Shown: positions 1 to 64,000 of the stretch, in pieces
Numbering within the stretch: position 1 is the first letter of the stretch
Layout of the letters: every line of letters starts with the position of its first letter
DNA from: Ruegeria denitrificans
Lineage (GTDB): Bacteria; Pseudomonadota; Alphaproteobacteria; Rhodobacterales; Rhodobacteraceae
DNA: 64,000 bases
Direction: 5' to 3'
NCBI RefSeq assembly: GCF_001458295.1
Contig: NZ_CYUD01000008.1
Coordinates: forward strand, 186,001-250,000
The notes under the pieces: model-generated
Database searches by the model: none
What the model was told of the DNA's origin: nothing
Seen by the model: only the letters and a program-made list of their open reading frames with translations
Position numbers and translations under genes: made by a program

Positions 1-564
1 GTATGAGCCCACGATATTGCCCAGAATCAGCATCCCCGCAATCATTGCCAATCCGCCACCGCCGGTCACGGCCAGCGCCATGCGTGCGCCTTGGCGACCC
101 TCTGGCAGATGTTTCCAATACCCGATCAGAAGGAATGAACTTAGCGATGTAAGCTCCCAAAAAATAAGCAAAAGAAGGATGTTGTCTGATAGAACAATCC
201 CGACCATCGCGCCCTGGAACAGCAGCAGATAGGTATAGAATTGCCCCATCGGGTCTTCGCGCGACAGGTAAAACCGCGCGTAAAGGATGATCAGCAACCC
301 GATGCCCAGGATTAGCAGCGCAAACAGAAACCCAAGACCGTCCAGCATGAAGTTCGCGTTCAGACCCAGTGCCGGTATCCAGTCGAACCGGGCTGTGACG
401 ACATCTCCGCGCATGACCGATGGGATGTGGATCAACAGCCCCATAAGCGCCAGAAAGGTGGTCAGCCCGGCGGCTGATGCTGCTGCGTTTCGTCCCGCCC
501 GGATCAGAAGGGCTGGAAAAACAGCTCCGAGGAAGGGAAGGGCCGCGATGAGGAATAGGGACAA
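1..564 (-). CDS. mrpA: MrpA/PhaA-type monovalent cation/H+ antiporter subunit A (5' part only)
   Basis: The reverse strand encodes about 188 residues of a very hydrophobic protein that runs off the left edge of the window. The stretches DGLGFLFALLI, LLLFQGAMVGIVLSDN and FWELTSLSSFLLIGYW are typical of the N-terminal half of MrpA/MnhA/PhaA, the large NuoL-like subunit of multisubunit Na+(K+)/H+ antiporters in the inner membrane. The start is taken as TTG at 564, which has GGAG about 8 nt upstream; no ATG fits better. The gene is divergent from the rhodanese gene at 777, leaving a 212-nt promoter region. Whether subunits A and B are fused, as in many alphaproteobacteria, cannot be seen here. 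Confidence 0.85.
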   Translation of the reverse strand, partial: MSLFLIAALPFLGAVFPALLIRAGRNAAASAAGLTTFLALMGLLIHIPSVMRGDVVTARFDWIPALGLNANFMLDGLGFLFALLILGIGLLIILYARFYLSREDPMGQFYTYLLLFQGAMVGIVLSDNILLLLIFWELTSLSSFLLIGYWKHLPEGRQGARMALAVTGGGGLAMIAGMLILGNIVGSY

Positions 565-776
565 GTGCGATACTCCGGTCTGGGCGGTCAAATGTAGTAC
601 TGGTTTTTAAGGATAATTTTCTAACTGTCCAGCTATTGCAAGTTTTACACGCAGTCCTAGCGTCGTAGATTGGGGTGCGAAACAATGACGCGATCTTGAT
701 CTGCCGGTTGAAATTCAACGCGGATTCGAAATTCGGGCTGTGATAAACACATCCCGTCGGATCAGGAGGGAACCGC

Positions 777-1250
777 GTGGCAGACAAAACAAACCGAACA
801 CGCCGATGGGTTCTGCTGGGCGGGGGCGCGGCCATTGTCGCGGGCTTTGCTGTTCGGGAATACCGTCTGATCCCTCCGGTTTATACTGGCGGGCAGTTGA
901 GTGTTCAGGATGCACACCAACAAGCGGTGTCGGGGGAAATATTGCTGGTCGATATTCGCACCCCGCGGGAATGGCAGTCAACGGGTGTTGGTCAGGGGGC
1001 GCATCCGTTGGACATGCGCCGTGATGACTTCGAACAGGCGCTGGCAGACCTGACAGGCAAAAATCGCGATGCCCCCATTGCATTGATCTGTGCGCGCGGG
1101 GTCCGATCAGCCCGGCTGAGTAATCGGTTGACTCAAGCTGGATTCACAAATGTCGTCGACGTGCCCGAGGGAATGTTGGGCTCTGCCGCAGGGCCGGGAT
1201 GGGTGCGTGCCGGATTGCCGGTTCAACACAATACGGGAGAGACGGAATGA
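777..1250 (+). CDS. Membrane-anchored rhodanese-like protein
   Basis: 157 residues. Residues 1-30 carry a basic start (NRTRRW) followed by a hydrophobic stretch, so the protein is probably a signal-anchored, periplasm-facing protein. A single rhodanese domain follows, with the VDIRTPREW motif at about 58-66 and the active-site loop ICARGVRSA holding Cys105, the expected sulfur acceptor. Start is GTG at 777 with AGGAGG about 8 nt upstream. The stop overlaps the next ATG by 4 nt (ATGA), so it is co-transcribed with the esterase gene. Rhodaneses of this type carry persulfide sulfur, but the partner here is not visible. Confidence 0.85.
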   Translation: MADKTNRTRRWVLLGGGAAIVAGFAVREYRLIPPVYTGGQLSVQDAHQQAVSGEILLVDIRTPREWQSTGVGQGAHPLDMRRDDFEQALADLTGKNRDAPIALICARGVRSARLSNRLTQAGFTNVVDVPEGMLGSAAGPGWVRAGLPVQHNTGETE

Positions 1251-2062
1251 TCCGGGCATTTACCTTGGCAGCGGGTTTGACAGTTGCAGGGCAGGCCGGA
1301 TGGGCCGCTTGCGCCGATCAGGAAGATATGTGCGAAACCGCCTCGGGCGGCTATCACATCGAACTGCCCGAAGCCGACAATCCGCCACTGGTCGTCTTCC
1401 TGCACGGCTATGGGGGCTCGGCAACCGGGACGTTGAAAAACCGCAATATGGTCGAGCCATTGCTAGCGCGCGGCTATGCGGTCATGGCGCCCGAGGGATC
1501 GGAACGCAACGGTCGCCAAAGCTGGAACTTCTTTCCCGGTTGGGAGGGGCGGGACGAAACCGCCTTTCTGACCGAGGCGGTGCAGGATGCCTCGACGCGG
1601 TTTGGCGTGGATGCGGATCGGGTGGTGCTGGGCGGATTTTCGGCCGGGGCGTTCATGGTGTATTATTTGGCCTGTGCGGCACCCGATACATTTTCGGCCT
1701 ATGTGCCGGTGTCCGGTGGATTCTGGCGACCGCATCCCGAAGGCTGCGACGGCCCGGTGCGGATGTTACACACCCATGGCTGGACCGACAATGTGGTGCC
1801 GCTAGAGGGCCGCATTCTGGGCGGTGGCCGGTTCCATCAAGGCGATATCTTTGCCGGGTTGGAAATCTGGCGCGTTGCGAATGAATGCGTTGACACCAAG
1901 CCCAGCGGCTTCTCGACCACCGGTCAATTCATGCGCCGCAGATGGACCGGGTGTGCCGAAGGCGGCATGCTGGAATTCGCGCTGTTTCCTGGCGGTCACA
2001 CAGTGCCCAAGGGCTGGGCAGACATGATGATGGATTGGTACGAAGGCCTGCCGGGCGGCTAA
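1247..2062 (+). CDS. Secreted PHB-depolymerase/feruloyl-esterase-like hydrolase (LpqC family)
   Basis: 271 residues. An N-terminal signal peptide (about residues 1-20, ending AGWA) points to export. The alpha/beta-hydrolase fold is shown by the oxyanion motif FLHGYGG (about 51-57), the nucleophile elbow GGFSAGA with Ser132, and a C-terminal GGHTVP His. This matches the COG3509 polyhydroxybutyrate depolymerase-like esterases. ATG 1247 overlaps the rhodanese stop (ATGA) and is preferred over an upstream start inside that gene. The stop codon abuts the stop of convergent opgH with no spacer. The real ester substrate cannot be read from the sequence. Confidence 0.8.
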   Translation: MIRAFTLAAGLTVAGQAGWAACADQEDMCETASGGYHIELPEADNPPLVVFLHGYGGSATGTLKNRNMVEPLLARGYAVMAPEGSERNGRQSWNFFPGWEGRDETAFLTEAVQDASTRFGVDADRVVLGGFSAGAFMVYYLACAAPDTFSAYVPVSGGFWRPHPEGCDGPVRMLHTHGWTDNVVPLEGRILGGGRFHQGDIFAGLEIWRVANECVDTKPSGFSTTGQFMRRRWTGCAEGGMLEFALFPGGHTVPKGWADMMMDWYEGLPGG

Positions 2063-3931
2063 TCACTCGGCAGGGGTCATGACCGTCTTACCTTCAATCA
2101 GGCGTTTCAGTTCGTTCCGGTGACGCCTGGCTGAACGTGTGATGGCGGGTTCGTGGAAATCCTCTTTCATGCCGACCATGCGCCGCGCTGCACCAGCCGA
2201 TACACCGCTGAGCGCGGACAGAGGGATCGCCAGCGCAAGGCTGATGGCAATCGGAGCCAGCCAGATCGAAACAAGGCCGGACAGGATACCCACGCTCAGC
2301 GCGATGCCGCTGACAGTTTCCAGCATATGGCACAGGATCAGCGTGTGCAGGCTATAACTGCCGCCGTCCCGCGCCTGCGGCGACCAGCCTTTTTGCAACC
2401 CCAGTGCCGTACGGAACACCGCGATCATCTGCTGCACCATCAGGATTGGAGCATAGAGGATCGACAGGATAACCTCGGCCAGGAACGATGTCAGGAACTT
2501 CGAACCTCCGCCGAAATCCGCATAGCGCACACCGCTAAGGGGCAGGGCCAGAACGCCCAGCACCTTGGGGGCCAGCAACATCGCGTACATAACCAGAATG
2601 ATCAGCACATGGCGGGTTTCCGACATCTCGGGCCATTGCGGGAACAGAGGATTATCCGGGCTGAAATAGTGCAGGACCGAGGCATCCTCGCCCTGACCAA
2701 TCAGCGCCCACATCACCAGCAGCGCAAACCACAGTGGCGACATCAGATAACCCACCGCGCCGTGAAACATGTGGAACCGCGACACTGCGCGGAATCCGGC
2801 AGAGCCCAGCAGTTTCAGGTGCTGCAGGTTGCCCTGACACCAACGACGGTCACGCAGGGCATGATCGATCAATGTGGGCGGTGTTTCTTCGTACGAACCA
2901 CGGATGCGCGGCAGGAACCGCACGCCCCAGCCAGCGCGGCGCATCAGACCGGCCTCGACAAAATCGTGGCTCATGATCAGCTTTTCCTGACCGTTGAACG
3001 CCCGCAATTTCGGAAGACCAGCGCAGTTGGCGAAAGCTTGTGTACGGATGATGGCGTTATGGCCCCAATAGTTGCCCTCTTGCCCGCACCAACGGGCCAG
3101 ACCTTCGGCAAAGGCGATACCATAAACGCCGTTTGCAAACTGCTGCATCCGGGCAAAGACCGATTGCGCGCCGATCAGTTGCGGATAGCTTTGGATCAAG
3201 CCTGCACCAGAATCGCGCGCAAGCGAATCCGTCAGGCGCAGGATCGCACGGCCCGTCATCAGACTGTCGGCATCCAGCACCAGCATCGCATCCCAATCCG
3301 CGCCCCAGCGGCTGACCCAGTCGGCAATGTTGCCGACTTTGCGGTCAGTGTTTTCTTCGCGACGCCGGTAATACAGCTCCAGACCCGGGGCCAACGTCGT
3401 GCGCAAAGCCTCGATACTGGCCTGTTCTTGTGCTGCGATCTCGGGGTCGCGGGTGTCGGACAGGATGAACATGGCATAGTGGTGCTGACCACCCCGCGCC
3501 TGCAAATCCTCGAGCATCGTGCGGGCATTGCCCAGCACGTTCCACGGCACCTCGTTATAGACCGGCATCAGCAGCGCCACGCGCAGAGGTTGCGGGCGGC
3601 CTTCACGTTTGGGCTGTTCTTGCCGCGACAGGGACACCATGCCCAGAAGCACAGTACAGACTGTGAAAGAAATCCAGAAGAAGTTGAACGAGATCAGCGC
3701 CAGAAGGATCGCCTCGATCAAGTTGATCCCTTCGGCCCCGAACCAATCGGACATCACCCAAAGCAGACCCAAGGTCGCGACCATCGCAGGCGAAAACGCC
3801 AAGGCGCGCCAGAACCCGGCCGAGGGGCGCTGACCCTCGGGCACTTGCGCGTCACGGAAGCCCGCGCTGAAATCTTGCGCGGGCATGGCCAGCGGTGCCT
3901 CGGGCGGCATGATATGCAAGTTTTCGGTCAT
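2063..3931 (-). CDS. opgH: Glucans biosynthesis glucosyltransferase H
   Basis: 622 residues. Family 2 glycosyltransferase with N-terminal membrane segments (about 45-105), a cytoplasmic catalytic domain and several C-terminal membrane segments. Visible GT motifs are LLMPVYNE, the metal-binding VLDADSLM near residue 220, and DRRWCQGNLQH (the RxxRW-type product motif). OpgH polymerises the beta-glucan backbone of osmoregulated periplasmic glucans from UDP-glucose while moving it across the inner membrane. Start ATG 3931 overlaps the opgG stop (ATGA); an upstream in-frame ATG at 3940 lies inside opgG and is less likely. Last gene of TPR-opgC-opgG-opgH. Confidence 0.93.
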   Translation of the reverse strand: MTENLHIMPPEAPLAMPAQDFSAGFRDAQVPEGQRPSAGFWRALAFSPAMVATLGLLWVMSDWFGAEGINLIEAILLALISFNFFWISFTVCTVLLGMVSLSRQEQPKREGRPQPLRVALLMPVYNEVPWNVLGNARTMLEDLQARGGQHHYAMFILSDTRDPEIAAQEQASIEALRTTLAPGLELYYRRREENTDRKVGNIADWVSRWGADWDAMLVLDADSLMTGRAILRLTDSLARDSGAGLIQSYPQLIGAQSVFARMQQFANGVYGIAFAEGLARWCGQEGNYWGHNAIIRTQAFANCAGLPKLRAFNGQEKLIMSHDFVEAGLMRRAGWGVRFLPRIRGSYEETPPTLIDHALRDRRWCQGNLQHLKLLGSAGFRAVSRFHMFHGAVGYLMSPLWFALLVMWALIGQGEDASVLHYFSPDNPLFPQWPEMSETRHVLIILVMYAMLLAPKVLGVLALPLSGVRYADFGGGSKFLTSFLAEVILSILYAPILMVQQMIAVFRTALGLQKGWSPQARDGGSYSLHTLILCHMLETVSGIALSVGILSGLVSIWLAPIAISLALAIPLSALSGVSAGAARRMVGMKEDFHEPAITRSARRHRNELKRLIEGKTVMTPAE

Positions 3932-5427
3932 ACGGTCCAACGGTAGAGCCAGACCTCAGAGGCCGGCTGTTTGTCTTTCAGCAACTGCGCGCGCAGTTCC
4001 ACGTGGTTCCGATCGCCCGGCTGAAAGGAAAAGGCCAGACGCAGCCCGCCGGTGTCCGGGTTGCGCTGCAGCACGCCCTCAGACGTTTCGGCATGGGGTG
4101 AGTTGACGAAGATGGTCATGGCCTCGGGGTCGTCGAACAGCTCAGAGGGTTCAAAATCGATGACGGCCAAACGTCCATCGCCAAAAGTGTTTTCACCCAT
4201 GGCTGTGTTGATTACCCGCGGCATCGGTGTACGCTGCGGCTCATCCCCCCAGATCAGACGGTAGGACAGGTCAACCTGGCTGCCTGCTGCGTATGGCTCC
4301 ATCGGTCGCCAATAGGCAACGATGTTGTCATAGATTTCCTGATCTGCTGGAATCTCAACCAGCGTGACCGAACCTTTGCCCCAATCGGAGCCGGGCTCGA
4401 CCCACAGGCCGGGGCGTTTGTGGTAGTTCGCCTCAAGATCCGCATAATCCGAGAAGTCGCGTTTCCGTTGCATCAGGCCGAACCCGCGCGGGTTCATGTC
4501 AACGAAGGACGAAATCTGCAGACGCGTCGGGTTTGCCAACGGTCGCCAAATTACTTCTCCGGCGCCGTTACGGATCAGCAGACCGTCGCTGTCGTGGACG
4601 GCGGGGCGGAAATCGTCGAACCGGCTGTGGTTGGTCTGATCAAACAAGAACATCGAGGTGCCCGGCGCGATACCTACATGGGCCAGCTCTTCGCGCGGGA
4701 ACAGGGTGGACTCGATATCCATGACGCAATCCGCGCCTGCGGTGACATTGAACCGATAGGCACCGGTCACGCTGGGGCTGTCCATCAGTACGTGGACCAC
4801 CATGTCGCGCTGACCGGGTTTGGGGCGCTCCAGCCAGAACCGAATAAATTCGGGGAACTCTTCGCCATCCGGATCGCCGGTTTTCAGGGCCAAACCACGG
4901 GCGGACAAACCGTAAACCTCGTGAAGGCCAATGGCGCGGAAATAGCTGGCACCCTGCCAGACGCAGAACTCGTCTGTCTTGCCGGGGCGGTGCATCTCGG
5001 TGCGCAGGCGCAGGCCAGAGAAACCCAGCGTGTCGTCAATCGGCAGTTCCGGCACATCTTCGGATTTGTCGAACATCGACAGATCGAAGGTGACCGGTTT
5101 GGTCATACCGTCCTCGACCGTCGACACTTTTACGGTGCGCGGGAAGTACAGTCCGGGCGTAAAGAAATCGACGTTAAAGGGTGTCTCGGTCTCATACCAC
5201 AGCGCACGGTCCAGGCGGAACCGGATCGAGCGGTATTGCTGATAGGTCAGGTCCTGCCATTCCTGCGGCACCATCTCGCGTTCGGTATAGGGGCGGCTGG
5301 CCAGATCGCGGGCCATCGCGATGACATCATTGCGGTCAAAGGGGGTTTCCCCGCCGGTGGCAAATGTGGCCGGCGCAAAGGCAAGCGCCGAAGTCGAGGC
5401 CAGAAATGCGCGACGTGTAAAATTCAT
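3928..5427 (-). CDS. opgG: Glucans biosynthesis protein G (periplasmic)
   Basis: 499 residues. The N-terminus has a twin-arginine-like signal (FTRRAFLAS followed by an Ala-rich hydrophobic stretch), as usual for OpgG/OpgD proteins. The mature protein shows family features such as RFRLDRALWYE, FTPGLYFPR, a YFRAIG motif and ANYHKRPGLWVEP. OpgG is needed in the periplasm for building and branching the glucan backbone made by OpgH. The start at 5427 is preferred to the upstream 5460 because it has GGAAG at good spacing, begins the signal peptide, and forms an ATGA overlap with the opgC stop. It also forms an ATGA overlap with opgH downstream. Confidence 0.93.
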   Translation of the reverse strand: MNFTRRAFLASTSALAFAPATFATGGETPFDRNDVIAMARDLASRPYTEREMVPQEWQDLTYQQYRSIRFRLDRALWYETETPFNVDFFTPGLYFPRTVKVSTVEDGMTKPVTFDLSMFDKSEDVPELPIDDTLGFSGLRLRTEMHRPGKTDEFCVWQGASYFRAIGLHEVYGLSARGLALKTGDPDGEEFPEFIRFWLERPKPGQRDMVVHVLMDSPSVTGAYRFNVTAGADCVMDIESTLFPREELAHVGIAPGTSMFLFDQTNHSRFDDFRPAVHDSDGLLIRNGAGEVIWRPLANPTRLQISSFVDMNPRGFGLMQRKRDFSDYADLEANYHKRPGLWVEPGSDWGKGSVTLVEIPADQEIYDNIVAYWRPMEPYAAGSQVDLSYRLIWGDEPQRTPMPRVINTAMGENTFGDGRLAVIDFEPSELFDDPEAMTIFVNSPHAETSEGVLQRNPDTGGLRLAFSFQPGDRNHVELRAQLLKDKQPASEVWLYRWTV

Positions 5428-6641
5428 TTCTTTGACTTCCAAGGTTGTGATTTGAACCAAGCGGCCATGTATGCCACCCCGATGATCATCGCAAAGCCAA
5501 TCATGTTAGCGATGAACACACTGGCAACATCCCGCCCACTCAGGTCCAGTCCGACACCGATAAGCCGTGCTGCTGCCATGGAAAATACGAACACTGCCAG
5601 TGATTGCTGCCCAACTTTGGTGATCACGGTCAGCAGGCATTGCCAGACTTTGGCAGCCGCGCCGTGGCCGGTGGCGATCAGTCGGTGACCGTGCTCACCA
5701 GCAGCAACCCAGCCCAGATAGGCCAGCGAAAGGAAGTGCAGATACCGGAACAGGCCAAAATCTGTCTTGTCGCGAAACTCTTTCGTAACCGGCCAGACCT
5801 TGCGGATTTCATCCGCCAGATCAGGGGCCGCTGCGTTGATCCAGGTGAACACTTTCCACGAGCCAAACGGCATCGAGAAGATCAGGAACAGCGCCGCCGC
5901 CCAGATCAGCGTTTTTGAAACCGGCGGTGCGGGAATCCAACCGCGCATGAAGGCAAAACCGGTAAAAAACAGCAATTGCCAGCCAAAGGGGTTGAAGAAC
6001 CACTGGCGGTCTGACCACGGCTCGGCCGGCAGGTCCAGAACGTCGGTCTGCGCCACCAGCCAGAGTGTGACCGATGCCAAAGCAACCGCCCAGAACCCAA
6101 TCCGTGACAGGCCCATAACCAGCGGCATCATCGCCAGAACCACCAGATACATCGGCAGAATGTCGAAATAGTTCGGCACATAAGTCAGTGTGAACAGGCC
6201 AACGATCTGCGGGGCGGGGTCGTTGAAGAAATGCTGCAGGTTCAGCGAGGAAATATAGTCTTTCTCGAACAACCCGCTTTCATTCAGCGCGGCCATGGAC
6301 ATGGCGACAAAGAAGAACAGCGCGACATGTGCCCAGTAAACCTGCCAGATGCGGAACGCCACGCGGGTGGTGCCCATCCACCATCCCTTGCGCAGAAAGG
6401 CCCCGCCAAAGGCGATGGCCGAGGCCATGCCGGAACAGAACACGAAGATCTCGGTCGCGTCGGAAAAGCCGAACCGCGCGGGAATCCACCGTGCCCAAGG
6501 GTCGTTCGGGATATGCGCGATCAGGATGATGAACATCGCGATGCCGCGATAGAAATCTAGACGCGGGTCGCGCACGCGGGCAGGGGTGGCCGCCGAAGCA
6601 GCCACAGGCGCAAAATCAGAAGCGGGCGATGCAGTCGCCAT
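5424..6641 (-). CDS. opgC: OpgC-type membrane acyltransferase (glucan succinylation)
   Basis: 405 residues with about ten predicted membrane segments. The conserved start of the OpgC/acyltransferase-3 family is visible as RDPRLDFYRGIAMFIILIAHIPNDP (residue run described here only as the DFYRG and LIAH motifs), followed by FGFSDATEIFVFCSG. OpgC proteins transfer succinyl or similar groups to osmoregulated periplasmic glucans at the inner membrane. It is the first opg gene of the operon, 32 nt downstream of a TPR gene and overlapping opgG by 4 nt. The N-terminal 22 residues are Ala-rich and probably cytosolic. Confidence 0.9.
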   Translation of the reverse strand: MATASPASDFAPVAASAATPARVRDPRLDFYRGIAMFIILIAHIPNDPWARWIPARFGFSDATEIFVFCSGMASAIAFGGAFLRKGWWMGTTRVAFRIWQVYWAHVALFFFVAMSMAALNESGLFEKDYISSLNLQHFFNDPAPQIVGLFTLTYVPNYFDILPMYLVVLAMMPLVMGLSRIGFWAVALASVTLWLVAQTDVLDLPAEPWSDRQWFFNPFGWQLLFFTGFAFMRGWIPAPPVSKTLIWAAALFLIFSMPFGSWKVFTWINAAAPDLADEIRKVWPVTKEFRDKTDFGLFRYLHFLSLAYLGWVAAGEHGHRLIATGHGAAAKVWQCLLTVITKVGQQSLAVFVFSMAAARLIGVGLDLSGRDVASVFIANMIGFAMIIGVAYMAAWFKSQPWKSKK

Positions 6642-6673
6642 ACGTTTTCTGTCCTTCTGGGTCTTTGTTTTTG

Positions 6674-8044
6674 TTATTCAGCCGGAACGCTTTGTGCGTC
6701 TCCGTCGTCGCGGGCCGCGTCGATCAATGCGCGGCGCGCCAGTGCGTAATTGTCCTCGCCTCCGGCCCGTTTGGCGCGGCGGTCGTCCAGGATGCGCTCG
6801 ACAGCATCCAGACGGCCTGCACGCAGGCCCGAATCAATGGTGATGCGCTCGAATACATCACGTTGGGCGTGGCTGCCACCTACCAGTTGCATACCATTGC
6901 GGGCGCTCGATAAAAAGTCGAAGGCGGCGGCGTATTGGCCCTCGCCGAAAGCCTCAAGCCCTTTGGATGCCGCGATGCCCGGGTCGGACATTCGGACCGG
7001 GGTATCGCCCTGATTGCGCTGTGCGTCTTTCTGGATACGCTTCAGCATCTTGCTGGTCGCGTCGCTCCGGTTGTCACCGGTCAGGGCCAGCAGGTAGTGC
7101 AGGTCAGCGAAAATCACGCAGCCATCTTCGGTCCGGGCAGCGCTGAGATCGGCCAGCTCTTCCCAGCGGTTGCCCACGTCAACACCTTCCAGTTCCATGC
7201 GCGACAACAGCGAGGTCGCGTTCGAGATATCACGGTAATCGTCCGTTTTATCCTGACGAACATGGGTGTCATACAGTTCGATCACCTGATCGACCTGACC
7301 CAGATCCAGATGCATCAGTGCCTTGTGCCACCAAACGTGATAGCGGAAGTTGTTGCAATGGGTCCAGGCGATCTCGCGTCCGGCCAACCAGTCCAGACCC
7401 AGCTGCGCATTGCCCTGCATTTCGTGCACATGGGCCACCGCATGCAGACCCCAGGCATCATCAGAAACCATCCAAAGGGCTTGACGCCCGGCAATCTCGG
7501 CTTTTTGGTATTCGCCCGTTTCCTCCAACGCGAAGGCGTGACAGCCCAGAAGATAGCCACGCCCTGGGTGATCTGGTTCATAAGCGGGCAAAACCCGCTC
7601 GATTGACCGGCGCATACCGGTCGGGTCGCCCAGAACGAACCGGGTGGCGTGGCTGAGTTTCATCGCCAGGGTATCCTGCGGGTGGGTGCGCAGGATCTGC
7701 TCGAATTTCTGTATGGCGTGTGAGGGCAGATCGTCCAGATACAGCCCTAACGCCTCGACATACATACGCTCGCGTTCGGTAATCGGTTGCCGCTCCATGG
7801 CGGCTTTGGCGTCAGACAGGGCTTCGACCGCGACGACAGTCATCTCGCGCCGGCCCAGCAGAACCATGAACAGGCCTTTGATGGCGTGACCCAGCGCAAA
7901 GTCGGGCGCAAGCTCCAGCACCTTGCCCAGATGTTGCGGGGTGACGGCCGCATGTGCCATGAACCCAAGCAGAACACCGTTCCACGCCTCGACGCTTGCC
8001 GATTGGCTGAGGGTGTTCATCTGTCCGAAAACATCCTGTTTCAT
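6674..8044 (-). CDS. TPR protein of the TTC38 type
   Basis: 456 residues. Helical repeats run through the whole protein (for example LELAPDFALGHAIKG, FEQILRTHPQDTLAMKL, YLLGCHAFALEETGEYQKAE), and the central segment HAVAHVHEMQG...WHKALMHLDLG resembles the tetratricopeptide repeat 38 (TTC38) family. No catalytic motif is recognised. Start ATG 8044 is chosen; an in-frame TTG at 8068 would add eight residues. The gene ends 32 nt before opgC on the same strand and is probably in its transcript, which makes a role in glucan synthesis or envelope stress possible, but this is inference only. Confidence 0.75.
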   Translation of the reverse strand: MKQDVFGQMNTLSQSASVEAWNGVLLGFMAHAAVTPQHLGKVLELAPDFALGHAIKGLFMVLLGRREMTVVAVEALSDAKAAMERQPITERERMYVEALGLYLDDLPSHAIQKFEQILRTHPQDTLAMKLSHATRFVLGDPTGMRRSIERVLPAYEPDHPGRGYLLGCHAFALEETGEYQKAEIAGRQALWMVSDDAWGLHAVAHVHEMQGNAQLGLDWLAGREIAWTHCNNFRYHVWWHKALMHLDLGQVDQVIELYDTHVRQDKTDDYRDISNATSLLSRMELEGVDVGNRWEELADLSAARTEDGCVIFADLHYLLALTGDNRSDATSKMLKRIQKDAQRNQGDTPVRMSDPGIAASKGLEAFGEGQYAAAFDFLSSARNGMQLVGGSHAQRDVFERITIDSGLRAGRLDAVERILDDRRAKRAGGEDNYALARRALIDAARDDGDAQSVPAE

Positions 8045-8163
8045 GCGATTGGTCCGATCCAGTTGCAAATTTCTACACTATTCGATGTAGCAGAGACTTT
8101 GACGGCGTCGTATCAGTATCGCCGCTGCTCTCGAATTGGTGAAAAGCTGTGTGTGTAAAACGT

Positions 8164-8205
8164 GAAAAAAACCGCCGATTCAACGGCATGTTTCAGCAAC
8201 ATGCC
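8164..8205 (-). terminator. Inverted repeat downstream of the CoA-transferase gene, possible terminator
   Basis: GGCATGTT (8185-8192) and AACATGCC (8198-8205) form a perfect 8-bp hairpin with a 5-nt loop. Read on the minus strand it lies 20 nt beyond the stop at 8226 and is followed, after about 14 nt, by a run of seven T. The gap before the T-run makes this an imperfect intrinsic terminator. Confidence 0.45.
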
Positions 8206-8225
8206 GCCGAAATAGGTATTGTGTT

Positions 8226-9410
8226 TCAATCTTCGAACGGATCCTCGGCGTTCAATACGGCCTGAGTGTCCGCCCCGAATTCGGGCGGGGCAGTGCGATA
8301 GGTGACCGGTGTGCGCGACATTTTCAGCGGATTTCCGATCAGCTGAACCTCACTCGGGGTGGCCTGCATGGCGATCTGCATTTGCCGTGCCGCGACCTGA
8401 TCCGAGGCAAAAACCTGATCCAGCGTCCGCACCGGGCCAACCGGAACTTTTCGGGTCTCAAGCTCGGCGATGACGGTGGCTGTGTCATAGGTTTGAACCG
8501 CGGGGCGCAGCACATCATTCAGGGCATCGCGGTTTTCCAGCCGCGCCGGGTTGGTGGCAAAGCGCGGGTCATCCGCCAGCTCAGGCTGACCGAGGAAATC
8601 GCAGAAACGGCGGAACTGACCGTCATTACCCACGGCGAGGATCACGTGACCGTCCGAGGTTTCATATACGTCATAAGGCACGATGTTGGGATGCCCGTTG
8701 CCGCGACGCTTTGGGACATTGCCCGAGGTCAGGTAATTCACGCCCTCATTAATCAGCCACGCAACCTGTGTGTCGACCAATGCCAGGTCGATCTGCTGGC
8801 CTTCGCCGGTCTGATCCCGGTGGCGCAGGGCTGCGAGTATGCCAACGCAGGCATACATTCCACACATCACATCAGCGATGCCAACGCCCACTTTCATCGG
8901 CGCGCCTTCGGGGTCGCCGGTCAGCGACATGATCCCGCCATAGCCCTGCGCCATCAGGTCATAGCCGGGCTTGGACGCATTCGGTCCAGTCTGGCCGTAG
9001 CCAGAGATCGAGCAATAAACGAGGCTTGGGAAATCCTGCGACAGCGCGGCATAATCAAGGCCATATTTCGCCAGCCCGCCCGGCTTGAAATTCTCGATCA
9101 GGATGTCCGCATGTGATGCCAGCCGTTTGATTTGGGCCTGACCTTCGGGCGTAGTGATGTCGATGGCGACGGATTTCTTATTGCGGTTGGTCGACATGAA
9201 ATACGCGCTCAGGTCCGAACGGTTGCCCTGAGCGTCTTCAACGTAAGGAGGCCCCCATTGCCGCGTATCATCGCCACCACTGGCCGGGTTTTCGATCTTG
9301 ATGACATTGGCCCCCAAATCGCCCAGCAATTGCGTGCAGGTCGGTCCGGCCAGAATGCGGCTGAGGTCCAGTACTTTGACGCCTTTCAATGGTCCTTCAG
9401 ATCCGGCCAT
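8226..9410 (-). CDS. Family III CoA-transferase (CaiB/BaiF type)
   Basis: 394 residues. N-terminal GVKVLDLSRILAGPTCTQLLGDLGANVIKIE-type start (seen as LDLSRILAGP and DLGANVIKIE) and the GIADVMCGMYA segment carrying the expected catalytic Asp mark a family III CoA-transferase, which swaps CoA between carboxylic acids. Start ATG 9410 has GGAGG 6 nt upstream; the in-frame start 30 nt earlier lies deeper in the preceding gene. The first 14 nt overlap the end of the TPP-enzyme gene, so the two are translationally coupled. The pairing recalls formyl-CoA transferase with oxalyl-CoA decarboxylase, but the partner here looks like a general TPP enzyme, so the acid substrate is unknown. Confidence 0.88.
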   Translation of the reverse strand: MAGSEGPLKGVKVLDLSRILAGPTCTQLLGDLGANVIKIENPASGGDDTRQWGPPYVEDAQGNRSDLSAYFMSTNRNKKSVAIDITTPEGQAQIKRLASHADILIENFKPGGLAKYGLDYAALSQDFPSLVYCSISGYGQTGPNASKPGYDLMAQGYGGIMSLTGDPEGAPMKVGVGIADVMCGMYACVGILAALRHRDQTGEGQQIDLALVDTQVAWLINEGVNYLTSGNVPKRRGNGHPNIVPYDVYETSDGHVILAVGNDGQFRRFCDFLGQPELADDPRFATNPARLENRDALNDVLRPAVQTYDTATVIAELETRKVPVGPVRTLDQVFASDQVAARQMQIAMQATPSEVQLIGNPLKMSRTPVTYRTAPPEFGADTQAVLNAEDPFED

Positions 9411-11016
9411 CGTATCCTCCACGGTCAATTTCGGTGGCAATCACAGTGAATTTGTCAGCTTTGATGGCCTCGTTCAGCGCTGCGCGCAATTCGGCACGGT
9501 TCCGAACCGTGTGGCCGTTGCCCCCGAACGCACGACCCATGGCGGCAAAGTCGTGGCGGTCGAAGTCCACACCCACTTTACCCATTTGACGCTGACGCTG
9601 TTTCAGCTCGATCAGCGCAAGGCTGGCGTCAACAAAGACCAGAAAGATCGGGTTGCCGCCCATTTCGGCCGCGGTCGAAAGCTCTCCGACGACCATCAGG
9701 AACCCAGCGTCGCCCGAGAAGCTGATGACCGGGCGGTCAGGATCGGCCAGTTTCAGGCCAATGGCCATCGGCACGGCACAACCCATGGTACAAAGTGCCG
9801 AGGATTGGATCAGCCCGCGCTCTTCGTGGCAATTCCACATCTGGCTCAGCAGGATGCGGTGCGCGCCGCTGTCGGCGGTGGCCAGCGTGTCAGGGGGCAG
9901 AGCAGTGCGGGCTTCGGCGATCACGGCTGCCGGGCCCCAGTCGTCGTCGGTCGGAAAGGCCTGCGCCAATGCAGCTTTGACCTGCGCGGGCTCACCGCCG
10001 GGCCACGTCGCCCGAGAAGGGTTCCCCTTGGCGATGGCCTCCAGTGTGGCCCCAGTGTGAGCGACCAGATTCAACCCGGCCTGATGCATATAGTGATCGT
10101 TGACCACAGCCGAGATGTCGATGACGCGCTTGTCTTCGGGGTCCCAGATCTCGCGCCAGCCGGGGCGCATTTCGATGGGGTCATAGCCCAGACACAGAAC
10201 CAGATCGGCCTGTTCTACCAAAGGCACCAGATGCTTGTCAGCCAACGGCGACAGCCCCGCGCCGCCAAGGCACAAAGGGTGATCCTCGGGCACAACGCCC
10301 TTGGCTTTGTAGGTGGTCACAAAGGGAATGCTGAAATGCTCCAGAAACGCCTGCACCACATTGCGCGAGTCGTCGTAGAGCACGTCCAGACCCACAATCG
10401 CGATGGGGCGTTCGGCCTCGGCCACCCAGCGGCGGGCTTTCTCAACGCAGTTTCCTTCGGGCGCTACGGCAGCGGGTTTGACCAGACGGCGGCGTTTAAC
10501 TCCGGATACGCGCGTATCCGCGACCGAGATCGGTACGTCGATATGAACCGGGCCGGGGCGCGGCTGATTGGCCAGCGAAACCGCCTTGTCCGCCACAACG
10601 TCCGCGCCCTGTGCCGTTAGTGTGAACGTTCCCTTGGTGATCGAGCGGTAAACCTGCGCGTGGTCCATCACCTGATGGGTATAGGTCAGCGCCTCATCCT
10701 CATCGACGCAGCCGGTCAGAACGATCATCGGCACCCGGTCCTGCAGCGCGTTTGCGACGACGTTGATCCCGTTCATTGCACCGGGGCCTAGGGTGGCTAC
10801 CAGAATGGCAGGCGCGCCGTCGCGGTGATGCACGGCCTCGGCCATGAAACCAGCGGCGTTTTCGTGTTTGGCCAGGTGAAAGGTGATCCCGGCCTGTTCC
10901 AGCGCGTCCACCAACGTCAGAACCTCGCCGCCCGGCATGCCAAACGCGTGGCGGCACCCGGCCTCGTAGAGTCGTTGGGCCAGTAGGTCAGCCGCGCGGG
11001 GAGAGAGGTCCTGCAT
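9397..11016 (-). CDS. Thiamine-pyrophosphate-dependent enzyme (acetolactate-synthase-like)
   Basis: 539 residues with the three-domain layout of the ALS/oxalyl-CoA decarboxylase superfamily: a pyrimidine-binding domain with the activating Glu52 in KHENAAGFMAE, a central domain near 200-330, and a PP-binding domain. The cofactor motif is altered: SFSGDAGFLM replaces GDG, and the usual Asn pair is replaced by FVDASL. Known members make or break C-C bonds next to a carbonyl (acetolactate synthase, sulfoacetaldehyde acetyltransferase, oxalyl-CoA decarboxylase). Downstream overlap with a CoA-transferase suggests an acyl-CoA or 2-oxoacid substrate. Exact function cannot be assigned. Confidence 0.8.
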   Translation of the reverse strand: MQDLSPRAADLLAQRLYEAGCRHAFGMPGGEVLTLVDALEQAGITFHLAKHENAAGFMAEAVHHRDGAPAILVATLGPGAMNGINVVANALQDRVPMIVLTGCVDEDEALTYTHQVMDHAQVYRSITKGTFTLTAQGADVVADKAVSLANQPRPGPVHIDVPISVADTRVSGVKRRRLVKPAAVAPEGNCVEKARRWVAEAERPIAIVGLDVLYDDSRNVVQAFLEHFSIPFVTTYKAKGVVPEDHPLCLGGAGLSPLADKHLVPLVEQADLVLCLGYDPIEMRPGWREIWDPEDKRVIDISAVVNDHYMHQAGLNLVAHTGATLEAIAKGNPSRATWPGGEPAQVKAALAQAFPTDDDWGPAAVIAEARTALPPDTLATADSGAHRILLSQMWNCHEERGLIQSSALCTMGCAVPMAIGLKLADPDRPVISFSGDAGFLMVVGELSTAAEMGGNPIFLVFVDASLALIELKQRQRQMGKVGVDFDRHDFAAMGRAFGGNGHTVRNRAELRAALNEAIKADKFTVIATEIDRGGYDGRI

Positions 11017-11095
11017 TCGTTATGCTCCGAAATTTTCGCTGTTCAGCAGATTGCGGAGGACGCGCCCGGACGCAAGCAGGTTCACGCCAGTGTGA

Positions 11096-11554
11096 CTATT
11101 TGACGGCGGATTCCGCCACTGCCTGAAACTTTGTGTCAAGTTCCTGGGCAATATCGCGCAAAGGCTCTCCGCCCTCATAAACATAAGGGGCAAAGACAAA
11201 GCTGGGCGTCTTGTAGGACAGGGTGGCAGTGCCGTCGTCGTTTTCGGTCACGTAAAAGCGGATCGGTGCCTCGATCATGGCACTGACCGAGGTTTCCAGA
11301 ACGCGCACGGCAAAATCATTGTTGAACGCGCCGATCACCAGATTGCCGGGGATGATGATGCCGCGGGCAGCGGCGGCCTTGGTCGGACCAGCCTGCGTGA
11401 CCACGATCAGCCCGTTGTCCTTCACAGCGGCCTTTGTATCTGCGACCAACTCGTCATAAGTTTTGACGGTTGGATAAACCGCCCAGCCTGACAGTGGTTC
11501 CTCGGCCCAGAGGGGCAGGGCGAGAAGACAGAGCAAACCCAAAAGCGCGCGCAT
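11096..11554 (-). CDS. DUF302 family exported protein
   Basis: 152 residues. Signal peptide of about 17 residues (MRALLGLLCLLALPLWA). The rest matches the DUF302 fold: TYDELVADTKAAVKDNGLIVV, then GNLVIGAFNNDFAVRVLE, then the strand-rich APIRFYVTE and ATLSYKTPS. DUF302 proteins are small, often periplasmic, of unknown biochemical role. RBS GAGG lies about 8 nt upstream of ATG 11554. It stands alone: 79 nt separate it from the TPP-enzyme gene, which begins at 11016 on the same strand and lies downstream in the direction of transcription. Confidence 0.8.
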   Translation of the reverse strand: MRALLGLLCLLALPLWAEEPLSGWAVYPTVKTYDELVADTKAAVKDNGLIVVTQAGPTKAAAARGIIIPGNLVIGAFNNDFAVRVLETSVSAMIEAPIRFYVTENDDGTATLSYKTPSFVFAPYVYEGGEPLRDIAQELDTKFQAVAESAVK

Positions 11555-11695
11555 GACGGTGCCTCATTCATTGTGACTGTCTGAGTGATGCCAGAAATCC
11601 GGGTGCGGCGCACGCACATTCCCGTATGCATTCGGGATTGCGCCGAACGCCGGAAAGCCGCAGAAACATGCAAACGACCAAACACGAGGCCACAC

Positions 11696-12040
11696 GTGGA
11701 CCCGATACGCCTTTTGATTTGCAGCAGCTGTGCCGGACCGCGTGACGCTGAGGCCGAGAAACAGGCTGTGGATACTGCGCTGACGCAGGCAGGATTGAAT
11801 GACCGGGTCGAGGTCACGGACCACGCTTGTTTCAGTGGCTGCGCTAAACCGACTGCACTGGCGCTGCAGGCCGCAGGGCGGGCGTCTTACGTGTTTTCGG
11901 GGGTCAATGTCGTTTCCGATGCCGAAGACATCGCCGCGACCTGCAAAGCCTATCTGGACAGCCCCGCAGGTTGGATCGAAGACGCCCGACCCTGCGGGCG
12001 GCTTCGGATGTGTTTACGCGCACGTATTCCGGCGCTTTAA
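11696..12040 (+). CDS. DUF1636 putative metal-binding / 2Fe-2S thioredoxin-like protein
   Basis: 114 residues from GTG 11696, which has GAGG about 9 nt upstream; the frame stays open 111 nt further upstream but without family similarity. Four cysteines, C9-x2-C12 and C45-x3-C49 (ICSSC and CFSGC), form the DUF1636 pattern, which resembles thioredoxin-like [2Fe-2S] ferredoxins. A second DUF1636 gene heads the cob operon at 27569, so both copies sit beside cobalt or cobalamin genes. Its stop overlaps the stop of the convergent His-rich gene by 4 nt. A role in cobalt handling is inferred from context. Confidence 0.75.
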   Translation: MDPIRLLICSSCAGPRDAEAEKQAVDTALTQAGLNDRVEVTDHACFSGCAKPTALALQAAGRASYVFSGVNVVSDAEDIAATCKAYLDSPAGWIEDARPCGRLRMCLRARIPAL

Positions 12041-12531
12041 TCGACCTGAACAGTCACGGCTGCGCTGACCGGTACATTGTTGACCGTCAGTGCGCTGTGG
12101 CTGTTTGCGTTCAGCGAAACCGAAACCTCGACCTCTCCCTTCGGCAGGTCCGGAATATGTATCCAGTTGCCATAGAGGCGGGCCAGTTTCTCGCCATTGA
12201 TATACACATGTGCGTGGCCTTCACCTTCAACGTCGGCTGTTGACGCGTTTTCCGGAGCAAACCGAAAGTTCTGCGGCATAACGTGCAGGTTCCACCCGGC
12301 CATGGGGTCTTGGGTCAGCGCGATCGCGACGCTAGGCGCATCCGCGCCTGCGGGCAGGTTGACGGTGGTCGAGTGGTCATGGGCCATTGCTTCGGCATGC
12401 GTGCCGCCGTGATGAGACGGGTCGCCGTGATCGTGGCCGTCAAAAGTGACGCCATTGGCTGCCGCCAGTACAAAGCCAGCACCACCACCGAACACTAGGC
12501 CGATTGCAAAAAGGGCAAGTGAGCGTGCCAT
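12037..12531 (-). CDS. Exported His-rich protein next to cbtBA, putative metal binding
   Basis: 164 residues. A signal peptide or anchor (about 1-24, LALFAIGLVFGGGAGFVLAA) is followed by a histidine-rich stretch, HDHGDPSHHGG...HAEAMAHDH (about 31-52), and then a beta-rich domain with VNLPAGADAP, GWNLHV and GHAHVYINGEK. I do not recognise a named family with certainty. The His-rich linker and the position 66 nt after cbtA on the same strand suggest a periplasmic cobalt or other metal binding partner of CbtAB, under the same B12 riboswitch. ATG 12531 is chosen because the upstream part (to 12585) has no signal-peptide character. Confidence 0.7.
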   Translation of the reverse strand: MARSLALFAIGLVFGGGAGFVLAAANGVTFDGHDHGDPSHHGGTHAEAMAHDHSTTVNLPAGADAPSVAIALTQDPMAGWNLHVMPQNFRFAPENASTADVEGEGHAHVYINGEKLARLYGNWIHIPDLPKGEVEVSVSLNANSHSALTVNNVPVSAAVTVQVD

Positions 12532-12597
12532 TTTTCTTTCCTTGAAGACAAAAATAAACACGCCGGGCAGAACCCGGCGCGTCAATATGTTTGAGGA

Positions 12598-13296
12598 TTA
12601 GGCTGTCGCTTCGACGCGTTTGCCTTCGCTTTGCCAGAAATATCCGGCAAAGGTACCAACCAGAACCCAAGCCACCAGCCCGATGCCAAAGGCGCGGGCG
12701 GCGAACAAAGCGCCGATCTCGGTCGGGACGGGGCCCGTGAACACATCCGGCTCGGGCGCGCCGATCAGATGAGGTGCCATCAACAGAACCGCTGCGATCA
12801 CATAGCTGATTAGGTTGCCGCCAAAGGCAATCAGCCACAGCGCTACAAGCGCGGCACCAACAGTGGCAAACCACCAAACCTGACGGGCATAGACGTCAGC
12901 CGCCGCAACACCCGGCACTTCGGGCGCCAAGGTAAAGCCGGGTGCCAGATGAAAGGCGATGAACCCTGCCAGGCCCCACAGAACGCCGGTACGGCCATCA
13001 ATCGTGTGGCCTTGGCCTTCGGCCACGGACATCAGGGCAATCATCAGCAGCGCATATCCGGTATAGGTCAGCATGGTGAAGATGACGCTCAGCGCGTCAC
13101 GAGTCAGCTCCGAGAACATGCCCGGCAGTTCCGGATGCGCCGAAACAGCCTCGGCCCCGAAATGCACCAGCTCTCCGGATTCGTACAGCTCTGCGTGCAG
13201 CAAAACAGGTTGCACAAAGACTAACTGCAGCAAGGCGGCTATCAGCCCCGCTGCAGCACCAGCGAACAACGCGCTGGTCAGTATACGACTGAACAT
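12598..13296 (-). CDS. cbtA: CbtA, predicted cobalt transporter large subunit
   Basis: 232 residues with about five to six membrane segments. N-terminal FSRILTSALFAGAAAGLIAALLQ and the motif GLAGFIAFHLAPGFTLAPEVPG with its His are typical of CbtA, a predicted inner-membrane cobalt uptake component almost always paired with CbtB and controlled by B12 riboswitches. ATG 13296 starts 4 nt after the cbtB stop; the frame continues upstream into cbtB but without homology. Transport itself is predicted for this family mainly from context. Confidence 0.9.
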   Translation of the reverse strand: MFSRILTSALFAGAAAGLIAALLQLVFVQPVLLHAELYESGELVHFGAEAVSAHPELPGMFSELTRDALSVIFTMLTYTGYALLMIALMSVAEGQGHTIDGRTGVLWGLAGFIAFHLAPGFTLAPEVPGVAAADVYARQVWWFATVGAALVALWLIAFGGNLISYVIAAVLLMAPHLIGAPEPDVFTGPVPTEIGALFAARAFGIGLVAWVLVGTFAGYFWQSEGKRVEATA

Positions 13297-13300
13297 GGTC

Positions 13301-13471
13301 TTAGTGGCAGGGGAAGCCGGTCGCGTGGCGCACGTCATGGGCTGCGTCGTGCAGCGCCGCGGCCTGTACGTGACCGGTCAGGGTGATGATGCCCAGACCC
13401 AGAACCACCGCGAACATGACCGGAAGGATACCAGCGCGCGAGGCGGATACTGTTTGCGTTTGTGTTGCCAT
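13301..13471 (-). CDS. cbtB: CbtB, small cobalt transporter subunit
   Basis: 56 residues. One membrane segment (about 14-34, ILPVMFAVVLGLGIITLTG) is followed by a short tail with histidines (LHDAAHDVRHATGFPCH), the hallmark of CbtB, where the His-rich end is thought to bind cobalt. It is the first gene behind the 13.5-13.7 kb cobalamin riboswitch and is followed 4 nt later by cbtA. AGGAGA lies just upstream of ATG 13471 on the minus strand. Confidence 0.9.
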   Translation of the reverse strand: MATQTQTVSASRAGILPVMFAVVLGLGIITLTGHVQAAALHDAAHDVRHATGFPCH

Positions 13472-13514
13472 TTTTTATTCTCCTTTGCCGCCGCACCCGA
13501 CGGCCGGTGTTTCA

Positions 13515-13695
13515 ATTGTCGCCTGGCAGGTCTCCTGGCTTGCGGGTCGATGCCTCTGTTCGCCTTCCCCCTGAGAACAGGAGTGGCTGGTTGAACAGGG
13601 GCTCTCCGCTTACAGTCGCGGGGGCGGCTGTGGAATTGGCTGCCATGGCAGTCGCACCACATTCCCTCTTAGCATCCGGATGTCTCCGGCAGGAC
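13515..13695 (-). promoter_or_regulatory. Cobalamin (B12) riboswitch upstream of cbtBA
   Basis: Read on the minus strand, the region shows the B12 box AGCCAGGAGACCTGCC (13540-13525), preceded by GCCCCCGCGACTGTAAGCGG and an upstream GGGAATGTGGTGCGA segment, all in the order expected for a cobalamin riboswitch aptamer. It lies in the leader of cbtB, 44 nt before its start, and should shut off cobalt uptake when adenosylcobalamin is plentiful. Exact ends are estimated. Confidence 0.9.
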
Positions 13696-13757
13696 CAGAC
13701 GCTTTTATTTAGCCGCTAAGCTGCAAAGGGCGCAATCATCATTTGCGACCTTTTAGG

Positions 13758-14501
13758 TCAGATCTCACGCTTTTTTAGCAAATAGATATCCATGATCCAG
13801 CCATGCGCAGCCCGGCAGCGGGCACGATTGGCCAGAATTTCCTCGGACACTTCAGTCAGACGCCCTTTGATGAGAATCTGCTGCTTCATGCCGACATAGG
13901 CACCCCACCAGATATCGTAGCCTTCCATATCGAGAGATTGGAATGAACACTCTCCATCCAGCATTACCGCAACTTTTGAGGCATTTGCAGGCCAGCCTTC
14001 ATCCCGGATGCGCCGTCCTGTGGTCACGACATACGGCGCGCCCAAATCATTGATCGGGATGGCATGGGCAGCCGTCAATGCTTGCAACGCGGTGATGCCG
14101 GGGATCACCCGTGTCTGCGGCTGAGGGTCCAACCGCGACGCGATTCGCAGTGAGCTGTCATAAAGCGATGGGTCGCCCCAGATCAGCAGCGCCACATGTC
14201 GCGCATTCGGGTGGGCGGCGATTGCCTCTTGCCAGCGAAGAGCAATGGCGTCGTGCCATTCGTCCACCCCACGCAAATAGCCATCTTCGGCCCGGCGCTT
14301 GGGTATGTCGAAGTAGGCGATCTGTGGCGGTGTGTCGGTCACAGCGGCGATGATCTCTTCGCGCAGGCCTGCCAGATCAGCCTTGTTCTCACCCTTGCGC
14401 GGGATCAGGATCAGGTCCGCATCGCGGATGGCATTCGCGCCCTGAAATGTCACGTGATCCGGATTGCCGGTGCCAATGCCGATCAATGTCAAGTCAAACA
14501 T
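13758..14501 (-). CDS. cobF: Precorrin-6A synthase (deacetylating)
   Basis: 247 residues. SAM-dependent tetrapyrrole methylase fold, seen in LIGIGTGNPDHVT at the start and LLIWGDPSLYDS in the middle. CobF methylates C1 of precorrin-5 with loss of the acetyl group in the oxygen-dependent cobalamin pathway. ATG 14501 overlaps the end of cobA by 8 nt, and an in-frame upstream extension lies inside cobA. It is the last gene of the cob series, followed by the riboswitch that starts the cbtBA unit. Confidence 0.92.
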   Translation of the reverse strand: MFDLTLIGIGTGNPDHVTFQGANAIRDADLILIPRKGENKADLAGLREEIIAAVTDTPPQIAYFDIPKRRAEDGYLRGVDEWHDAIALRWQEAIAAHPNARHVALLIWGDPSLYDSSLRIASRLDPQPQTRVIPGITALQALTAAHAIPINDLGAPYVVTTGRRIRDEGWPANASKVAVMLDGECSFQSLDMEGYDIWWGAYVGMKQQILIKGRLTEVSEEILANRARCRAAHGWIMDIYLLKKREI

Positions 14502-15222
14502 CGTCGAACTCTGCCAACGGGCCATACAGGATCAGAGCCGGGGCTGTGCCGATCTCAGCTTCCAGTTTTTCAGACAACGCGCCAATGGTCGCTCGGTGCA
14601 GGCTCTGGTCGGGCGTCGAAACGGATTCGGCCATCAAGGCAGGTGTCTCCAGCGGCAAGCCATGGTCGTGCAGCGCCTTCACCAGTAGGGGAAAGGTCCG
14701 TTTGCCCATGAACACAACGGTTGTCGCATCCGGATCGGCCAGCGCGGGCAGGTTCAGATCTTCGGGCAGTTTACCACTGACATCGTGGCCGGTGACAAAC
14801 TGAACCCGCCGAGCGGTTAGGCGTCGTGTCAAGGGTATCCCTGCCGCTGCCGCAGCAGCCACGGCCGAAGGGATGCCCGGAATGATCTCATAGTCTATCC
14901 CCGCGGCGCGCAGGGCAACCAGCTCTTCTTCCAGCCTGCCGAACAACCCGCCATCACCAGATTTCAACCGCACCACGCGGGCACCGGTTTTGGCGTAATC
15001 AACCAACAGACGGCTGACGTGATCTTGCTTGGGCGAAGGCCGCCCGGCGCGTTTACCCACGCCCACCAAATCGGTGTCGTCGCGCGCATGGCTCAGGATG
15101 GGGCCGCTGCTGAGGTCATCGAACAGCACCGCATCTGCTTTTTGCATCCGGTCAACCGCTTTCAGGGTCAAAAGTTCGGGGTCACCAGGGCCGGAACCTA
15201 TGAAGGATACAAAACCGCTCAT
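14494..15222 (-). CDS. cobA: Uroporphyrinogen-III C-methyltransferase
   Basis: 242 residues, the usual size of stand-alone CobA. Motifs FIGSGPGDPELLTLKAV near the N-terminus, VVRLKSGDGGLFGR in the middle and YEIIPGIPSAVAAAAAAGIPLTRR are classic for SUMT enzymes, which add two methyl groups to uroporphyrinogen III to give precorrin-2 in the cytosol. Start ATG 15222 overlaps the cobB stop (ATGA). Precorrin-2 is also the precursor of siroheme. Confidence 0.92.
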   Translation of the reverse strand: MSGFVSFIGSGPGDPELLTLKAVDRMQKADAVLFDDLSSGPILSHARDDTDLVGVGKRAGRPSPKQDHVSRLLVDYAKTGARVVRLKSGDGGLFGRLEEELVALRAAGIDYEIIPGIPSAVAAAAAAGIPLTRRLTARRVQFVTGHDVSGKLPEDLNLPALADPDATTVVFMGKRTFPLLVKALHDHGLPLETPALMAESVSTPDQSLHRATIGALSEKLEAEIGTAPALILYGPLAEFDDV

Positions 15223-16535
15223 GCCGTAGCCTCGGCAATCAGGTGAAAGAATGTGCCGGTGACGTTGCCGCGCACCGACCCTGTTTGTGGCCCTTCAGCA
15301 CCTTCAGCATCAAACACCCGCGCCAATGGTGCGTTAGGCTGTTCTATGATCGAAGAATAATGGAACTCATGCCCCCGCAAAGCCGTGTCGGCTGCAAAAC
15401 CGGGCATCGGAGCCAGCAATTCCGCGCGACGGTATCCCAGATTGAACTTGCGTTTTTCATACGAGGTCACCAGCCCCAGCAGGCCCGCCATCTGATGCTG
15501 AACACCTTCCTTGTCAATCAATGCCTGACCCAGCGCCATGTATCCTCCGCATTCCCCATGCACGGGTTTGGATTCAGCGTGTTTGCGTAATCCGGTCTGG
15601 AACGTATCGGCAGCAGCCAGCGTACCAGCATGCAGTTCCGGATAGCCACCGGGCAGCCAAACCAGATCGGCATCCGCGGCAGGTGCTTCATTGGCCAGAG
15701 GTGAAAACGGCAAAACCTCAGCCCCTGCCGCGCGCCAACCTTCCAGCAAATGCGGGTAGGTGAAGGAAAACGCAGCATCGCGGGCCAGTGCAATCCGTTG
15801 TGCCGGAGGGCGCGGCAGCGCGGCTGACGATGGCCCACTAGGGCCTGAGGAAGCCGCTACTTTGATCGCCTCAAGATCCACATGATCGCGCAGAAACGCG
15901 GCATAGCCAACAATCGCGCTTTCCAGATCGGGATGCTCAACCGCCTGGATCAGGCCCAGATGGCGTTCCGGCAGGGTCAGGTCTCCGCGCCGGGGCAAAA
16001 CGCCCAGAACCGGCAGGCCGGCGCGCTCCATGCCCAGACGCGTCAGCCGCTCATGCCGGGGGCTGGCGCACCGGTTCAGGATCACACCGGCAAAGGGCAG
16101 GTCGGGATTGTACATCCGAAACCCCAGTGCCGTTGCTGCCGCCGATTGCGCCTGACCGCCCACATCCAGCACCAGCACAACAGGCCAGCCCATGCGCTGC
16201 GCGGTCTCGGCGCTAGACCCATGGCCCAGTTCACCCGGTTTGGCCACGCCATCAAACAACCCCATCGAGCCTTCGGCAACCACGATATCTGCACCCTCGG
16301 CCTGCGCTGAAATCGCGTTCAGCAATGGATCTCCCATCGCCCAACTGTCCAGATTGAACGAGGACCGCCCGGCCGCTGCCCGATGAAAGGCCGGGTCGAT
16401 GTAGTCCGGGCCGCTTTTGAATGGTTGCACAGTCAGCCCATCCTCGGCCAAGGCACGCAACAGGCCCAACATGACCGTTGTTTTCCCAGTACCCGACGAT
16501 GGGGCCGAAATCAGAAGCCCCGGAGGATTAGTCAT
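15219..16535 (-). CDS. cobB: Cobyrinic acid a,c-diamide synthase (hydrogenobyrinate form)
   Basis: 438 residues. An ATP-binding domain with the P-loop [11 protein letters not shown] near residue 15 is followed by a class-I-like glutamine amidotransferase domain with nucleophile Cys in [12 protein letters not shown] and a C-terminal GHEFHYS. CobB amidates the a and c side chains of hydrogenobyrinic acid using glutamine and ATP. ATG 16535 is chosen because GGAG lies 8 nt upstream; ATG 16541 is also possible. The gene overlaps cobM by 8 nt and cobA by 4 nt. Confidence 0.92.
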
Positions 16536-17322
16536 CACCATGGCTCCAGCTTGACCACGGGCTATCGGCGCTTTGTGGGCGATAGCGACGGTCGTAATCC
16601 TTGGAATACAAGCAGCTTTCGTCAAACCCTTCACCTGCCAGCGCAGGGCCGACCATGATCAGTGCCGTACGCGAGATGCTGTTGTCCAGCGCGTCTTTCA
16701 GGGTATCCAATGTGGCGCGGATGATCCGCTCATCCGGCCAACTGGCGCGATACACCACGGCCACCGGGCAGTCTGCGCCATAGGCGGGGGTCAGATCGGC
16801 AATTACTGTGTCCAGATTACCGATCGACAGGTGAATGGCCAAAGTCGCCCCGGTGCGCGCGAAGTTCTCAAGCGTCTCTCCTTCGGGCATCGAGGACGCA
16901 CGGCCCGGCGTCCGGGTCAGGACCACCGATTGCGCCAGACCGGGCAAGGTCAACTCGGTTCCTAGTGAAGCCGCCGCTGCAGCAAAGGACGGCACACCAG
17001 GGGTCACACTAACCGGAATGCCCATTGCCTTCAGCCGTCGGATTTGTTCACCCATCGCCGACCAGACCGACAAGTCCCCGGAATGCAGCCGCGCCACATC
17101 CTGACCGGTCTGATGCGCGGCCTCAATCTCGGCCATGATCTGATCCAGGTCCATCGACGCGGTGTTCACGATCCTTGCGCCCTCAGGGCAGTGGCCCAGA
17201 ATTTCCTCGGGTACAAGCGACCCAGCAAAAAGACATACCGGGCAAGACGCGATGATATCACGTCCGCGCAGGGTCAGAAGGTCGGCAGCGCCCGGTCCGG
17301 CGCCAATGAAATGAACGGTCAT
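16528..17322 (-). CDS. cobM: Precorrin-4 C11-methyltransferase
   Basis: 264 residues. Tetrapyrrole methylase motifs [18 protein letters not shown] at the N-terminus and [16 protein letters not shown] in the middle, plus [21 protein letters not shown], match CobM. It methylates C11 of precorrin-4. The start overlaps the cobE stop by 4 nt (ATGA). About 30 residues at the C-terminus (from SKDYDRRY) extend past the core domain, a tail whose role is unknown. Confidence 0.92.
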
Positions 17323-17687
17323 GTTTGTCCTCCGATGGCTATGGCGCAGGTGGCCAGCCTGTCGTCTGAGATTTGTCTGGGTGAGGTCAGTCGCGCGCCA
17401 GAACCGGCAACGGCAAGAGCAGATGCTTCGGCCACGCTGCCGGTGCCATAATTGGCGCGGCTGCGGTTCGAGCAGGTGAGTGTGCGTTGCCCGGCCAGAT
17501 CGGCAGGCGCAACGAAATGTAGGGGCAGGGCGATGGCCGAGGCAAACTCGACAAGTGCAGGATGGCCATCTTTATCCGCCACCGTGGCCAGCGCGTCCAC
17601 GCGCTGCCCGTTGCGGGCCCTGTCAAAGGCCGCGCGCAGGCTGTCCAACTTGGCCGTGGACGAAAATCCCAATCCCGCGACGATCAT
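17319..17687 (-). CDS. cobE: CobE (CbiG C-terminal-like) cobalamin biosynthesis protein
   Basis: 122 residues. The start [21 protein letters not shown] and the [21 protein letters not shown] segment match the CobE/CbiG C-terminal domain. In the aerobic pathway CobE is required but its step is not firmly defined. ATG 17687 forms an ATGA overlap with the cobL stop. The frame is open far upstream inside cobL, but that part is a shadow. It overlaps cobM by 4 nt. Confidence 0.88.
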
Positions 17688-18883
17688 AGGGTGACGCTCC
17701 ATTGGACCACGGGAAAGGCGGATTTCCAGCCGCGCCGGGGGCCGAGCGCCGAGGCTTGCGCCAATTCGATACGTAATAGCTCTCCGCCCAGTTTGTTCTG
17801 CCATTGTGCCAGCAACGCTTCGCTTTCCAGCGTCACCGCGTTGGCAACCAGCCGTGTGACTTCGGGTAGGGCCGCATGCAGCCATTCCATCAGTTCGTTG
17901 CTGAGGCCGCCACCGATGAAAACCACGTCCGGCAGGGTTAGGCCCCCCAGCGAGCCAGGAGCGGTGCCATGCACAACGTTCAGCCGGTCCTGACCCAACG
18001 TATCTGCGTTGCGGCGAATGCGTTCGGCGCGATCTGCGCGGGGTTCGATTGTCGTCGCCGTCAGGGTCGGATCACACATCAGCCATTCGATGCTGATCGA
18101 ACCCGTACCACCGCCGATATCCCACAGGTGCTCGCCCCGCTGAGGGGCCAGTGCCGACAAGGTCAGCGCCCGCACCGGGCGTTTGGTAATCTGGCCATCG
18201 GTTTCGAATATTTCGTCCGGTTTGCCCGACGCTTTTGGAAAGGCACGGCCTTCGCCTGCAACTTCGAGCCCGACGCAAACCGGGTGGTCGAAGCCACCCA
18301 GTAGAGCTTCGGTCAGCGACACGCTGCGCGACCGTTCGCGCGGACCACCCAAGGCTTCCATCACGTGCAGGCAGGTGTCGGCAAAACCGGTTTCGGTCAG
18401 GTAGGTGGCCAGTTCCGCCACCGCCTTGCCGTCCCGCAACAGCAGGATGGCGCGCACTCCGGGCGCCAGATCAGGCCGTAACCGGGTCAGTGGGGCCGCG
18501 TGCAGGCCAAAAGTCAGCGTGGATTCCAGAGGCCAGCCCAGCCGCGCGGCGGCAAGGGAAAAGGTCGACTGGCCGGGCAGGGCCGTCCACTCCCCGGCTT
18601 CAAAATTTCGGGCAATGACCGAGCCGGCGCCAAACCAAAATGGATCGCCCGAGGCCAGAACCACAGTCGGTCGGCCCCGAAAGCCGGTCAGTATCGGCAG
18701 GCCATCGGCGAAAGGCACCGGCCACTCAACCTTCTGCGCTGCGGTGTCGGGGGTCAGCGACAGGTGTCGCGGCGGTCCCATGATGATTTTGGCGCGTTCC
18801 AGCACTTGACGGCTTGCGGGGGGCAGGCCATCCAGTCCATCTTCGCCCAAGCCCAGAACGGTCAGCCACGGAGCTTCATGCAT
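17684..18883 (-). CDS. cobL: Precorrin-6Y C5,15-methyltransferase (decarboxylating)
   Basis: 399 residues with two methyltransferase domains: an N-terminal tetrapyrrole methylase (VLGLGEDGLDGLPPASRQ, VVLASGDPFWFGAG) and a C-terminal Rossmann-type SAM domain (LWDIGGGTGSISIEWL). CobL methylates C5 and C15 and removes the acetate carboxyl of ring C. ATG 18883 has AGGAG 7 nt upstream. This start codon overlaps, head to head, the start codon of plus-strand cobK (the shared CATG at 18881-18884), so its own promoter, if any, must lie inside cobK. Confidence 0.92.
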   Translation of the reverse strand: MHEAPWLTVLGLGEDGLDGLPPASRQVLERAKIIMGPPRHLSLTPDTAAQKVEWPVPFADGLPILTGFRGRPTVVLASGDPFWFGAGSVIARNFEAGEWTALPGQSTFSLAAARLGWPLESTLTFGLHAAPLTRLRPDLAPGVRAILLLRDGKAVAELATYLTETGFADTCLHVMEALGGPRERSRSVSLTEALLGGFDHPVCVGLEVAGEGRAFPKASGKPDEIFETDGQITKRPVRALTLSALAPQRGEHLWDIGGGTGSISIEWLMCDPTLTATTIEPRADRAERIRRNADTLGQDRLNVVHGTAPGSLGGLTLPDVVFIGGGLSNELMEWLHAALPEVTRLVANAVTLESEALLAQWQNKLGGELLRIELAQASALGPRRGWKSAFPVVQWSVTL

Positions 18884-19631
18884 GACACATCTCCTGATCC
18901 TTGGCGGCACCACAGAGGCCAACGCGCTGGCTAAATCCGTGGCCAGTCAGGGCATCCCGGCAACCTATTCCTACGCCGGACGGGTTGATAACCCTCGTCC
19001 GCAACCCTTGCCAGTTCGTGTGGGTGGTTTTGGCGGCGTAGACGGGCTGTCGCGGTACCTTCGCGCCCATGCGATCACCCATGTGGTCGACGCCACCCAT
19101 CCCTTTGCCGCGCAAATGAGCCGTAATGCCATTGCAGCCTGCCGCGACGCCGGAGTGCCACTGATGGCGCTGAACCGCCCGGCCTGGGTGGCGCAGGAAG
19201 GGGATCGCTGGCAGCATGTTCCTGATATCGACGGCGCAGTGGCTGCCCTGTCCGGCCCGGCGCAGCGTATCTTTCTGGCCGTTGGGCGCATGCACCTTGA
19301 GGATTTCGCCGCCCAGCCTCAGCATCGCTATCTGCTGCGGCTGGTGGATGAACCCGGCGCTTTGCCCATGCCGAATTGCGAGGTAGTTGTCTCGCGCGGG
19401 CCGTTTTCTGAATCGAATGACCGGGCGCTGATGCAGCGCCACGGAATTGAATTGGTTGTGTCCAAGAACGCAGGCGGCAGCGGAGCTCGTGCCAAGCTGG
19501 ATGCCGCGCGGGCGCTGGGCGTGCCGGTACTGATGATCGATCGTCCAGCCCTGCCGCAGCGGCATGAGCTGACGAGCGTGACGCAGGTTCTGGACTGGCT
19601 GGCTCATTCCGGGGTGAACCTCGGGGTGTAG
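18882..19631 (+). CDS. cobK: Precorrin-6A reductase
   Basis: 249 residues. Motifs LILGGTTEANALAKSV, VDATHPFAAQMSRNA, VGRMHLEDFA and VVSKNAGGSGARAKLDAARALGVPVLMIDRP (named here by the short SKNAGG motif) are those of CobK/CbiJ, the NADPH-dependent reductase that turns precorrin-6A into precorrin-6B. It is the only plus-strand gene inside the minus-strand cob series. Its start overlaps the cobL start, and its last 28 nt overlap the end of cobJ. GGAG lies 8 nt before ATG 18882. Confidence 0.92.
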   Translation: MTHLLILGGTTEANALAKSVASQGIPATYSYAGRVDNPRPQPLPVRVGGFGGVDGLSRYLRAHAITHVVDATHPFAAQMSRNAIAACRDAGVPLMALNRPAWVAQEGDRWQHVPDIDGAVAALSGPAQRIFLAVGRMHLEDFAAQPQHRYLLRLVDEPGALPMPNCEVVVSRGPFSESNDRALMQRHGIELVVSKNAGGSGARAKLDAARALGVPVLMIDRPALPQRHELTSVTQVLDWLAHSGVNLGV

Positions 19632-20356
19632 ACGATTGGGTTGATGTCCCGCTCTATCACACGGGTGAGGGATGAGCCGACGATGACGACTGTCTGCATA
19701 TCTGCCATATCCGGCGTGGCCTCGGCGAGTGTTGAAATCCGGATCGCTTCGTCCGCGCGGGATACGGCTCGGGCGAACAGGATCAGACGCTCAGGCTCAC
19801 ACTCCTCGCGCAGGATTTCCAGCGTCTTAACAAACCCTTCGGGGCGGGACTTTGAGCGCGGATTGTAAAACGCCATCGCGAAATCCCCTTGCGCGGCGAG
19901 ACGCAGGCGTTTTTCGATTAGCGACCACGGTTTCAGATTGTCGCTGAGGTTGATGGTGCAGAAATCATGCCCCAAAGGCGCCCCAGCGCGGGCTGACGCC
20001 GCCAACATTGCGGTGATTCCCGGAAGCACATCTATGGGAATTTCGCGCCACTCGGCGGGACCATTCTCCAGCGCCTCAAAAACTGCAGCTGCCATGGCAA
20101 ACACGCCCGGGTCGCCCGAGGATACAACGACCACCCGTTTCCCTTCGGCTGCCATTTGCAATGCGTGCTGCGACCGGTCAATCTCGACTCGGTTGTCGCT
20201 GGCGTGCAGCGTCAGGCCAGGGCGTTCGGCCACACGCGCGACATAAGGGATATAGCCGACGATATCCGTCGCTTCGACTAATGCGGCAGAAACCTCGGGC
20301 GTTACCAAATCCTCATTGCCAGGCCCAAGGCCCGCGATCTTGACCCAACCGCTCAT
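19604..20356 (-). CDS. cobJ: Precorrin-3B C17-methyltransferase
   Basis: 250 residues. IAGLGPGNEDLVTPE, VVSSGDPGVFAMAAAV, HDFCTINLSDNLKPW and AMAFYNPRSKSRP are diagnostic of CobJ/CbiH, the enzyme that methylates C17 and contracts the ring. ATG 20356 overlaps the cobI stop (ATGA). The in-frame extension to 20473 lies inside cobI and is not used. The 3' end overlaps the 3' end of cobK on the other strand. Confidence 0.92.
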   Translation of the reverse strand: MSGWVKIAGLGPGNEDLVTPEVSAALVEATDIVGYIPYVARVAERPGLTLHASDNRVEIDRSQHALQMAAEGKRVVVVSSGDPGVFAMAAAVFEALENGPAEWREIPIDVLPGITAMLAASARAGAPLGHDFCTINLSDNLKPWSLIEKRLRLAAQGDFAMAFYNPRSKSRPEGFVKTLEILREECEPERLILFARAVSRADEAIRISTLAEATPDMADMQTVVIVGSSLTRVIERDINPIVYTPRFTPE

Positions 20357-21081
20357 GGTCGCCGACCCTGACCATGTACAATGATGATCGAGAAATAGGG
20401 GGTGATGCCTTCGCAATTCTCGGAAAGTCTGCAAACGCGCTGGTTTGGCATCTGTGCGAATTCGACGATCCAAGCGCGGTCATACAGGCCAGCAGTTTTC
20501 AGCGCCCGCTTCACCTTGTCGATATTGCGCCCGATCTTCATCACCACAAGAGCGTCAGTTTGCGCCATGCGTTCAGCTAGCGTTTTTTCGGGCAGAGTAC
20601 CGACCAAAACGGTCAGCACATCGTCGCCCCATGTGATCGGGTCGCCAGTTGCTGTCCATGCGCCGGACATGCCAGTGATTGCGGGAACCACCTCGACTTC
20701 AGCTTTATCGCGCAAGCGGCTGTAAAGATGCATGAATGATCCATAAAAGAATGGGTCACCTTCACACAGGACCACCACGTCCTCACCTTGTTCCGACAGC
20801 GTTTTCAGATGCGCGGCACAATCCTTGTAGAAGGCCAACAGCAGTTCATTGTACCGTGGATCGTCCAGTGGGATTTCGGTGGTGACGGGGTATTCCATCG
20901 GGAATTCAACCGCACCATCAGGGATCATCCCGTTGACGATCTTCCGCGCTTGGCCGCTGCGGCCCGGTTTGCGGAAAAACGCCACGTGGCGCGCATTGCG
21001 CAGCAGTCGGTCGGCCCGAACGCTCATCAGGTCCGGGTCGCCGGGGCCAAGGCCAACGCCGTATATCTTTCCGGCGCTCAT
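20353..21081 (-). CDS. cobI: Precorrin-2 C20-methyltransferase
   Basis: 242 residues. YGVGLGPGDPDLMSVRADRLL and VVLCEGDPFFYGSFMHLY mark the CobI/CbiL type of tetrapyrrole methylase, which converts precorrin-2 to precorrin-3A. ATG 21081 overlaps the cobH stop (ATGA) and is preferred to the open frame reaching 21180 inside cobH. It is followed by cobJ with a 4-nt overlap. Confidence 0.92.
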   Translation of the reverse strand: MSAGKIYGVGLGPGDPDLMSVRADRLLRNARHVAFFRKPGRSGQARKIVNGMIPDGAVEFPMEYPVTTEIPLDDPRYNELLLAFYKDCAAHLKTLSEQGEDVVVLCEGDPFFYGSFMHLYSRLRDKAEVEVVPAITGMSGAWTATGDPITWGDDVLTVLVGTLPEKTLAERMAQTDALVVMKIGRNIDKVKRALKTAGLYDRAWIVEFAQMPNQRVCRLSENCEGITPYFSIIIVHGQGRRP

Positions 21082-21707
21082 TCCGCGCGGCTCGCGATGG
21101 CGTTGACGGCGGCGACGGTGATGGCGCTGCCGCCCAGACGACCTTTGATGATGCAGGATGGCACCGGTTGCGCCGTCCACAGGGCGTCCTTAGACTCGAC
21201 CGCACCGACGAACCCCACAGGGCAGCCAATGATGGCGGCGGGGCGTGGGCAGTTGGGGTCTTCCAGCATGTTCAACAGGTGAAAGAGTGCTGTCGGGGCG
21301 TTGCCGATGGCCACCACTGCACCTTCAAGATGCGGGCGCCACAACTCCAGCGCTGCGGCCGAGCGCGTGTTGCTCATCTCAGCGGCCAGCGGGCGCACAC
21401 GCTCGTCATGCAGGGTGCAGATCACCTCATTGTCGGCGGGTAGGCGGAACCGGGTCACGCCTTCGCTGACCATGCGCGCGTCACACAGAATCGGCGCGCC
21501 GTTTTCCAAAGCGGTACGGGCTGCGGAGACGAAATCAGGCGAGAAATGAATGAACTCTTCCAGCCCGACCATACCAGCGGCATGGATCATGCGGACGGCA
21601 ACCTGTTCCTCGTCAGCGTCGAACCGGGCCAGGTCGGCCTCGGACCGGATGGTAGCAAAGCTCTCCTCATAGATCGCCGCGCCATCGGTTTCATATTCAT
21701 AGGGCAT
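21078..21707 (-). CDS. cobH: Precorrin-8X methylmutase
   Basis: 209 residues, normal for the family. His42 in AVRMIHAAGMVG is the expected catalytic histidine, and GNAPTALFHLL and CPVGFVGAVESK are the conserved C-terminal motifs. CobH moves the C11 methyl group to C12, giving hydrogenobyrinic acid. Start ATG 21707 overlaps the cobG TGA by one base (TGATG). The stop overlaps cobI by 4 nt. Confidence 0.93.
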   Translation of the reverse strand: MPYEYETDGAAIYEESFATIRSEADLARFDADEEQVAVRMIHAAGMVGLEEFIHFSPDFVSAARTALENGAPILCDARMVSEGVTRFRLPADNEVICTLHDERVRPLAAEMSNTRSAAALELWRPHLEGAVVAIGNAPTALFHLLNMLEDPNCPRPAAIIGCPVGFVGAVESKDALWTAQPVPSCIIKGRLGGSAITVAAVNAIASRAE

Positions 21708-22834
21708 CAGGTCAGGTCCATGGTCATAAGTGTTTCGGGGGTCAGCCCGCTTTGGCAGGGCTCATCCCCTGCGCGGCCTTGTTTGACAAGGTCAAATCGT
21801 CCATCGCGACCGACCAAAGTAACATCCGCTAGCCCCATTCGGGCGCATCCTTTTGAGCAGCCCGAGACATGCAGGCTGCCATCGACGCGCGATGCCAGAG
21901 CATGGGCGACAGCACGGGTTTCTACCTGCGCCTGCGGGCAGAACGGGGCGCCGGGGCAGGCGTCGGTGGTCATGAGCGGATCGGTGCTATCTGTAACAAA
22001 GGCCAGGGCCGGGATCGCCGCCCCGCCTTCCAGAAGGAACAACCGCCACGGGGTCACTCGCAGAGCCGACGCGCCCGTATCTTCGATCAGACTGAACAGA
22101 CGCCGCGCAGGCAGTTGCCCGAACGCTGCACCATACAGCGCGCCCAGTGCACAGGAGCCGGGTTGCAGCGACGCACCGGCAGCGCCGGGCAGGCTGCCTT
22201 GCCAGTCCTGTGGCAGGCTTTGGGCTTCGACCACACGCGCCATACGGCGATTGTCCGGGGTTTGGTTTTCGGCAAACCATTCGGCCAGCGCGATAAGTTG
22301 GTCGATGGCCTCGGCCTCTGACACGGCGCGCCCGGTCTCGCAACCGTCGGCGCGCAGGGTCAGGCCGTCCGGGCCGGTCTCCACTCTGATATCCGCCGAG
22401 TCCGCGGCCAAAAGACGGGCCGGGCCGGTGTCGATGGCAAAACCGAATTTCGCAGGTAGGGCAGGCAATTCCGCCAGCCGATGGATCAAGGATTGTGTCA
22501 GCCGTGCTGTCAGATCACCCGTTTCGTAAAGCGGTGAAACCAGAATGTTGCGCCGCACTTCTATGCCGGGTTCTGCGTCCAGAAGATCCAGCGTAGAAAG
22601 TTCAGCCAACAGCGTTTGATGATCGGCGTCTTTCACGCCGCGCAATTGCAGGTTGGCCCGGTTGGTCAGGTCAATGGTGCCATTGCCGAAACGCTCAGCC
22701 AGCTCACACAGCCCCAGCGCCTGTGCCGCATTTAGCCTCGCTAGCCGAGGGCGCACCCGCACCACCAACCCATCGCCCGACATCATCGGACGGTGCGCGC
22801 CGGGGCACCAGCCCTGAACGATGGGGGCGCTCAT
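21707..22834 (-). CDS. cobG: Precorrin-3B synthase
   Basis: 375 residues. Ferredoxin-sulfite/nitrite-reductase-like domains are seen at TIDLTNRANLQLRGV and in the C-terminal Fe-S motifs TTDACPGAPFCPQA and VSGCSKGCARMG, whose four cysteines should hold a 4Fe-4S cluster. CobG hydroxylates C20 and forms the lactone of precorrin-3A using O2, so its presence marks the aerobic pathway. ATG 22834 overlaps cobN (ATGA). Confidence 0.93.
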   Translation of the reverse strand: MSAPIVQGWCPGAHRPMMSGDGLVVRVRPRLARLNAAQALGLCELAERFGNGTIDLTNRANLQLRGVKDADHQTLLAELSTLDLLDAEPGIEVRRNILVSPLYETGDLTARLTQSLIHRLAELPALPAKFGFAIDTGPARLLAADSADIRVETGPDGLTLRADGCETGRAVSEAEAIDQLIALAEWFAENQTPDNRRMARVVEAQSLPQDWQGSLPGAAGASLQPGSCALGALYGAAFGQLPARRLFSLIEDTGASALRVTPWRLFLLEGGAAIPALAFVTDSTDPLMTTDACPGAPFCPQAQVETRAVAHALASRVDGSLHVSGCSKGCARMGLADVTLVGRDGRFDLVKQGRAGDEPCQSGLTPETLMTMDLT

Positions 22835-25800
22835 CTCAGTCCCTCCAATTCAGCGCGGATCGAGTTCCGGCGCGTGTTCCATAGACCGGCGTCAAGCAAT
22901 GCGCGGAACCGGTCCTGCATGGCCTGATGCGCTTGCGGGTTGGTCTCTTGCAAGAACGCGTCAACCTCGGCGTCGCCCAGCGTGGCGTCGTGGTACAGAT
23001 CAAACAGATGTGGTGCGACCGTACCGGACAGGTGGGCGAACGAAGCCATGTGATCCAGCGTTGCTGCGATCTCAGCCGCGCCTCGGAACCCATGGCGTTG
23101 CATCCCCGCGATCCAGCCGGGATTGGCAGCACGAGCATGGACCACGCGGCTGATTTCCTCGGGCAGGGTGCGGGCGCGGGGGTTGTCCGGGTTGGTACTG
23201 TCCAGATGGTACAGCTGGGCGCTGCCGCCAGTGATCTTCTTTGCGGCGGCAAACCCGGCCTCATGCGTAGCATAGTCATTGGCAAGCAGCAGGTCGGTCT
23301 CGGTCAAGTCTTGCAGGTGGACAAAACTGTCTGCGTTGGCGACGCGTTCGGTGATGCCGGTGACGTCCTGGGCAATATGCTCGCCTTCCAACGCAAAGGA
23401 GCTTGCCTGCAACCAGGCCTCACCCGCCTGTTCGCGAGCCTCATCCGTATAGATTTCAGACAGTTGTGTCATGTTCACGCCATAGCTGCCGGGGGCGGGG
23501 CCAAAGACCCGCGCGGCAGGCGCTTGCCCGGCATAAGGGTTCCAGTCCGCCGCTTCATCACGATCTGACAAGGCCCGGATGGCCTGACCAAACAGCGCCG
23601 AGAGTGTCGGAAACACATCCCGAAACAGGCCAGAGACGCGCAGGGTCACGTCCAGACGTGGACGGCTGAGATCGGTGATCGGCAACACTTCAATGCCCGA
23701 GACCCGTTCCGATCCTTTGTCCCAGACCGGTTTGACGCCCAACAGATGCAGCGCCATGGCAAACTCTTCTCCGGCGGTCCGCATGGTGGCTGAACCCCAC
23801 AGATCGACGATCAGACCCTTGGGATAATCGCCCTCTTCCTGCAGATGCCGCCGCACCAGTTCTTCGGCCAGTTTCACGCCTTGTGTATAAGCCGCGCGGG
23901 TCGGCACAGAACGTGGATCGGTGGTATAGAGGTTCCGCCCCGTCGGCAGCACATCTGAACGGCCACGATAGGGAGAGCCGGACGGCCCAGCCTCGATCCG
24001 TTTGCCCGCCAGTGCGTCGATCAGGGCGCTACGCTCGGCCTGGGCAGAAGGGGCCGGGTCAAAATTGCCAGTGACTTCGGGCGTGCGGCCAAAAATGTGC
24101 AACCCGTCGCCGAACTGGCTTTCCTTGATGTCGCAGACAAAGCGGTCGATGCGGGTGATTGCCTCGGCGGTGCAGGTGGCCTGATCCAGACCCAGATCGC
24201 TTTCCAACCCGATGGCCTGCGCCTCATCCCGGATATCTTCTTGCAGGCGTTCCCGGCGCTTGGGGTCCAGCCCGTCAGCGTTGGAAAATTCGTCCAGCAG
24301 GGATTCCAGCCGCACCATACGGTCCGGTGTGCCGCTTTCCTTCATTGGGGGCGGGATGTGGCCCAGCGTGACGGCTCCGATCCGGCGCTTGGCCTGCGCG
24401 GCCTCGCCGGGGTCGTTGACGATGAAGGGATAGATCACCGGCAGATCACGGATCAGCGCCTCGGGCCAGCAAGTCGCCGACAGGGCGACCGATTTGCCCG
24501 GCAACCATTCCAGCGTGCCATGTGCGCCGATATGGATCAGCGCATCCGCACCCAGCCCTTTGCGCAGCCACAGATAGAACGCCGCATAGCAGTGGCGCGG
24601 GGTGCGCGAGAGGTCGTGGTAGTCGTCATCGCGCAGCTCGGGCGTGCCGCGTTCAGGTTGCAGCGCGACCAAGGCTTTGCCACGCCGCAGAGCGGTGAAA
24701 TGGAATGCACCGTCCGTAAAGGCCGGGTCGTCCTCGGGCTGTCCCCAAACGGTTTCGAGGTCCGCGCACAGCTGGTCTGGCAGGTCCGACAGGGCCGCCA
24801 GATATGCTTCACGGGGCCACGAAATCCGTGCGTCCATCAGGGCGTCGGCAATGGGCTTAGCAGGGGCGGTGTCATATCCCTCGCCTTGCAGATCGGACAG
24901 CATCGCCTCGGCCGAGGCCAGCGCGTCCAGACCCACCGCATGGGCCATCTGCCAGTCCTTGCCGGGATAGGTGGACAGCACCAATGCCTGGATTTGATCT
25001 GCCTTTGGCTTTTCATGCAGGGCCAGCCATCCAGTCACCCGATCGATGATGGCCTCGATCCGTTCAGGCTCGGCCGTGTGGGCAAAGCGGGAAAACTCCA
25101 GATGAGGATCGCGCTTGCCCGGTTCCTTGAACGACGCAATGCCCCCAGTTATACGCCCGTCCACCTCGGGCAGCACCACATGCATGGCGAGGTCGGCGGG
25201 GGACAGCCCGCGTTCTGCCTCGGCCCATGCTTTTCGGCGTGACGTGGCGAGCGCAATCTGGAAAACGGGCACGTCCGCTGCGTCCAATGGGGACGTGCCA
25301 GACGCGCCTTTGCCCGAAAATGAGGTGGCGTTGATGATCGCTGATGGGCCTAGGGCCACGACCTGTTCGCGCAGCCAGTCGGCTGCTGCTGGGGCTTTCA
25401 GGGATGGCGCAAACAATCCAACCGCCTCAAGCCCGCGCGCACGCAGGCTGCGGATCAGCGCTGCGACCGGGGCAGTGTCGGCTGAAGTCAGGTAAGCGCG
25501 GTAGAACGTGACAATGATGCGTTTTGCGTCGCGGGTGAACGCCGTATCCGCTGGAATGACGCCGCGGTCCGGGCACCAGGCGCCGCATTCCGGCAGAGTC
25601 TTGGCCCCCATCACCGGCCCAGCATAAAGCCCTGCGGCCAGAGCCATCTGCGCCAAAGCGGCCTGTGCCGCAACTTCGCCGCCGGTGTCGCACAGATACG
25701 TCAAACGGCGCAGGGTCGAGGCGGGCAGGGTGGAGTAATCGTCCAGCCTTGTGTCTTCGCGCCCGTCGGCAGGTAGAACCGCCAGAGCGATGCCTTTGGC

Positions 25801-26124
25801 CTGCGCCAGCGCCAGAACCTGCTGCAACCCGTAGGGCCAATAGGGCACACCACCGATCAGACGGATCAGGATGCCCTTCGCGCCCTCAAGCGTCTGTTCC
25901 ACATAAGTGTCGACGGATAGGGGATGTTTCAGCGCCGTTAGGTTTGCCAGCCGCATCGTGGGCATTCGCCCCTCAGCTCCGCCGCCGCGATGCCAGCCCG
26001 CCGCGAAAGCACCCAGGTCGCTGTCCGAAAAGGACAGCACCACCAGATCCGCCGGGCTCTGGCCCAAGTCGGTCGGGGTCTCGGTTTCCTCGAGCCCGTG
26101 GCTTTCGCGGAAGACGACGTGCAT
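22831..26124 (-). CDS. cobN: Cobaltochelatase subunit CobN
   Basis: 1097 residues. The large subunit of the ATP-dependent cobaltochelatase that, with CobS and CobT (not in this window), inserts cobalt into hydrogenobyrinate a,c-diamide. Family motifs include IGAHGTLEWLPGKSVALS, YPFIVNDPGEAAQAKRR and IVDLWGSATMRTAGEEFA. It is somewhat shorter than the roughly 1270-residue Pseudomonas denitrificans protein, as in other Rhodobacteraceae. Start ATG 26124 is 3 nt after the cobW stop. It overlaps cobG by 4 nt. Confidence 0.93.
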   Translation of the reverse strand: MHVVFRESHGLEETETPTDLGQSPADLVVLSFSDSDLGAFAAGWHRGGGAEGRMPTMRLANLTALKHPLSVDTYVEQTLEGAKGILIRLIGGVPYWPYGLQQVLALAQAKGIALAVLPADGREDTRLDDYSTLPASTLRRLTYLCDTGGEVAAQAALAQMALAAGLYAGPVMGAKTLPECGAWCPDRGVIPADTAFTRDAKRIIVTFYRAYLTSADTAPVAALIRSLRARGLEAVGLFAPSLKAPAAADWLREQVVALGPSAIINATSFSGKGASGTSPLDAADVPVFQIALATSRRKAWAEAERGLSPADLAMHVVLPEVDGRITGGIASFKEPGKRDPHLEFSRFAHTAEPERIEAIIDRVTGWLALHEKPKADQIQALVLSTYPGKDWQMAHAVGLDALASAEAMLSDLQGEGYDTAPAKPIADALMDARISWPREAYLAALSDLPDQLCADLETVWGQPEDDPAFTDGAFHFTALRRGKALVALQPERGTPELRDDDYHDLSRTPRHCYAAFYLWLRKGLGADALIHIGAHGTLEWLPGKSVALSATCWPEALIRDLPVIYPFIVNDPGEAAQAKRRIGAVTLGHIPPPMKESGTPDRMVRLESLLDEFSNADGLDPKRRERLQEDIRDEAQAIGLESDLGLDQATCTAEAITRIDRFVCDIKESQFGDGLHIFGRTPEVTGNFDPAPSAQAERSALIDALAGKRIEAGPSGSPYRGRSDVLPTGRNLYTTDPRSVPTRAAYTQGVKLAEELVRRHLQEEGDYPKGLIVDLWGSATMRTAGEEFAMALHLLGVKPVWDKGSERVSGIEVLPITDLSRPRLDVTLRVSGLFRDVFPTLSALFGQAIRALSDRDEAADWNPYAGQAPAARVFGPAPGSYGVNMTQLSEIYTDEAREQAGEAWLQASSFALEGEHIAQDVTGITERVANADSFVHLQDLTETDLLLANDYATHEAGFAAAKKITGGSAQLYHLDSTNPDNPRARTLPEEISRVVHARAANPGWIAGMQRHGFRGAAEIAATLDHMASFAHLSGTVAPHLFDLYHDATLGDAEVDAFLQETNPQAHQAMQDRFRALLDAGLWNTRRNSIRAELEGLR

Positions 26125-26127
26125 GGC

Positions 26128-27183
26128 TTACTCGGCGGCCTCGGTCACACCCACGAGGATATCGCGGATTTCAGCCTCTTTTATGTCGTCATGCTCGGCA
26201 ATCACCACCAGACGCGAGCGGCGTTCCTCGCCGGGCTCCCACGGGCGGTCGTATTGATGACGCACGCGGGCACCGACGGCCTGCACCAACAGACGCATCG
26301 GTTTGCCCTGAACTGCGGCATAGCCTTTGACGCGCAGGATGTTCAGTTCATTGGCCAGACGTTCGATATTGGCAACCAGTTGCGCTGGGTCGGTCTGCTC
26401 CGGCAACTCGACGATGATGCTTTCGAAATCGTCATGTTCGTGGTCGTGGTGACCGTCGTGATGCGAGGGGCGGGCATCCATGTCATTTTCGGCGGCTGCC
26501 TCAAGGCCCAGAACAACGCGGACATCTACAGCCCCCTCGGCGACCTCAACGACGGGCAAGGGACGCGGAGCTTCGGCTGCGATGACCTCTTTGGCTTTGG
26601 CAACGCCTTCCGGGCCAGCCAGATCGGGCTTGGTCAGCAGGATGATGTCGGCGCAGGAGATTTGATCCTCGAACACTTCGGAGAGGGGCGTTTCATGGTC
26701 GATCGAGTCATCGGCGAGGCGCTGGGCGTCAACGGCTTCGACATTCGGGGCGAAACGCCCGGCGGCGACGGCTTCGGCATCGGCCAGCGCGATCACGCCA
26801 TCCACGGTGATCTTCGAGCGGATATCGGGCCAGTCAAAGGCTTTCAGCAGCGGCTTAGGTAGGGCGAGGCCAGAGGTTTCGATCAGGATGTGATCGGGGC
26901 GCGGTTCCAGCGCCATCAGGGCTTCGATGGTCGGGATGAAATCATCGGCCACGGTGCAGCAGATGCAGCCATTGGCCAGTTCCATGATGTTTTCCGCCGG
27001 GCAATCCGGAATGGCGCAGGACTTCAGGATATCGCCATCCACACCAACATCGCCAAACTCGTTGACGACAACGGCCAAGCGTTTGCCCTGCGGGTTCTGC
27101 ATCAGGTGCTTGACCAGCGTGGTCTTGCCCGAGCCCAGAAAGCCGGTGATCACAGTGACGGGAAGTTTCTCGAGGTTGCTCAT
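26128..27183 (-). CDS. cobW: CobW, G3E-family metal-handling GTPase
   Basis: 351 residues. VITGFLGSGKTTLVKHL is the Walker A, VVNEFGDVGVD and the metal-binding GCICCTV (CxCC) are the COG0523 signatures, and LLTKPDLAG is the base-specificity motif. A histidine-rich linker (HHDGHHDHEHDD, about 265-277) precedes the CobW C-terminal domain. CobW is thought to deliver cobalt to the cobaltochelatase. ATG 27183 overlaps the DUF1636 stop (ATGA); the frame upstream is a shadow. Confidence 0.93.
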   Translation of the reverse strand: MSNLEKLPVTVITGFLGSGKTTLVKHLMQNPQGKRLAVVVNEFGDVGVDGDILKSCAIPDCPAENIMELANGCICCTVADDFIPTIEALMALEPRPDHILIETSGLALPKPLLKAFDWPDIRSKITVDGVIALADAEAVAAGRFAPNVEAVDAQRLADDSIDHETPLSEVFEDQISCADIILLTKPDLAGPEGVAKAKEVIAAEAPRPLPVVEVAEGAVDVRVVLGLEAAAENDMDARPSHHDGHHDHEHDDFESIIVELPEQTDPAQLVANIERLANELNILRVKGYAAVQGKPMRLLVQAVGARVRHQYDRPWEPGEERRSRLVVIAEHDDIKEAEIRDILVGVTEAAE

Positions 27184-27569
27184 TTCAGGGCTCCAATCGG
27201 GGGAATGCGGGCCGCACAGTTTTTGCGGAAATGTTCGGGACGTTCGCGCCATTTGACCAGACCGTCTTCGGCGGCGAGGTATTTAGTGACGCCTTCGACG
27301 ATGGTGTCGACATGGTCGGTTTCGTTCAGGTTTTCGTACACAAAGGTCCAGCGGGTCGGACCACCGCGCAGCACGATGGAACACCCTTGATCGCAATTCG
27401 ACAGGCATTCGACCGGTTTCAGCGCGATACCGTCGGGCAACCCGGCGTCTTCCAGCGCTTTGTGCAGCAAAGCACCCGGACGCTGTGCATCATCTTCAAT
27501 TGGCAGGCCACGACGACAGGTGGTGCAGACCAGCAGCTCGACTGGTGCAGTCTCGGTCACGTCTCTCAT
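27180..27569 (-). CDS. DUF1636 putative metal-binding / 2Fe-2S protein at the head of the cob operon
   Basis: 129 residues from ATG 27569, about 95 nt downstream of the B12 riboswitch and preceded by a G-rich run. Cysteines in LLVCTTCRRG (C15, C18) and VECLSNCDQGC match the DUF1636 thioredoxin-like ferredoxin pattern. It is the first gene of the cob operon and overlaps cobW by 4 nt, which suggests work with CobW in cobalt delivery; this is inferred from context. A paralogue lies at 11696-12040 near cbtBA. Confidence 0.82.
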   Translation of the reverse strand: MRDVTETAPVELLVCTTCRRGLPIEDDAQRPGALLHKALEDAGLPDGIALKPVECLSNCDQGCSIVLRGGPTRWTFVYENLNETDHVDTIVEGVTKYLAAEDGLVKWRERPEHFRKNCAARIPPIGALK

Positions 27570-27664
27570 CCCCCCAAATCCTCTTCGCAGGGGACGGGGT
27601 TTCATGCGGGCCACGTCTGCACATGGACCCGACACCGGATCACCCCGTCCGGTTTCAACTTCGG

Positions 27665-27845
27665 GCGCTGGCAGGTCTCCCGGCTTGCGGATGTCGAGGC
27701 GTTTGCCCCGGCAGATGTCCCGCCTTCCCGGCCTTTCGGGCCAGTGGCATTTGGGCACCCTCTCCGGTCACGGTCGCGGGGGCGGCTGCGTTTGACGGTC
27801 ACCCGCTGACGCATTCCCTTTTCATCCATCCTAAGATGGACACCA
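27665..27845 (-). promoter_or_regulatory. Cobalamin (B12) riboswitch heading the cob biosynthesis operon
   Basis: On the minus strand the order GGGAATGCG, then GCCCCCGCGACCGTGACCGG, then the B12 box AGCCGGGAGACCTGCCAGC (27686-27668) matches the cobalamin aptamer. It lies in the leader of the DUF1636-cobW-cobN operon and should repress it at high adenosylcobalamin. Ends are estimated from the paired segments. Confidence 0.9.
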
Positions 27846-27934
27846 ACGCAAGCGACATGCGGCACGGGCAGGGGGCTTGTCAAGCACGAGGCGCATGGTG
27901 AAATCGCTCAAGCCAAAAAAGCGACCAGCCTATG

Positions 27935-28819
27935 TCAATCCGCGGCATCAGCGGCCAGCCTTTCCCGCAGCCAGGCGCAAAACAACCCTGCCGCAGCGGT
28001 CGGTTGGGCAGCGCCTTGCGTACTGATCAGGTAATGCGACTGGGCAAAAGGAATCGCAGGACCCGCAATCACAATCGGCGCAGCCTGCCGGATCGCATTT
28101 CGGGCGAACCGTTCCAGCACCGTCGCGTAGCCCGCGCCAGCCATCACAAGCTGCAGCGCTGCGACCGAGGTGTCGACCGAATGGCGCGGCGGTTGATCCG
28201 GAGGCGCGATATCGTTGGCCTGAAAGTACCGCGCCCAGTTGTCCTCATATCCAAGGATGTGAATGAGGGGGCCTTGTGCCAACGCGTTCAGTGTCAGGGG
28301 GCTGTCCCCGGTCCGGCACACCGGCACCAGCTTTTCATCGGTCAGCTTTTCGGACTGAACCCCGGGCCAGTCTCCATAACCCAAGCGGATTTCCACATCC
28401 ACATCGCCGGGTGCCACACTGTCATTCCAGATATGTGAAACCAAACGCACGGGGATTTCCGGATGGCGCGCGGTAAAATCAGATAATTCCGCCGCGACCC
28501 AGTACGTGGCCGTCGAAATCGCCGCGCGGATTGTTAGTGTCTGGCGCGATGCGGGGCCGAACAGGCTGTTGGTGGATAGCGCAATATCACCAAGCGCGCG
28601 CCGAACCGTTAGGGAATAAGACTGTCCCAGCTCGGTCAGCTCTAACCGCCGGGCATTGCGGGTGAACAGCTTTTGGCCCAGTTCCGCCTCAAGCGAGCGG
28701 ATATGCAAAGAAACCGCCGTCTGCGTCAGCCCCAACTCTTTCGCTGTCGTGGTAAAGTTCAGATGACGCGCGGCGGTTTCAAAGCTACGCAGCCAAGAGG
28801 GATTTGGCAGGCGGTCCAT
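27935..28819 (-). CDS. LysR-family regulator (GcvA-like)
   Basis: 294 residues. N-terminal winged HTH (about 6-65: PSWLRSFETAARHLNFTTTAKELGLTQTAVSLHI, named here by its FTTTAKEL and TQTAVS motifs) and a C-terminal ligand-binding domain. The opening RLPNPSWLRSFE is typical of the GcvA/TrpI-like group. It is divergent from the hydroxyisobutyrate-dehydrogenase-like gene with 102 nt between, a common arrangement in which the regulator controls its neighbour. A broken paralogue lies at 29948-30445. Confidence 0.9.
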   Translation of the reverse strand: MDRLPNPSWLRSFETAARHLNFTTTAKELGLTQTAVSLHIRSLEAELGQKLFTRNARRLELTELGQSYSLTVRRALGDIALSTNSLFGPASRQTLTIRAAISTATYWVAAELSDFTARHPEIPVRLVSHIWNDSVAPGDVDVEIRLGYGDWPGVQSEKLTDEKLVPVCRTGDSPLTLNALAQGPLIHILGYEDNWARYFQANDIAPPDQPPRHSVDTSVAALQLVMAGAGYATVLERFARNAIRQAAPIVIAGPAIPFAQSHYLISTQGAAQPTAAAGLFCAWLRERLAADAAD

Positions 28820-28921
28820 AAATCACCAAATAATTTTGACCATAACTGGCATTATTAATCATTTTCCTTTCCCACAGACAACACGGATACTCTGCCCGAA
28901 TACGACCGTCAGGAGGGAAAC

Positions 28922-29878
28922 ATGAAAGTCGGATTTATCGGATTGGGAAATGTGGGCGGCAAACTGTCTGGCTCGCTTCTGCGCAATGGGATTGACCTGA
29001 CGGTTCATGACCTCAACCCCGATTTGGTGGCCGAGTTTGTGGCTAAAGGAGCAAAAGCCGCTGAAAGCCCGGCGCAGATGATGCGGGATTGTGACGCCGT
29101 TATCACCTGCCTGCCGTCCCCGGCTGCCTCAGACGCGGTGATGCAGGGCATGCTGCCCGAGGTCGAGCAGGGTAAAATTTGGATGGAGATGTCGACCACC
29201 GACGAAGCTGAGGTCAAACGTCTGGCCGCCATGGTGATCGAGCGCGGCGGTGCCGCCGTGGACTGTCCGGTCTCGGGCGGGTGTCACAGGGCGGCTACGG
29301 GTAATATCTCGATTTTTGCCGGTTGCGACCGCGAAACATTTGAGCGCATTCTGCCGTTCTTGACCACGATGGGGCGGCGTGTTTTGCACACGGGGAAGCT
29401 TGGTTCGGCCTCGGTTCTGAAGGTTCTGACCAACTATCTGGCAACCGCGAACCTGATCACCTGCGCCGAAGCGCTGGTGACGGCCAAGGCAGCCGGGATG
29501 GACCTCAACACCACCTATGAGGCGATCAAGATTTCGTCGGGTACCTCATTTGTGCATGAAACCGAAAGCCAGGTCATCCTGAACGGGTCGCGCGACATTT
29601 CGTTCACCATGGATCTTGTCAAAAAGGATATCGGGTTGTTCCAGGACGTCGCTGACCGTGCTGGCGTGCCCTTGGAAATCAATCCGGTGATGATAAGCAT
29701 CTTCGAGGACGGAATCGCACGCTATGGGGAACGCGAGCTGTCGCCGAACATCATCAAACGGTTAGAGGATGCGACCGGGCTGGATATCACCGCACCCGGT
29801 TTCCCGACCGAAATGCTGGATGATGAGCCGGAAGAGCCGGGTTATGAGGTCATCCCTCAGAGAAGCCCGGCACAATAA
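28922..29878 (+). CDS. 3-hydroxyisobutyrate-dehydrogenase-family NAD(P)-dependent oxidoreductase
   Basis: 318 residues. Rossmann motif VGFIGLGNVGGK at the start, substrate-site VDCPVSGGCHRAATG (about 113-127), and catalytic Lys167 with Asn171 in LKVLTNYL define the beta-hydroxyacid dehydrogenase family (3-hydroxyisobutyrate, tartronate semialdehyde, 6-phosphogluconate relatives). AGGAGGG lies 7 nt before ATG 28922. A strong terminator follows at 29910. A divergent LysR gene is the likely regulator. The substrate cannot be fixed from sequence alone; the 20-30 residue acidic C-terminal tail is an extension of the usual length. Confidence 0.87.
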   Translation: MKVGFIGLGNVGGKLSGSLLRNGIDLTVHDLNPDLVAEFVAKGAKAAESPAQMMRDCDAVITCLPSPAASDAVMQGMLPEVEQGKIWMEMSTTDEAEVKRLAAMVIERGGAAVDCPVSGGCHRAATGNISIFAGCDRETFERILPFLTTMGRRVLHTGKLGSASVLKVLTNYLATANLITCAEALVTAKAAGMDLNTTYEAIKISSGTSFVHETESQVILNGSRDISFTMDLVKKDIGLFQDVADRAGVPLEINPVMISIFEDGIARYGERELSPNIIKRLEDATGLDITAPGFPTEMLDDEPEEPGYEVIPQRSPAQ

Positions 29879-29909
29879 CGCCCTGCGTCAATAGGTAGAA
29901 AATCTGTAG

Positions 29910-29940
29910 CTCCCGAATGGCACCATTCGGGAGTTTTTTT
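29910..29940 (+). terminator. Rho-independent terminator
   Basis: CTCCCGAATGG and CCATTCGGGAG form an 11-bp stem closed by a very short loop, followed directly by seven T. It ends the dehydrogenase transcript 32 nt past the stop. Confidence 0.93.
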
Positions 29941-29947
29941 ATTTATC

Positions 29948-30445
29948 TTGAGTGTGCATCTCGCGTTTTCGATTGCGGGTGCGCCAAGTCGCGTCCTCGG
30001 ATCCGTCATGATAGGTGCCGAACCACTTGTCCCAAGGCATTTCCGCATTGCCGTAGTTGCACTCGTAATAGCGGTGATGAAGCCGGTGCAGGCAGACAAA
30101 TCAATAGAACAATTGCTGCAAAAGCCACTCATCCATATCCTGGGTTTCCAGCATATGTAGCAAAGGTATTTTTCCGCATTCAAGGTTCAGTCACCCGAAA
30201 AACCGGCGCCCTTCGTCGTCGACACGACAAGTGCCGCAGTGGATATCGTTGCCGCAGTTAGTGGCAATGTCATAGTTGTCGAGAGGTTTGCCAGAACTGC
30301 CGTAGAATCAGGCCGGAATATTGTGATTGCAGGAGAGGCAGTCCCGATAGATCAGGACCATTTTCTGGTTTCAGGGGTGAATGCAACAGCTGATATCGCC
30401 GCCAAACAACGTTTCGAAGCATGGCTGGAAGAGGTTTTCGAGTAA
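29948..30445 (+). pseudogene. Remnant of a LysR regulator (C-terminal domain, in-frame stop)
   Basis: One continuous reading frame encodes the effector domain of a LysR regulator, interrupted only by TAG at 30158-30160. Before the stop it reads KPLIHILGFQHM, after it QRYF...VDTTSAAVDIV...VVERFARTAVESGRNIVIAGEAVP. The intact regulator at 27935-28819 has GPLIHILGYEDNW-ARYF...VDTSVAALQLV...VLERFARNAIRQAAPIVIAG, so the two align across the stop, and the TAG stands where the intact gene has a Trp codon. The HTH half is absent; the frame begins just after the terminator. By eye about half of the aligned C-terminal residues are identical. Confidence 0.8.
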
Positions 30446-30605
30446 GTTCAAGGCGTTGCTGCCCCACGACTGCCAGCCCCAATAAAATCGCAGGTCCACG
30501 GTAGAGTTACAGCGATAAACAGCTCGACGTCGGCAAATCTGTAAAGACTGTTACATTGCTCACGACAGATCAAAGATGGGAGGATGCCAAGCGCGTCAAA
30601 AGAAG

Positions 30606-30654
30606 TGGAGGCGAGTACCGGAATCGAACCGGTGTACACGGATTTGTAATCCGC
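30606..30654 (-). repeat. Displaced tRNA-Cys 3' fragment (left attachment site)
   Basis: The 49 nt match positions 52189-52237 of the intact tRNA-Cys except at 30647 (T instead of C on the plus strand), which changes the anticodon position from GCA to ACA. The 5' half (acceptor strand and D arm) is missing, so it cannot fold into a tRNA. It is taken as the left attachment-site copy of the island. Confidence 0.88.
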
Positions 30655-31549
30655 GTACATCTCTGAAAGTTAAAGGAAATTTTGTAAACTGAAGGGCGGT
30701 TGGATCGCCAAATATCAATAGCTTACATGAAAATTGTAAACTACCAGTTTGCGTTGCAAGTGCATCCAGATGCTCACTGCATTGGTGATGTCATACTGAC
30801 GAAAGTATCCAAAGTCGCCAATACAGCTTTGAGCTATTCCCGTCCATGGATTAGGTCGGACCCATGACTCGATCAACTTGACAGGAAACGTAGAAGCGCT
30901 CCGGAGCGCGACCGTGCGTTCGGAGCGCCAAAAGAATGTCAGATTCATCCGAGAACTGCTTCCATCCCTACCACGTGAGCTACTGTTTCCCGAGCAGGCC
31001 CAGCTCGTCCGCAGCATCTACCTTTGGCTTCGCTATGAGTGTGTGTTGCCGCTCATAGGTTAGAAGCTTCATAGACCGCGCGGCACTTGAAATTGATGCC
31101 AGTACTAAATGAGGTCCGCGACGAAGAACGGCAATGGGAGGGTTCTGGTGTCATGGGGCTCGATGCAAACTCGGAACCCCAAAAGTCGTTCAACAAATCT
31201 TTCCTCTACAAACAAGTCGCAGGCCTCAGCTGGGCTGTCGGACCTGAAGCAAGACAAGACCAACTAAACTCGTGGCTTAGGTTCAGCGAGGTCAGCTAAA
31301 TCGAAATCAAGATTTCCTCTGGGTATTGGCCCGTTCTCGTTGAAACGGGAACAAATCACATGCAAATGAAATTTCGTTTATGAAATAAATTTCAAATATC
31401 AAAATTTATACCGAATGTATTTGACGCCTCCTTCGCGGCGACCTTAAAAGTGGAAGTGCAATAAACATCAATGAGTGAAATATCTTGCGATTCAGGTGAG
31501 GAGGAACAAGGCACCTAAACAGCAAGAGCTTTCTGCAGGGAGGAGATCT
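30655..31549. other. AT-richer island edge without a recognisable gene; leader of the first transporter operon
   Basis: About 0.9 kb. Only short frames occur (46 codons from the ATG at 30727; 61 codons at 30878-31063; 70 codons at 31087-31299), none with a family I recognise and none with a convincing ribosome site. The first 650 nt look like decayed DNA. From about 31320 the sequence turns very AT-rich with several inverted repeats, and it should hold the promoter and operator of the sugar-transport operon. Confidence 0.6.
31367..31394. promoter_or_regulatory. Candidate operator: TGAAATTT-N12-AAATTTCA
   Basis: A perfect 8-bp inverted repeat (31367-31374 and 31387-31394) with a nested ATTTC-N6-GAAAT. 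It lies 156 nt before the first substrate-binding-protein gene. The right arm is part of AATAAATTTCA, which recurs at 44417-44427 before the second transporter. It is a plausible site for one of the two SorC regulators of the island. Confidence 0.4.
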
Positions 31550-32566
31550 ATGAAGCACAGTGGATTAAACACATTCTTCGCATCCGCCGCATTGGCAGTT
31601 GCCGGAATCACCGCCGAGTCGACGCAGGCCGAAGGCATCATGTGTGAACCCGGCGAGACTTATGTTATGAACGTCATGGTTTCGGGCCACCCCTATTGGG
31701 TTCCGGTCTATCAGGGCTTCAAACAGGCGGCTGAGGCGTTCGGATGTGAGACCGTGTTCTCGGGCACGCCGGACTATGACATCACCAAGCAGATCGCCTC
31801 GTTCGAGCAGGATCTGGTTAAATCGCCCGCCGGTGTTCTGCTGCACCCGATGCAGTCCGACCCGTTCATCGAGCCGATCAACCGCGCCATCGACAACGGT
31901 ACCGATATCGTGACCTTTGCCGCTGACAGCCCGAATTCCAAGCGCACGGGCTATATCACATCGGACAACCATGCCGAGGCGAAGTTCGCAGCCGAAGAAA
32001 TCGTCAAACAGGTGGGTGACAGCGCCGAATATGCGGTTCTGGAAAACCCGGGCCAGTCGAACCATGACCTGCGCGTGACCTCTCTGATCGCTTATATGGA
32101 GGCGAACTATCCGAACATGAAACTGGTCGGTCGTCAGGCCACAAACCAGGATAGCAACGCAGCTTACCGTGCGACGGCCTCGATCATTCAGGCCAACCCG
32201 AACGTGGCCGCGATCTGGATCCCCGAGGCGGGCTCGGCAGAGGGTGCCGTGGCCGCCAAGCTGGAAGCCAATTCGGACATCCTGATCATGCACGCTGACG
32301 TGACGCCCACCACTCTGGAGCATATCCGGGCAGGCAACATCCACATGTCGCTGAACCCCAACCAAGGCGTTCAGGGCTTCATGGGCTTCATGGCGGTGCA
32401 TCTGGCAAACCGGGCGGACATCTTTGATCCGTTCAACGACTGGCAGACCAGCGGGTTCAACCCGGTTCAGATTCCGTTCATGGACAATGGCTTTGCGGTC
32501 ATCACCAAGGACAATGCGGACAGCTTTGATCTGAACGTCTACATGGAAGGCCGCGATCCGGCCTGA
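31550..32566 (+). CDS. Periplasmic sugar-binding protein of a ribose-type ABC transporter (module 1)
   Basis: 338 residues. Signal peptide about 1-30 ([21 protein letters not shown]...QAEG). The mature part is a Peripla_BP_4 / RbsB-LsrB-type fold: [44 protein letters not shown], and [18 protein letters not shown] near the C-terminus. ATG 31550 has GGAGGAG 5 nt upstream and starts the signal peptide; the open frame from 31475 is leader. It is the first gene of a long operon running to 44172, and is followed by an intercistronic hairpin. The ligand is unknown; the fold binds pentoses, hexoses, polyols or AI-2. Confidence 0.87.
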
Positions 32567-32585
32567 TCGGGAAAACTCCCCGGTA

Positions 32586-32620
32586 AACCGCCCGCGCAGT
32601 TCCGATTTTCGCGGGCGGTT
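32586..32620 (+). repeat. Intercistronic hairpin between binding-protein and ATPase genes
   Basis: AACCGCCCGCG (32586-32596) and CGCGGGCGGTT (32610-32620) make a perfect 11-bp stem with a 13-nt loop and no following T-run. Such a structure after a binding-protein gene usually protects or partly terminates the message, so that more binding protein than ATPase is made. A comparable stem occurs at the same place in module 2 (45558-45617). Confidence 0.7.
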
Positions 32621-32657
32621 CCAGCAACCAATAAGAAACACCCAAGAAGGTGCTGCC

Positions 32658-34172
32658 ATGCAAGACGATGTGATCCTCCGGATATCGAACCTCAGCAGAT
32701 CCTTTGGCCCGGTCAAAGCGCTGCGCGGGATCGACTTTGAACTCCGCAAGGGGGAAATCCACGCGATTGCAGGGGAAAACGGCGCAGGCAAGTCGACCTT
32801 GATGAACGTGATCGACGGGATTTTGCAACCAGACAGCGGCGAGATCGTTCTGGATGGCAAGCCGGTCAAAATCTCGTCGCCCACAATGGCGCAGAAACTG
32901 GGCATTGGCTTTGTGCATCAGGAAATCGCCTTGTGCCCGGATGTGTCGGTGGCCGAGAACATTTTCATGGCCAAGACCAATGTCAGCCGGTCGTGGCTGA
33001 TGGACTACAAAAAACTTGAGCGCGAGGCCGTCGATGTGTTCCGGCAGCTCAGCGATATTGATCCGTCGGTTCTGGTAAAGAACCTTTCGATCTCGAACCA
33101 ACAGCTGGTCGAGATCGCCAAAGCCCTGACGCTGGATTGCCGCATTCTGATCCTCGATGAGCCCACAGCCGCACTCACGGAAACCGAGGCTCAGACCCTG
33201 TTTGGGATCATGCGCAAACTGGCGGATCAAGGGATTTCGATCATCTATATCTCACACCGCATGGTCGAGATTTTCGACAATTGCGACCGGGTGTCGGTGT
33301 TCCGGGATGGGCAGCATATCGTCACCAATAACGTGGCCGATATCCTGCCCAGCGACGTGGTCAACGCGATGGTCGGGCGGGTGATCGACAATCTGTATCC
33401 TGAAAAGCAGGAGGCGCCGTCGGATGAGGTCACCCTCGATGTGCGCAACCTGACCGAGGCGACGCGGTTCCGCGATGTGAATTTCACGCTGAAAAAGGGT
33501 GAGATTCTCGGCATAGCGGGTCTGATCGGCGCGGGCCGCAGCGAGATCGTCAAAGGTATCTGCCAGTTGGAAGGTGACGTGACCGGACAGGTCTGGCTGA
33601 ACGGCGAGGAACTCAAGCTGCGTAATTACCAGGACAGCATCGCCAAGGGGATGGTGTACTTGTCCGAGGACCGCAAAGGGGATGGCGTGTTCCTCGACTT
33701 GCCCATCGCCGCAAACGTCTCGGCCCTGAAGCTTGAACAGGTCGCGAACGGGATTGGTCTGATCCAGTCGGGTACGGAAGAAGCGCAGGCCGAGGCGTTG
33801 GGACGCAAGCTGAACCTCAAATGCGGGTCACTGAACGATCCGGTGTCGTCCCTGTCAGGGGGCAATCAGCAAAAGGTGGCGCTGGCCAAGATGCTTTCGG
33901 TCAATCCGCGCCTGATCTTTCTGGATGAACCAACCCGCGGTGTCGATGTGGGCGCGAAGTCCGAGATTCACCGCATTCTGCGCGAATTGGCGAATGACGG
34001 CGTGGGCATCGTGGTGATTTCCTCGGAGCTGCCCGAATTGATTGGTGTCTGCGACCGGGTGCTGGTGGTGCGCGAAGGGCGCATCAGCGGGCAGGTCACG
34101 GGCGATGAGATGACAGAAGAAAACATTATGCACCTGGCCTCGGTCATGGACGCGCAGGCCTCGGTCGCATGA
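32658..34172 (+). CDS. Sugar ABC transporter ATPase with two nucleotide-binding domains (module 1)
   Basis: 504 residues, the normal size of RbsA/MglA/XylG proteins. Domain 1 has Walker [10 protein letters not shown] (about 41-49), signature [15 protein letters not shown] and Walker [13 protein letters not shown]. Domain 2 has a divergent Walker [10 protein letters not shown], the signature [15 protein letters not shown] and Walker [13 protein letters not shown]. This asymmetry is normal for the carbohydrate uptake transporter-2 group. AAGGTG lies about 5 nt before ATG 32658. It powers the single permease encoded next, with the binding protein upstream. Confidence 0.93.
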
Positions 34173-34186
34173 GCGGAGAGACGAAA

Positions 34187-35182
34187 ATGGACAACACCGT
34201 GAACCTGGCTCATGCGGGCGCGACCGACGGCACACCGTTCCTGAAACGCCTGCTGCGGATGCGCGAGACCGGGCTGATCGTGATCATTCTGATGCTGTTT
34301 CTGATCATGTCCCTTGCTTCGCCCTATTTTCTGACCTGGGCCAATATGCGCGCCATGTCGATGGCATTTGCCGTCGATGGCCTGCTGGTGATTGGGATGA
34401 CGATCCTGCTGATTTCGGGCGGGATCGATCTGTCGGTGGGATCAGTGACGGCACTGGCGATGGTGATCGCGGGGTGGCTGTTCCTCAGCGGAATTGACCC
34501 TTGGGTCGCCTCGGCCATGGCGATTGCGCTGTGTACGGGGATTGGAGCTTTTATGGGGTTCTTCGTGACCAAGGTAGGGCTGCACCATTTCATCGTGTCG
34601 CTCGCGATCATGGTGATCGCGCGGGGCGCTTGCCTGCTATTCACCGGAGGTCGACCACTGGGACTTTATACCCTGCCGCCCGAGTTCAAATTCATCGGGC
34701 AGGGCACCATCGGGCCGATCCCGATCGTGATCGTCATCTTTGTGGTCTTCGTGATCGCCTTTGACTTCATGCTGCGGCGCACGACTATGTTCCGTAAAGT
34801 GTTCTATACCGGCAGCAACGAAAAAGCCGCCGCTTATTCCGGCATCCGTACCAAAAAGGTGTTCTTTCTGACCACCACGCTGTGTTCCACGCTCTGCGGT
34901 ATCGCAGGTATTATCTACATGGCGCGCTTTGGTTCGGCCCAACCCACCTTTGGACTGGGGCTGGAGCTGACCATCATCGCCGCCGCGGTCATTGGTGGGG
35001 CCAGCCTGAATGGCGGCTCGGGGTCGATCCTTGGTGCGATCCTCGGCGTGATCCTGCTGTCATTGGTCTCCAGCTCCTTGGCGCTGCTGGATGTGTCGGT
35101 TTATTGGCAGGATATCATCCGCGGTTCGATCCTGTTGGCGGCGGTGACCATCGACCACTACCTGAACAAAAGGCGCGGGTGA
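34187..35182 (+). CDS. Sugar ABC transporter permease (module 1)
   Basis: 331 residues and about nine to ten membrane segments of the RbsC/BPD_transp_2 family, with the conserved TILLISGGIDLSVGSVTAL motif and the EAA-like GGASLNGGSGSILGAILGVILL stretch (short motifs SGGIDLSVGS and GGASLNGG). ATG 34187 has GGAGAG at good distance; an ATG at 34169 overlapping the ATPase stop would add six residues. As the only permease of module 1 it probably works as a homodimer. The stop overlaps the regulator start by one base. Confidence 0.9.
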   Translation: MDNTVNLAHAGATDGTPFLKRLLRMRETGLIVIILMLFLIMSLASPYFLTWANMRAMSMAFAVDGLLVIGMTILLISGGIDLSVGSVTALAMVIAGWLFLSGIDPWVASAMAIALCTGIGAFMGFFVTKVGLHHFIVSLAIMVIARGACLLFTGGRPLGLYTLPPEFKFIGQGTIGPIPIVIVIFVVFVIAFDFMLRRTTMFRKVFYTGSNEKAAAYSGIRTKKVFFLTTTLCSTLCGIAGIIYMARFGSAQPTFGLGLELTIIAAAVIGGASLNGGSGSILGAILGVILLSLVSSSLALLDVSVYWQDIIRGSILLAAVTIDHYLNKRRG

Positions 35183-36162
35183 TGGTCGACAAGAAAAAAG
35201 ACTTTGAATTGATCCGGCAGATCCACACCGTTCTGGTCCTGCATTACCTTGAGGGCAAGAAACAGGCCGAGATCGCGCGCGATCTGAACCTGTCGAATTC
35301 CAAGGTCAATCGCCTGATCACGCAGGGCCGCAAGATGGGCATGGTCAAGATCGATATCGAAAGCCCGTTCGAAACCTTGATGAATATCGAACACAGCCTG
35401 ACCCGGTCGTCCAGCCTGTCCGAAGCTATCGTGACCCCCTCGGTCACGGGCAGTGCAGAAGCGACGCTGCAACAGGTCGGTCGCGCTGCTGCGAGCCACC
35501 TGCTTGAGACCCTGCGCGATGGCGATGTCATCGCGATCACTGGGGGCAAGGCGGTCAGTGCCACGGTCGAGGCGTTGGAGCCCGAGCGTGATTTTGACGT
35601 TACCGTGGTGCCGCTGACCGGCGGCATTCAGGGCAAGTACTATACGGACGTGAACCATCTTGCGACGCTGATGGCCGACCGATTGGGCGGCAAAACCATG
35701 TTGCTTCACGCGCCTCTGTTTGCCGAAAGCCGCGATCAGCGCGATATGCTGGAACAGGTGTCCACGATCCGCGAAGTGCTGGACCTCGCCCGTCGCGCCA
35801 ATGTGGCGCTGGTGGGTGTCGGGTCCATCGAGCCCGAAGGTTCCAGCTACTACGACTTGCATCCGGTGCCCGAGGCCGACCGCAAGATGCTGATGGGCAT
35901 GGGCGTGATCGGAGAGTTCCTTGCTCATCTGATCCATATCGACGGATCTGTGTCAAATTATGCGCTGAATTCGCGGTTGGTCTCGGTTGCGCCGACCGAT
36001 CTGAGCCCATGCACACGAGTGATCGGTGTTAGTGCGGGGGCGCAAAAAGTATTTCCGATTAAGGCGGTGCTGAACGGAAAGTTTCTCAATTCGCTGATCC
36101 TGGACGAAGATACAGCGACCGCAGTCATACAGGAAATGGAAGGAACACGAGATGTCGCATGA
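35182..36162 (+). CDS. SorC-family transcriptional regulator (module 1)
   Basis: 326 residues. An N-terminal HTH (about 10-60, KKQAEIARDLNLSNSKVNRLITQGRK; short motif LSNSKVNRLI) is joined to a sugar-phosphate-binding domain with ITGGKAVSATVEAL, PLTGGIQGKYYTDVNHLA and VGVGSIEPEGSSYYD. The SorC/DeoR-like group, which includes LsrR, EryD and CggR, responds to phosphorylated sugars, so the likely effector is the product of the FGGY kinase. ATG 35182 overlaps the permease stop (TGATG). A paralogue ends module 2 (49326-50294). Confidence 0.9.
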   Translation: MVDKKKDFELIRQIHTVLVLHYLEGKKQAEIARDLNLSNSKVNRLITQGRKMGMVKIDIESPFETLMNIEHSLTRSSSLSEAIVTPSVTGSAEATLQQVGRAAASHLLETLRDGDVIAITGGKAVSATVEALEPERDFDVTVVPLTGGIQGKYYTDVNHLATLMADRLGGKTMLLHAPLFAESRDQRDMLEQVSTIREVLDLARRANVALVGVGSIEPEGSSYYDLHPVPEADRKMLMGMGVIGEFLAHLIHIDGSVSNYALNSRLVSVAPTDLSPCTRVIGVSAGAQKVFPIKAVLNGKFLNSLILDEDTATAVIQEMEGTRDVA

Positions 36163-37147
36163 GATGCTGACTCGCGAAATCGGAGCATCCGGGATCGAAG
36201 CCTCGGTCATCGGGCTGGGCACATGGGCCATCGGTGGCTGGATGTGGGGCGGCACGGATGAGGCCAAATCCATCGCCGCCATTCAGGCCTCGGTCGATGC
36301 GGGAGTGACACTGATCGACACGGCGCCTGCCTATGGGCAGGGCGTGGCCGAGGATATTGTGGGCAAAGCGCTGAAAGGCCGCCGCGACAAGGTGGTGCTG
36401 GCCACCAAATGCGGGCTGGTTTGGCACACGCAAAAGGGCGACCATTTCTTCGACTATGACGGCAAACCGGTGCATCGCTATCTGGGCAAGGACGCGATTA
36501 TCTATGAGGTCGAACAAAGCCTGACCCGTCTGGGCACCGACTATATCGACCACTACATCACCCACTGGCAGGACCCGACCACCCCCATCGCTGAGACGAT
36601 GGAGGCACTGGAGACCCTGAAACAGCAGGGCAAGATCCGGTCCATAGGGGCCAGCAACACATCGGCAGACGAGGTCAAAGCCTATGTGGCCGCCGGTCAG
36701 CTGGATGCGATTCAGGAAGAATATTCGATGGTCAAACGCGACATCGAAGGCACGCTGCTGCCCGTATGCCGTGAGAATGGCGTGTCGGTTCTCAGCTACT
36801 CCTCGCTGGCCTTGGGCCTGCTCAGCGGCAAGATCGGGCCGGATCGAGAGTTCACGGGCGACGATCAGCGTAAGGACAATCCACGTTTCTCCATGTCGAA
36901 CCGGCAGAAAGTGGCGGATCTGATGCAGACCATCGCACCCATTGCCGAAGCGCATGGCGCGACGCTGGCGCAGACGGTCATCGCGTGGACGGTGCAGCAA
37001 CCGGGGATCACCTTCTCGCTATGCGGCGCGCGCGATGCGGCGCAGGCGGTCGAGAATGCAAAGGCCGGTCAGTTGCGTCTGACCGAGGCCGAGATTGCCG
37101 AAATCGACACCCAGGCCCGCGCGCATCTGAGCGATCTGGACAGCTAA
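36152..37147 (+). CDS. Aldo/keto reductase
   Basis: 331 residues, a TIM-barrel AKR. The catalytic tetrad is complete: Asp56 and Tyr61 (IDTAPAYGQG), Lys86 (VLATKCG) and His138 (YITHWQDP). The C-terminal TLAQTVIAWTVQQPGIT segment is the NADP-binding side. AAGGA lies upstream of ATG 36152, which overlaps the SorC stop by 11 nt. In the operon it could reduce or oxidise an aldehyde or a sugar, for example a keto-sugar to a polyol or the short aldehyde released by the aldolase; the direction is unknown. Confidence 0.88.
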   Translation: MSHEMLTREIGASGIEASVIGLGTWAIGGWMWGGTDEAKSIAAIQASVDAGVTLIDTAPAYGQGVAEDIVGKALKGRRDKVVLATKCGLVWHTQKGDHFFDYDGKPVHRYLGKDAIIYEVEQSLTRLGTDYIDHYITHWQDPTTPIAETMEALETLKQQGKIRSIGASNTSADEVKAYVAAGQLDAIQEEYSMVKRDIEGTLLPVCRENGVSVLSYSSLALGLLSGKIGPDREFTGDDQRKDNPRFSMSNRQKVADLMQTIAPIAEAHGATLAQTVIAWTVQQPGITFSLCGARDAAQAVENAKAGQLRLTEAEIAEIDTQARAHLSDLDS

Positions 37148-37177
37148 GCCCTGAACCCCGTGAGAAACAGGACCACC

Positions 37178-38899
37178 ATGTCAGAACAACGACAACAAAA
37201 CCTGGCAATTCTGCGCAAAAACGCCGCGTTTGAGGTGGTGGTTGTCGGCGGGGGCGTCAACGGCATTGGGGTCTACCGCGAGCTGGCCCTGCAGGGCCTT
37301 CGGGTGCTTCTGGTTGAACGGAATGACTTTGCTTCGGGCTGCAGTGCTGCGCCCTCGCGGATGATCCATGGAGGGCTTCGTTATCTGGAGAATGGTGAGT
37401 TCGATCTGGTGCGGGAATCCCTGCAGGAACGCGATGCCCTACTTCTGAACGCACCGCATATGGTGCGGCCCTTGCCGACGGTCATTCCAATCACCTCGGT
37501 GTTTTCGGGTATGTTCAACGCAGCGGCCAGCTTTGTTGGCTGGCAGGGCAAGCCTTCGAGCCGGGGCGCAGTGCCGATCAAACTGGGCCTGTCGCTTTAT
37601 GATTGGGTAACGCGCAAGCGGCGCATCCTGCCCAGGCATCATTTCAACAGCGCCGGCCAGACCCGCAAGGACTGGCCCGCTTTGACCCCAAAGGCCACAC
37701 GCTCGGCGGTGTATTATGATGCCCAGATCACCCATCCTGAGCGGCTGTGCGTTGAGATGATCCGCGATGTCGCGGCCGAGGCCTCGGACTGCGTCGCGCT
37801 GAACTATGCGGAAATGACGCGGGATGGCGACAGCTATTCCGTCACCGACCGGCGCAGCGGCGCCACTGTGCCAGTGATGCCGAAAGTGATCGTCAACGCC
37901 ACCGGAGCGTGGCTTGATGACACGGTCAATGGGCTGGGTGGCCGGGTCAATGAACGGATGGTCTCGGGCACCAAGGGATCGCACCTGATCATCGACAATC
38001 CAGCGCTGCACCAAGCGCTTGGCGGTCATATGGTCTATTTTGAAAACACCGACGGGCGCGTCTGCATCGTCTTTCCCTATCAGGGCAAGGTCCTTGCCGG
38101 ATCAACCGATATCCGCGTCGACAAAGCCGCGCGGGTGCGGTGTGAGCCTGAGGAGTTCGACTATATCCTCGGTTCGCTGCGCCTGGTGTTTCCGGGGGTC
38201 GAGATTTCCCCGGATCAGGTGGTGTTTAGCTATAGCGGCATCCGCCCGCTGCCGCGCAGTGATCAGGATTTCACCGGGCGCATCTCGCGCGGGCATGATA
38301 CGCGGCGGCTGGACGGGGATGTGCCGCAATTCTGCATGGTCGGCGGCAAATGGACCACGTTCCGCGCCTTTGGTGAACAAACCGCAGATGAGGTGATGGC
38401 TGAGTTGGAGCACGCACGCCGGGCCTCGACCCTTGGGCTGCCCATTGGCGGCGGTGCGCAATTCCCTAATGCTCGTGAGAGCTTGAAATCCCGTCTGGTT
38501 GCGGATTTTCGGATCGCACCCGAGCGCGCACATCACCTGATGGAGCACTATGGGACACAGGCGGATGACGTGGCGCAGTTCTGCCAGTCGGTTCAGGACG
38601 CACCGCTTACGCAAGGATGCCTCTATACACGCGCCGAAATCATCTGGCTGACGCGCACCGAATATGTCGAGACCCTGTCCGACATCGTACTGCGCCGGAC
38701 CGCGTTGGCTATCACGGGGCAAATCTCGAACGCGCTGCTGGCACAGCTTGCCGATGTCTTTGCCCATGAGCGCGGCCTTGGCCCGCAAGAGACCAACGAT
38801 CAAAAACAAGCACTTATTCACGAATTGTCCGAGTTCTATGGCGTCACCGCCGAGGCTCTGGCCGCACGAAACAAGAAACGGAGAACAGAATGCGTGTAA
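37178..38899 (+). CDS. FAD-dependent glycerol-3-phosphate-dehydrogenase-like enzyme (GlpD/EryB type)
   Basis: 573 residues. FAD Rossmann motif VVVGGGVNGIGVYRELALQG near residue 24, then SRMIHGGLRYLENGEFDLVRE and VGGKWTTFRAFGEQTADEV, are the family signatures, with a C-terminal DAO domain (YTRAEIIWLTRTE). Relatives oxidise glycerol-3-phosphate (GlpD) or erythritol phosphate (EryB) with electron transfer to quinone. In this cluster it should oxidise the polyol phosphate made by the kinase to a keto-sugar phosphate. ATG 37178 has AGGA 6 nt upstream; the upstream GTG at 37160 is less likely. A housekeeping glpD would be expected elsewhere. Confidence 0.87.
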   Translation: MSEQRQQNLAILRKNAAFEVVVVGGGVNGIGVYRELALQGLRVLLVERNDFASGCSAAPSRMIHGGLRYLENGEFDLVRESLQERDALLLNAPHMVRPLPTVIPITSVFSGMFNAAASFVGWQGKPSSRGAVPIKLGLSLYDWVTRKRRILPRHHFNSAGQTRKDWPALTPKATRSAVYYDAQITHPERLCVEMIRDVAAEASDCVALNYAEMTRDGDSYSVTDRRSGATVPVMPKVIVNATGAWLDDTVNGLGGRVNERMVSGTKGSHLIIDNPALHQALGGHMVYFENTDGRVCIVFPYQGKVLAGSTDIRVDKAARVRCEPEEFDYILGSLRLVFPGVEISPDQVVFSYSGIRPLPRSDQDFTGRISRGHDTRRLDGDVPQFCMVGGKWTTFRAFGEQTADEVMAELEHARRASTLGLPIGGGAQFPNARESLKSRLVADFRIAPERAHHLMEHYGTQADDVAQFCQSVQDAPLTQGCLYTRAEIIWLTRTEYVETLSDIVLRRTALAITGQISNALLAQLADVFAHERGLGPQETNDQKQALIHELSEFYGVTAEALAARNKKRRTECV

Positions 38900-39732
38900 G
38901 CACCAAGGCCCGGATGAACCGGATGTTTACCAATGGGGGCTGTCTGGACGTGGCGATTGACCACGGTGTCTGCAACGAGCCCAGCTTCATGGTTGGGCTT
39001 GAGGATATGGCCAGTGTCATGGACACGCTGATAGGGGCCAAGCCGGACGCGATCCAGTGCGCCCATGGTCAGGCGGATCTGCTGCAATCGCGGCCCGAAA
39101 AGGACAAGCCCGCGCTGGTTATGCGGATCGACATGGGCAACCCCTATAACGATCAGCGCCACCGGGTCATGTGGTCGATGCTGCAAAACGCCGACGAGCC
39201 GATCATCGGTGCGCTGGAGATGGACGCGGCTGCCGTTGTGGTCAACCTTTTCATGCTGCCCGATGAGCCCGAGTTGTTCCGCCAATGCGTCGAAAACATC
39301 AGCAAGGTGCGCGCAGCCTGCCACAAATATGGCATGCCGCTGATGATCGAACCTCTGGTCATGCTGCCCAATGATGTGCGTGGCGGTTATCAGGTGGATG
39401 GCAATGCCGAAAAGATCGTGACGCTGGTGCGACTGGCCTCGGAAATGGGGGCGGACATCATAAAGGCCGACCCCACGGAAAACCCCGAGGACTTTCATCG
39501 CGTGATCGAGGCCGCGCGCGTGCCGGTTCTGGTCCGTGGCGGTGGCAAGGAAAATCTCAAGAACGTGCTAATGAAGTCCGCGGCCCTGATGGCACAAGGC
39601 GCACAAGGTATGGTCTATGGCCGCAACATCTATCAGCATGACAACCCCAAGGCCGTTGTGGCGGCGCTGATGGCGATGATCCACAATAAGGCCAGCGGCG
39701 AAGAAGCGTGGGACATCTATAACCGTGGCTAA
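38890..39732 (+). CDS. DhnA/LsrF-type class I aldolase family protein
   Basis: 280 residues. TIM barrel of the DhnA/DeoC superfamily: LDVAIDHGVCNEP (Asp24, His25), then Lys192 in ADIIKADPTE as the expected Schiff-base lysine, then VPVLVRGGGKENLKN and MVYGRNIYQHDNP (phosphate site). The C-terminal segment lines up with LsrF (GRNIFQSDHP), the thiolase-like enzyme of AI-2 breakdown. Here it may cleave or thiolyse a phosphorylated keto-sugar. Start ATG 38890 overlaps the upstream gene by 10 nt and the stop overlaps the kinase by 8 nt, indicating tight coupling. Confidence 0.85.
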   Translation: MRVSTKARMNRMFTNGGCLDVAIDHGVCNEPSFMVGLEDMASVMDTLIGAKPDAIQCAHGQADLLQSRPEKDKPALVMRIDMGNPYNDQRHRVMWSMLQNADEPIIGALEMDAAAVVVNLFMLPDEPELFRQCVENISKVRAACHKYGMPLMIEPLVMLPNDVRGGYQVDGNAEKIVTLVRLASEMGADIIKADPTENPEDFHRVIEAARVPVLVRGGGKENLKNVLMKSAALMAQGAQGMVYGRNIYQHDNPKAVVAALMAMIHNKASGEEAWDIYNRG

Positions 39733-41236
39733 GGACGGATATATTCTGGGGCTGGATGCGGGTAATACGGTCATCAAGGCAGTGCTCTTCGATTTGCACG
39801 GGCAGCCTGTTGCGACGCAGGCGCTGGACGGTCAATCCTCGACCCCACAGCCTGGGCATGTGGAACGCGACCTGAATGAGCTATGGTCCAATGCCCGGCA
39901 AGTGATCGCCGGATGCATCGAAAAGGCCGGGATTGCGCCCGATCAAATCATCGGTGTGGGCTGCGCGGGCCATGGCAACGGGCTTTATCTGCTGGACAAG
40001 GCAGGCAAACCTTTGGTGGGCATCCAGTCTCTGGATACCCGCGCCGCCGGATTGGCCGAGGAACTATCCGAAGCCGCAGGCGACGCGCTGCATGCGCTGT
40101 GCCTGCAGAAACCGTGGCCGTCCCAGACTCCAGTCTTACTGGCCTGGATCAAACGCCACCGGCCCGATGTCTATGCGCAAACCGGCACGGTCATGCTGTG
40201 CAAGGATTTCATCACCTACAAACTGACGGGCGAACGGGTCAGTGAGGTCTCGGATATGTCCGGTTGTGGCCTGACGCAAATGCCGGATTGTACCTATGAT
40301 GACGGGTTGCTGGCGCTCTACGGCCTTGGCGATGCGCGCGATATGCTGCCGCGCCTGATCGACCCGGCGGAGATTGCCGGAACCGTCAGCGCCGAGGCCG
40401 CGAACGCAACCGGTCTGACCGCAGGTACGCCTGTGATCGGCGGCTATTTCGACGTAGTTTCCAGCGCGATGGGGTCAGGCGTTGTCCGCGCCGGAGAGGC
40501 CTCGATCATCGCAGGGACGTGGAGCATCAATCAGGTTTTCTCGGATACGCCGGCGGTTAATGACGATCTGTTCATGGTCTCGGGCTTCGGACCAGACCGC
40601 TTCGTGAATATCGAGGCCAGCGCCACCTCGGCGGCTAATCTGGAATGGTATGTGCGTGAATTTGTCGAACGCGGCGCGCATTACGATGACCCGTTCGGAT
40701 ACTGCAATGTCAAAGTGGCCGAGGTCACGCCCGCAGCGGATGATCCGTTTTTTCACCCGTTCCTCTATGGCTCGGGGCAGGGGGCGTCATTCCGGGGAGG
40801 GTTCTATGGCGTTGCCGGCTGGCATGGCGAAGGTCACATGTTGCGCGCCTTGTTTGAAGGTGTGCTTTTCGAGCATCGCCGACACATCGAAGTTCTGAAA
40901 TCCGCAGAGGTCAGTTTCGATCGGGCGGTTCTGTCCGGCGGCGGATCGCGCAGCCCGGTTTGGCCGCAGATGTTCGCCGATTGCCTCGGCGTTCCGATCT
41001 ACGTGGCCGAAGCGCAGGAAACCGGAGCCTTGGGCGCGGCCATCGGGGTTTCGGTCGCCACAGGCACCTACGGATCGTACGAAGAGGCCATCACCCAAAT
41101 GACCCGCCGCAAGTCCGAGTTCCAGCCCGACACCGAAATGCAAGCGCACTACGACGCCCGGTATACGCAATATCTCGCTTTGATCAAGGCGATGCGCGGG
41201 TTTTGGGAATCCGCTCAGACAGCAACAGAAGGGTAA
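39725..41236 (+). CDS. FGGY-family carbohydrate kinase (LyxK/EryA-like)
   Basis: 503 residues. The N-terminal ATPase fold has LGLDAGNTVIKAVLFD; the catalytic Asp is Asp243 in GGYFDVVSSAMG; VLSGGGSRSPVWPQMFADCLG and EAQETGALGAAIG form the C-terminal ATP site. By eye it resembles E. coli L-xylulose kinase (PQPG-x-ERD-x2-ELW; GLFLLDK-like; FLPFLYGS-like) more than LsrK. It phosphorylates the imported sugar or polyol, or a ketose derived from it. Start is GTG 39725, overlapping the aldolase stop. Confidence 0.9.
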   Translation: MAKDGYILGLDAGNTVIKAVLFDLHGQPVATQALDGQSSTPQPGHVERDLNELWSNARQVIAGCIEKAGIAPDQIIGVGCAGHGNGLYLLDKAGKPLVGIQSLDTRAAGLAEELSEAAGDALHALCLQKPWPSQTPVLLAWIKRHRPDVYAQTGTVMLCKDFITYKLTGERVSEVSDMSGCGLTQMPDCTYDDGLLALYGLGDARDMLPRLIDPAEIAGTVSAEAANATGLTAGTPVIGGYFDVVSSAMGSGVVRAGEASIIAGTWSINQVFSDTPAVNDDLFMVSGFGPDRFVNIEASATSAANLEWYVREFVERGAHYDDPFGYCNVKVAEVTPAADDPFFHPFLYGSGQGASFRGGFYGVAGWHGEGHMLRALFEGVLFEHRRHIEVLKSAEVSFDRAVLSGGGSRSPVWPQMFADCLGVPIYVAEAQETGALGAAIGVSVATGTYGSYEEAITQMTRRKSEFQPDTEMQAHYDARYTQYLALIKAMRGFWESAQTATEG

Positions 41237-41240
41237 GCAA

Positions 41241-42251
41241 ATGAAAGCTGTGGGTTTTTTGAAATCACTGCCAATTGTAGCACAGGACAGCCTGTTGGAT
41301 GTGGACCTTCCAGAACCGGAGGTGCTGCCCAACGATCTTCTGGTGGAGATTGAGGCGATATCGGTCAATCCCGCAGATGCCAAACGCCGCATCCGCACCG
41401 CAGCGGAGCAGGACCATGCGGAGCCGTTCATTCTGGGATATGACGCTGTTGGCATTGTTCGCGATAAAGGGCCCGAAGTTACGGGTTTCACCAAGGGCGA
41501 CCGAGTTTGGTATGCAGGCGACGCCAATCGCGCCGGGTCCTATGCTGCGTTTCAGGCGGTCGATCATCGGATTGCGTCACAGGCGCCGTCCTCGGTCAGC
41601 GCGGCGGCAGCGGCGTCATTGCCCTTGGTCTCGCTGACCGCGTGGGAGATGCTGTTTGACCGGCTGCAAGTGCCGACAAACGAGGCGCCTTCCAGTCTGT
41701 TGGTTATCGGCGGGGCCGGCGGGGTCGGATCGATCACCGTGCAACTGGCGCGCAAGCTGACCGGTCTGCATCTGATCGCAACCGCCTCGCGTCAGGAAAC
41801 GGAAGACTGGTGCCGGGATATGGGCGCGCATCAGGTGGTCAACCACCGCGATCTGATTGCCGAGGTGCGGGCGGCGGGACACGAAACCGTAAGCTATATC
41901 ACTCAATATGCCGACACGGCGCAGCATTGGGACGCCATGTGTGAGTTGATCGCGCCGCAGGGACGGATTGGCACCATCGTCGAGACCCCTGAAAAGCTGG
42001 ACATTTCAGCCCTGCAAGGAAAGTCTGCCGCGCTGATGTGGGAATTGATGTTCACCCGATCTCTGTTCGGTACCGTGGATATGGCGCGGCAGGGGCAGAT
42101 ATTGGACCGGGTTGCCCGCCTGGTCGATGACGGGATCATCCGCACGACCGAGCAGAAAACGCTGCACGGCTTGTCTGCGGCTACATTGAAAAAGGCACAT
42201 GCGATCATTGAAACCGGTCGCATGATCGGCAAGCTTGTCGTCGCGTACTAA
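41241..42251 (+). CDS. Zinc-independent MDR oxidoreductase (quinone reductase / ZADH type)
   Basis: 336 residues. GroES-like N-terminus with ISVNPADAKRR and LGYDAVGIV, then a NADPH Rossmann fold with LVIGGAGGVGSITVQLARKL. The cysteines and histidines that bind the catalytic and structural zinc in alcohol dehydrogenases are absent, as in quinone oxidoreductases. The role in the pathway is uncertain: reduction of an enone or a reactive carbonyl is typical for the family. It starts 4 nt after the kinase stop, with AAGGG upstream. Confidence 0.85.
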   Translation: MKAVGFLKSLPIVAQDSLLDVDLPEPEVLPNDLLVEIEAISVNPADAKRRIRTAAEQDHAEPFILGYDAVGIVRDKGPEVTGFTKGDRVWYAGDANRAGSYAAFQAVDHRIASQAPSSVSAAAAASLPLVSLTAWEMLFDRLQVPTNEAPSSLLVIGGAGGVGSITVQLARKLTGLHLIATASRQETEDWCRDMGAHQVVNHRDLIAEVRAAGHETVSYITQYADTAQHWDAMCELIAPQGRIGTIVETPEKLDISALQGKSAALMWELMFTRSLFGTVDMARQGQILDRVARLVDDGIIRTTEQKTLHGLSAATLKKAHAIIETGRMIGKLVVAY

Positions 42252-42270
42252 CCAGAAAGACCAGGAATTC

Positions 42271-43884
42271 ATGACAGACGCGCGGAAACTTGATGGGGAT
42301 TACGACTATGTCATTGTTGGCGCGGGCACGGCGGGTTGTGTTCTGGCTAATCGCCTGACCGAGGATCCCAAGACGCGGGTCCTGCTGCTTGAGGCCGGCG
42401 GATCCGACAACTACCACTGGGTTCATATTCCGGTGGGGTACCTCTATTGCATTGGCAATCCGCGCACGGACTGGATGATGAAAACCGCGCCTGAGCCGGG
42501 GCTGAACGGGCGCTCTCTGGTGTATCCAAGGGGCAAGGTTCTGGGCGGATGCACCTCGGTCAACGGCATGATCTACATGCGCGGGCAGGCGGCGGATTAC
42601 GATCACTGGCGGCAGCTGGGGAATACGGGCTGGGGTTGGGATGACGTGTTACCCTATTTCCTGAAGTCCGAGGACCACCACGCCGGTGACAGCGACATGC
42701 ACAGTAGCGGAGGCGAATGGAAGGTTTCAAAGCAGCGGCTTCAATGGGACATCCTGAAAGCGGTCCAGGAAGGGGCCAAGGAATTCGGCATCCTGCCGCG
42801 CGCGGATTTCAACGACGGCCGCAACGAGGGTACAGGGTTTTTTGAAGTCAACCAGCAAAACGGTGTGCGCTGGAACACGGCCAAAGGCTTCCTGCGACCG
42901 GCGATGAAACGTCCAAATCTGCGGGTGTTGACCCACGCGGAAACCGAAACTCTGCTATTTGACGGCAAACAGGTTACGGGCGTGCGTTATGTTCGTAAGG
43001 GCACGCGGTATGATGCTTTTGCCGGTGCCGAGGTTTTTCTGGCGGCTGGGGCAATCAACTCACCCAAGATTTTGGAACTGTCGGGTGTGGGACGCGGCGA
43101 TGTGCTGGCCGAACATGGCATCGCTTTGCACCACGAAAGCCCTGGCGTCGGTGAGAACCTGCAAGACCATCTGCAGATCCGAACAGTTTTCAAGGTCCAA
43201 AACGCAAAGACGTTGAACACTATGGCGAACTCGTTGGTTGGCAAGGCCAAGATCGCACTGCAGTACGGGCTGACGCAATCAGGGCCTATGTCGATGGCCC
43301 CCAGTCAGTTCGGAATGTTCACAAAATCGAACCCTGATCTGGCCACGCCCGATCTGGAATATCACGTACAGCCCCTGTCGACGGACAAACTGGGCGACCC
43401 GCTGCATCCTTTTCCGGCCATCACCGTCTCGGTCTGCAATCTGCGCCCTGAAAGCATCGGAACCTGCCATGTTCAGGGGGCGGATACCAAGGTTCAGCCC
43501 CATATTCGCCTGAACTACCTGTCGACCGACAATGACAAGCAGGTCGCCGCGAAATCCGTGCGACAGGCGCGGATGATCATGACGGCAAAGGCGCTGAAAC
43601 CCTATCAGCCCGAAGAAATCCTGCCCGGTCCGGCGATGGAATCCGAGGAGGATTTGGTGAAAGGCGTGGGGGATATCGCCACCACGATTTTCCACCCCGT
43701 CGGCACCTGCAAGATGGGCTCGGATGCCTCAGCCGTGGTGGGAACAGACCTTCGGGTGCATGGGCTTGATGGATTGCGTGTGGTTGATGCGTCGATCATG
43801 CCCAAGATTGTCTCGGGCAATACGGCCTCACCTGTTGTGATGATCGCTGAAAAAGCGGCGGATATGATCCGCAAGAGAGCTTGA
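42271..43884 (+). CDS. GMC-family FAD oxidoreductase (choline-dehydrogenase-like)
   Basis: 537 residues. FAD motif YVIVGAGTAGCVLANRLTEDP near residue 10, GMC signature 1 (YPRGKVLGGCTSVNGMIYMRGQ; short motif GKVLGGCTSVNG), signature 2 (GAINSPKILELSGVG), and the C-terminal active site TIFHPVGTCKMGSD and IVSGNTASPV with catalytic His and Asn. These enzymes oxidise primary or secondary alcohols and pass electrons to quinone or a cytochrome. It could oxidise the polyol substrate itself. ATG 42271 has AGGA 5 nt upstream; the open frame from 42235 overlaps the MDR gene and is not used. Confidence 0.9.
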   Translation: MTDARKLDGDYDYVIVGAGTAGCVLANRLTEDPKTRVLLLEAGGSDNYHWVHIPVGYLYCIGNPRTDWMMKTAPEPGLNGRSLVYPRGKVLGGCTSVNGMIYMRGQAADYDHWRQLGNTGWGWDDVLPYFLKSEDHHAGDSDMHSSGGEWKVSKQRLQWDILKAVQEGAKEFGILPRADFNDGRNEGTGFFEVNQQNGVRWNTAKGFLRPAMKRPNLRVLTHAETETLLFDGKQVTGVRYVRKGTRYDAFAGAEVFLAAGAINSPKILELSGVGRGDVLAEHGIALHHESPGVGENLQDHLQIRTVFKVQNAKTLNTMANSLVGKAKIALQYGLTQSGPMSMAPSQFGMFTKSNPDLATPDLEYHVQPLSTDKLGDPLHPFPAITVSVCNLRPESIGTCHVQGADTKVQPHIRLNYLSTDNDKQVAAKSVRQARMIMTAKALKPYQPEEILPGPAMESEEDLVKGVGDIATTIFHPVGTCKMGSDASAVVGTDLRVHGLDGLRVVDASIMPKIVSGNTASPVVMIAEKAADMIRKRA

Positions 43885-43887
43885 AAT

Positions 43888-44172
43888 ATGAACGAGATTG
43901 TAATCATCGCACGCATCGTTCCGGAAGACGGTCAGTCAGATTTAGTGCGTGCCGCCATCGAGGAATTGGCATTTGCCAGCCGTGAGGAGGCAGGTAACAA
44001 AGGCTATGATGTGTTCGTTTCACCCCACCGAAGGTCAGAGTTTCTGATCCACGAGATCTGGTCTGGCGCTCAGGCGATCATCAATCACGGGCGCATGTCA
44101 CACATGGTCCGGTTCAAGGAGGCCGTAAACGGAAAGGCCCAAATTTCCGTTCAAAAGTTGGCGAAGCTTTAA
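43888..44172 (+). CDS. ABM-domain protein (antibiotic biosynthesis monooxygenase fold, LsrG-like)
   Basis: 94 residues, one ferredoxin-like ABM domain: IVIIARIVPEDGQSDLVRAAI, then NKGYDVFVSPHRRSEFLIHEIW, then HGRMSHMVRFKEAV with two histidines. The same fold and size as LsrG, which isomerises phospho-AI-2, and YgiN-type quinol monooxygenases. It starts 3 nt after the GMC stop and is the last gene of the 31.5-44.2 kb operon. Isomerisation of a phosphorylated keto intermediate is an attractive but unproven role. Confidence 0.82.
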   Translation: MNEIVIIARIVPEDGQSDLVRAAIEELAFASREEAGNKGYDVFVSPHRRSEFLIHEIWSGAQAIINHGRMSHMVRFKEAVNGKAQISVQKLAKL

Positions 44173-44528
44173 GCGCTGCGGGATTCGTTTTTTCGATTCT
44201 TTGCAGAGTTTCAGAAAGGTTTTTCTCTCTTTTTCCAACCGGATTTCATAGAGACCGTTTGCCTGCCGAGTGCTTGAATTCGTTTTGGTAAAATATCTCT
44301 TATTATCAGTGTATTGCGAGATCATTGGGCTGATCTCGAACGTCAATTTTTTTCATTGAAGAGTCGTCAAGAAAGTTGACTAAGTAAGAGGAAATGATAA
44401 TAATAACACTTACTGCAATAAATTTCAGACTCGGTTCCTGAGGAGAGGTGCTGACTGGGATCGCGGCTTTGGAGCGCATCGCTCCGGATCGACCGCACTC
44501 TGGAGAAAACAAAAGGGAAGAGAGAAAT
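44173..44528. other. AT-rich regulatory region before the second transporter
   Basis: 356 nt with no convincing gene. It holds a perfect inverted repeat CGAGATCA-N6-TGATCTCG (44317-44338) and the AATAAATTTCA motif (44417-44427) that also occurs before module 1. It probably carries the module 2 promoter and operator. No clear terminator for the upstream operon is seen. Confidence 0.6.
44317..44338. promoter_or_regulatory. Perfect palindrome, candidate SorC operator
   Basis: CGAGATCA and TGATCTCG arms of 8 bp with a 6-nt spacer (TTGGGC). It sits 190 nt before the module 2 binding-protein gene in an otherwise AT-rich stretch. No T-run follows, so it is more likely a protein-binding site than a terminator. 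Confidence 0.45.
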
Positions 44529-45545
44529 ATGCAGCGGAGGAATGTACTAAAGGCGGGCCTGCTGGCAACGACACTGACATTTGTAGGTGGGGCAGGGGCA
44601 TTTGCTGAGGATGGCAAGCGGATCGCGTTCTTTGTGTCTGACTTGTCGAACGTGTTTCACCAGTCTCAGGCGGCTGAAGCAGAGCGCTATGCCAAGGAAA
44701 AATACGGGGCCGAGGTTGTGGTGTTTGACGGGCAGGCGGATTCTGCCATGATGACCCAGAATGTCGATCAGGTTGTTGCGGGTGGTTTCGATGCCGCCAC
44801 ATTGCATATCTGGGATGCCGAGGCCGCGACGCCCGGCGTTGAAGACGCGCTGGCCGATGATGTCGTGATGACCTCGTTCTTCAGCCCAATTACCGATACC
44901 GGCATCCCGACCGCGCGCAGTGACGAGGCGGCAGTGTCTTTCGAGATGGGCGCGCAGATGGCGAAAGCTTGGAAAGAGGCGCATCCCGACAAGCCCATCG
45001 TGATGGTGCAGTTGGGCTGGCCGAACCATACCGAGGTGAATTCGGGCCGGACCGCGCCTTTTGCCGAAGGAGTACTGTCGGTTGACCCGGATGCGGAAAA
45101 TCTGGGCGCGCTGGATTCGAGCAAGGGTCAGGAAGCTGCGAAACAGATCATCGTGGACCTGCTGACGCAGCGGCCCGAAGTAAACTTGATTTACTCCGAG
45201 GCCTCTAACCTGACCGTTGGCACAATGGCCGGTCTGGCGCAACTGGGGCGCGGTAAGTTCGACAACGGAAAGCCTCTGACCGAAATCGTGGCGAGCGTCG
45301 ACTTTGACTCGGTCGAGTTCGAACAGGTCTATGACCCGAATTCCAGCCTCAAAGTCTCGATGGGTCTGCCGCCGGTTGAAACCGCACAGGGCCGTATTGA
45401 CCTGATCATGGATGTGCTTGATGGTAAGGTTCAGTCAACCTCGGACACTGCTGAAGAATTCTTCTACAAGGCCTACACCGTGTCCTACTGGTCGATGCCG
45501 AAAGAAGAGGCCGAACAGTGGCTGAAAGATCAGTTCGGCGGCTAA
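44529..45545 (+). CDS. Periplasmic sugar-binding protein of the second ABC transporter (module 2)
   Basis: 338 residues. Signal with a twin-arginine-like start (QRRNVLKAGLLATTL) and cleavage near AFA-EDG. The mature domain is Peripla_BP_4: IAFFVSDLSNVFHQSQAAEAERYAKEKYGAEVV (short motif FFVSDLSNVFHQ), QLGWPNHTEVNSGR, and ASVDFDSVEFEQVYDPNS. Little similarity to the module 1 binding protein is visible, so the ligand may differ. ATG 44529 has GGAAGAG upstream; the open frame from 44448 is leader. A hairpin follows at 45558. Confidence 0.87.
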   Translation: MQRRNVLKAGLLATTLTFVGGAGAFAEDGKRIAFFVSDLSNVFHQSQAAEAERYAKEKYGAEVVVFDGQADSAMMTQNVDQVVAGGFDAATLHIWDAEAATPGVEDALADDVVMTSFFSPITDTGIPTARSDEAAVSFEMGAQMAKAWKEAHPDKPIVMVQLGWPNHTEVNSGRTAPFAEGVLSVDPDAENLGALDSSKGQEAAKQIIVDLLTQRPEVNLIYSEASNLTVGTMAGLAQLGRGKFDNGKPLTEIVASVDFDSVEFEQVYDPNSSLKVSMGLPPVETAQGRIDLIMDVLDGKVQSTSDTAEEFFYKAYTVSYWSMPKEEAEQWLKDQFGG

Positions 45546-45557
45546 TAAGCACTTTTT

Positions 45558-45617
45558 GAACCGGGTTTGGCGGTCAGGTCCGTCGCCCAATCGCGGGTCT
45601 GACCTGCCATCCGGTTC
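45558..45617 (+). repeat. Long imperfect intercistronic hairpin
   Basis: GAACCGG (45558-45564) pairs with CCGGTTC (45611-45617), and inside it GGC with GCC and GTCAG with CTGAC, leaving small bulges. No T-run follows. It lies 13 nt past the binding-protein stop and 136 nt before the ATPase gene, matching the position of the stem in module 1. Confidence 0.6.
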
Positions 45618-45752
45618 TATACTTGTCGCCAATTCCGAAGCCTTACTCTCCCATAAGGTCCGGCGCTGGTGGCAACCTATCCAATCTCGGATAAGCTTGT
45701 TCCATGGACGCGACGGGATCGCGCGCGTCGTAGGCTTGCCAAATAGAAGGGG

Positions 45753-47282
45753 ATGATGATCGTGCAGACTGCCTTTGCCGCAAACGCACAGGAAAAAGCA
45801 CTGTCCATCAGAGACTTGACCAAGGACTATCCCGGTGTGCGCGCCGTGGATGCCGTGTCATTCGATATTGACCGCAATACGGTGCATTGTCTGGTCGGCG
45901 AGAACGGGGCCGGTAAATCGACCATCGTGAAGATGCTGACAGGCGCACTGGCCCCGACCAGCGGATCGATGGCCATTCTGGGCCGGACTTATGAGCCAGA
46001 CAGCACGCAGGATGCACGCGAAAGCGGGGTCGGCACGCTGTTTCAGGAACTGCACGTTGTCGATCAGCTGACCGTGCTGGAAAATCTGACCCTGGGGATG
46101 GAGGCCAGCCGGTTCGGCTTTCTGGTCAAGTCCGACCTTGAGGGGCGCGTGGTCAAAACCCTTGCCGCCATTGAGCCGACGATTGACCCCAAGGCGCGCG
46201 TCTCGTCGTTGAGTGTGGCACAGAAACAAATTGTTGAAATTGCCCGCGCGGCCTCATCAGGGGCCAGCATTATCATCATGGATGAACCGACTGCTGCTTT
46301 GTCGGAACGCGAGGTCGAGCGCTTGTTCGGTGTGATCCGCCGTCTGCGGGATTCGGATGTGACGGTCATCTATATCTCACACAAGCTGGATGAGATCTTT
46401 GAGCTGGGCGACAATGTCACCGTCATGCGTGACGGCAAGCACATAGCCACCAAACCTCTGGCGGACGTGAATGGCCGGCCTGAATTGATCGAAATGATGG
46501 TGGGGCGTGCAATTACCCATGACTACGAGCCGCGTGGCGATATTGCGGATAATCCGGTTTTGACGGTCAAGGGACTGACCAACCACCTGCTGAAAGACGT
46601 GTCTTTTCACGTGAAAGGGGGTGAGATCGTCGGCTTTTACGGTCTGGTCGGCGCAGGTAAGACCGAGGTTGCGCGCGCCATCTATGGGGCCGACAAAGCC
46701 GACGGGCAGATCGATTTCAAGGGCCGCAAACGTGCGGCTTCTCCCAAGGAGGCTATCGCCGCAGGCATCGCTCTGGTGCCCGAGGAGCGGCGTACGCAGG
46801 GTCTGTTCACCGAACTCGCGATCCGGCGCAACATTCCGATCATGAACATCCGTAAACTGGCCAGTTTCGGCGTTTTTCAGGATGAGCGTGAGAAAGAAGT
46901 CGCCCGCGAATATGTCGGCAAGCTGGGGATCGCAACAAATTCGATTGAGAAATATGCCGAGAAACTCTCGGGCGGGAACCAGCAAAAGGTGGTCCTGTCG
47001 AAATGCCTGTTTGCAGATGCGGATATGCTGTTGCTCGACGAACCCACACGCGGCGTCGATGTGGGCGCGAAATCCGAAATCTACGACCTGATCCGCGATC
47101 TGGCCAACAATGGCCGCGCGATCTGCATCTTTTCATCCGAACTCGAAGAGGTGCTGGGTATCTGCGACCGGGTTTTCCTGATGTACGACGGGCGGATCCA
47201 GGCTGAAATCAAGAACGGGACAGAGGTCGACATTCCGCATATCCTGAATGTTGTAACCGGCGGGGGCGGTGAAAACAAATGA
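45753..47282 (+). CDS. Sugar ABC transporter ATPase with two nucleotide-binding domains (module 2)
   Basis: 509 residues of the RbsA type. Domain 1: [41 protein letters not shown]. Domain 2: [41 protein letters not shown]. Start is ATG 45753 (or ATG 45756, or GTG 45762, which has the best spacing to AAGGGG). It overlaps the first permease by 4 nt (ATGA). It energises the two permeases of module 2. Confidence 0.92.
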   Translation: MMIVQTAFAANAQEKALSIRDLTKDYPGVRAVDAVSFDIDRNTVHCLVGENGAGKSTIVKMLTGALAPTSGSMAILGRTYEPDSTQDARESGVGTLFQELHVVDQLTVLENLTLGMEASRFGFLVKSDLEGRVVKTLAAIEPTIDPKARVSSLSVAQKQIVEIARAASSGASIIIMDEPTAALSEREVERLFGVIRRLRDSDVTVIYISHKLDEIFELGDNVTVMRDGKHIATKPLADVNGRPELIEMMVGRAITHDYEPRGDIADNPVLTVKGLTNHLLKDVSFHVKGGEIVGFYGLVGAGKTEVARAIYGADKADGQIDFKGRKRAASPKEAIAAGIALVPEERRTQGLFTELAIRRNIPIMNIRKLASFGVFQDEREKEVAREYVGKLGIATNSIEKYAEKLSGGNQQKVVLSKCLFADADMLLLDEPTRGVDVGAKSEIYDLIRDLANNGRAICIFSSELEEVLGICDRVFLMYDGRIQAEIKNGTEVDIPHILNVVTGGGGENK

Positions 47283-48310
47283 CCGATCAGGCAGTTGCAG
47301 GCCGCAGGCTGGCCAAACAGGACAACAGGCTGAGCGATGAGATGTTCATCACGTCTCTGGTGGCCGGGGCCGCTGTGGCGTTGTTCCTGCTGGCGTCCAT
47401 TCTGGTGCCGAATTTCTTTCAGTTTCAGAATGTTGTGAATCTGGTGACAAACAACTGGGCGGTGATCTCGCTGGGCGTTGGGGTCACGTTCCTGCTGGTC
47501 TCGGGCAATTTCGACCTGTCGGTCGGAGGTATCGTGGCGCTGTCCGGCGTGCTGGCAGTGTGGTTCGCGCAGGCGACGGATGGGGCCAACGCTCTGTCTT
47601 CGGGCTGGGGAATGCCCACGTGGCTGGCAATGGTCTGCGCGCTGATCGGCGCGATGTCGATCGGAGCCGTCAACGCCGCCTTTGTGGTCGCGCTGCGGGT
47701 GCCGTCGATCATTGTCACGCTGGGCACGATGATGCTGGCGCGCGGGATCGCTCAGGTGGTCACGCAAGGTTCGCAACGCAACACCAACCTGCCGGCGGAT
47801 TTCGGGACATTGGGGAACATGACCATGTTCGGCACCTCGATCAAACTGCCGGTGGTGCTAATGGCGACCCTGATCTTTGTGGCGGTGTTTGTCGAACGCA
47901 AGACCGTCTTCGGTCGGTTAACCTATCTGATCGGCGCCAACCCCGTCGCCTCGCGCCTGTCGGGGGTCGACAATGCGCGGCATGTGGTCAAGCTATACCT
48001 GTTCAGCGCAGTGATGGCTGGGGTGGTGGGTATCCTGCTCGCGTCCGAGTTCAAATCCGGGTTCTCCAACCGCGGCACATTGATGGAGTTTGACGCGCTG
48101 GTGATCTCATTGCTGGGCGGTGTTGCAATCGCGGGTGGGTTCGGCTCTGTCATCGGAATGTTCTTTGGCGCGATCATTCTGGCGACAGTGACCTCGGCGG
48201 CCACTGGGTTGGTGCTGTCGCCAGACTGGCAATTCACTCTAAAAGCCATCGCCGTGTTCATCGCGATCATGGCCCAGACATGGGCCCTGGCCCGGAGGCA
48301 CGCGGGATGA
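47279..48310 (+). CDS. Sugar ABC transporter permease A (module 2)
   Basis: 343 residues with about ten membrane segments, BPD_transp_2 family: TFLLVSGNFDLSVGGIVAL and GGVAIAGGFGSVIGMFFGA are the conserved RbsC-like motifs. Start ATG 47279 forms an ATGA overlap with the ATPase stop, and its stop overlaps the next permease start the same way. It probably pairs with the next permease as a heterodimer, as LsrC and LsrD do. Confidence 0.9.
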   Translation: MTDQAVAGRRLAKQDNRLSDEMFITSLVAGAAVALFLLASILVPNFFQFQNVVNLVTNNWAVISLGVGVTFLLVSGNFDLSVGGIVALSGVLAVWFAQATDGANALSSGWGMPTWLAMVCALIGAMSIGAVNAAFVVALRVPSIIVTLGTMMLARGIAQVVTQGSQRNTNLPADFGTLGNMTMFGTSIKLPVVLMATLIFVAVFVERKTVFGRLTYLIGANPVASRLSGVDNARHVVKLYLFSAVMAGVVGILLASEFKSGFSNRGTLMEFDALVISLLGGVAIAGGFGSVIGMFFGAIILATVTSAATGLVLSPDWQFTLKAIAVFIAIMAQTWALARRHAG

Positions 48311-49329
48311 CTGATTTGACCCAATCCCCACAATTCGGTGACCGGCTAAAACGGTTCCTGAAAGACTACTACATCTATTTGGTCCTGATCCTTGTGGTCG
48401 TAGTGCTCAGCACCGCCAATCTGGACAAGTTCCCGCTGTTCGAGCGCGGCAACTTCCTGAGTGAGCGCAATATCATCAACATCCTGCGCGTTTCGGCCCC
48501 GATCCTGACGCTTGCAGGGGCGTTTACGCTGCTGATGATCTCGGGCTATATTGACCTTTCCGTGGGTAGCGCCATGAGCCTAAGCGCGGTGGTCTATGCC
48601 CTGTTGGCCATCAACGGTGTACCCTTTGTACCTGCCTTTCTGGCAACAGTTTTGGTCGGTGTTCTGTTGGGCGCGATCAACGGCTTTCTTGTGATCCGAT
48701 TAAAGATTACGCCGGTGATCGCCACGCTGATCACACTGAGCCTCTATAAAGGTATCGCACTATTGTTGGTCGAAGATGGCGTTTCGGCCATCAAATCCGG
48801 CGGAGGGTTGAAAATGCCGGGTTGGTTTAACGACTATGGTCGCGATGGCGTCTTTTTTGGTCTGCCTTGGGCATTCTGGGTCGCCATTTTGGTCACGATC
48901 GCAATGATTGTCGCGCAGGATCGGATGAAGCTGGGGAAATACGCGGCAGCGACTGGGGGCAATCCAATGGCGGCGAAATTGTCGGGCATCGATACAGCGC
49001 GGACCGTGATCATCCTTTACGTGCTGGTTGGCATCTGCGCTGCATTGGCTGGGATCGCGCGGTCCAGCTTTATGTCGCTGGGCGATCCATTGTCAGGTGA
49101 CGGTATGGAGCTAACCGCTATACTTGTAGTTCTGTTGGGTGGTACTGCCTTCAGTGGCGGTGAAGGGCGTGTTCTGAAGTCCTTTATCGGGGCTCTGATA
49201 ATTATGTCCCTAACCGTCGGAATGTTGACACTGGTGCCCGCCTATTTCCAAACTCTTGTAGTGGGCACCGCGTTGTTGCTGGCAGCGGCGTCGAACCATT
49301 TGGTGAGCAGAAAGGACAGTGAAAGTTGA
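48307..49329 (+). CDS. Sugar ABC transporter permease B (module 2)
   Basis: 340 residues, again RbsC-like, with TLLMISGYIDLSVGSAMSL and LGGTAFSGGEGRVLKSFIGALI (short motif SGGEGRVLKS). ATG 48307 forms an ATGA overlap with the preceding permease. The frame upstream of it lies in that gene. Together with permease A it forms the channel of module 2. The stop overlaps the TTG start of the regulator. Confidence 0.9.
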   Translation: MTDLTQSPQFGDRLKRFLKDYYIYLVLILVVVVLSTANLDKFPLFERGNFLSERNIINILRVSAPILTLAGAFTLLMISGYIDLSVGSAMSLSAVVYALLAINGVPFVPAFLATVLVGVLLGAINGFLVIRLKITPVIATLITLSLYKGIALLLVEDGVSAIKSGGGLKMPGWFNDYGRDGVFFGLPWAFWVAILVTIAMIVAQDRMKLGKYAAATGGNPMAAKLSGIDTARTVIILYVLVGICAALAGIARSSFMSLGDPLSGDGMELTAILVVLLGGTAFSGGEGRVLKSFIGALIIMSLTVGMLTLVPAYFQTLVVGTALLLAAASNHLVSRKDSES

Positions 49330-50294
49330 ACGCAAGCGGACCTGACCCAAAAACCCTGCGCCTGATCGCACGTGTCCTGACTCTGCATTTTCAAGAAGGT
49401 CAACTGCAAGCGGAGATCGCAAAAAATCTAAGGTTGTCGACTGCAAAGGTTAACCGGCTTATCAAACAGGGCCGCGAAATGGGTATGGTCGAATTTCGTA
49501 TTCACAGCCCGTTTCAGCGATTGTTCAATCTGGAAAACCAACTGAAACAGCGATGGTCTGGTGTTGAGTTTCTTGTGGTCGATACCGTCACCGAGAATGC
49601 GGGTACCACGCTGGATTTGGTCGGTAAGGCAGCAGCTCAGCATCTTCAGGACATCGTGAAAAAGGACGATGTCATCGCAATTTCGGGAGGCAAAGCCCTG
49701 AGCGTTGTTGCCAATCACCTCCAACCTCAAGGAGCTACGTCGAACATTGTCATACCAATGACGGGCGGTGTTCAGGGACAGCACTATACAGACGTAAACC
49801 ATCTGGCGACGCGCATTGCAGACGGGCTTGGCGGTACGGCAACTCTTATCCACATTCCATTGCACGCAGATACCAAGGAAGAGCGCGACATGCTCCTGTC
49901 GGTCCGTGCGGTCAGCGATGTGCTCAATCAGGCACGGAACGCAAATGTCTCGTTATTGGGGCTGGGTGCAGTAACCGATGAGGATGCGACCTATTACAAA
50001 GCTCATCCGTTGTCTGACGAGGAACGGGTGAAGCTGTACAACAGCGGGGTTAGGGCTGAACTGCTCGGGCATCTGGTCGATTGTGAAGGTGAGTTATGCA
50101 GTAGTGCGCTTAACTCCAGACTTGTCAGCCTACCGCTTTTAGACGCTAAGTTGGTTCCAATACGTATTGGCGTAGCAAGCGGTAAAGAGAAAGTTGAACC
50201 GATATTGGCTGCATTAAATGGTCAACATATTAACACGTTAGTGGTTGATGAGGTAACGGCCCAATCAGCCTTGGATAGTGTGAAGAATAGATGA
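49326..50294 (+). CDS. SorC-family transcriptional regulator (module 2)
   Basis: 322 residues from TTG 49326 (overlapping TGA, with AGGA upstream). Clear paralogue of the module 1 regulator: HTH LQAEIAKNLRLSTAKVNRLIKQGREMGMV (short motif LSTAKVNRLI), then ISGGKALSVV, MTGGVQGQHYTDVNHLATRIADGLGG, and SALNSRLVSLPL. The last third is visibly more A+T-rich in codon choice than the rest of the operon. It should sense a phosphorylated sugar and control one or both modules. Confidence 0.88.
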   Translation: MNASGPDPKTLRLIARVLTLHFQEGQLQAEIAKNLRLSTAKVNRLIKQGREMGMVEFRIHSPFQRLFNLENQLKQRWSGVEFLVVDTVTENAGTTLDLVGKAAAQHLQDIVKKDDVIAISGGKALSVVANHLQPQGATSNIVIPMTGGVQGQHYTDVNHLATRIADGLGGTATLIHIPLHADTKEERDMLLSVRAVSDVLNQARNANVSLLGLGAVTDEDATYYKAHPLSDEERVKLYNSGVRAELLGHLVDCEGELCSSALNSRLVSLPLLDAKLVPIRIGVASGKEKVEPILAALNGQHINTLVVDEVTAQSALDSVKNR

Positions 50295-50357
50295 AATTTC
50301 TGCTTACACCCAGCTCTTCCGAGAGACTGTAGTGCCCCAAGAAGATCTAACTTGGTT

Positions 50358-50585
50358 TTACAGCCCTAACAGCTCTCGATCGGAGTCGCGTGAGATACGC
50401 TCGTGCAGCAGCTTGAGCAATCGATCCGCTTTGTCTCTCTCAATTTCCTCGAGAAGCTTCAAAACAGCCGAGCCATAGATAATCTTTTTGCGCGTTTCAT
50501 CGCGACGCCGTTGCTTGCTCGCTCGGGCCTGAAGGTCTCTCAGCTTCGCGCGCGTTTGCTCGATTTGTTGATCCAGGTCCGCCAT
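50358..50585 (-). CDS. Small MobC-like mobilisation protein
   Basis: 75 residues. An N-terminal coiled coil (DLDQQIEQTRAKLRDLQARAS) is followed by RRRDETRKKIIYGSAVLKLLEE and an end DRELLGL. This pattern, a basic coiled coil followed by RRKI-x-GA-x-LL and a terminal DR-x-LFGL-like tail, is typical of small MobC-type accessory proteins of relaxosomes next to MobA. ATG 50585 has GGAG 7 nt upstream. No relaxase gene remains beside it, so it is probably a leftover of a once mobile element. Assignment is by pattern only. Confidence 0.6.
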   Translation of the reverse strand: MADLDQQIEQTRAKLRDLQARASKQRRRDETRKKIIYGSAVLKLLEEIERDKADRLLKLLHERISRDSDRELLGL

Positions 50586-50600
50586 TTCGTTCTCCATTGA

Positions 50601-51242
50601 TTGAGGTGGTCGAACAGGAAATGCGGTCTGTATCCCGGCTTCGCCACCCGGGCGCGAAAATGTGGCTCCGCCAGGCCGCCGTGTGAGCGGCCGTCCGCAT
50701 GCCCGCTGGGCAAGCGTGTCGTGGTTGCTGCTTCAGAGGGTGGCCTGACCCCACAGGACATTGGCTTGCTGAAGCGCGAGCACGTGCAGAGGACCCCCAA
50801 AGGGCGCCGTCTGTTCTTTCGAAGAACAAAAACGGGCAAGCCAGCCGCGATCCCTGTGACACCGGCATTGGGCAAACTGATCGATGAAACACCGAGGGAA
50901 CAAGAATATCTCGTTGTTTCATTGGAAGGCCGAAAACTGCAGCCAGAGAGAGCGTCCGGCATCGTCCGCGAACTTCGTAAGAGGGCAAACAAACGCGCTG
51001 GAAAGGACCGCTCAAAAGTCCATGTGAGAGATGAGTTGCACTTCTACGACATGCGAGGAACGGCTGCTACAGAGCTTCTGCGGGCGGGCTGCTCACTGGA
51101 AGAGATTGCAACCACTATGGGGTGGGGCCTTCGCCATGCCGCAAACACCATCGAAAACTACGTCGCTTTGGTGCCGGAGAAATCAGATGAAGTGCTTTTG
51201 AAGCTGGCACGGGCCCGCAAAGAAGCTGGTGTCAAAGTGTGA
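50601..51242 (+). pseudogene. Truncated tyrosine recombinase / integrase (catalytic domain only)
   Basis: 213-codon frame; similarity begins at about 50715. Catalytic-domain landmarks are GLTPQDIGLLKREHV (where GLRxxDI is usual, so the first catalytic Arg seems lost), FFRRTKTGK (beta-sheet Lys), HFYDMRGTAATELL (Arg II present, Tyr in the place of the common His), TMGWGLRHA and the nucleophile Tyr in TIENYVAL. The N-terminal core-binding domain is missing: upstream lies the opposite-strand mobC-like gene. Its position beside tRNA-Cys fits the island's own integrase. The H-to-Y change may be normal in its subfamily. Confidence 0.72.
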
Positions 51243-51254
51243 GCTTTCTGTTCT

Positions 51255-52085
51255 TCAGTAAAAACTCGCCTGGAAACCCGTGGCGTTCAATGCGACATGA
51301 GCATCCAAAGGTGGGCGTAGTTCGAACGCCTTTGGTTCCCGTGAGAAATTCCATAGCCTGAAAAGGATCCAGTGGTCACGGTTTTGCTCTGCAACCGCCA
51401 ATTCGTTTCGGGAAATGTGAAGGGGTGTGCGCTCCCAGCCATTGGTCGTCTTTACCTCGATCAGGCGGCTGTTCTCTTCGGGCGTGTAGCTCGAAATAAC
51501 ATAACCGGCACCATCGCCATCTTCCTGGCTGACCCACCGCACCTTCGTTGCCAAGTCACGTCGGCCTGCATTGGTCAGAACGGCGCGTTCATGATGTAGA
51601 ACGCGCTCTTCCCCGGCCTTGCCCAGAGATCGGTTTCTCTCATCCCGTCCTGCCACATCGAATTTCCGTGCTACGGCCTGCATTTGTTCCAGTTCATCTG
51701 GAGGTGGCGTGTTTTGCATGGTCGGTAGCGTGCCGATCCAAATAGCTCCAAGAGCCTCCGATGCCCCCAAAGCCAGGGAAGGCCTCTCGGCAATCCATCC
51801 GCCGCGTTGCTGGAGATGCCGGGCAACCGCATCCACCAACGACATCTGAAAATTGAAGGCGGGTTTGTAACCATTGATCCATGTTTCACCCAAACCTTTG
51901 AGGACCGCCGATATGTTTTGGTGCTTGAACTCGATCGAACCCTTGGACCTATCGATCAACTCCTGCAAGGTGCGGTTATGGGCCGCCTTGTTGTATCTGT
52001 TGCCCGATAACTCATCAGAAAGCATGGAAAAATAGTCCACCACGATGGCGTCGTTTTCCTTATCTGACCATTCCTCATCGCTCAT
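51255..52085 (-). CDS. DUF3883-domain protein, putative PD-(D/E)xK nuclease-like
   Basis: 276 residues. The N-terminal part (about 1-80: KENDAIVVDYFSMLSDELSG..YNKAAHNRTLQELI) looks like the helical domain that often precedes DUF3883. The C-terminal part has GKAGEERVLHHERAVL, KVRWVSQEDGDGAGYVISSY and NSRLIEVKTTNG, in which GDGAGYDI-like and IEVKTT match the D...ExK core of the restriction-endonuclease fold. Such proteins are common in defence and mobile islands. It lies between the integrase remnant and tRNA-Cys. No partner methylase or helicase is present. Function is unproven. Confidence 0.72.
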   Translation of the reverse strand: MSDEEWSDKENDAIVVDYFSMLSDELSGNRYNKAAHNRTLQELIDRSKGSIEFKHQNISAVLKGLGETWINGYKPAFNFQMSLVDAVARHLQQRGGWIAERPSLALGASEALGAIWIGTLPTMQNTPPPDELEQMQAVARKFDVAGRDERNRSLGKAGEERVLHHERAVLTNAGRRDLATKVRWVSQEDGDGAGYVISSYTPEENSRLIEVKTTNGWERTPLHISRNELAVAEQNRDHWILFRLWNFSREPKAFELRPPLDAHVALNATGFQASFY

Positions 52086-52188
52086 GGCGCCAGGCTATGC
52101 GAAGGGTTTCCTGATGTCATGCACAGGAATATTTGCGGCCACGGTGTAAACCGGCTGTAAACTGAGCGATGCAATTTTCGCTAAGTGT

Positions 52189-52262
52189 TGGAGGCGAGTA
52201 CCGGAATCGAACCGGTGTACACGGATTTGCAATCCGCTGCGTCACCACTCCGCCAACTCGCC
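52189..52262 (-). tRNA. tRNA-Cys (anticodon GCA)
   Basis: Read on the minus strand, a 74-nt cloverleaf runs from GGCGAGTTGGCGGAGTGG to CTCGCCTCCA. The acceptor arms GGCGAG/CTCGCC pair, the anticodon arm is GCGGATTGCAAATCCGT with GCA, the T arm is CCGGTTCGATTCCGG, and CCA is encoded. Its 3' 49 nt recur at 30606-30654, marking it as the integration site of the island. Confidence 0.95.
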
Positions 52263-52477
52263 TTTTCAAGTAAAATCAAATACTTGCCGTGGTGTGTCAG
52301 GCGTTTTAACACCTTTCGTCTGGGGCGTCCAGTGGGTTGGTTGCAAAAATCCGTTTCCAAAGGCGTCGTGTGACGCGGCGCGACACCAAGTCTCTGTGAT
52401 CTGGCGAAACTTTCATTGCTCCAACCGTTGCCGGTTTCGTCCGGATATGGCAAAAGCCGGATATATTTGGGAATAAC

Positions 52478-53143
52478 ATGAGCGATCCAATGACAGATTT
52501 CGCAACCCGGCGCCGTACGATGGTTGATACGCAGGTCCGACCCTCGGATGTAACGAAGTTCCCAATAATTGATGCCATGCTGACCGTGCAGAGGGAAAAC
52601 TTTGTTCCCGATGCACAGCGCGAAGCGGCCTATGCCGAAGGGGTGATTGATCTTGGTGGTGGTCGCTGTCTGCCCGAACCACGGACGCTGGCGAAAATGT
52701 TGGATGCGCTAAATATCTCGAAGGACGAGGCGGTTTTGGATATCGCCCCGGCGCTGGGCTATTCCACAGCCGTCGCAGCGCGCATGGCGCAACTTGTAGT
52801 CGCCGTGGAAGTGGACGAGGATCTCGCGTCAGAGGCGCAAACGATCCTGATGGACGCAGATGCCGACAACGCGGTTGTGCATGTTGGTCCGCTGGAGCAG
52901 GGCGCGCCTGAACATGGCCCTTATGATGTCATCATGATTCAAGGCGGGGTTGAGCGCGTGCCGGAAGCGCTGATCGCGCAGTTGAAAGATCACGGGCGCA
53001 TTGCTTGCTTGTTTGTCGAAGGAGAGCTGGGAACGGTTCGCATTGGGCATAAATCTGCTGATCGGGTGACGTGGCGTCACGCATTCAATGCCAATGCCCC
53101 GATTTTACAGCCATTTTCCGCAGAGTGTGCATTTTCGCTATAA
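52478..53143 (+). CDS. Protein-L-isoaspartate O-methyltransferase-like protein
   Basis: 221 residues. The N-terminus RRTMVDTQVRPSDVTKFPIIDAM and the ALGYSTAVAARMA segment belong to the PCMT superfamily. The SAM-binding motif I reads LDIAPALGYSTA instead of the usual (E/D)IGTGSGYQTA, and no typical PHMH-like motif is seen, so activity as a repair methyltransferase is doubtful. It sits 96 nt before tolC, an association seen in related bacteria. ATG 52478 is used; ATG 52490 is a close alternative. Confidence 0.75.
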   Translation: MSDPMTDFATRRRTMVDTQVRPSDVTKFPIIDAMLTVQRENFVPDAQREAAYAEGVIDLGGGRCLPEPRTLAKMLDALNISKDEAVLDIAPALGYSTAVAARMAQLVVAVEVDEDLASEAQTILMDADADNAVVHVGPLEQGAPEHGPYDVIMIQGGVERVPEALIAQLKDHGRIACLFVEGELGTVRIGHKSADRVTWRHAFNANAPILQPFSAECAFSL

Positions 53144-53239
53144 TTTCATCGCATATTTTTCTGCTGCCTTGATTAGTTGAAAACAACGGCGCAAACTACG
53201 GTCAGGGCAGCGTAATTTTGATTTGAGAAGGATTTCGTC

Positions 53240-54658
53240 ATGCGTTCGAGGGCAGGGGGAAAGATTTTTAAGACAATGGCACTGACTGCGGGAATCGCGC
53301 TGAGTGCCATACCGGGGCGTGTGGTTTGGGCTGATAACCTGACCGATGCGTTTATCGGAGCTTACAATACAAGCGGTTTGCTTGAACAGAACCGGGCCTT
53401 GTTGCGTGCGGCTGATGAAGACGTCGCAATAGCCTTGTCGGCGCTGCGTCCGATCATCAACTGGACAGCGCAGGTCACTCAGAGCCACAACCGACCCACC
53501 GTAAGTGGTGTCTCTACTTTGAATCAGCCATCTACCTTTTTCACCGGCCTCACGTTGAGCCAGTTGATCTATGATGGCGGTTTTTCGGTGCTGGGTAAGC
53601 AATCAGCGCAGGAAACTGTGCTGGCTACGCGACAGGCGTTACTGGATGTTGAGCAGGATGTCCTGTTTCGCGGTTTGAACGCTTATCTGGGTGTTCTGCT
53701 GCAGGAAGAAACGGTGCAAATCCGACTGAACAACGTGGAGGTGTCAGCCGAAGAATTGCGGGCCTCTCAGGACCGCTTTGATGTGGGTGAAGTGACCCGG
53801 ACGGACGTTGCGTTGTCCGAAGCGCAGCTCGCCAGTTCACAGGCGGATCTTGCGGTTGCACGCGGTAACCTGAGCATAGCGCAAGCAGAATATGTCAACG
53901 CAGTGGGCAAAGCACCTGGTCGTACAGCCGGTCAACCGAGCCTGCCGAACCTGCCACAATCAGAGGGTGAAGCAGTTGGCTTGGCTCAGCGCAATCATCC
54001 AGCTATTCAGTCAGCGCAACACCAGGTGCGGGCGCTGGATTTGTTTGTGCAACAGCAGCGTGCCAACCTTGGCCCGAATGTCGGCCTGAATGCTGATGCG
54101 GGCTTCACCGAAAGTTACGATAATGATGATAGTACTGAAGATGCATCGGTTTCGCTGACGTTCACCCAGCCGATCTATGCGGGTGGTCGACTGGCTGCCA
54201 CGGTCCGTCGGGCAATGGCAACGCGCGATGCATCGCGCGCCAATTTGCTGAACGTGCAGAAGGACATCACCCAAGGAGTCGCAGACGCCTACGCCGGGTA
54301 TCAGGCCGCCAGCGCCAGCTTGCGGGCATCGACGGAACGGGTTCGGGCCTCGCAAGTGGCCTTTGACGGTATCCGGGAAGAAGCAACGCTGGGCGCGCGG
54401 ACCACTCTCGACGTTCTGAACGCTCAGCAGGACCTGTTGGACGCGCAGTTGGCCGAGGTCGCGTCGCGGACCGAACGGTCGCGTGCCGCGTATCAGTTGC
54501 TGGATGCGCAAGGCTTGCTGACGGCAGAACGTCTGGGTTTGGCCGTGCAGATTTACGATCCGACCTTGTACTACAATCTGGTTAAAAAGGCTCCGGCGCA
54601 GGTCAGTAGGCAAAGCCGTGACCTGGATCGCGTCCTCAAAGCGTTGCGTCGCGACTGA
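53240..54658 (+). CDS. tolC: TolC-family outer-membrane efflux protein
   Basis: 472 residues. Signal peptide about 1-31 (ending VVWA-DN). Two outer-membrane-efflux-protein repeats follow: LLRAADEDVAIALSALRP, GLTLSQLIYDGG, LRASQDRFDVGEVTRTDVALSEAQLASS (short motif VGEVTRTDVALSEAQLA), then FTQPIYAGG and LGARTTLDVLNAQQDLLDAQ. These give the long periplasmic helices and beta barrel of TolC, the exit duct of type I secretion and RND efflux. AGAAGGA is upstream of ATG 53240. Confidence 0.92.
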   Translation: MRSRAGGKIFKTMALTAGIALSAIPGRVVWADNLTDAFIGAYNTSGLLEQNRALLRAADEDVAIALSALRPIINWTAQVTQSHNRPTVSGVSTLNQPSTFFTGLTLSQLIYDGGFSVLGKQSAQETVLATRQALLDVEQDVLFRGLNAYLGVLLQEETVQIRLNNVEVSAEELRASQDRFDVGEVTRTDVALSEAQLASSQADLAVARGNLSIAQAEYVNAVGKAPGRTAGQPSLPNLPQSEGEAVGLAQRNHPAIQSAQHQVRALDLFVQQQRANLGPNVGLNADAGFTESYDNDDSTEDASVSLTFTQPIYAGGRLAATVRRAMATRDASRANLLNVQKDITQGVADAYAGYQAASASLRASTERVRASQVAFDGIREEATLGARTTLDVLNAQQDLLDAQLAEVASRTERSRAAYQLLDAQGLLTAERLGLAVQIYDPTLYYNLVKKAPAQVSRQSRDLDRVLKALRRD

Positions 54659-54732
54659 AGACTAATACTACCTGTTGTTTGGTTCGCATTGTTTGGCTAC
54701 ACTCGACCTCAAGGTTAGAGCGGTAGAGAACA

Positions 54733-55587
54733 ATGACGGATGAAGTCGTAAAAATGGGAATCGAGGACGTTTTGTCCTCGATAAAGCGCCTGGTCAGCGA
54801 AGAAGATCGGAGAATTCCGAGCGTTCTTGAGGCGTCCAACTCACGAAAGCGCAGTCGGCTGGTCCTGACCGACGCCTTGCGAGTCGGTGATGTTGCCGAG
54901 AAAGAGAAATCTCAGCCTCAAGTAGCAGAGCCGGATTACAGGGCCGAAGATTCCGTCAAGCCGATGCTCCTGCGAGCATGCGATGTGGTGAATCACACGG
55001 AGCCTGCCATTGAGCAACGAACCGGGACTGAGCAGGAAGACGTCCCTGCGGACAGTCTGAGTTCAAAGATTGAGGCGCTAGAAGCCGCTATTGCCCGAAC
55101 CGAAGACCAGTGGGAACCGGATGGCGATAGCGAAGACGCTTATTCCGGGACACCGACAAAGCCGCTGGAGTGGGTTGCAGAGCTTGAGACATCGACAAGG
55201 CCGCAAGAATGGGCTACAGACTCCGAGATGCCGACAAGACCACCGGAGTGGGCTGCAGAAGATGAATTCAACATTTCCTACTCTGCGAAGATCAGCCCAG
55301 CCGAAATGATGCACGCAGACGTTGATACTACCTCGAAGGCGACCTTTGTTCGGGACCCGGCGGTCGTGGCCTCTAGACAGGCGGCAAAGCCGGAAGTGAA
55401 GTCTCCGGTTGCACCGACTGCAAAAAAAGATGCGTTGAATATAGATGAAGACGCGCTGCGTGGTTTGATCGCGCAAGTTGTTCGCGAAGAACTGCAGGGC
55501 GTTTTGGGACAACGTATCACTCGCAATGTCCGCAAGATGGTCCGGCGCGAGATTCACCGTGCGCTGGCTGATCGCGAATTGAAATAA
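54733..55587 (+). CDS. PopZ-like acidic protein with tandem repeats
   Basis: 284 residues. An N-terminal amphipathic helix (GIEDVLSSIKRLVSEE, about 9-24) and a C-terminal basic helical block (DEDALRGLIAQVVREELQGVLGQRITRNVRKMVRREIHRAL; short motif VRKMVRREIHRAL) are joined by a long acidic, disordered linker. This layout recalls DUF2497/PopZ polar organisers, but I cannot prove homology. Within the linker a 13-residue unit (PTKPLEW, STRPQEW, PTRPPEW) repeats three times. The gene follows tolC on the same strand after 74 nt and converges on cobQ. Confidence 0.65.
   Translation: MTDEVVKMGIEDVLSSIKRLVSEEDRRIPSVLEASNSRKRSRLVLTDALRVGDVAEKEKSQPQVAEPDYRAEDSVKPMLLRACDVVNHTEPAIEQRTGTEQEDVPADSLSSKIEALEAAIARTEDQWEPDGDSEDAYSGTPTKPLEWVAELETSTRPQEWATDSEMPTRPPEWAAEDEFNISYSAKISPAEMMHADVDTTSKATFVRDPAVVASRQAAKPEVKSPVAPTAKKDALNIDEDALRGLIAQVVREELQGVLGQRITRNVRKMVRREIHRALADRELK
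55153..55269 (+). repeat. Three 39-nt tandem repeats inside the PopZ-like gene
   Basis: Units start at 55153, 55192 and 55231, each with the core CGACAA(A/G)(G/A)CC and ending in GAG plus three bases. They encode P-T-K-P-L-E-W, S-T-R-P-Q-E-W and P-T-R-P-P-E-W followed by six mostly acidic residues. The period of 13 codons keeps the frame, so copy number can vary without breaking the gene. Confidence 0.8.
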
Positions 55588-55590
55588 GCC

Positions 55591-57048
55591 CTATGGCCGC
55601 TTCGGTGGCCGGGCCATGCCCAGCAGGCGATCCAGATCCATATGCTGTTCCAGATGGTCCGCCAGTGCGTCCAGCGTATCCTCGACACCATCCTCATAGG
55701 ACAGGTCTGATGCCGCGCCCAGCTGCTCAAGATAACGGGCGCGGAAGCTGTCAGACGAAAAGATGCCGTGCAGATAACTGCCCCGAATGCGGCCAGTCGT
55801 GTCGGTGGCACCTTCCAGCCGGTCTTCGATCTCAAGCCAGGCCCGGTCGCAATCGGGGCCTTCGGTTCGACCCATGTGAATTTCGTAGCCAGTGATCGGT
55901 TCATGACCCGGAATGGTGCGTGCCGTGCGCAGGGTGACCTGTTTTTTACCGGCCATGGTCGTGGTTACATCCAAAAGACCCAACCCTTCGACCGTGCCGG
56001 GGCGCCCGTCGACACCATCTGGATCGGCAATGGATTTGCCCAGCATCTGATACCCACCGCACAGGCCCAGCACATGGCCACCCCGACGGACATGAGCATA
56101 CAGGTCGATATCCCAGCCCTGTGCCCGGAAATACGCCAGATCGCCGATCGTGGATTTGCTGCCCGGCAACAGCACAAGATCGGCATCGCCGGGCAGGGGG
56201 CGCCCAGCGGGAATGATTTCGACGGTAACACCCGGTTCGGCTGATAGCGGATCAAGATCGTCGAAATTCGCCATCCGTTCCAGCTGGGGTACGACCACCT
56301 TACAGGCCCCACCGCTGTGCGAGCGAATGTCCATCATATCCTCGGCCGGTAATCTCCACGCGTTGTGAAACCACGGGACAACGCCAATGCAGGGCCAGCC
56401 TGTGCGAGCGGCGATGTCGTTCCGCCCCTCGTCGAACAAGGACACGTCGCCTTTAAATCGGTTGACGGCGAAACCAGTGATCATCTCAAGATCACCTGTA
56501 TCCAGAACCGCCTGCGTGCCGACGATTTGCGCTATGACTCCGCCGCGGTGGATGTCGCCGACCAGAACTACGGGGACGTCAGCGGCGCAGGCAAAGCCCA
56601 TATTGGCGATGTCGCCTTTACGCAGGTTGGTTTCAGCGGGGCTGCCTGCGCCTTCGATCAACACCAGATCGGCATTGCTGCACAGCCGGTCAAAGCTTTC
56701 GAGCGCGGCACCTAGCAGTTTGGATTTGTCCTTACGATAGTCGCCCGCCTTCATCGTGCCCGCGCGCTGACCTTGAACGATGATCTGAGCGCCAGTGTCT
56801 GTTTCCGGTTTCAAAAGAATTGGGTTCATATCCGTGTGAGTCGGACACTTGGCTGCGCGCGCCTGCAAGGCCTGCGCGCGCCCAATCTCACCACCATTCT
56901 CAGTCACGGCGGCGTTGTTTGACATGTTCTGCGGCTTGAACGGAGCCACCTTCAGCCCACGCCGAGTGTAGGCGCGCGCAAGCCCGGCTACCAAAACCGA
57001 TTTTCCAACATTGCTGCCGGTGCCCTGAATCATGATGGCGCGAACCAT
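55591..57048 (-). CDS. cobQ: Cobyric acid synthase
   Basis: 485 residues. N-terminal P-loop-like [18 protein letters not shown], the [16 protein letters not shown] motif, and a C-terminal glutamine amidotransferase domain with Cys in [14 protein letters not shown] and His in SYLHGIF. CobQ amidates the b, d, e and g side chains of adenosyl-cobyrinic a,c-diamide. It lies 28 kb away from the main cob operon, across the island. AGGAG is 6 nt before ATG 57048. No B12 riboswitch is seen in the short space upstream. Confidence 0.93.
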
Positions 57049-57109
57049 GGTCGTCTCCTATACGTTAGGGCGCAGATGACCTGATTTGACACCAAAGGGA
57101 AAGCCCCGG

Positions 57110-57679
57110 ATGAACACGCCCGCGCATCTTTTGATCGGCGCTGCCGCTTTTGCGCGGCCTGCGCGCGGGGCGATTCTATGGGCTGCAGTGCTGGGCTCGG
57201 TGCTGCCTGATTTGTCGTTGTACGTGATGGCCGGGGTGTCTCTGCACATATTGGGCGTCCCGCCGCAGGTCGTCTTTGATGAATTGTACTTCTCACCGGC
57301 CTGGCAGACAGTGTTTGCTATCGACAACTCTTTCATCCTGTGGGGGCTGGCGCTGATGCTTGGGGTCTGGCGGGGATGGCGGTTTCTAACCGTTGCCACG
57401 TCCGCAGGACTGTTACATCTGACGGTGGATTTCCTGCTGCATGCGGGCGACGGACGCCCGCAGTTTTGGCCGCTGAGCGATTGGGTCTTTCACAGCCCGG
57501 TCAGCTATTGGGACAGCACGCACTACGCCCTTTGGGTGGCACCGGTTTCAGCCGTCCTATGTGTGGGATCTTACGTGGTGCTGTGGAGCAGGGGGCTGTC
57601 AGGGCCTGCCAAGCTGTTCTTCACCGCCTTGCTGGGGGGCGAGATTTGGGTGGCCCGCCAATGGCTGCTGTTCTTTTGA
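57110..57679 (+). CDS. Integral membrane protein of unknown function
   Basis: 189 residues with about four to five membrane segments. N-terminal NTPAHLLIGAAAFARP, then VLGSVLPDLSLYVMAG and LLHLTVDFLLHAGDGR with conserved-looking His/Asp pairs (TPAHL, LPDL, HLTVDF), which recall the DUF457/YdjM-like membrane metal-dependent hydrolases. Divergent from cobQ with 61 nt between them. ATG 57110 has GGGA upstream; TTG 57086 would add eight residues. A bidirectional terminator follows. Confidence 0.65.
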   Translation: MNTPAHLLIGAAAFARPARGAILWAAVLGSVLPDLSLYVMAGVSLHILGVPPQVVFDELYFSPAWQTVFAIDNSFILWGLALMLGVWRGWRFLTVATSAGLLHLTVDFLLHAGDGRPQFWPLSDWVFHSPVSYWDSTHYALWVAPVSAVLCVGSYVVLWSRGLSGPAKLFFTALLGGEIWVARQWLLFF

Positions 57680-57690
57680 CCCGCAAATAG

Positions 57691-57723
57691 AAAAACGCGC
57701 CCCGGAAGGTGGCGCGCTTTTTC
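57691..57723. terminator. Bidirectional rho-independent terminator
   Basis: GCGCC and GGCGC arms around CCGGAAGGT, flanked by AAAAAC on the left and a T-run on the right, end both the membrane-protein gene and the convergent gene at 57743-58063. Confidence 0.82.
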
Positions 57724-57742
57724 CTACAGAAATCGCCTTGGT

Positions 57743-58063
57743 TTAGGCCGCTTCTGCCTGCTGAGCGGCATTGCGACGCTCGCTTTCTTCACGCGACAGC
57801 GCGACCGAGGTACGCACGCCGCGACCAACGAATTCCATCAATCCGCCGACAACCCGTTCGTTCGGGTCGATACCTGCGCAGGACAGCACCTCGCGGCCAT
57901 CGCGCGAGCGAGCCCAGCGGGCGATCTGTTCGGGGCCATTGCCATATTTCTTGTCATCGGCAATAGCGTCGTCCAGTGCAGCCAGCACAACGGCTGCGAA
58001 AAGTTTGCGTGCACGATTGCCTTGCTCGTTGTTAAAGGCAGTGCCGTCAACGAAATCTCTCAT
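57743..58063 (-). CDS. Conserved-looking small protein of unknown function
   Basis: 106 residues, soluble, alpha-helical and charged. Starts MRDFVDGTAFNNEQGNRARKLF (short motif FNNEQGNRARKLF), then YGNGPEQIARWARSRDGREVLSCAGIDP and VGGLMEFVGRGVRTSVALSREESERR. I do not recognise a characterised family. AAGGAAGA lies before ATG 58063. It is divergent from efp, sharing a 218-nt intergenic region. Confidence 0.6.
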   Translation of the reverse strand: MRDFVDGTAFNNEQGNRARKLFAAVVLAALDDAIADDKKYGNGPEQIARWARSRDGREVLSCAGIDPNERVVGGLMEFVGRGVRTSVALSREESERRNAAQQAEAA

Positions 58064-58281
58064 CTCGTCTTCCTTGTTGTTCTTGCTCTTGCATTTTCGG
58101 CGTGACGGTCCTTATGACCTATTAGATGTGATTCGGATACAGCTAAAATGCATAGTTGCGTTGCGTCATTTGCATAGCTTGCTGCAAGTGCAGCACTAGG
58201 TCTCGTTGTCTTGTCAGGTGTGGTCCCGCCAGATATAGGGTCGGGAACTGACGCATCAACCGTTTGTGAAGGATTTAAGTC

Positions 58282-58845
58282 ATGCCCAAGATAAATGGGA
58301 ACGAAATTCGCCCCGGCAACGTGCTTGAGCATAACGACGGGCTGTGGGCTGCTGTTAAAGTCGATCACGTAAAGCCCGGTAAAGGCGGCGCTTTTGCGCA
58401 GGTTGAACTGCGTAACCTGCGCAATGGCTCGAAGTTAAACGAACGTTTCCGTTCGGCGGACAAGGTCGAACGTGTGCGCCTTGAACAGAAAGATCAACAA
58501 TTCCTGTACGAATCTGACGGTATGCTGGTGTTCATGGATTCCGAGACCTACGAGCAGATTGAACTGCCAGCAGACTTGCTGGGCGAGCGCCGCCCGTTTC
58601 TGCAGGACGGCATGACAATCGTGGTCGAATTCTATGAAAGCGAGGCGTTGAACGCCTCGTTGCCGCAAAAAGTGATCTGCAAGATCGTCGAGACCGAGCC
58701 TGTGGTCAAAGGTCAGACCGCTGCGAACTCGTTCAAACCGGCGATTCTGGACAATGGCCTCAAGGTCATGGTGCCGCCCTTTATCGGGCAGGATGAGATG
58801 ATCGTGGTGAACACCGAAACCATGGATTATTCCGAACGCGCCTAA
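58282..58845 (+). CDS. efp: Elongation factor P
   Basis: 187 residues, the normal length. KOW-like domain I with [21 protein letters not shown], in which Lys34 is the site of post-translational modification in many EF-P proteins; OB domains II and III follow ([39 protein letters not shown] end). EF-P relieves ribosome stalling at polyproline. AAGGA lies 7 nt before ATG 58282. The modifying enzyme genes are not in the window. Confidence 0.96.
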
Positions 58846-58870
58846 ACCAGCGCTTTGGCGGAACATTAAA

Positions 58871-58906
58871 AGATCGCGGCGGCTGGGGCTGCGCGGTCTT
58901 TTTTAA
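58871..58906 (+). terminator. Rho-independent terminator after efp
   Basis: GATCGCG and CGCGGTC (one G-T pair) around GCGGCTGGGGCTG, followed by TTTTTT. The T-run reaches the stop codon of the convergent gene ending at 58903. Confidence 0.8.
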
Positions 58907-59847
58907 TAAGATTTCCTGGGTTGGCGATAACGTTCGGGGTTGGGACCAAAAAGTTCCAGCATCAATTCGTATTTGATGCGGTTGGCACTGACCTGCCGGT
59001 AAAAGGCGATCAGAAAGGCGGTGGGCCCCTGAATGCGGCCTAGACCGCTGGTGGCTGCGACCACGGTGCCCACATCAGTTCTACCGTTCAAAACCAGATA
59101 GCCGCCCAGCATAAGAACACCGACCGTGCCTGCGCCGTTAATGACACTCAGCAGGAATTTGGCCGACAGCTTCCACAGGAACATGCGGCGGCGGGTGTTG
59201 TAGATATCGTCGAACTGGGCCTCGATATCCCGTGCCACGGCGTCAATGTCTTCGGTTGTCAGCCTGTCAGTTGAGCTGCGCAAAATGCGGACCCGCTCGG
59301 CCACGAAGATGTTCACCTTGCGCTGTGAGATCAGCACAATCACGATCTGCGGCACGATCATTGAAAAGGCGATCATGCCCAGCCCCGGTTGCGTGGATGA
59401 GATATAGCCAATGACGCTGATCAATGTACCGATCTGCACCACCGGGTCCGAAAAGGCGCCACCAGCGAACTTGCCCAGCTCCTCGGCCTCGGCCGAGATG
59501 GCCGTGGTCATGGTACCGGTGCGCATTTTCTCTCCGGTTTCGCTCAGGTCGGACGAACGCACCAATAGCCGCTGGCGGATCATTCGGATCAGATCCTCAC
59601 CCAGCGTTCCGGCGCGATAGCCCAGCAGCCATTTTAGGGCCAGGCTCAGCAGAATAACCGACAACATGCCTGAGCCCAGATACAGCAACCGCTCGGTGCT
59701 GATATCGTTCGAGGTCAGATGGTTGACGATATCGCGCTGAAATTCCAACGGCACAGCGGCAAGGCCCGCGATGGCAATGGATAGGATTATGAGGATGATT
59801 TGCCGCCCGGCGCTGGCACGCCAGATCGCGCGGTATAGTTTGAACAT
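58903..59847 (-). CDS. ABC transporter transmembrane domain protein without an ATPase domain
   Basis: 314 residues. It has the six-helix ABC exporter membrane domain: RQIILIILSIAIAGLAAVPLEFQRDIVN, then RMIRQRLLVRSSDLSETGEKMRTGTMTTAISAEAEELGKF (short motif LSETGEKMRTGTM), then the long intracellular helices and GGYLVLNGRTDVGTVVAATSGLGRI. It stops where the nucleotide-binding domain would begin; no Walker motifs follow, and no ATPase gene is adjacent. It is either a member of the known stand-alone six-TM ABC family or needs an ATPase coded elsewhere. Confidence 0.8.
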   Translation of the reverse strand: MFKLYRAIWRASAGRQIILIILSIAIAGLAAVPLEFQRDIVNHLTSNDISTERLLYLGSGMLSVILLSLALKWLLGYRAGTLGEDLIRMIRQRLLVRSSDLSETGEKMRTGTMTTAISAEAEELGKFAGGAFSDPVVQIGTLISVIGYISSTQPGLGMIAFSMIVPQIVIVLISQRKVNIFVAERVRILRSSTDRLTTEDIDAVARDIEAQFDDIYNTRRRMFLWKLSAKFLLSVINGAGTVGVLMLGGYLVLNGRTDVGTVVAATSGLGRIQGPTAFLIAFYRQVSANRIKYELMLELFGPNPERYRQPRKSY

Positions 59848-59951
59848 ATGCGCATCCGTTCAGTGAACTGACCGCAGTGTGGCAGCGCCCCGGATGTGTT
59901 CAAAGGGTGCGAGGTGGTTCGGCAGATCAGCCGTGCCGGAATCGCAACATG

Positions 59952-60689
59952 TTAGGCATCAAGCGTGACCGTGGCCTCAGCGGCCTGCATGTCATTTCCA
60001 GCGCGATCAAGCCTGAGATAGGCGATCCCCCGACCGTTCGACTGGGTGAACAACGTACCAGCCGGTTTGCCACCCGACGTGATCTCGGTTCCGACCGGAG
60101 CCGTGCCGTCAACCTGTACGCTGCGCAACCCTTTGCGAAGTTCGGTCTTGTGTTTCATCCGGGCGGTGACCTCCTGCCCGACATAGCATCCCTTTTTGAA
60201 ATCGACGCCGTTCAGCATCTCAAACCCGGATTCCAGGATATAGCTGTCGGGGGTCAGCTCGATACCAGATTCCGGAATGCAGTGACGCACGCGAATGGCA
60301 TCCCAATCAGTGCCGTCATCAGCCTTGGCCTCGACCGTGTAGGCCCGCCACCCCATATCCGGGTGGCGCGGGTCGGGCAGGGCATCTGCGGGCGCCGGAC
60401 CGGTGCCGCGTTGAAGGTTCAGGCCGCTATCTTCAATCGCAACATCGGCGCGCAGCTTGTACATGCTCAGCCGTTTAACGAACCCGTCCGCGATATCCTC
60501 GGCGACATCCAGCAGAACCGTATCATCGTCACGTTTTAGAAAGAAATCCGCCAAATACTTGCCCTGCGGCGTCAGCAGCGCGGCGTAGACCAGCCCGTGA
60601 TCCAACCCAGCTATGTCATTTGTGACCAGCCCCTGAAGAAAGCTGTTAGTGTCCGACCCGCTAAGGCGCAGAATACGGCGATTGGGCAT
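59952..60689 (-). CDS. YgfZ/GcvT-like folate-binding protein (Fe-S cluster maintenance)
   Basis: 245 residues. The family signature KGCYVGQEVTARM is present near residue 165, with RILRLSGSDTNSFLQGLVTNDI at the start. YgfZ/IBA57 proteins bind tetrahydrofolate and support the assembly or repair of some 4Fe-4S enzymes. ATG 60689 has GAGGA 7 nt upstream; the frame continues far upstream only as a shadow of the divergent glycosyltransferase gene. Confidence 0.9.
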   Translation of the reverse strand: MPNRRILRLSGSDTNSFLQGLVTNDIAGLDHGLVYAALLTPQGKYLADFFLKRDDDTVLLDVAEDIADGFVKRLSMYKLRADVAIEDSGLNLQRGTGPAPADALPDPRHPDMGWRAYTVEAKADDGTDWDAIRVRHCIPESGIELTPDSYILESGFEMLNGVDFKKGCYVGQEVTARMKHKTELRKGLRSVQVDGTAPVGTEITSGGKPAGTLFTQSNGRGIAYLRLDRAGNDMQAAEATVTLDA

Positions 60690-60762
60690 GGGGTGGTCCT
60701 CGTCATTTCCCTTGGCCTCGTGATATAGGAGATCGCGCCGCCATGACCAGAGGGTTTCCGCT

Positions 60763-61437
60763 TTGCCAGCTCCGATCAGCATCGTCATCCCGACCCTGAA
60801 CGCGGGTGAGGCTTTGTTGGAGTCTCTGCCTGTGCTGATGGAGGGTTTGCACACGGGTCTGGTCCGCGAGCTGATCGTCACCGATGGCGGATCAATCGAC
60901 CAGACCCTTGAGATTTCAGAAGAGGCGGGGGCCGAGATCGTGACCGGAACCCCCTCCCGCGGGGGGCAGCTCCGACGGGGTTGTGCAGCTGCCCAAGGTG
61001 AATGGCTGTTGGTTCTGCATGCCGATACCGTTCTGCAGGAAGGTTGGAGCAAGGACGTGGCAGAGCATTTGCCCACAGGCAAACCGGCAGCTTTTCGTCT
61101 GGCCTTTCGTGCGCGTGGGTTCTGGCCAGCATGGGTTGCAGGCTGGGCTAATCTGCGCAGTAGGGTATTTGGCCTTCCTTATGGCGATCAAGGGCTACTG
61201 GTACCGCGTCGCACCTACGAGAAGGCCGGAGGTTACCCGGACCAGCCCTTGATGGAGGACGTGGCACTGGTGCGCGCATTGCCCCGCATCACCCTGCTGA
61301 ACACCCGCGCGGTTACGAGTGCGGATCGCTATGCGCGGGCGGGTTGGTTGCGTCGGGGGGCACGGAATTTGTGGATTCTGACCCAGTATTTTCTTGGGGC
61401 CGATCCAGAGCGACTGGCGCAGGCCTATCGGCGCTGA
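60763..61437 (+). CDS. Family 2 glycosyltransferase (TIGR04283-like)
   Basis: 224 residues. Nucleotide-sugar motifs ISIVIPTLNAGEAL and VTDGGSIDQTLEI, the GRGGQLRRGCAAAQGEWLLVLHADT region (here SRGGQLRRG and LHADT, the DxD-like metal site), and GLPYGDQGLLVPRRTYEKAGGYP fit the small cytosolic GT2 group TIGR04283. Start is TTG 60763 with GAGGG about 8 nt upstream; ATG 60743 is out of frame. The last 125 nt overlap, in antisense, the end of the gene at 61313-62200. Confidence 0.82.
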   Translation: MPAPISIVIPTLNAGEALLESLPVLMEGLHTGLVRELIVTDGGSIDQTLEISEEAGAEIVTGTPSRGGQLRRGCAAAQGEWLLVLHADTVLQEGWSKDVAEHLPTGKPAAFRLAFRARGFWPAWVAGWANLRSRVFGLPYGDQGLLVPRRTYEKAGGYPDQPLMEDVALVRALPRITLLNTRAVTSADRYARAGWLRRGARNLWILTQYFLGADPERLAQAYRR

Positions 61438-62200
61438 GCGCTGAGCGCAGCTCGACAATGGACTTACCCAAACGGAACGGCGCGGCAAAGCTGACCAGGC
61501 ACAGCGCGATGATCTGCAACACCAGAATATGCGCATTGGCCTGTAGATATTCCCATTCGTTCTTTAGCTTTCCGACCTGGTCGACCAGATCATCATAGCT
61601 TTGCGCGAGGATCAGATAGTCTCCGGCAATTGCAGGCACTTTGCGGCGCATATTGTCGATCGCGACCTGCGTTGCATCGTCCAGCGTGGTGAAGACCAGA
61701 AACTGATCAATGCTGAACGCATCTGCCTTGGCCGCCATGGCGCGTATTTCGTCCTGTTCTTTTCTGGCTTGTCCGCCGAACAGAAAATGCAGTCCCTGCA
61801 GGGGCGCAACCTCATTGGTCACCGCGATGAAAAGGGGCAGGTCGGCGTTGCTGGCGGTAGATGCTGACAGGAACTCGACCTTGTCGCACAGAACGGCAGT
61901 GTCCGGGTCATAGGCCGGATCGCAGAACCGCAGGCGGAATCTTGCGGCATCGCGGTCAAAGGCAAGTGTGGCGGCATAGGCCACGTCGATTTGCCGGTCC
62001 AGCCGCGAACTGTCCGAGGTGTAAAGCCCGGCCAGAACCGCCACCAGCGCACCGATGCCACCCAGAACCACCCAGACCAGGTCGGCCAGTTTCCAGGCCC
62101 GGTGACCGGCGGGCTTGCGAAACAGAAATGCGGTGCCAACAGACCCGATAAGAAAGAACAGGATCAGCAGCGGCAGTTGATTATCGGTCACAAACGTCAT
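61313..62200 (-). CDS. Membrane protein of unknown function
   Basis: 295 residues. Two N-terminal membrane segments (about 8-27, LPLLILFFLIGSVGTAFLF; about 38-58, LVWVVLGGIGALVAVLAGL), a periplasmic domain with two Cys (RLRFCDPAYDP, AVLCDKVEFL), a coiled region and a third membrane segment near 235-255 (HILVLQIIALCLVSFAAPF). The tail from about residue 265 is Pro/Ser-rich and overlaps the glycosyltransferase gene. No family is recognised. Start ATG 62200 is tentative: a GTG at 62245 is in frame and neither has a strong ribosome site. Confidence 0.6.
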   Translation of the reverse strand: MTFVTDNQLPLLILFFLIGSVGTAFLFRKPAGHRAWKLADLVWVVLGGIGALVAVLAGLYTSDSSRLDRQIDVAYAATLAFDRDAARFRLRFCDPAYDPDTAVLCDKVEFLSASTASNADLPLFIAVTNEVAPLQGLHFLFGGQARKEQDEIRAMAAKADAFSIDQFLVFTTLDDATQVAIDNMRRKVPAIAGDYLILAQSYDDLVDQVGKLKNEWEYLQANAHILVLQIIALCLVSFAAPFRLGKSIVELRSALSADRPAPVALDRPQENTGSESTNSVPPDATNPPAHSDPHS

Positions 62201-62267
62201 GACACCAAAGTGACCGCGTGCCTTCGCGCTGGCAACACTCCTCACGGTCAGTTGTAGAGAATCGACG

Positions 62268-63137
62268 TTAAGAGCTTGAGCTTTGGCCGAATTTCCGGAA
62301 AAGCTTGGTACGGTCGAAGGCCTGTTCCAACTCGTCCGTGCGTTCTTTGACCGAATCCCACAGGCGTTCCTGAACTTCGGCGATCACGCATTCTAGCAGC
62401 ATTACAATAGCGGCCATGGAATCCCAGGCAGACGGCACGGCGATCCGCGCGGTAAAAGTATGTTTGGCGAGCCGGTGGATAGGCGAGCGCCATTGATCGG
62501 TGAACAGCACGATTTCGGCCTCGCGTTCCTGGCACAGCTGCCCGATCAGCATGGTCGAGTTCTCATACCGCCGCACATCCAGCGCGATTAGCACGTCACC
62601 CTTGCGCACATCCAACAGGTCATGGGTCCAGGATGCCGCAAAGGGCAACAGTCGCACGTCCGGGCGGATCATCTGCAGGTGCAGGTAAAGATACTGCGCC
62701 AGCGTGCCGGTGATGCGCCCGCCGGTAATGAAGATACGACGGTCCGGGTCGCTAAGCATATTGCAAAAACTGTCAAACTCGGTTGGGTCGACTTCGTCAA
62801 TCGTGCGTTTCTGATTGGCTAGCGTCTGTTGGGAATACCGGTTCAGGATATGCTCTTCCGGCAGGTCGTTTTGCCAGACGTCGCGCTTGGCAATCGGTCC
62901 TGAGATCATCTCCTTGACCTCGCCCCGCAGGGCGGCCTGAAACTGCGGATAGCCGTCAAACCCGGTTTTCTGCAGCATACGCGCAACGGTCGTGGTGGAC
63001 ACCGAGGCCGCGCTGGCCAATTCAGTGATGCTACCCAGACCAGCCATGGGGTAATCGTCCAGCAGAACGCTGATCAGTTGCCGCTCGGATGGGGTCATCT
63101 TGTCCCGATGGGCCAAAAGCCTGTCCGTTACCCGCAC
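62268..63137 (-). CDS. MurR/RpiR-family transcriptional regulator
   Basis: 289 residues. N-terminal HTH_6 domain (ERQLISVLLDDYPMAGLGSITELASAASVSTTTVARML; short motif VSTTTVARMLQKTGF) and a C-terminal SIS domain (RRIFITGGRITGTLAQYLY, DVLIALDVRRYENSTM). These regulators usually sense sugar phosphates or related metabolites. Start is GTG 63137 with AAGGA upstream. It is divergent from the N-formylglutamate amidohydrolase gene with 91 nt between, and probably controls it. Confidence 0.9.
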   Translation of the reverse strand: MRVTDRLLAHRDKMTPSERQLISVLLDDYPMAGLGSITELASAASVSTTTVARMLQKTGFDGYPQFQAALRGEVKEMISGPIAKRDVWQNDLPEEHILNRYSQQTLANQKRTIDEVDPTEFDSFCNMLSDPDRRIFITGGRITGTLAQYLYLHLQMIRPDVRLLPFAASWTHDLLDVRKGDVLIALDVRRYENSTMLIGQLCQEREAEIVLFTDQWRSPIHRLAKHTFTARIAVPSAWDSMAAIVMLLECVIAEVQERLWDSVKERTDELEQAFDRTKLFRKFGQSSSS

Positions 63138-63228
63138 GTATGGGTCCTTTCGATCCTGCGCTATGTCAAAATTTTTTCAGCGCGTTCAAGCTTGGATGAT
63201 TTTATACAGGAAAAATATTGACAGGTGA

Positions 63229-64000
63229 ATGCTTCATGTGGAAATTTTTACATCGACACTACTCTCGGAATCGCAGGACGGCACATTGGACTTCGGAACT
63301 GTTGTTCATACGGATACAGCGGACGGCGCACCTATGGTGCTGCTGGTGTGCGAGCATGCGTCGAACCGAATCCCGAAATTTCTGGGTGACATGGGCCTGA
63401 CGGCCAAGGCGCGTGAGAGCCATATTGCATGGGACCCCGGTGCGTTGGGGGTGGCGCAGAACATGGCTGCGCAGATGTCTGCGTCTTTGGTCTATGGCGG
63501 CGTGTCGCGTCTGGTTTATGACTGTAACCGCCCGCCCGAGGCTGCAGGCGCCATGCCGGTCAGAAGCGAAGAATATGACATCCCCGCCAACGCGGCGATG
63601 ACTTCGGATGAGCGGCAAGCCCGGACAGAGAACGTTTATGTTCCGTTTTCTGACGCCCTGTCAGGCCAAATCTCGCAGCACCCTTCGCTGCAGTTGATGG
63701 TGACAGTGCACAGTTTCACGCCGGTCTATCACGGTCAAAAGCGCGAGGTGGAGCTGGGTGTCCTTCACGGCAAGGATGACCGGTTCGCAATGGCGATGAT
63801 GCAGACGGTGCCTGCCGATTCACCCTATGTGACCCTTTTGAATGAGCCCTATTCGGCGGCGGATGGGGTGGCGCATACGTTGGATATGCAAGCCTGGCCC
63901 AACGGATTGGCGAATGTGATGATCGAGATACGCAATGACCTGATCCGCACACCTGAACAGCAACGTGCCATTGCCGGGCATCTTGTGGCTTGGATCAATC
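63229..64000 (+). CDS. N-formylglutamate amidohydrolase family protein (3' end outside the window)
   Basis: 257 codons visible, still open at the right edge. VLLVCEHASNRIPKFLGDMGL with the metal-binding Glu-His pair, then HIAWDPGALGVAQNMA, RLVYDCNRPPEA, VTVHSFTPVYHG and NVMIEIRNDLI are the HutG/FGase family motifs. The enzyme frees glutamate or a similar amine from an N-formyl compound, often in histidine breakdown. ATG 63229 is taken as start (AGG just upstream); GTG 63238 is the alternative. It was found by reading the frame directly, because it has no stop in the window. Confidence 0.87.
   Translation, partial: MLHVEIFTSTLLSESQDGTLDFGTVVHTDTADGAPMVLLVCEHASNRIPKFLGDMGLTAKARESHIAWDPGALGVAQNMAAQMSASLVYGGVSRLVYDCNRPPEAAGAMPVRSEEYDIPANAAMTSDERQARTENVYVPFSDALSGQISQHPSLQLMVTVHSFTPVYHGQKREVELGVLHGKDDRFAMAMMQTVPADSPYVTLLNEPYSAADGVAHTLDMQAWPNGLANVMIEIRNDLIRTPEQQRAIAGHLVAWIN

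Follow-up and report, generated by a model that had tools for sequence, protein, structure and literature searches.

A 21.6-kb genomic island of Ruegeria denitrificans very probably entered the chromosome by site-specific recombination at tRNA-Cys, and its cargo is a separate catabolic cassette whose two importers most likely feed the same route, a reading to which we give a probability of about 85%. The insertion itself is an ordinary genomic island, and its cargo is a portable operon in which two importers that can stand in for each other serve a single breakdown pathway. The analysed window comprised 64,000 nt of contig NZ_CYUD01000008.1 (assembly GCF_001458295.1, positions 186,001–250,000 of the forward strand), and positions given here are those of the window.

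The window contained a single tRNA, identified by ARAGORN as tRNA-Cys(gca) on the minus strand (52262–52189) with an encoded CCA end, which was also the only full tRNA-Cys match in the genome. The 49 bases at 52189–52237, spanning the encoded CCA end to just beyond the anticodon, form the attL copy of a direct repeat and recurred in the same orientation (minus strand) at 30606–30654, 21,583 bp away start-to-start, as a displaced tRNA 3' fragment (attR). The two copies agreed at 48/49 positions; the single difference, at 30647, lies in the displaced copy seven bases from its island-side end. A search tolerating up to 3 mismatches recovered the 49-mer at these two sites only in the window and in 0 of 100 shuffles, and a 75-nt tRNA query matched the whole genome only at the intact tRNA-Cys and the displaced copy. 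A previous reading of this DNA from its letters (hereafter the sequence-only reading) had described such a one-mismatch repeat of the tRNA-Cys 3' part, and in this it was correct. Islands borne by tRNA genes through tyrosine integrases have the tRNA 3' end as a direct repeat, an intact tRNA, an adjoining integrase and empty sites in relatives. Consistently with this class, the tRNA 3' repeat stood at both borders and the tRNA was intact, beside a PCMT-family gene in 54/54 genomes; the island of the window departs from it in its truncated integrase, in extra DNA outside the left repeat and in a metabolic cargo that also exists as an independent cassette.

The integrase remnant proposed for the tRNA end was recovered as the C-terminal part of a tyrosine integrase (50601–51239, plus strand; PF00589, E 3.8e-10; PHROG integrase), located ~950 bp from the tRNA with one gene in between. 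This integrase type was present in 3/54 genomes (the window's own, G028 and G068), always adjoining tRNA-Cys and reading towards it. The ORFs of G028 and G068 (426 and 389 aa) were 43–45% identical to the remnant, which was without ~160–200 N-terminal residues and had Thr where both relatives have Arg. Because of this truncation and the missing conserved arginine, the integrase is probably non-functional, which would probably leave the island stranded and unable to move on its own. A displaced tRNA copy was not seen in the stretch fetched from G028, and G068 gave a weak 32-nt match only; we therefore infer the use of the tRNA 3' end as attachment site by this integrase from its position. The tRNA-Cys islands of G028 and G068 resemble that of the window in having the same integrase type beside tRNA-Cys in the same orientation, but their integrases are flanked by other genes, and the cargo genes of the window are absent from the G028 island except for distant ABC ATPases.

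The gene between integrase and tRNA (51258–52085, minus strand; PF13020) encodes a NOV_C/DUF3883 protein, as had been proposed. In a comparison with plasmids, 22 records matched the right island end; the 10 listed matched only the part with this gene, and 8 of these 10 were annotated DUF3883. NOV_C relatives were found in 6/54 genus genomes (the window's own among them); none of the other five has its relative beside PCMT. The small ORF at 50364–50591 (minus strand, 76 aa), formerly labelled MobC-like, could not be confirmed as such, since it had neither a meaningful Pfam match (best E 0.39) nor a PHROG match; its relatives occurred in 19/295 family genomes searched, own included. The left island end (30655–31380) was AT-richer and without match in the plasmid search, and the sole ORF scanned there (30718–31017, minus strand) had no Pfam match. 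A Pfam scan of 20 island ORFs revealed no relaxase or transfer genes, which would mark an integrative conjugative or mobilizable element. GC content was ~0.50–0.54 in the island ends, 0.54–0.61 in the cassette, 0.58–0.65 in the left flank and partly 0.54–0.56 in the right flank; only the island ends were AT-richer, and no clear composition break was seen at the cassette.

Between these ends lies the portable catabolic cassette of 18.9 kb (31381–50275, plus strand), whose limits were set by DNA similarity to genome G074 (31538 and 50263 when compared with G076). Its aldolase was found in 8/54 Ruegeria genomes, own included. Elsewhere in Ruegeria the cassette was whole in two genomes and partial, of T1 or T2 importer type, in five, without this repeat or integrase. 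In these seven other carriers the aldolase lay on another contig than tRNA-Cys/PCMT (6) or 83 kb away (1), so that none of them had the cluster at tRNA-Cys without the repeat, the case that the sequence-only reading had named as speaking against insertion; one of them, G009, had a T1-type cassette and an empty tRNA-Cys site. Identity at 4-fold sites was 49–56% for the cassette vs 39–51% for core genes in the carriers compared, showing that none of these carriers was a very recent source of the cassette. The claim that the island delivers a complete pathway as one unit was therefore only partly supported: the cassette, which would encode a complete carbohydrate pathway, sits inside the repeat-bounded island, but it is a unit of its own at other loci in seven Ruegeria genomes, and its arrival together with the element and its capture by the element are both conceivable.

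Capture is the core of a two-step origin, in which tRNA-Cys was first entered by a small integrase element that acquired the cassette only later, by ordinary recombination, so that the island itself never delivered it. We regard this variant, which is compatible with the main explanation, as having slightly less than an even chance. The cassette limits (31381 and 50275) leave out both island ends, which are AT-richer than the cassette, the seven other whole or partial Ruegeria copies do not adjoin tRNA-Cys, and G028 and G068 have different genes next to the same integrase type; however, no transposase ORF was recognised in a six-frame listing of both island ends, and a single arrival explains the repeat equally well.

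The insertion site was surveyed in 54 Ruegeria genomes, in 35 of which both flanks were measurable (counts include the window's own genome). The host flanks are a HIBADH-family dehydrogenase gene on the left (28922–29878, plus strand) and the PCMT-family gene on the right (52478–53143, plus strand), the latter 204–230 bp from tRNA-Cys in 54/54 genomes. Clean empty sites, with HIBADH 42–46 bp from tRNA-Cys, were present in 8/35 measurable genomes, including the closest relative by HIBADH (96%) and PCMT (93% protein identity), G019. More than 700 bp separated HIBADH from tRNA-Cys in 22/35, own included, and the tRNA-Cys beside PCMT is an insertion site used repeatedly across Ruegeria. The right junction fell exactly at the tRNA 3' end. 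The left junction was not clean, since 727 bp left of the repeat (29879–30605) are missing from empty sites, which have 42–46 bp there, and this segment contains apparently decayed pieces of another locus (29949–30088 and 30124–30432). The 10 bases just outside the displaced copy nonetheless ranked in the top 0.3% of window 10-mers for resemblance to the eight empty-site flanks, while the 10 bases adjoining the intact tRNA scored at 47% in the same comparison. The empty sites place the junction inside the repeat, on the left by way of ~10 flank bases only. Insertion at the tRNA-Cys 3' end is well supported by the eight empty sites, the exact right junction and this host-like flank, and the predicted empty site, in which the sequence left of 30606 would directly adjoin tRNA-Cys, agreed for the nearest ~10 bases and failed beyond them (727 vs 42–46 bp).

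Repeated use of the site raises the alternative that the displaced 49-mer is a relic of a different, older insertion, and that 30606–52188 is the sum of several hot-spot events. Reuse in 22/35 genomes, the other insertion and decay visible alongside at 29879–30605 and the displaced copies of G001, G018 and G073, which lie away from host-like flank, are in keeping with this; we nevertheless consider it unlikely, as the outer flank of the window's copy resembles the empty-site flank. Displaced tRNA 3' pieces stood 36–43 nt past HIBADH, as empty sites predict, in six other genomes; these pieces at the ancestral spot measured 14–44 nt (one 82% and one 94% identical) and five of the six were shortened or degraded, whereas the window's copy is 48/49 intact. 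Long displaced copies off the ancestral spot numbered four (G000, G001, G018 and G073), with a host-like flank only at the window's. A T2-type cassette near tRNA-Cys/PCMT in Pseudovibrio flavus (L234) was not counted as an independent use of the site, because beyond the tRNA itself this genome gave weak matches only.

All cassette genes read on the plus strand. Importer T1 comprises a sugar-binding protein (31475–32566; PF13407), an ABC ATPase (32658–34172) and a permease (34169–35182; PF02653), followed by a SorC/DeoR-type sugar-binding regulator (35179–36162, start approximate; PF04198). The catabolic module follows, with an aldo/keto reductase (AKR, 36152–37147), a GlpD-like FAD dehydrogenase (37160–38899; DAO and DAO_C), a class I DeoC/LacD aldolase distantly like LsrF (38890–39732), an FGGY carbohydrate kinase (39725–41236), a zinc-binding alcohol dehydrogenase (ADH) family protein passing TIGR02817 (41241–42251) and a choline-dehydrogenase-like GMC oxidoreductase (42235–43884). 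Next comes an ABM-domain protein distantly like LsrG (43888–44172). Importer T2 has a sugar-binding protein (44448–45545), an ABC ATPase (45753–47282) and two permeases, a (47279–48310) and b (48280–49329), followed by a second SorC/DeoR-type sugar-binding regulator (49326–50294). Both T1 and T2 have the composition of a ribose-type carbohydrate ABC importer (PF13407 binding protein, two-ABC-domain ATPase and PF02653 permease).

These family names suggested an autoinducer-2 (Lsr) uptake and processing system, since the families of LsrA/C/D, LsrR, LsrK, LsrF and LsrG are all present and the best solved-structure match of the kinase was an AI-2 kinase. We consider this identity of the cargo very improbable: all listed Lsr models scored far under their curated cut-offs (among them LsrK 202/528, LsrF 104/297, LsrG 22/135, LsrR 137 and 147/486), the LsrB model gave 40 bits vs 384 for one binding protein with the other binding protein not listed, and an LsrG-like gene occurred in 2 of 40 related loci listed. 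An erythritol (ery) locus was likewise set aside, with only partial family overlap; such a locus would have EryC, RpiB and TpiB beside the kinase and dehydrogenase, and the Pfam scan of 20 island ORFs found no isomerase family. Ery loci resemble the cassette in that a regulator, a transporter, a kinase and a dehydrogenase are encoded together, but the cassette differs in having AKR, ADH and GMC genes. As far as the available part of PMC3599248 goes, an aldolase gene is present in a few ery loci and R. etli is without them, which disfavours the erythritol reading because R. etli has a T1-type operon. Least probable of all, to the point of being negligible, is that the repeat arose by chance or misassembly: nothing was found in favour of it, shuffled sequences gave no match (0/100), and relatives show consistent flanks on both sides and consistent empty sites.

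Under the preferred reading of recombination at tRNA-Cys, a tyrosine integrase would have brought to the Ruegeria chromosome an element with a copy of the tRNA 3' part (attP). Crossover within the shared stretch would have rebuilt an intact tRNA at the right (attL, 52189–52262) and displaced the original tRNA 3' end leftward (attR, 30606–30654); the integrase has since lost its N-terminal part and conserved arginine, and with them presumably the mobility of the island. The cargo is an operon-like cassette (31381–50275) that occurs at different loci in many Alphaproteobacteria and in which two sugar ABC importers, both equipped with a SorC-type regulator of their own, accompany a single catabolic module (aldo/keto reductase, GlpD-like dehydrogenase, class I aldolase, FGGY kinase, alcohol dehydrogenase and GMC oxidoreductase). 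After import, a sugar or sugar alcohol would receive a phosphate from the kinase, the GlpD-like enzyme would oxidise the product and the aldolase would cleave it into central intermediates, both this order and the substrate class being predicted.

Related operons show the same module with different importers. T1-type operons on Rhizobium etli p42b, in R. leguminosarum and on S. meliloti pSymB have T1, a SorC-type regulator, AKR, GlpD-like dehydrogenase, aldolase, FGGY kinase and GMC in the same order; these rhizobial operons are plasmid-borne, and neither T2 after the module nor the zinc ADH was found in the stretches examined. Double-importer cassettes, in which one module lies between an upstream T1 and a downstream T2, were found in Ruegeria sp. 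THAF57, Ruegeria sp. Ofav3-42 and Shimia abyssi DSM 100673. The catabolic genes of these loci and of the window formed one clade (support 0.94), with two T1-only Ruegeria loci inside. The THAF57 and Ofav3-42 copies occupy other loci, which have neither the tRNA-Cys repeat nor the integrase remnant, and the Shimia copy is known from a 20.8-kb locus. For the substrate, the consulted portion of PMC4961836 predicts psicose for the SupABCD transporter (Smb20484–Smb20487); this candidate was set aside, as these genes could not be matched to those of the pSymB T1-type operon, and the available text of PMC4581636 was of no help for the S. meliloti operon.

Among 80 loci of relatives carrying the catabolic module, the importer beside it was T1 in 62, T2 in 14, both in 3 and neither in 1. 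A module tree of 75 of these 80 loci and the window required 5 importer-label changes (shuffled mean 16.2, minimum 12), and T2 fell in three separate clades, one of which consists of a single leaf close to a node with weak support (0.70). Since the importers replace each other in relatives, T1 and T2 most likely feed the same route. We found no published function for the catabolic operon in searches of an open-access library, nor any account there of the Ruegeria tRNA-Cys island site and the double-importer cassette; the main text of PMC3478194, in the part available, has no match for 'Cys'. Tentatively, and at odds that we put just under even, the cassette may be portable and encode an undescribed pathway of kinase, GlpD-type dehydrogenase and class I aldolase that degrades a sugar or sugar alcohol. 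Its two different importer-regulator sets would have been exchanged about three times before both came to be stacked on the one module, and in this lineage the cassette would have been parked at tRNA-Cys, a docking site used across the genus. If the proposal is true, the stacked importers would give a single pathway two entry doors under separate regulation. With eight empty-site controls at tRNA-Cys/PCMT, this one place makes it possible to follow how marine islands are gained and how they decay. Importer alternation offers a testable route to the substrate of a widespread alphaproteobacterial operon.

The sole tRNA gene of the window, a tRNA-Cys(gca) with an encoded CCA on the minus strand (52262-52189), has 49 of its bases (52189-52237) repeated at 30606-30654 with one mismatch, at a spacing of 21,583 bp. 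The repeat proposed in the sequence-only reading is genuine, as 100 shuffles gave no match to the 49-mer with up to three mismatches allowed and a genome-wide search with a 75-nt tRNA query matched these two places only. The single mismatch of the displaced copy (30647), at the first anticodon base and 7 bases from the island-side end, may have been brought in with the att copy of the element or may reflect drift in a dead copy. Insertion at the tRNA-Cys 3' end was likewise borne out, with the right border of the island falling exactly at the tRNA end and eight empty sites among relatives. Repeat and insertion are therefore real, and ordinary in kind.

We took a census of this site (window, G000:C8:186001-250000; genome, 4.62 Mb) by locating its host neighbours across the genus and by fetching and measuring the intervals. 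The left neighbour belongs to the HIBADH family (28922-29878), the right one to the PCMT family (52478-53143). The tRNA-Cys preceded PCMT by 204-230 bp in 54 of 54 Ruegeria genomes (own included), and in 35 of them the measured stretch also contained HIBADH, which in the other 19 was on a different contig, elsewhere, or beyond the stretch; a contig-end piece of G029 was left out. Eight of the 35 sites were empty (42-46 bp; G009, G019, G022, G031, G034, G062, G063, and G067), five had small intervals (141-389 bp), and 22, own included, had intervals of 766-22,310 bp. Pieces of the tRNA 3' end lay 36-43 nt past HIBADH, the spot predicted by the empty sites, in six genomes (G004, 14 nt; G005, 22 nt; G011, 44 nt, 82%; G012, 44 nt; G061, 17 nt, 94%; G074, 14 nt). 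Long displaced pieces away from that spot were found in the window, G001, G018, and G073, while weak or short matches, possibly due to chance, occurred in G007, G015, G024, G027, G035, G068, and G075. Together, the empty sites, the 22 long intervals, and the displaced pieces show that tRNA-Cys is an insertion site used repeatedly in the genus. In G010 (L085), the HIBADH gene adjoining tRNA-Cys was broken into two frames, and G003, G007, and G068 (L075, L074, L255) had resembling ORF runs beside HIBADH, as judged by alike start sequences.

When the 10-mers of the window were scored against the eight empty-site flanks, the one just outside the displaced copy ranked among the best 0.3%, versus an ordinary 47% for the one beside the intact tRNA, so the true host flank is most likely the one next to the window's displaced copy. 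Flank scores were in the top 2.4% or better for the six pieces found where the empty sites predict them; the displaced copies of G001, G018, and G073 (31-56%) were not host-like. The expectation that an empty site would join tRNA-Cys to the sequence left of 30606 held for these outer 10 bases, but not for the 727 bp between HIBADH and the displaced copy, which are absent from empty sites. Within them, two apparently decayed pieces (29949-30088 and 30124-30432) resemble DNA either side of a HIBADH paralogue that in several Ruegeria (e.g. G013, G064) sits away from tRNA-Cys, and part of the stretch matches short conserved DNA in 51 of 54 genomes, own included.

PF00589 and PHROG integrase matches confirmed the tyrosine integrase remnant at the tRNA end (50601-51239). 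Counting the window's own genome, three of the 54 in the genus have this integrase type; the ORFs of the two relatives (G028, 426 aa; G068, 389 aa) adjoin tRNA-Cys in the same orientation. Since the window integrase is without roughly 160-200 of their N-terminal residues and has Thr in the GLR motif where both have Arg, which we take to be the first catalytic arginine of the family, the island is unlikely to be excised by its own enzyme. No relaxase or transfer gene was detected among 20 island ORFs scanned, and the MobC-like label was not confirmed: the small ORF recurs in the family (19 genomes out of 295, counting its own) but gave no family match. Six of the 54 genomes in the genus, the window's among them, have a relative of the NOV_C gene (DUF3883; 51258-52085, minus strand), and the other five carry it elsewhere.

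The genes at 31475-50294 encode two ribose-type ABC importers (T1 and T2), a pair of SorC-type regulators, and a set of catabolic enzymes. With the window's own genome counted, the aldolase of this set was found in eight of 54 Ruegeria genomes and in 22 of the 295 from the family (the other 21 family proteins 94% down to 48% identical). Two of the seven other Ruegeria carriers had the whole cassette, with DNA similarity limits of 31381-50275 (versus G074) and 31538-50263 (versus G076); G069 and G009 had a T1-type part, G033 and G018 a T2-type part, and G075 one of each. Eight carrier stretches read (14.7-40 kb) contained no integrase, NOV_C gene, or tRNA-Cys, and one contained a tRNA-Ala. The aldolase was on a different contig from PCMT in six of the seven and 83 kb from it in G074; in G009, the cassette is on contig C46 and the tRNA-Cys site is empty. 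Cassette divergence was equal to or slightly below that of core genes (4-fold identity, cassette/core: 54.6/50.0, 55.6/50.7, 49.3/48.3, 55.7/39.1, and 54.5/39.8, the last two using 4 and 3 core genes), and thus no recent donor is visible. The proposal of a single-step delivery of the pathway by the island stands at about even odds with later capture of the cassette.

Elsewhere, T2-type cassettes of G075 (contig C9; L168, L169) and G018 (contig C54; L170, L171) were 98.9% identical over 14.4 kb, which, together with a short sequence repeated at both ends of the G075 cassette and an ORF there that resembles an IS6-type transposase, suggests recent transposon-borne transfer. In Pseudovibrio flavus (L234:1524-16865), a T2-type cassette ends ~1.9 kb from the tRNA-Cys/PCMT pair, with AraC-type and transglutaminase-like genes between; a search of that genome for tRNA-Cys copies gave, apart from the tRNA itself, weak matches only. 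A 68.5% identical aldolase on a Photobacterium plasmid (NZ_CP073579.1, 197904-198740) possibly reflects transfer far beyond Alphaproteobacteria.

We classified the importers of the best 80 of 105 relatives, in loci of up to 20.8 kb, so that a second importer farther off would be missed: 62 had T1 upstream, 14 T2 upstream, three T1 upstream and T2 downstream (Ruegeria sp. THAF57, Ruegeria sp. Ofav3-42, and Shimia abyssi), and one neither. A tree built on four catabolic proteins of the window and of 75 of the 80 loci (five dropped for incomplete genes) united the double-importer loci with two Ruegeria loci of T1-only type in one clade (support 0.94). The T2 loci split into three distinct clades, of which one is just a single leaf close to a node with 0.70 support, and the importer label changed 5 times, versus a mean of 16.2 (minimum 12) in 500 shuffles; importers were therefore exchanged a few times. 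This swapping points, short of proof, to a shared route for what the two importers take up. Judging from protein families, import would be followed by phosphorylation by the FGGY kinase, oxidation of the phosphate by the GlpD-like enzyme, and cleavage by the class I aldolase, with the AKR, zinc ADH, and GMC enzymes around this core. A reading of the cargo as Lsr was discarded, every Lsr model listed scoring under its cut-off. Annotation of cassette parts on Alloyangia, Parasedimentitalea, and Rhizobium plasmids gave family names only. Sinorhizobium meliloti 1021 pSymB (L279:4547-16019) carries a T1-type operon, from binding protein through GMC enzyme, which offers a tractable place for finding the substrate by mutation. 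The greater interest lies in a portable double-importer cassette and a docking site that spans the genus.
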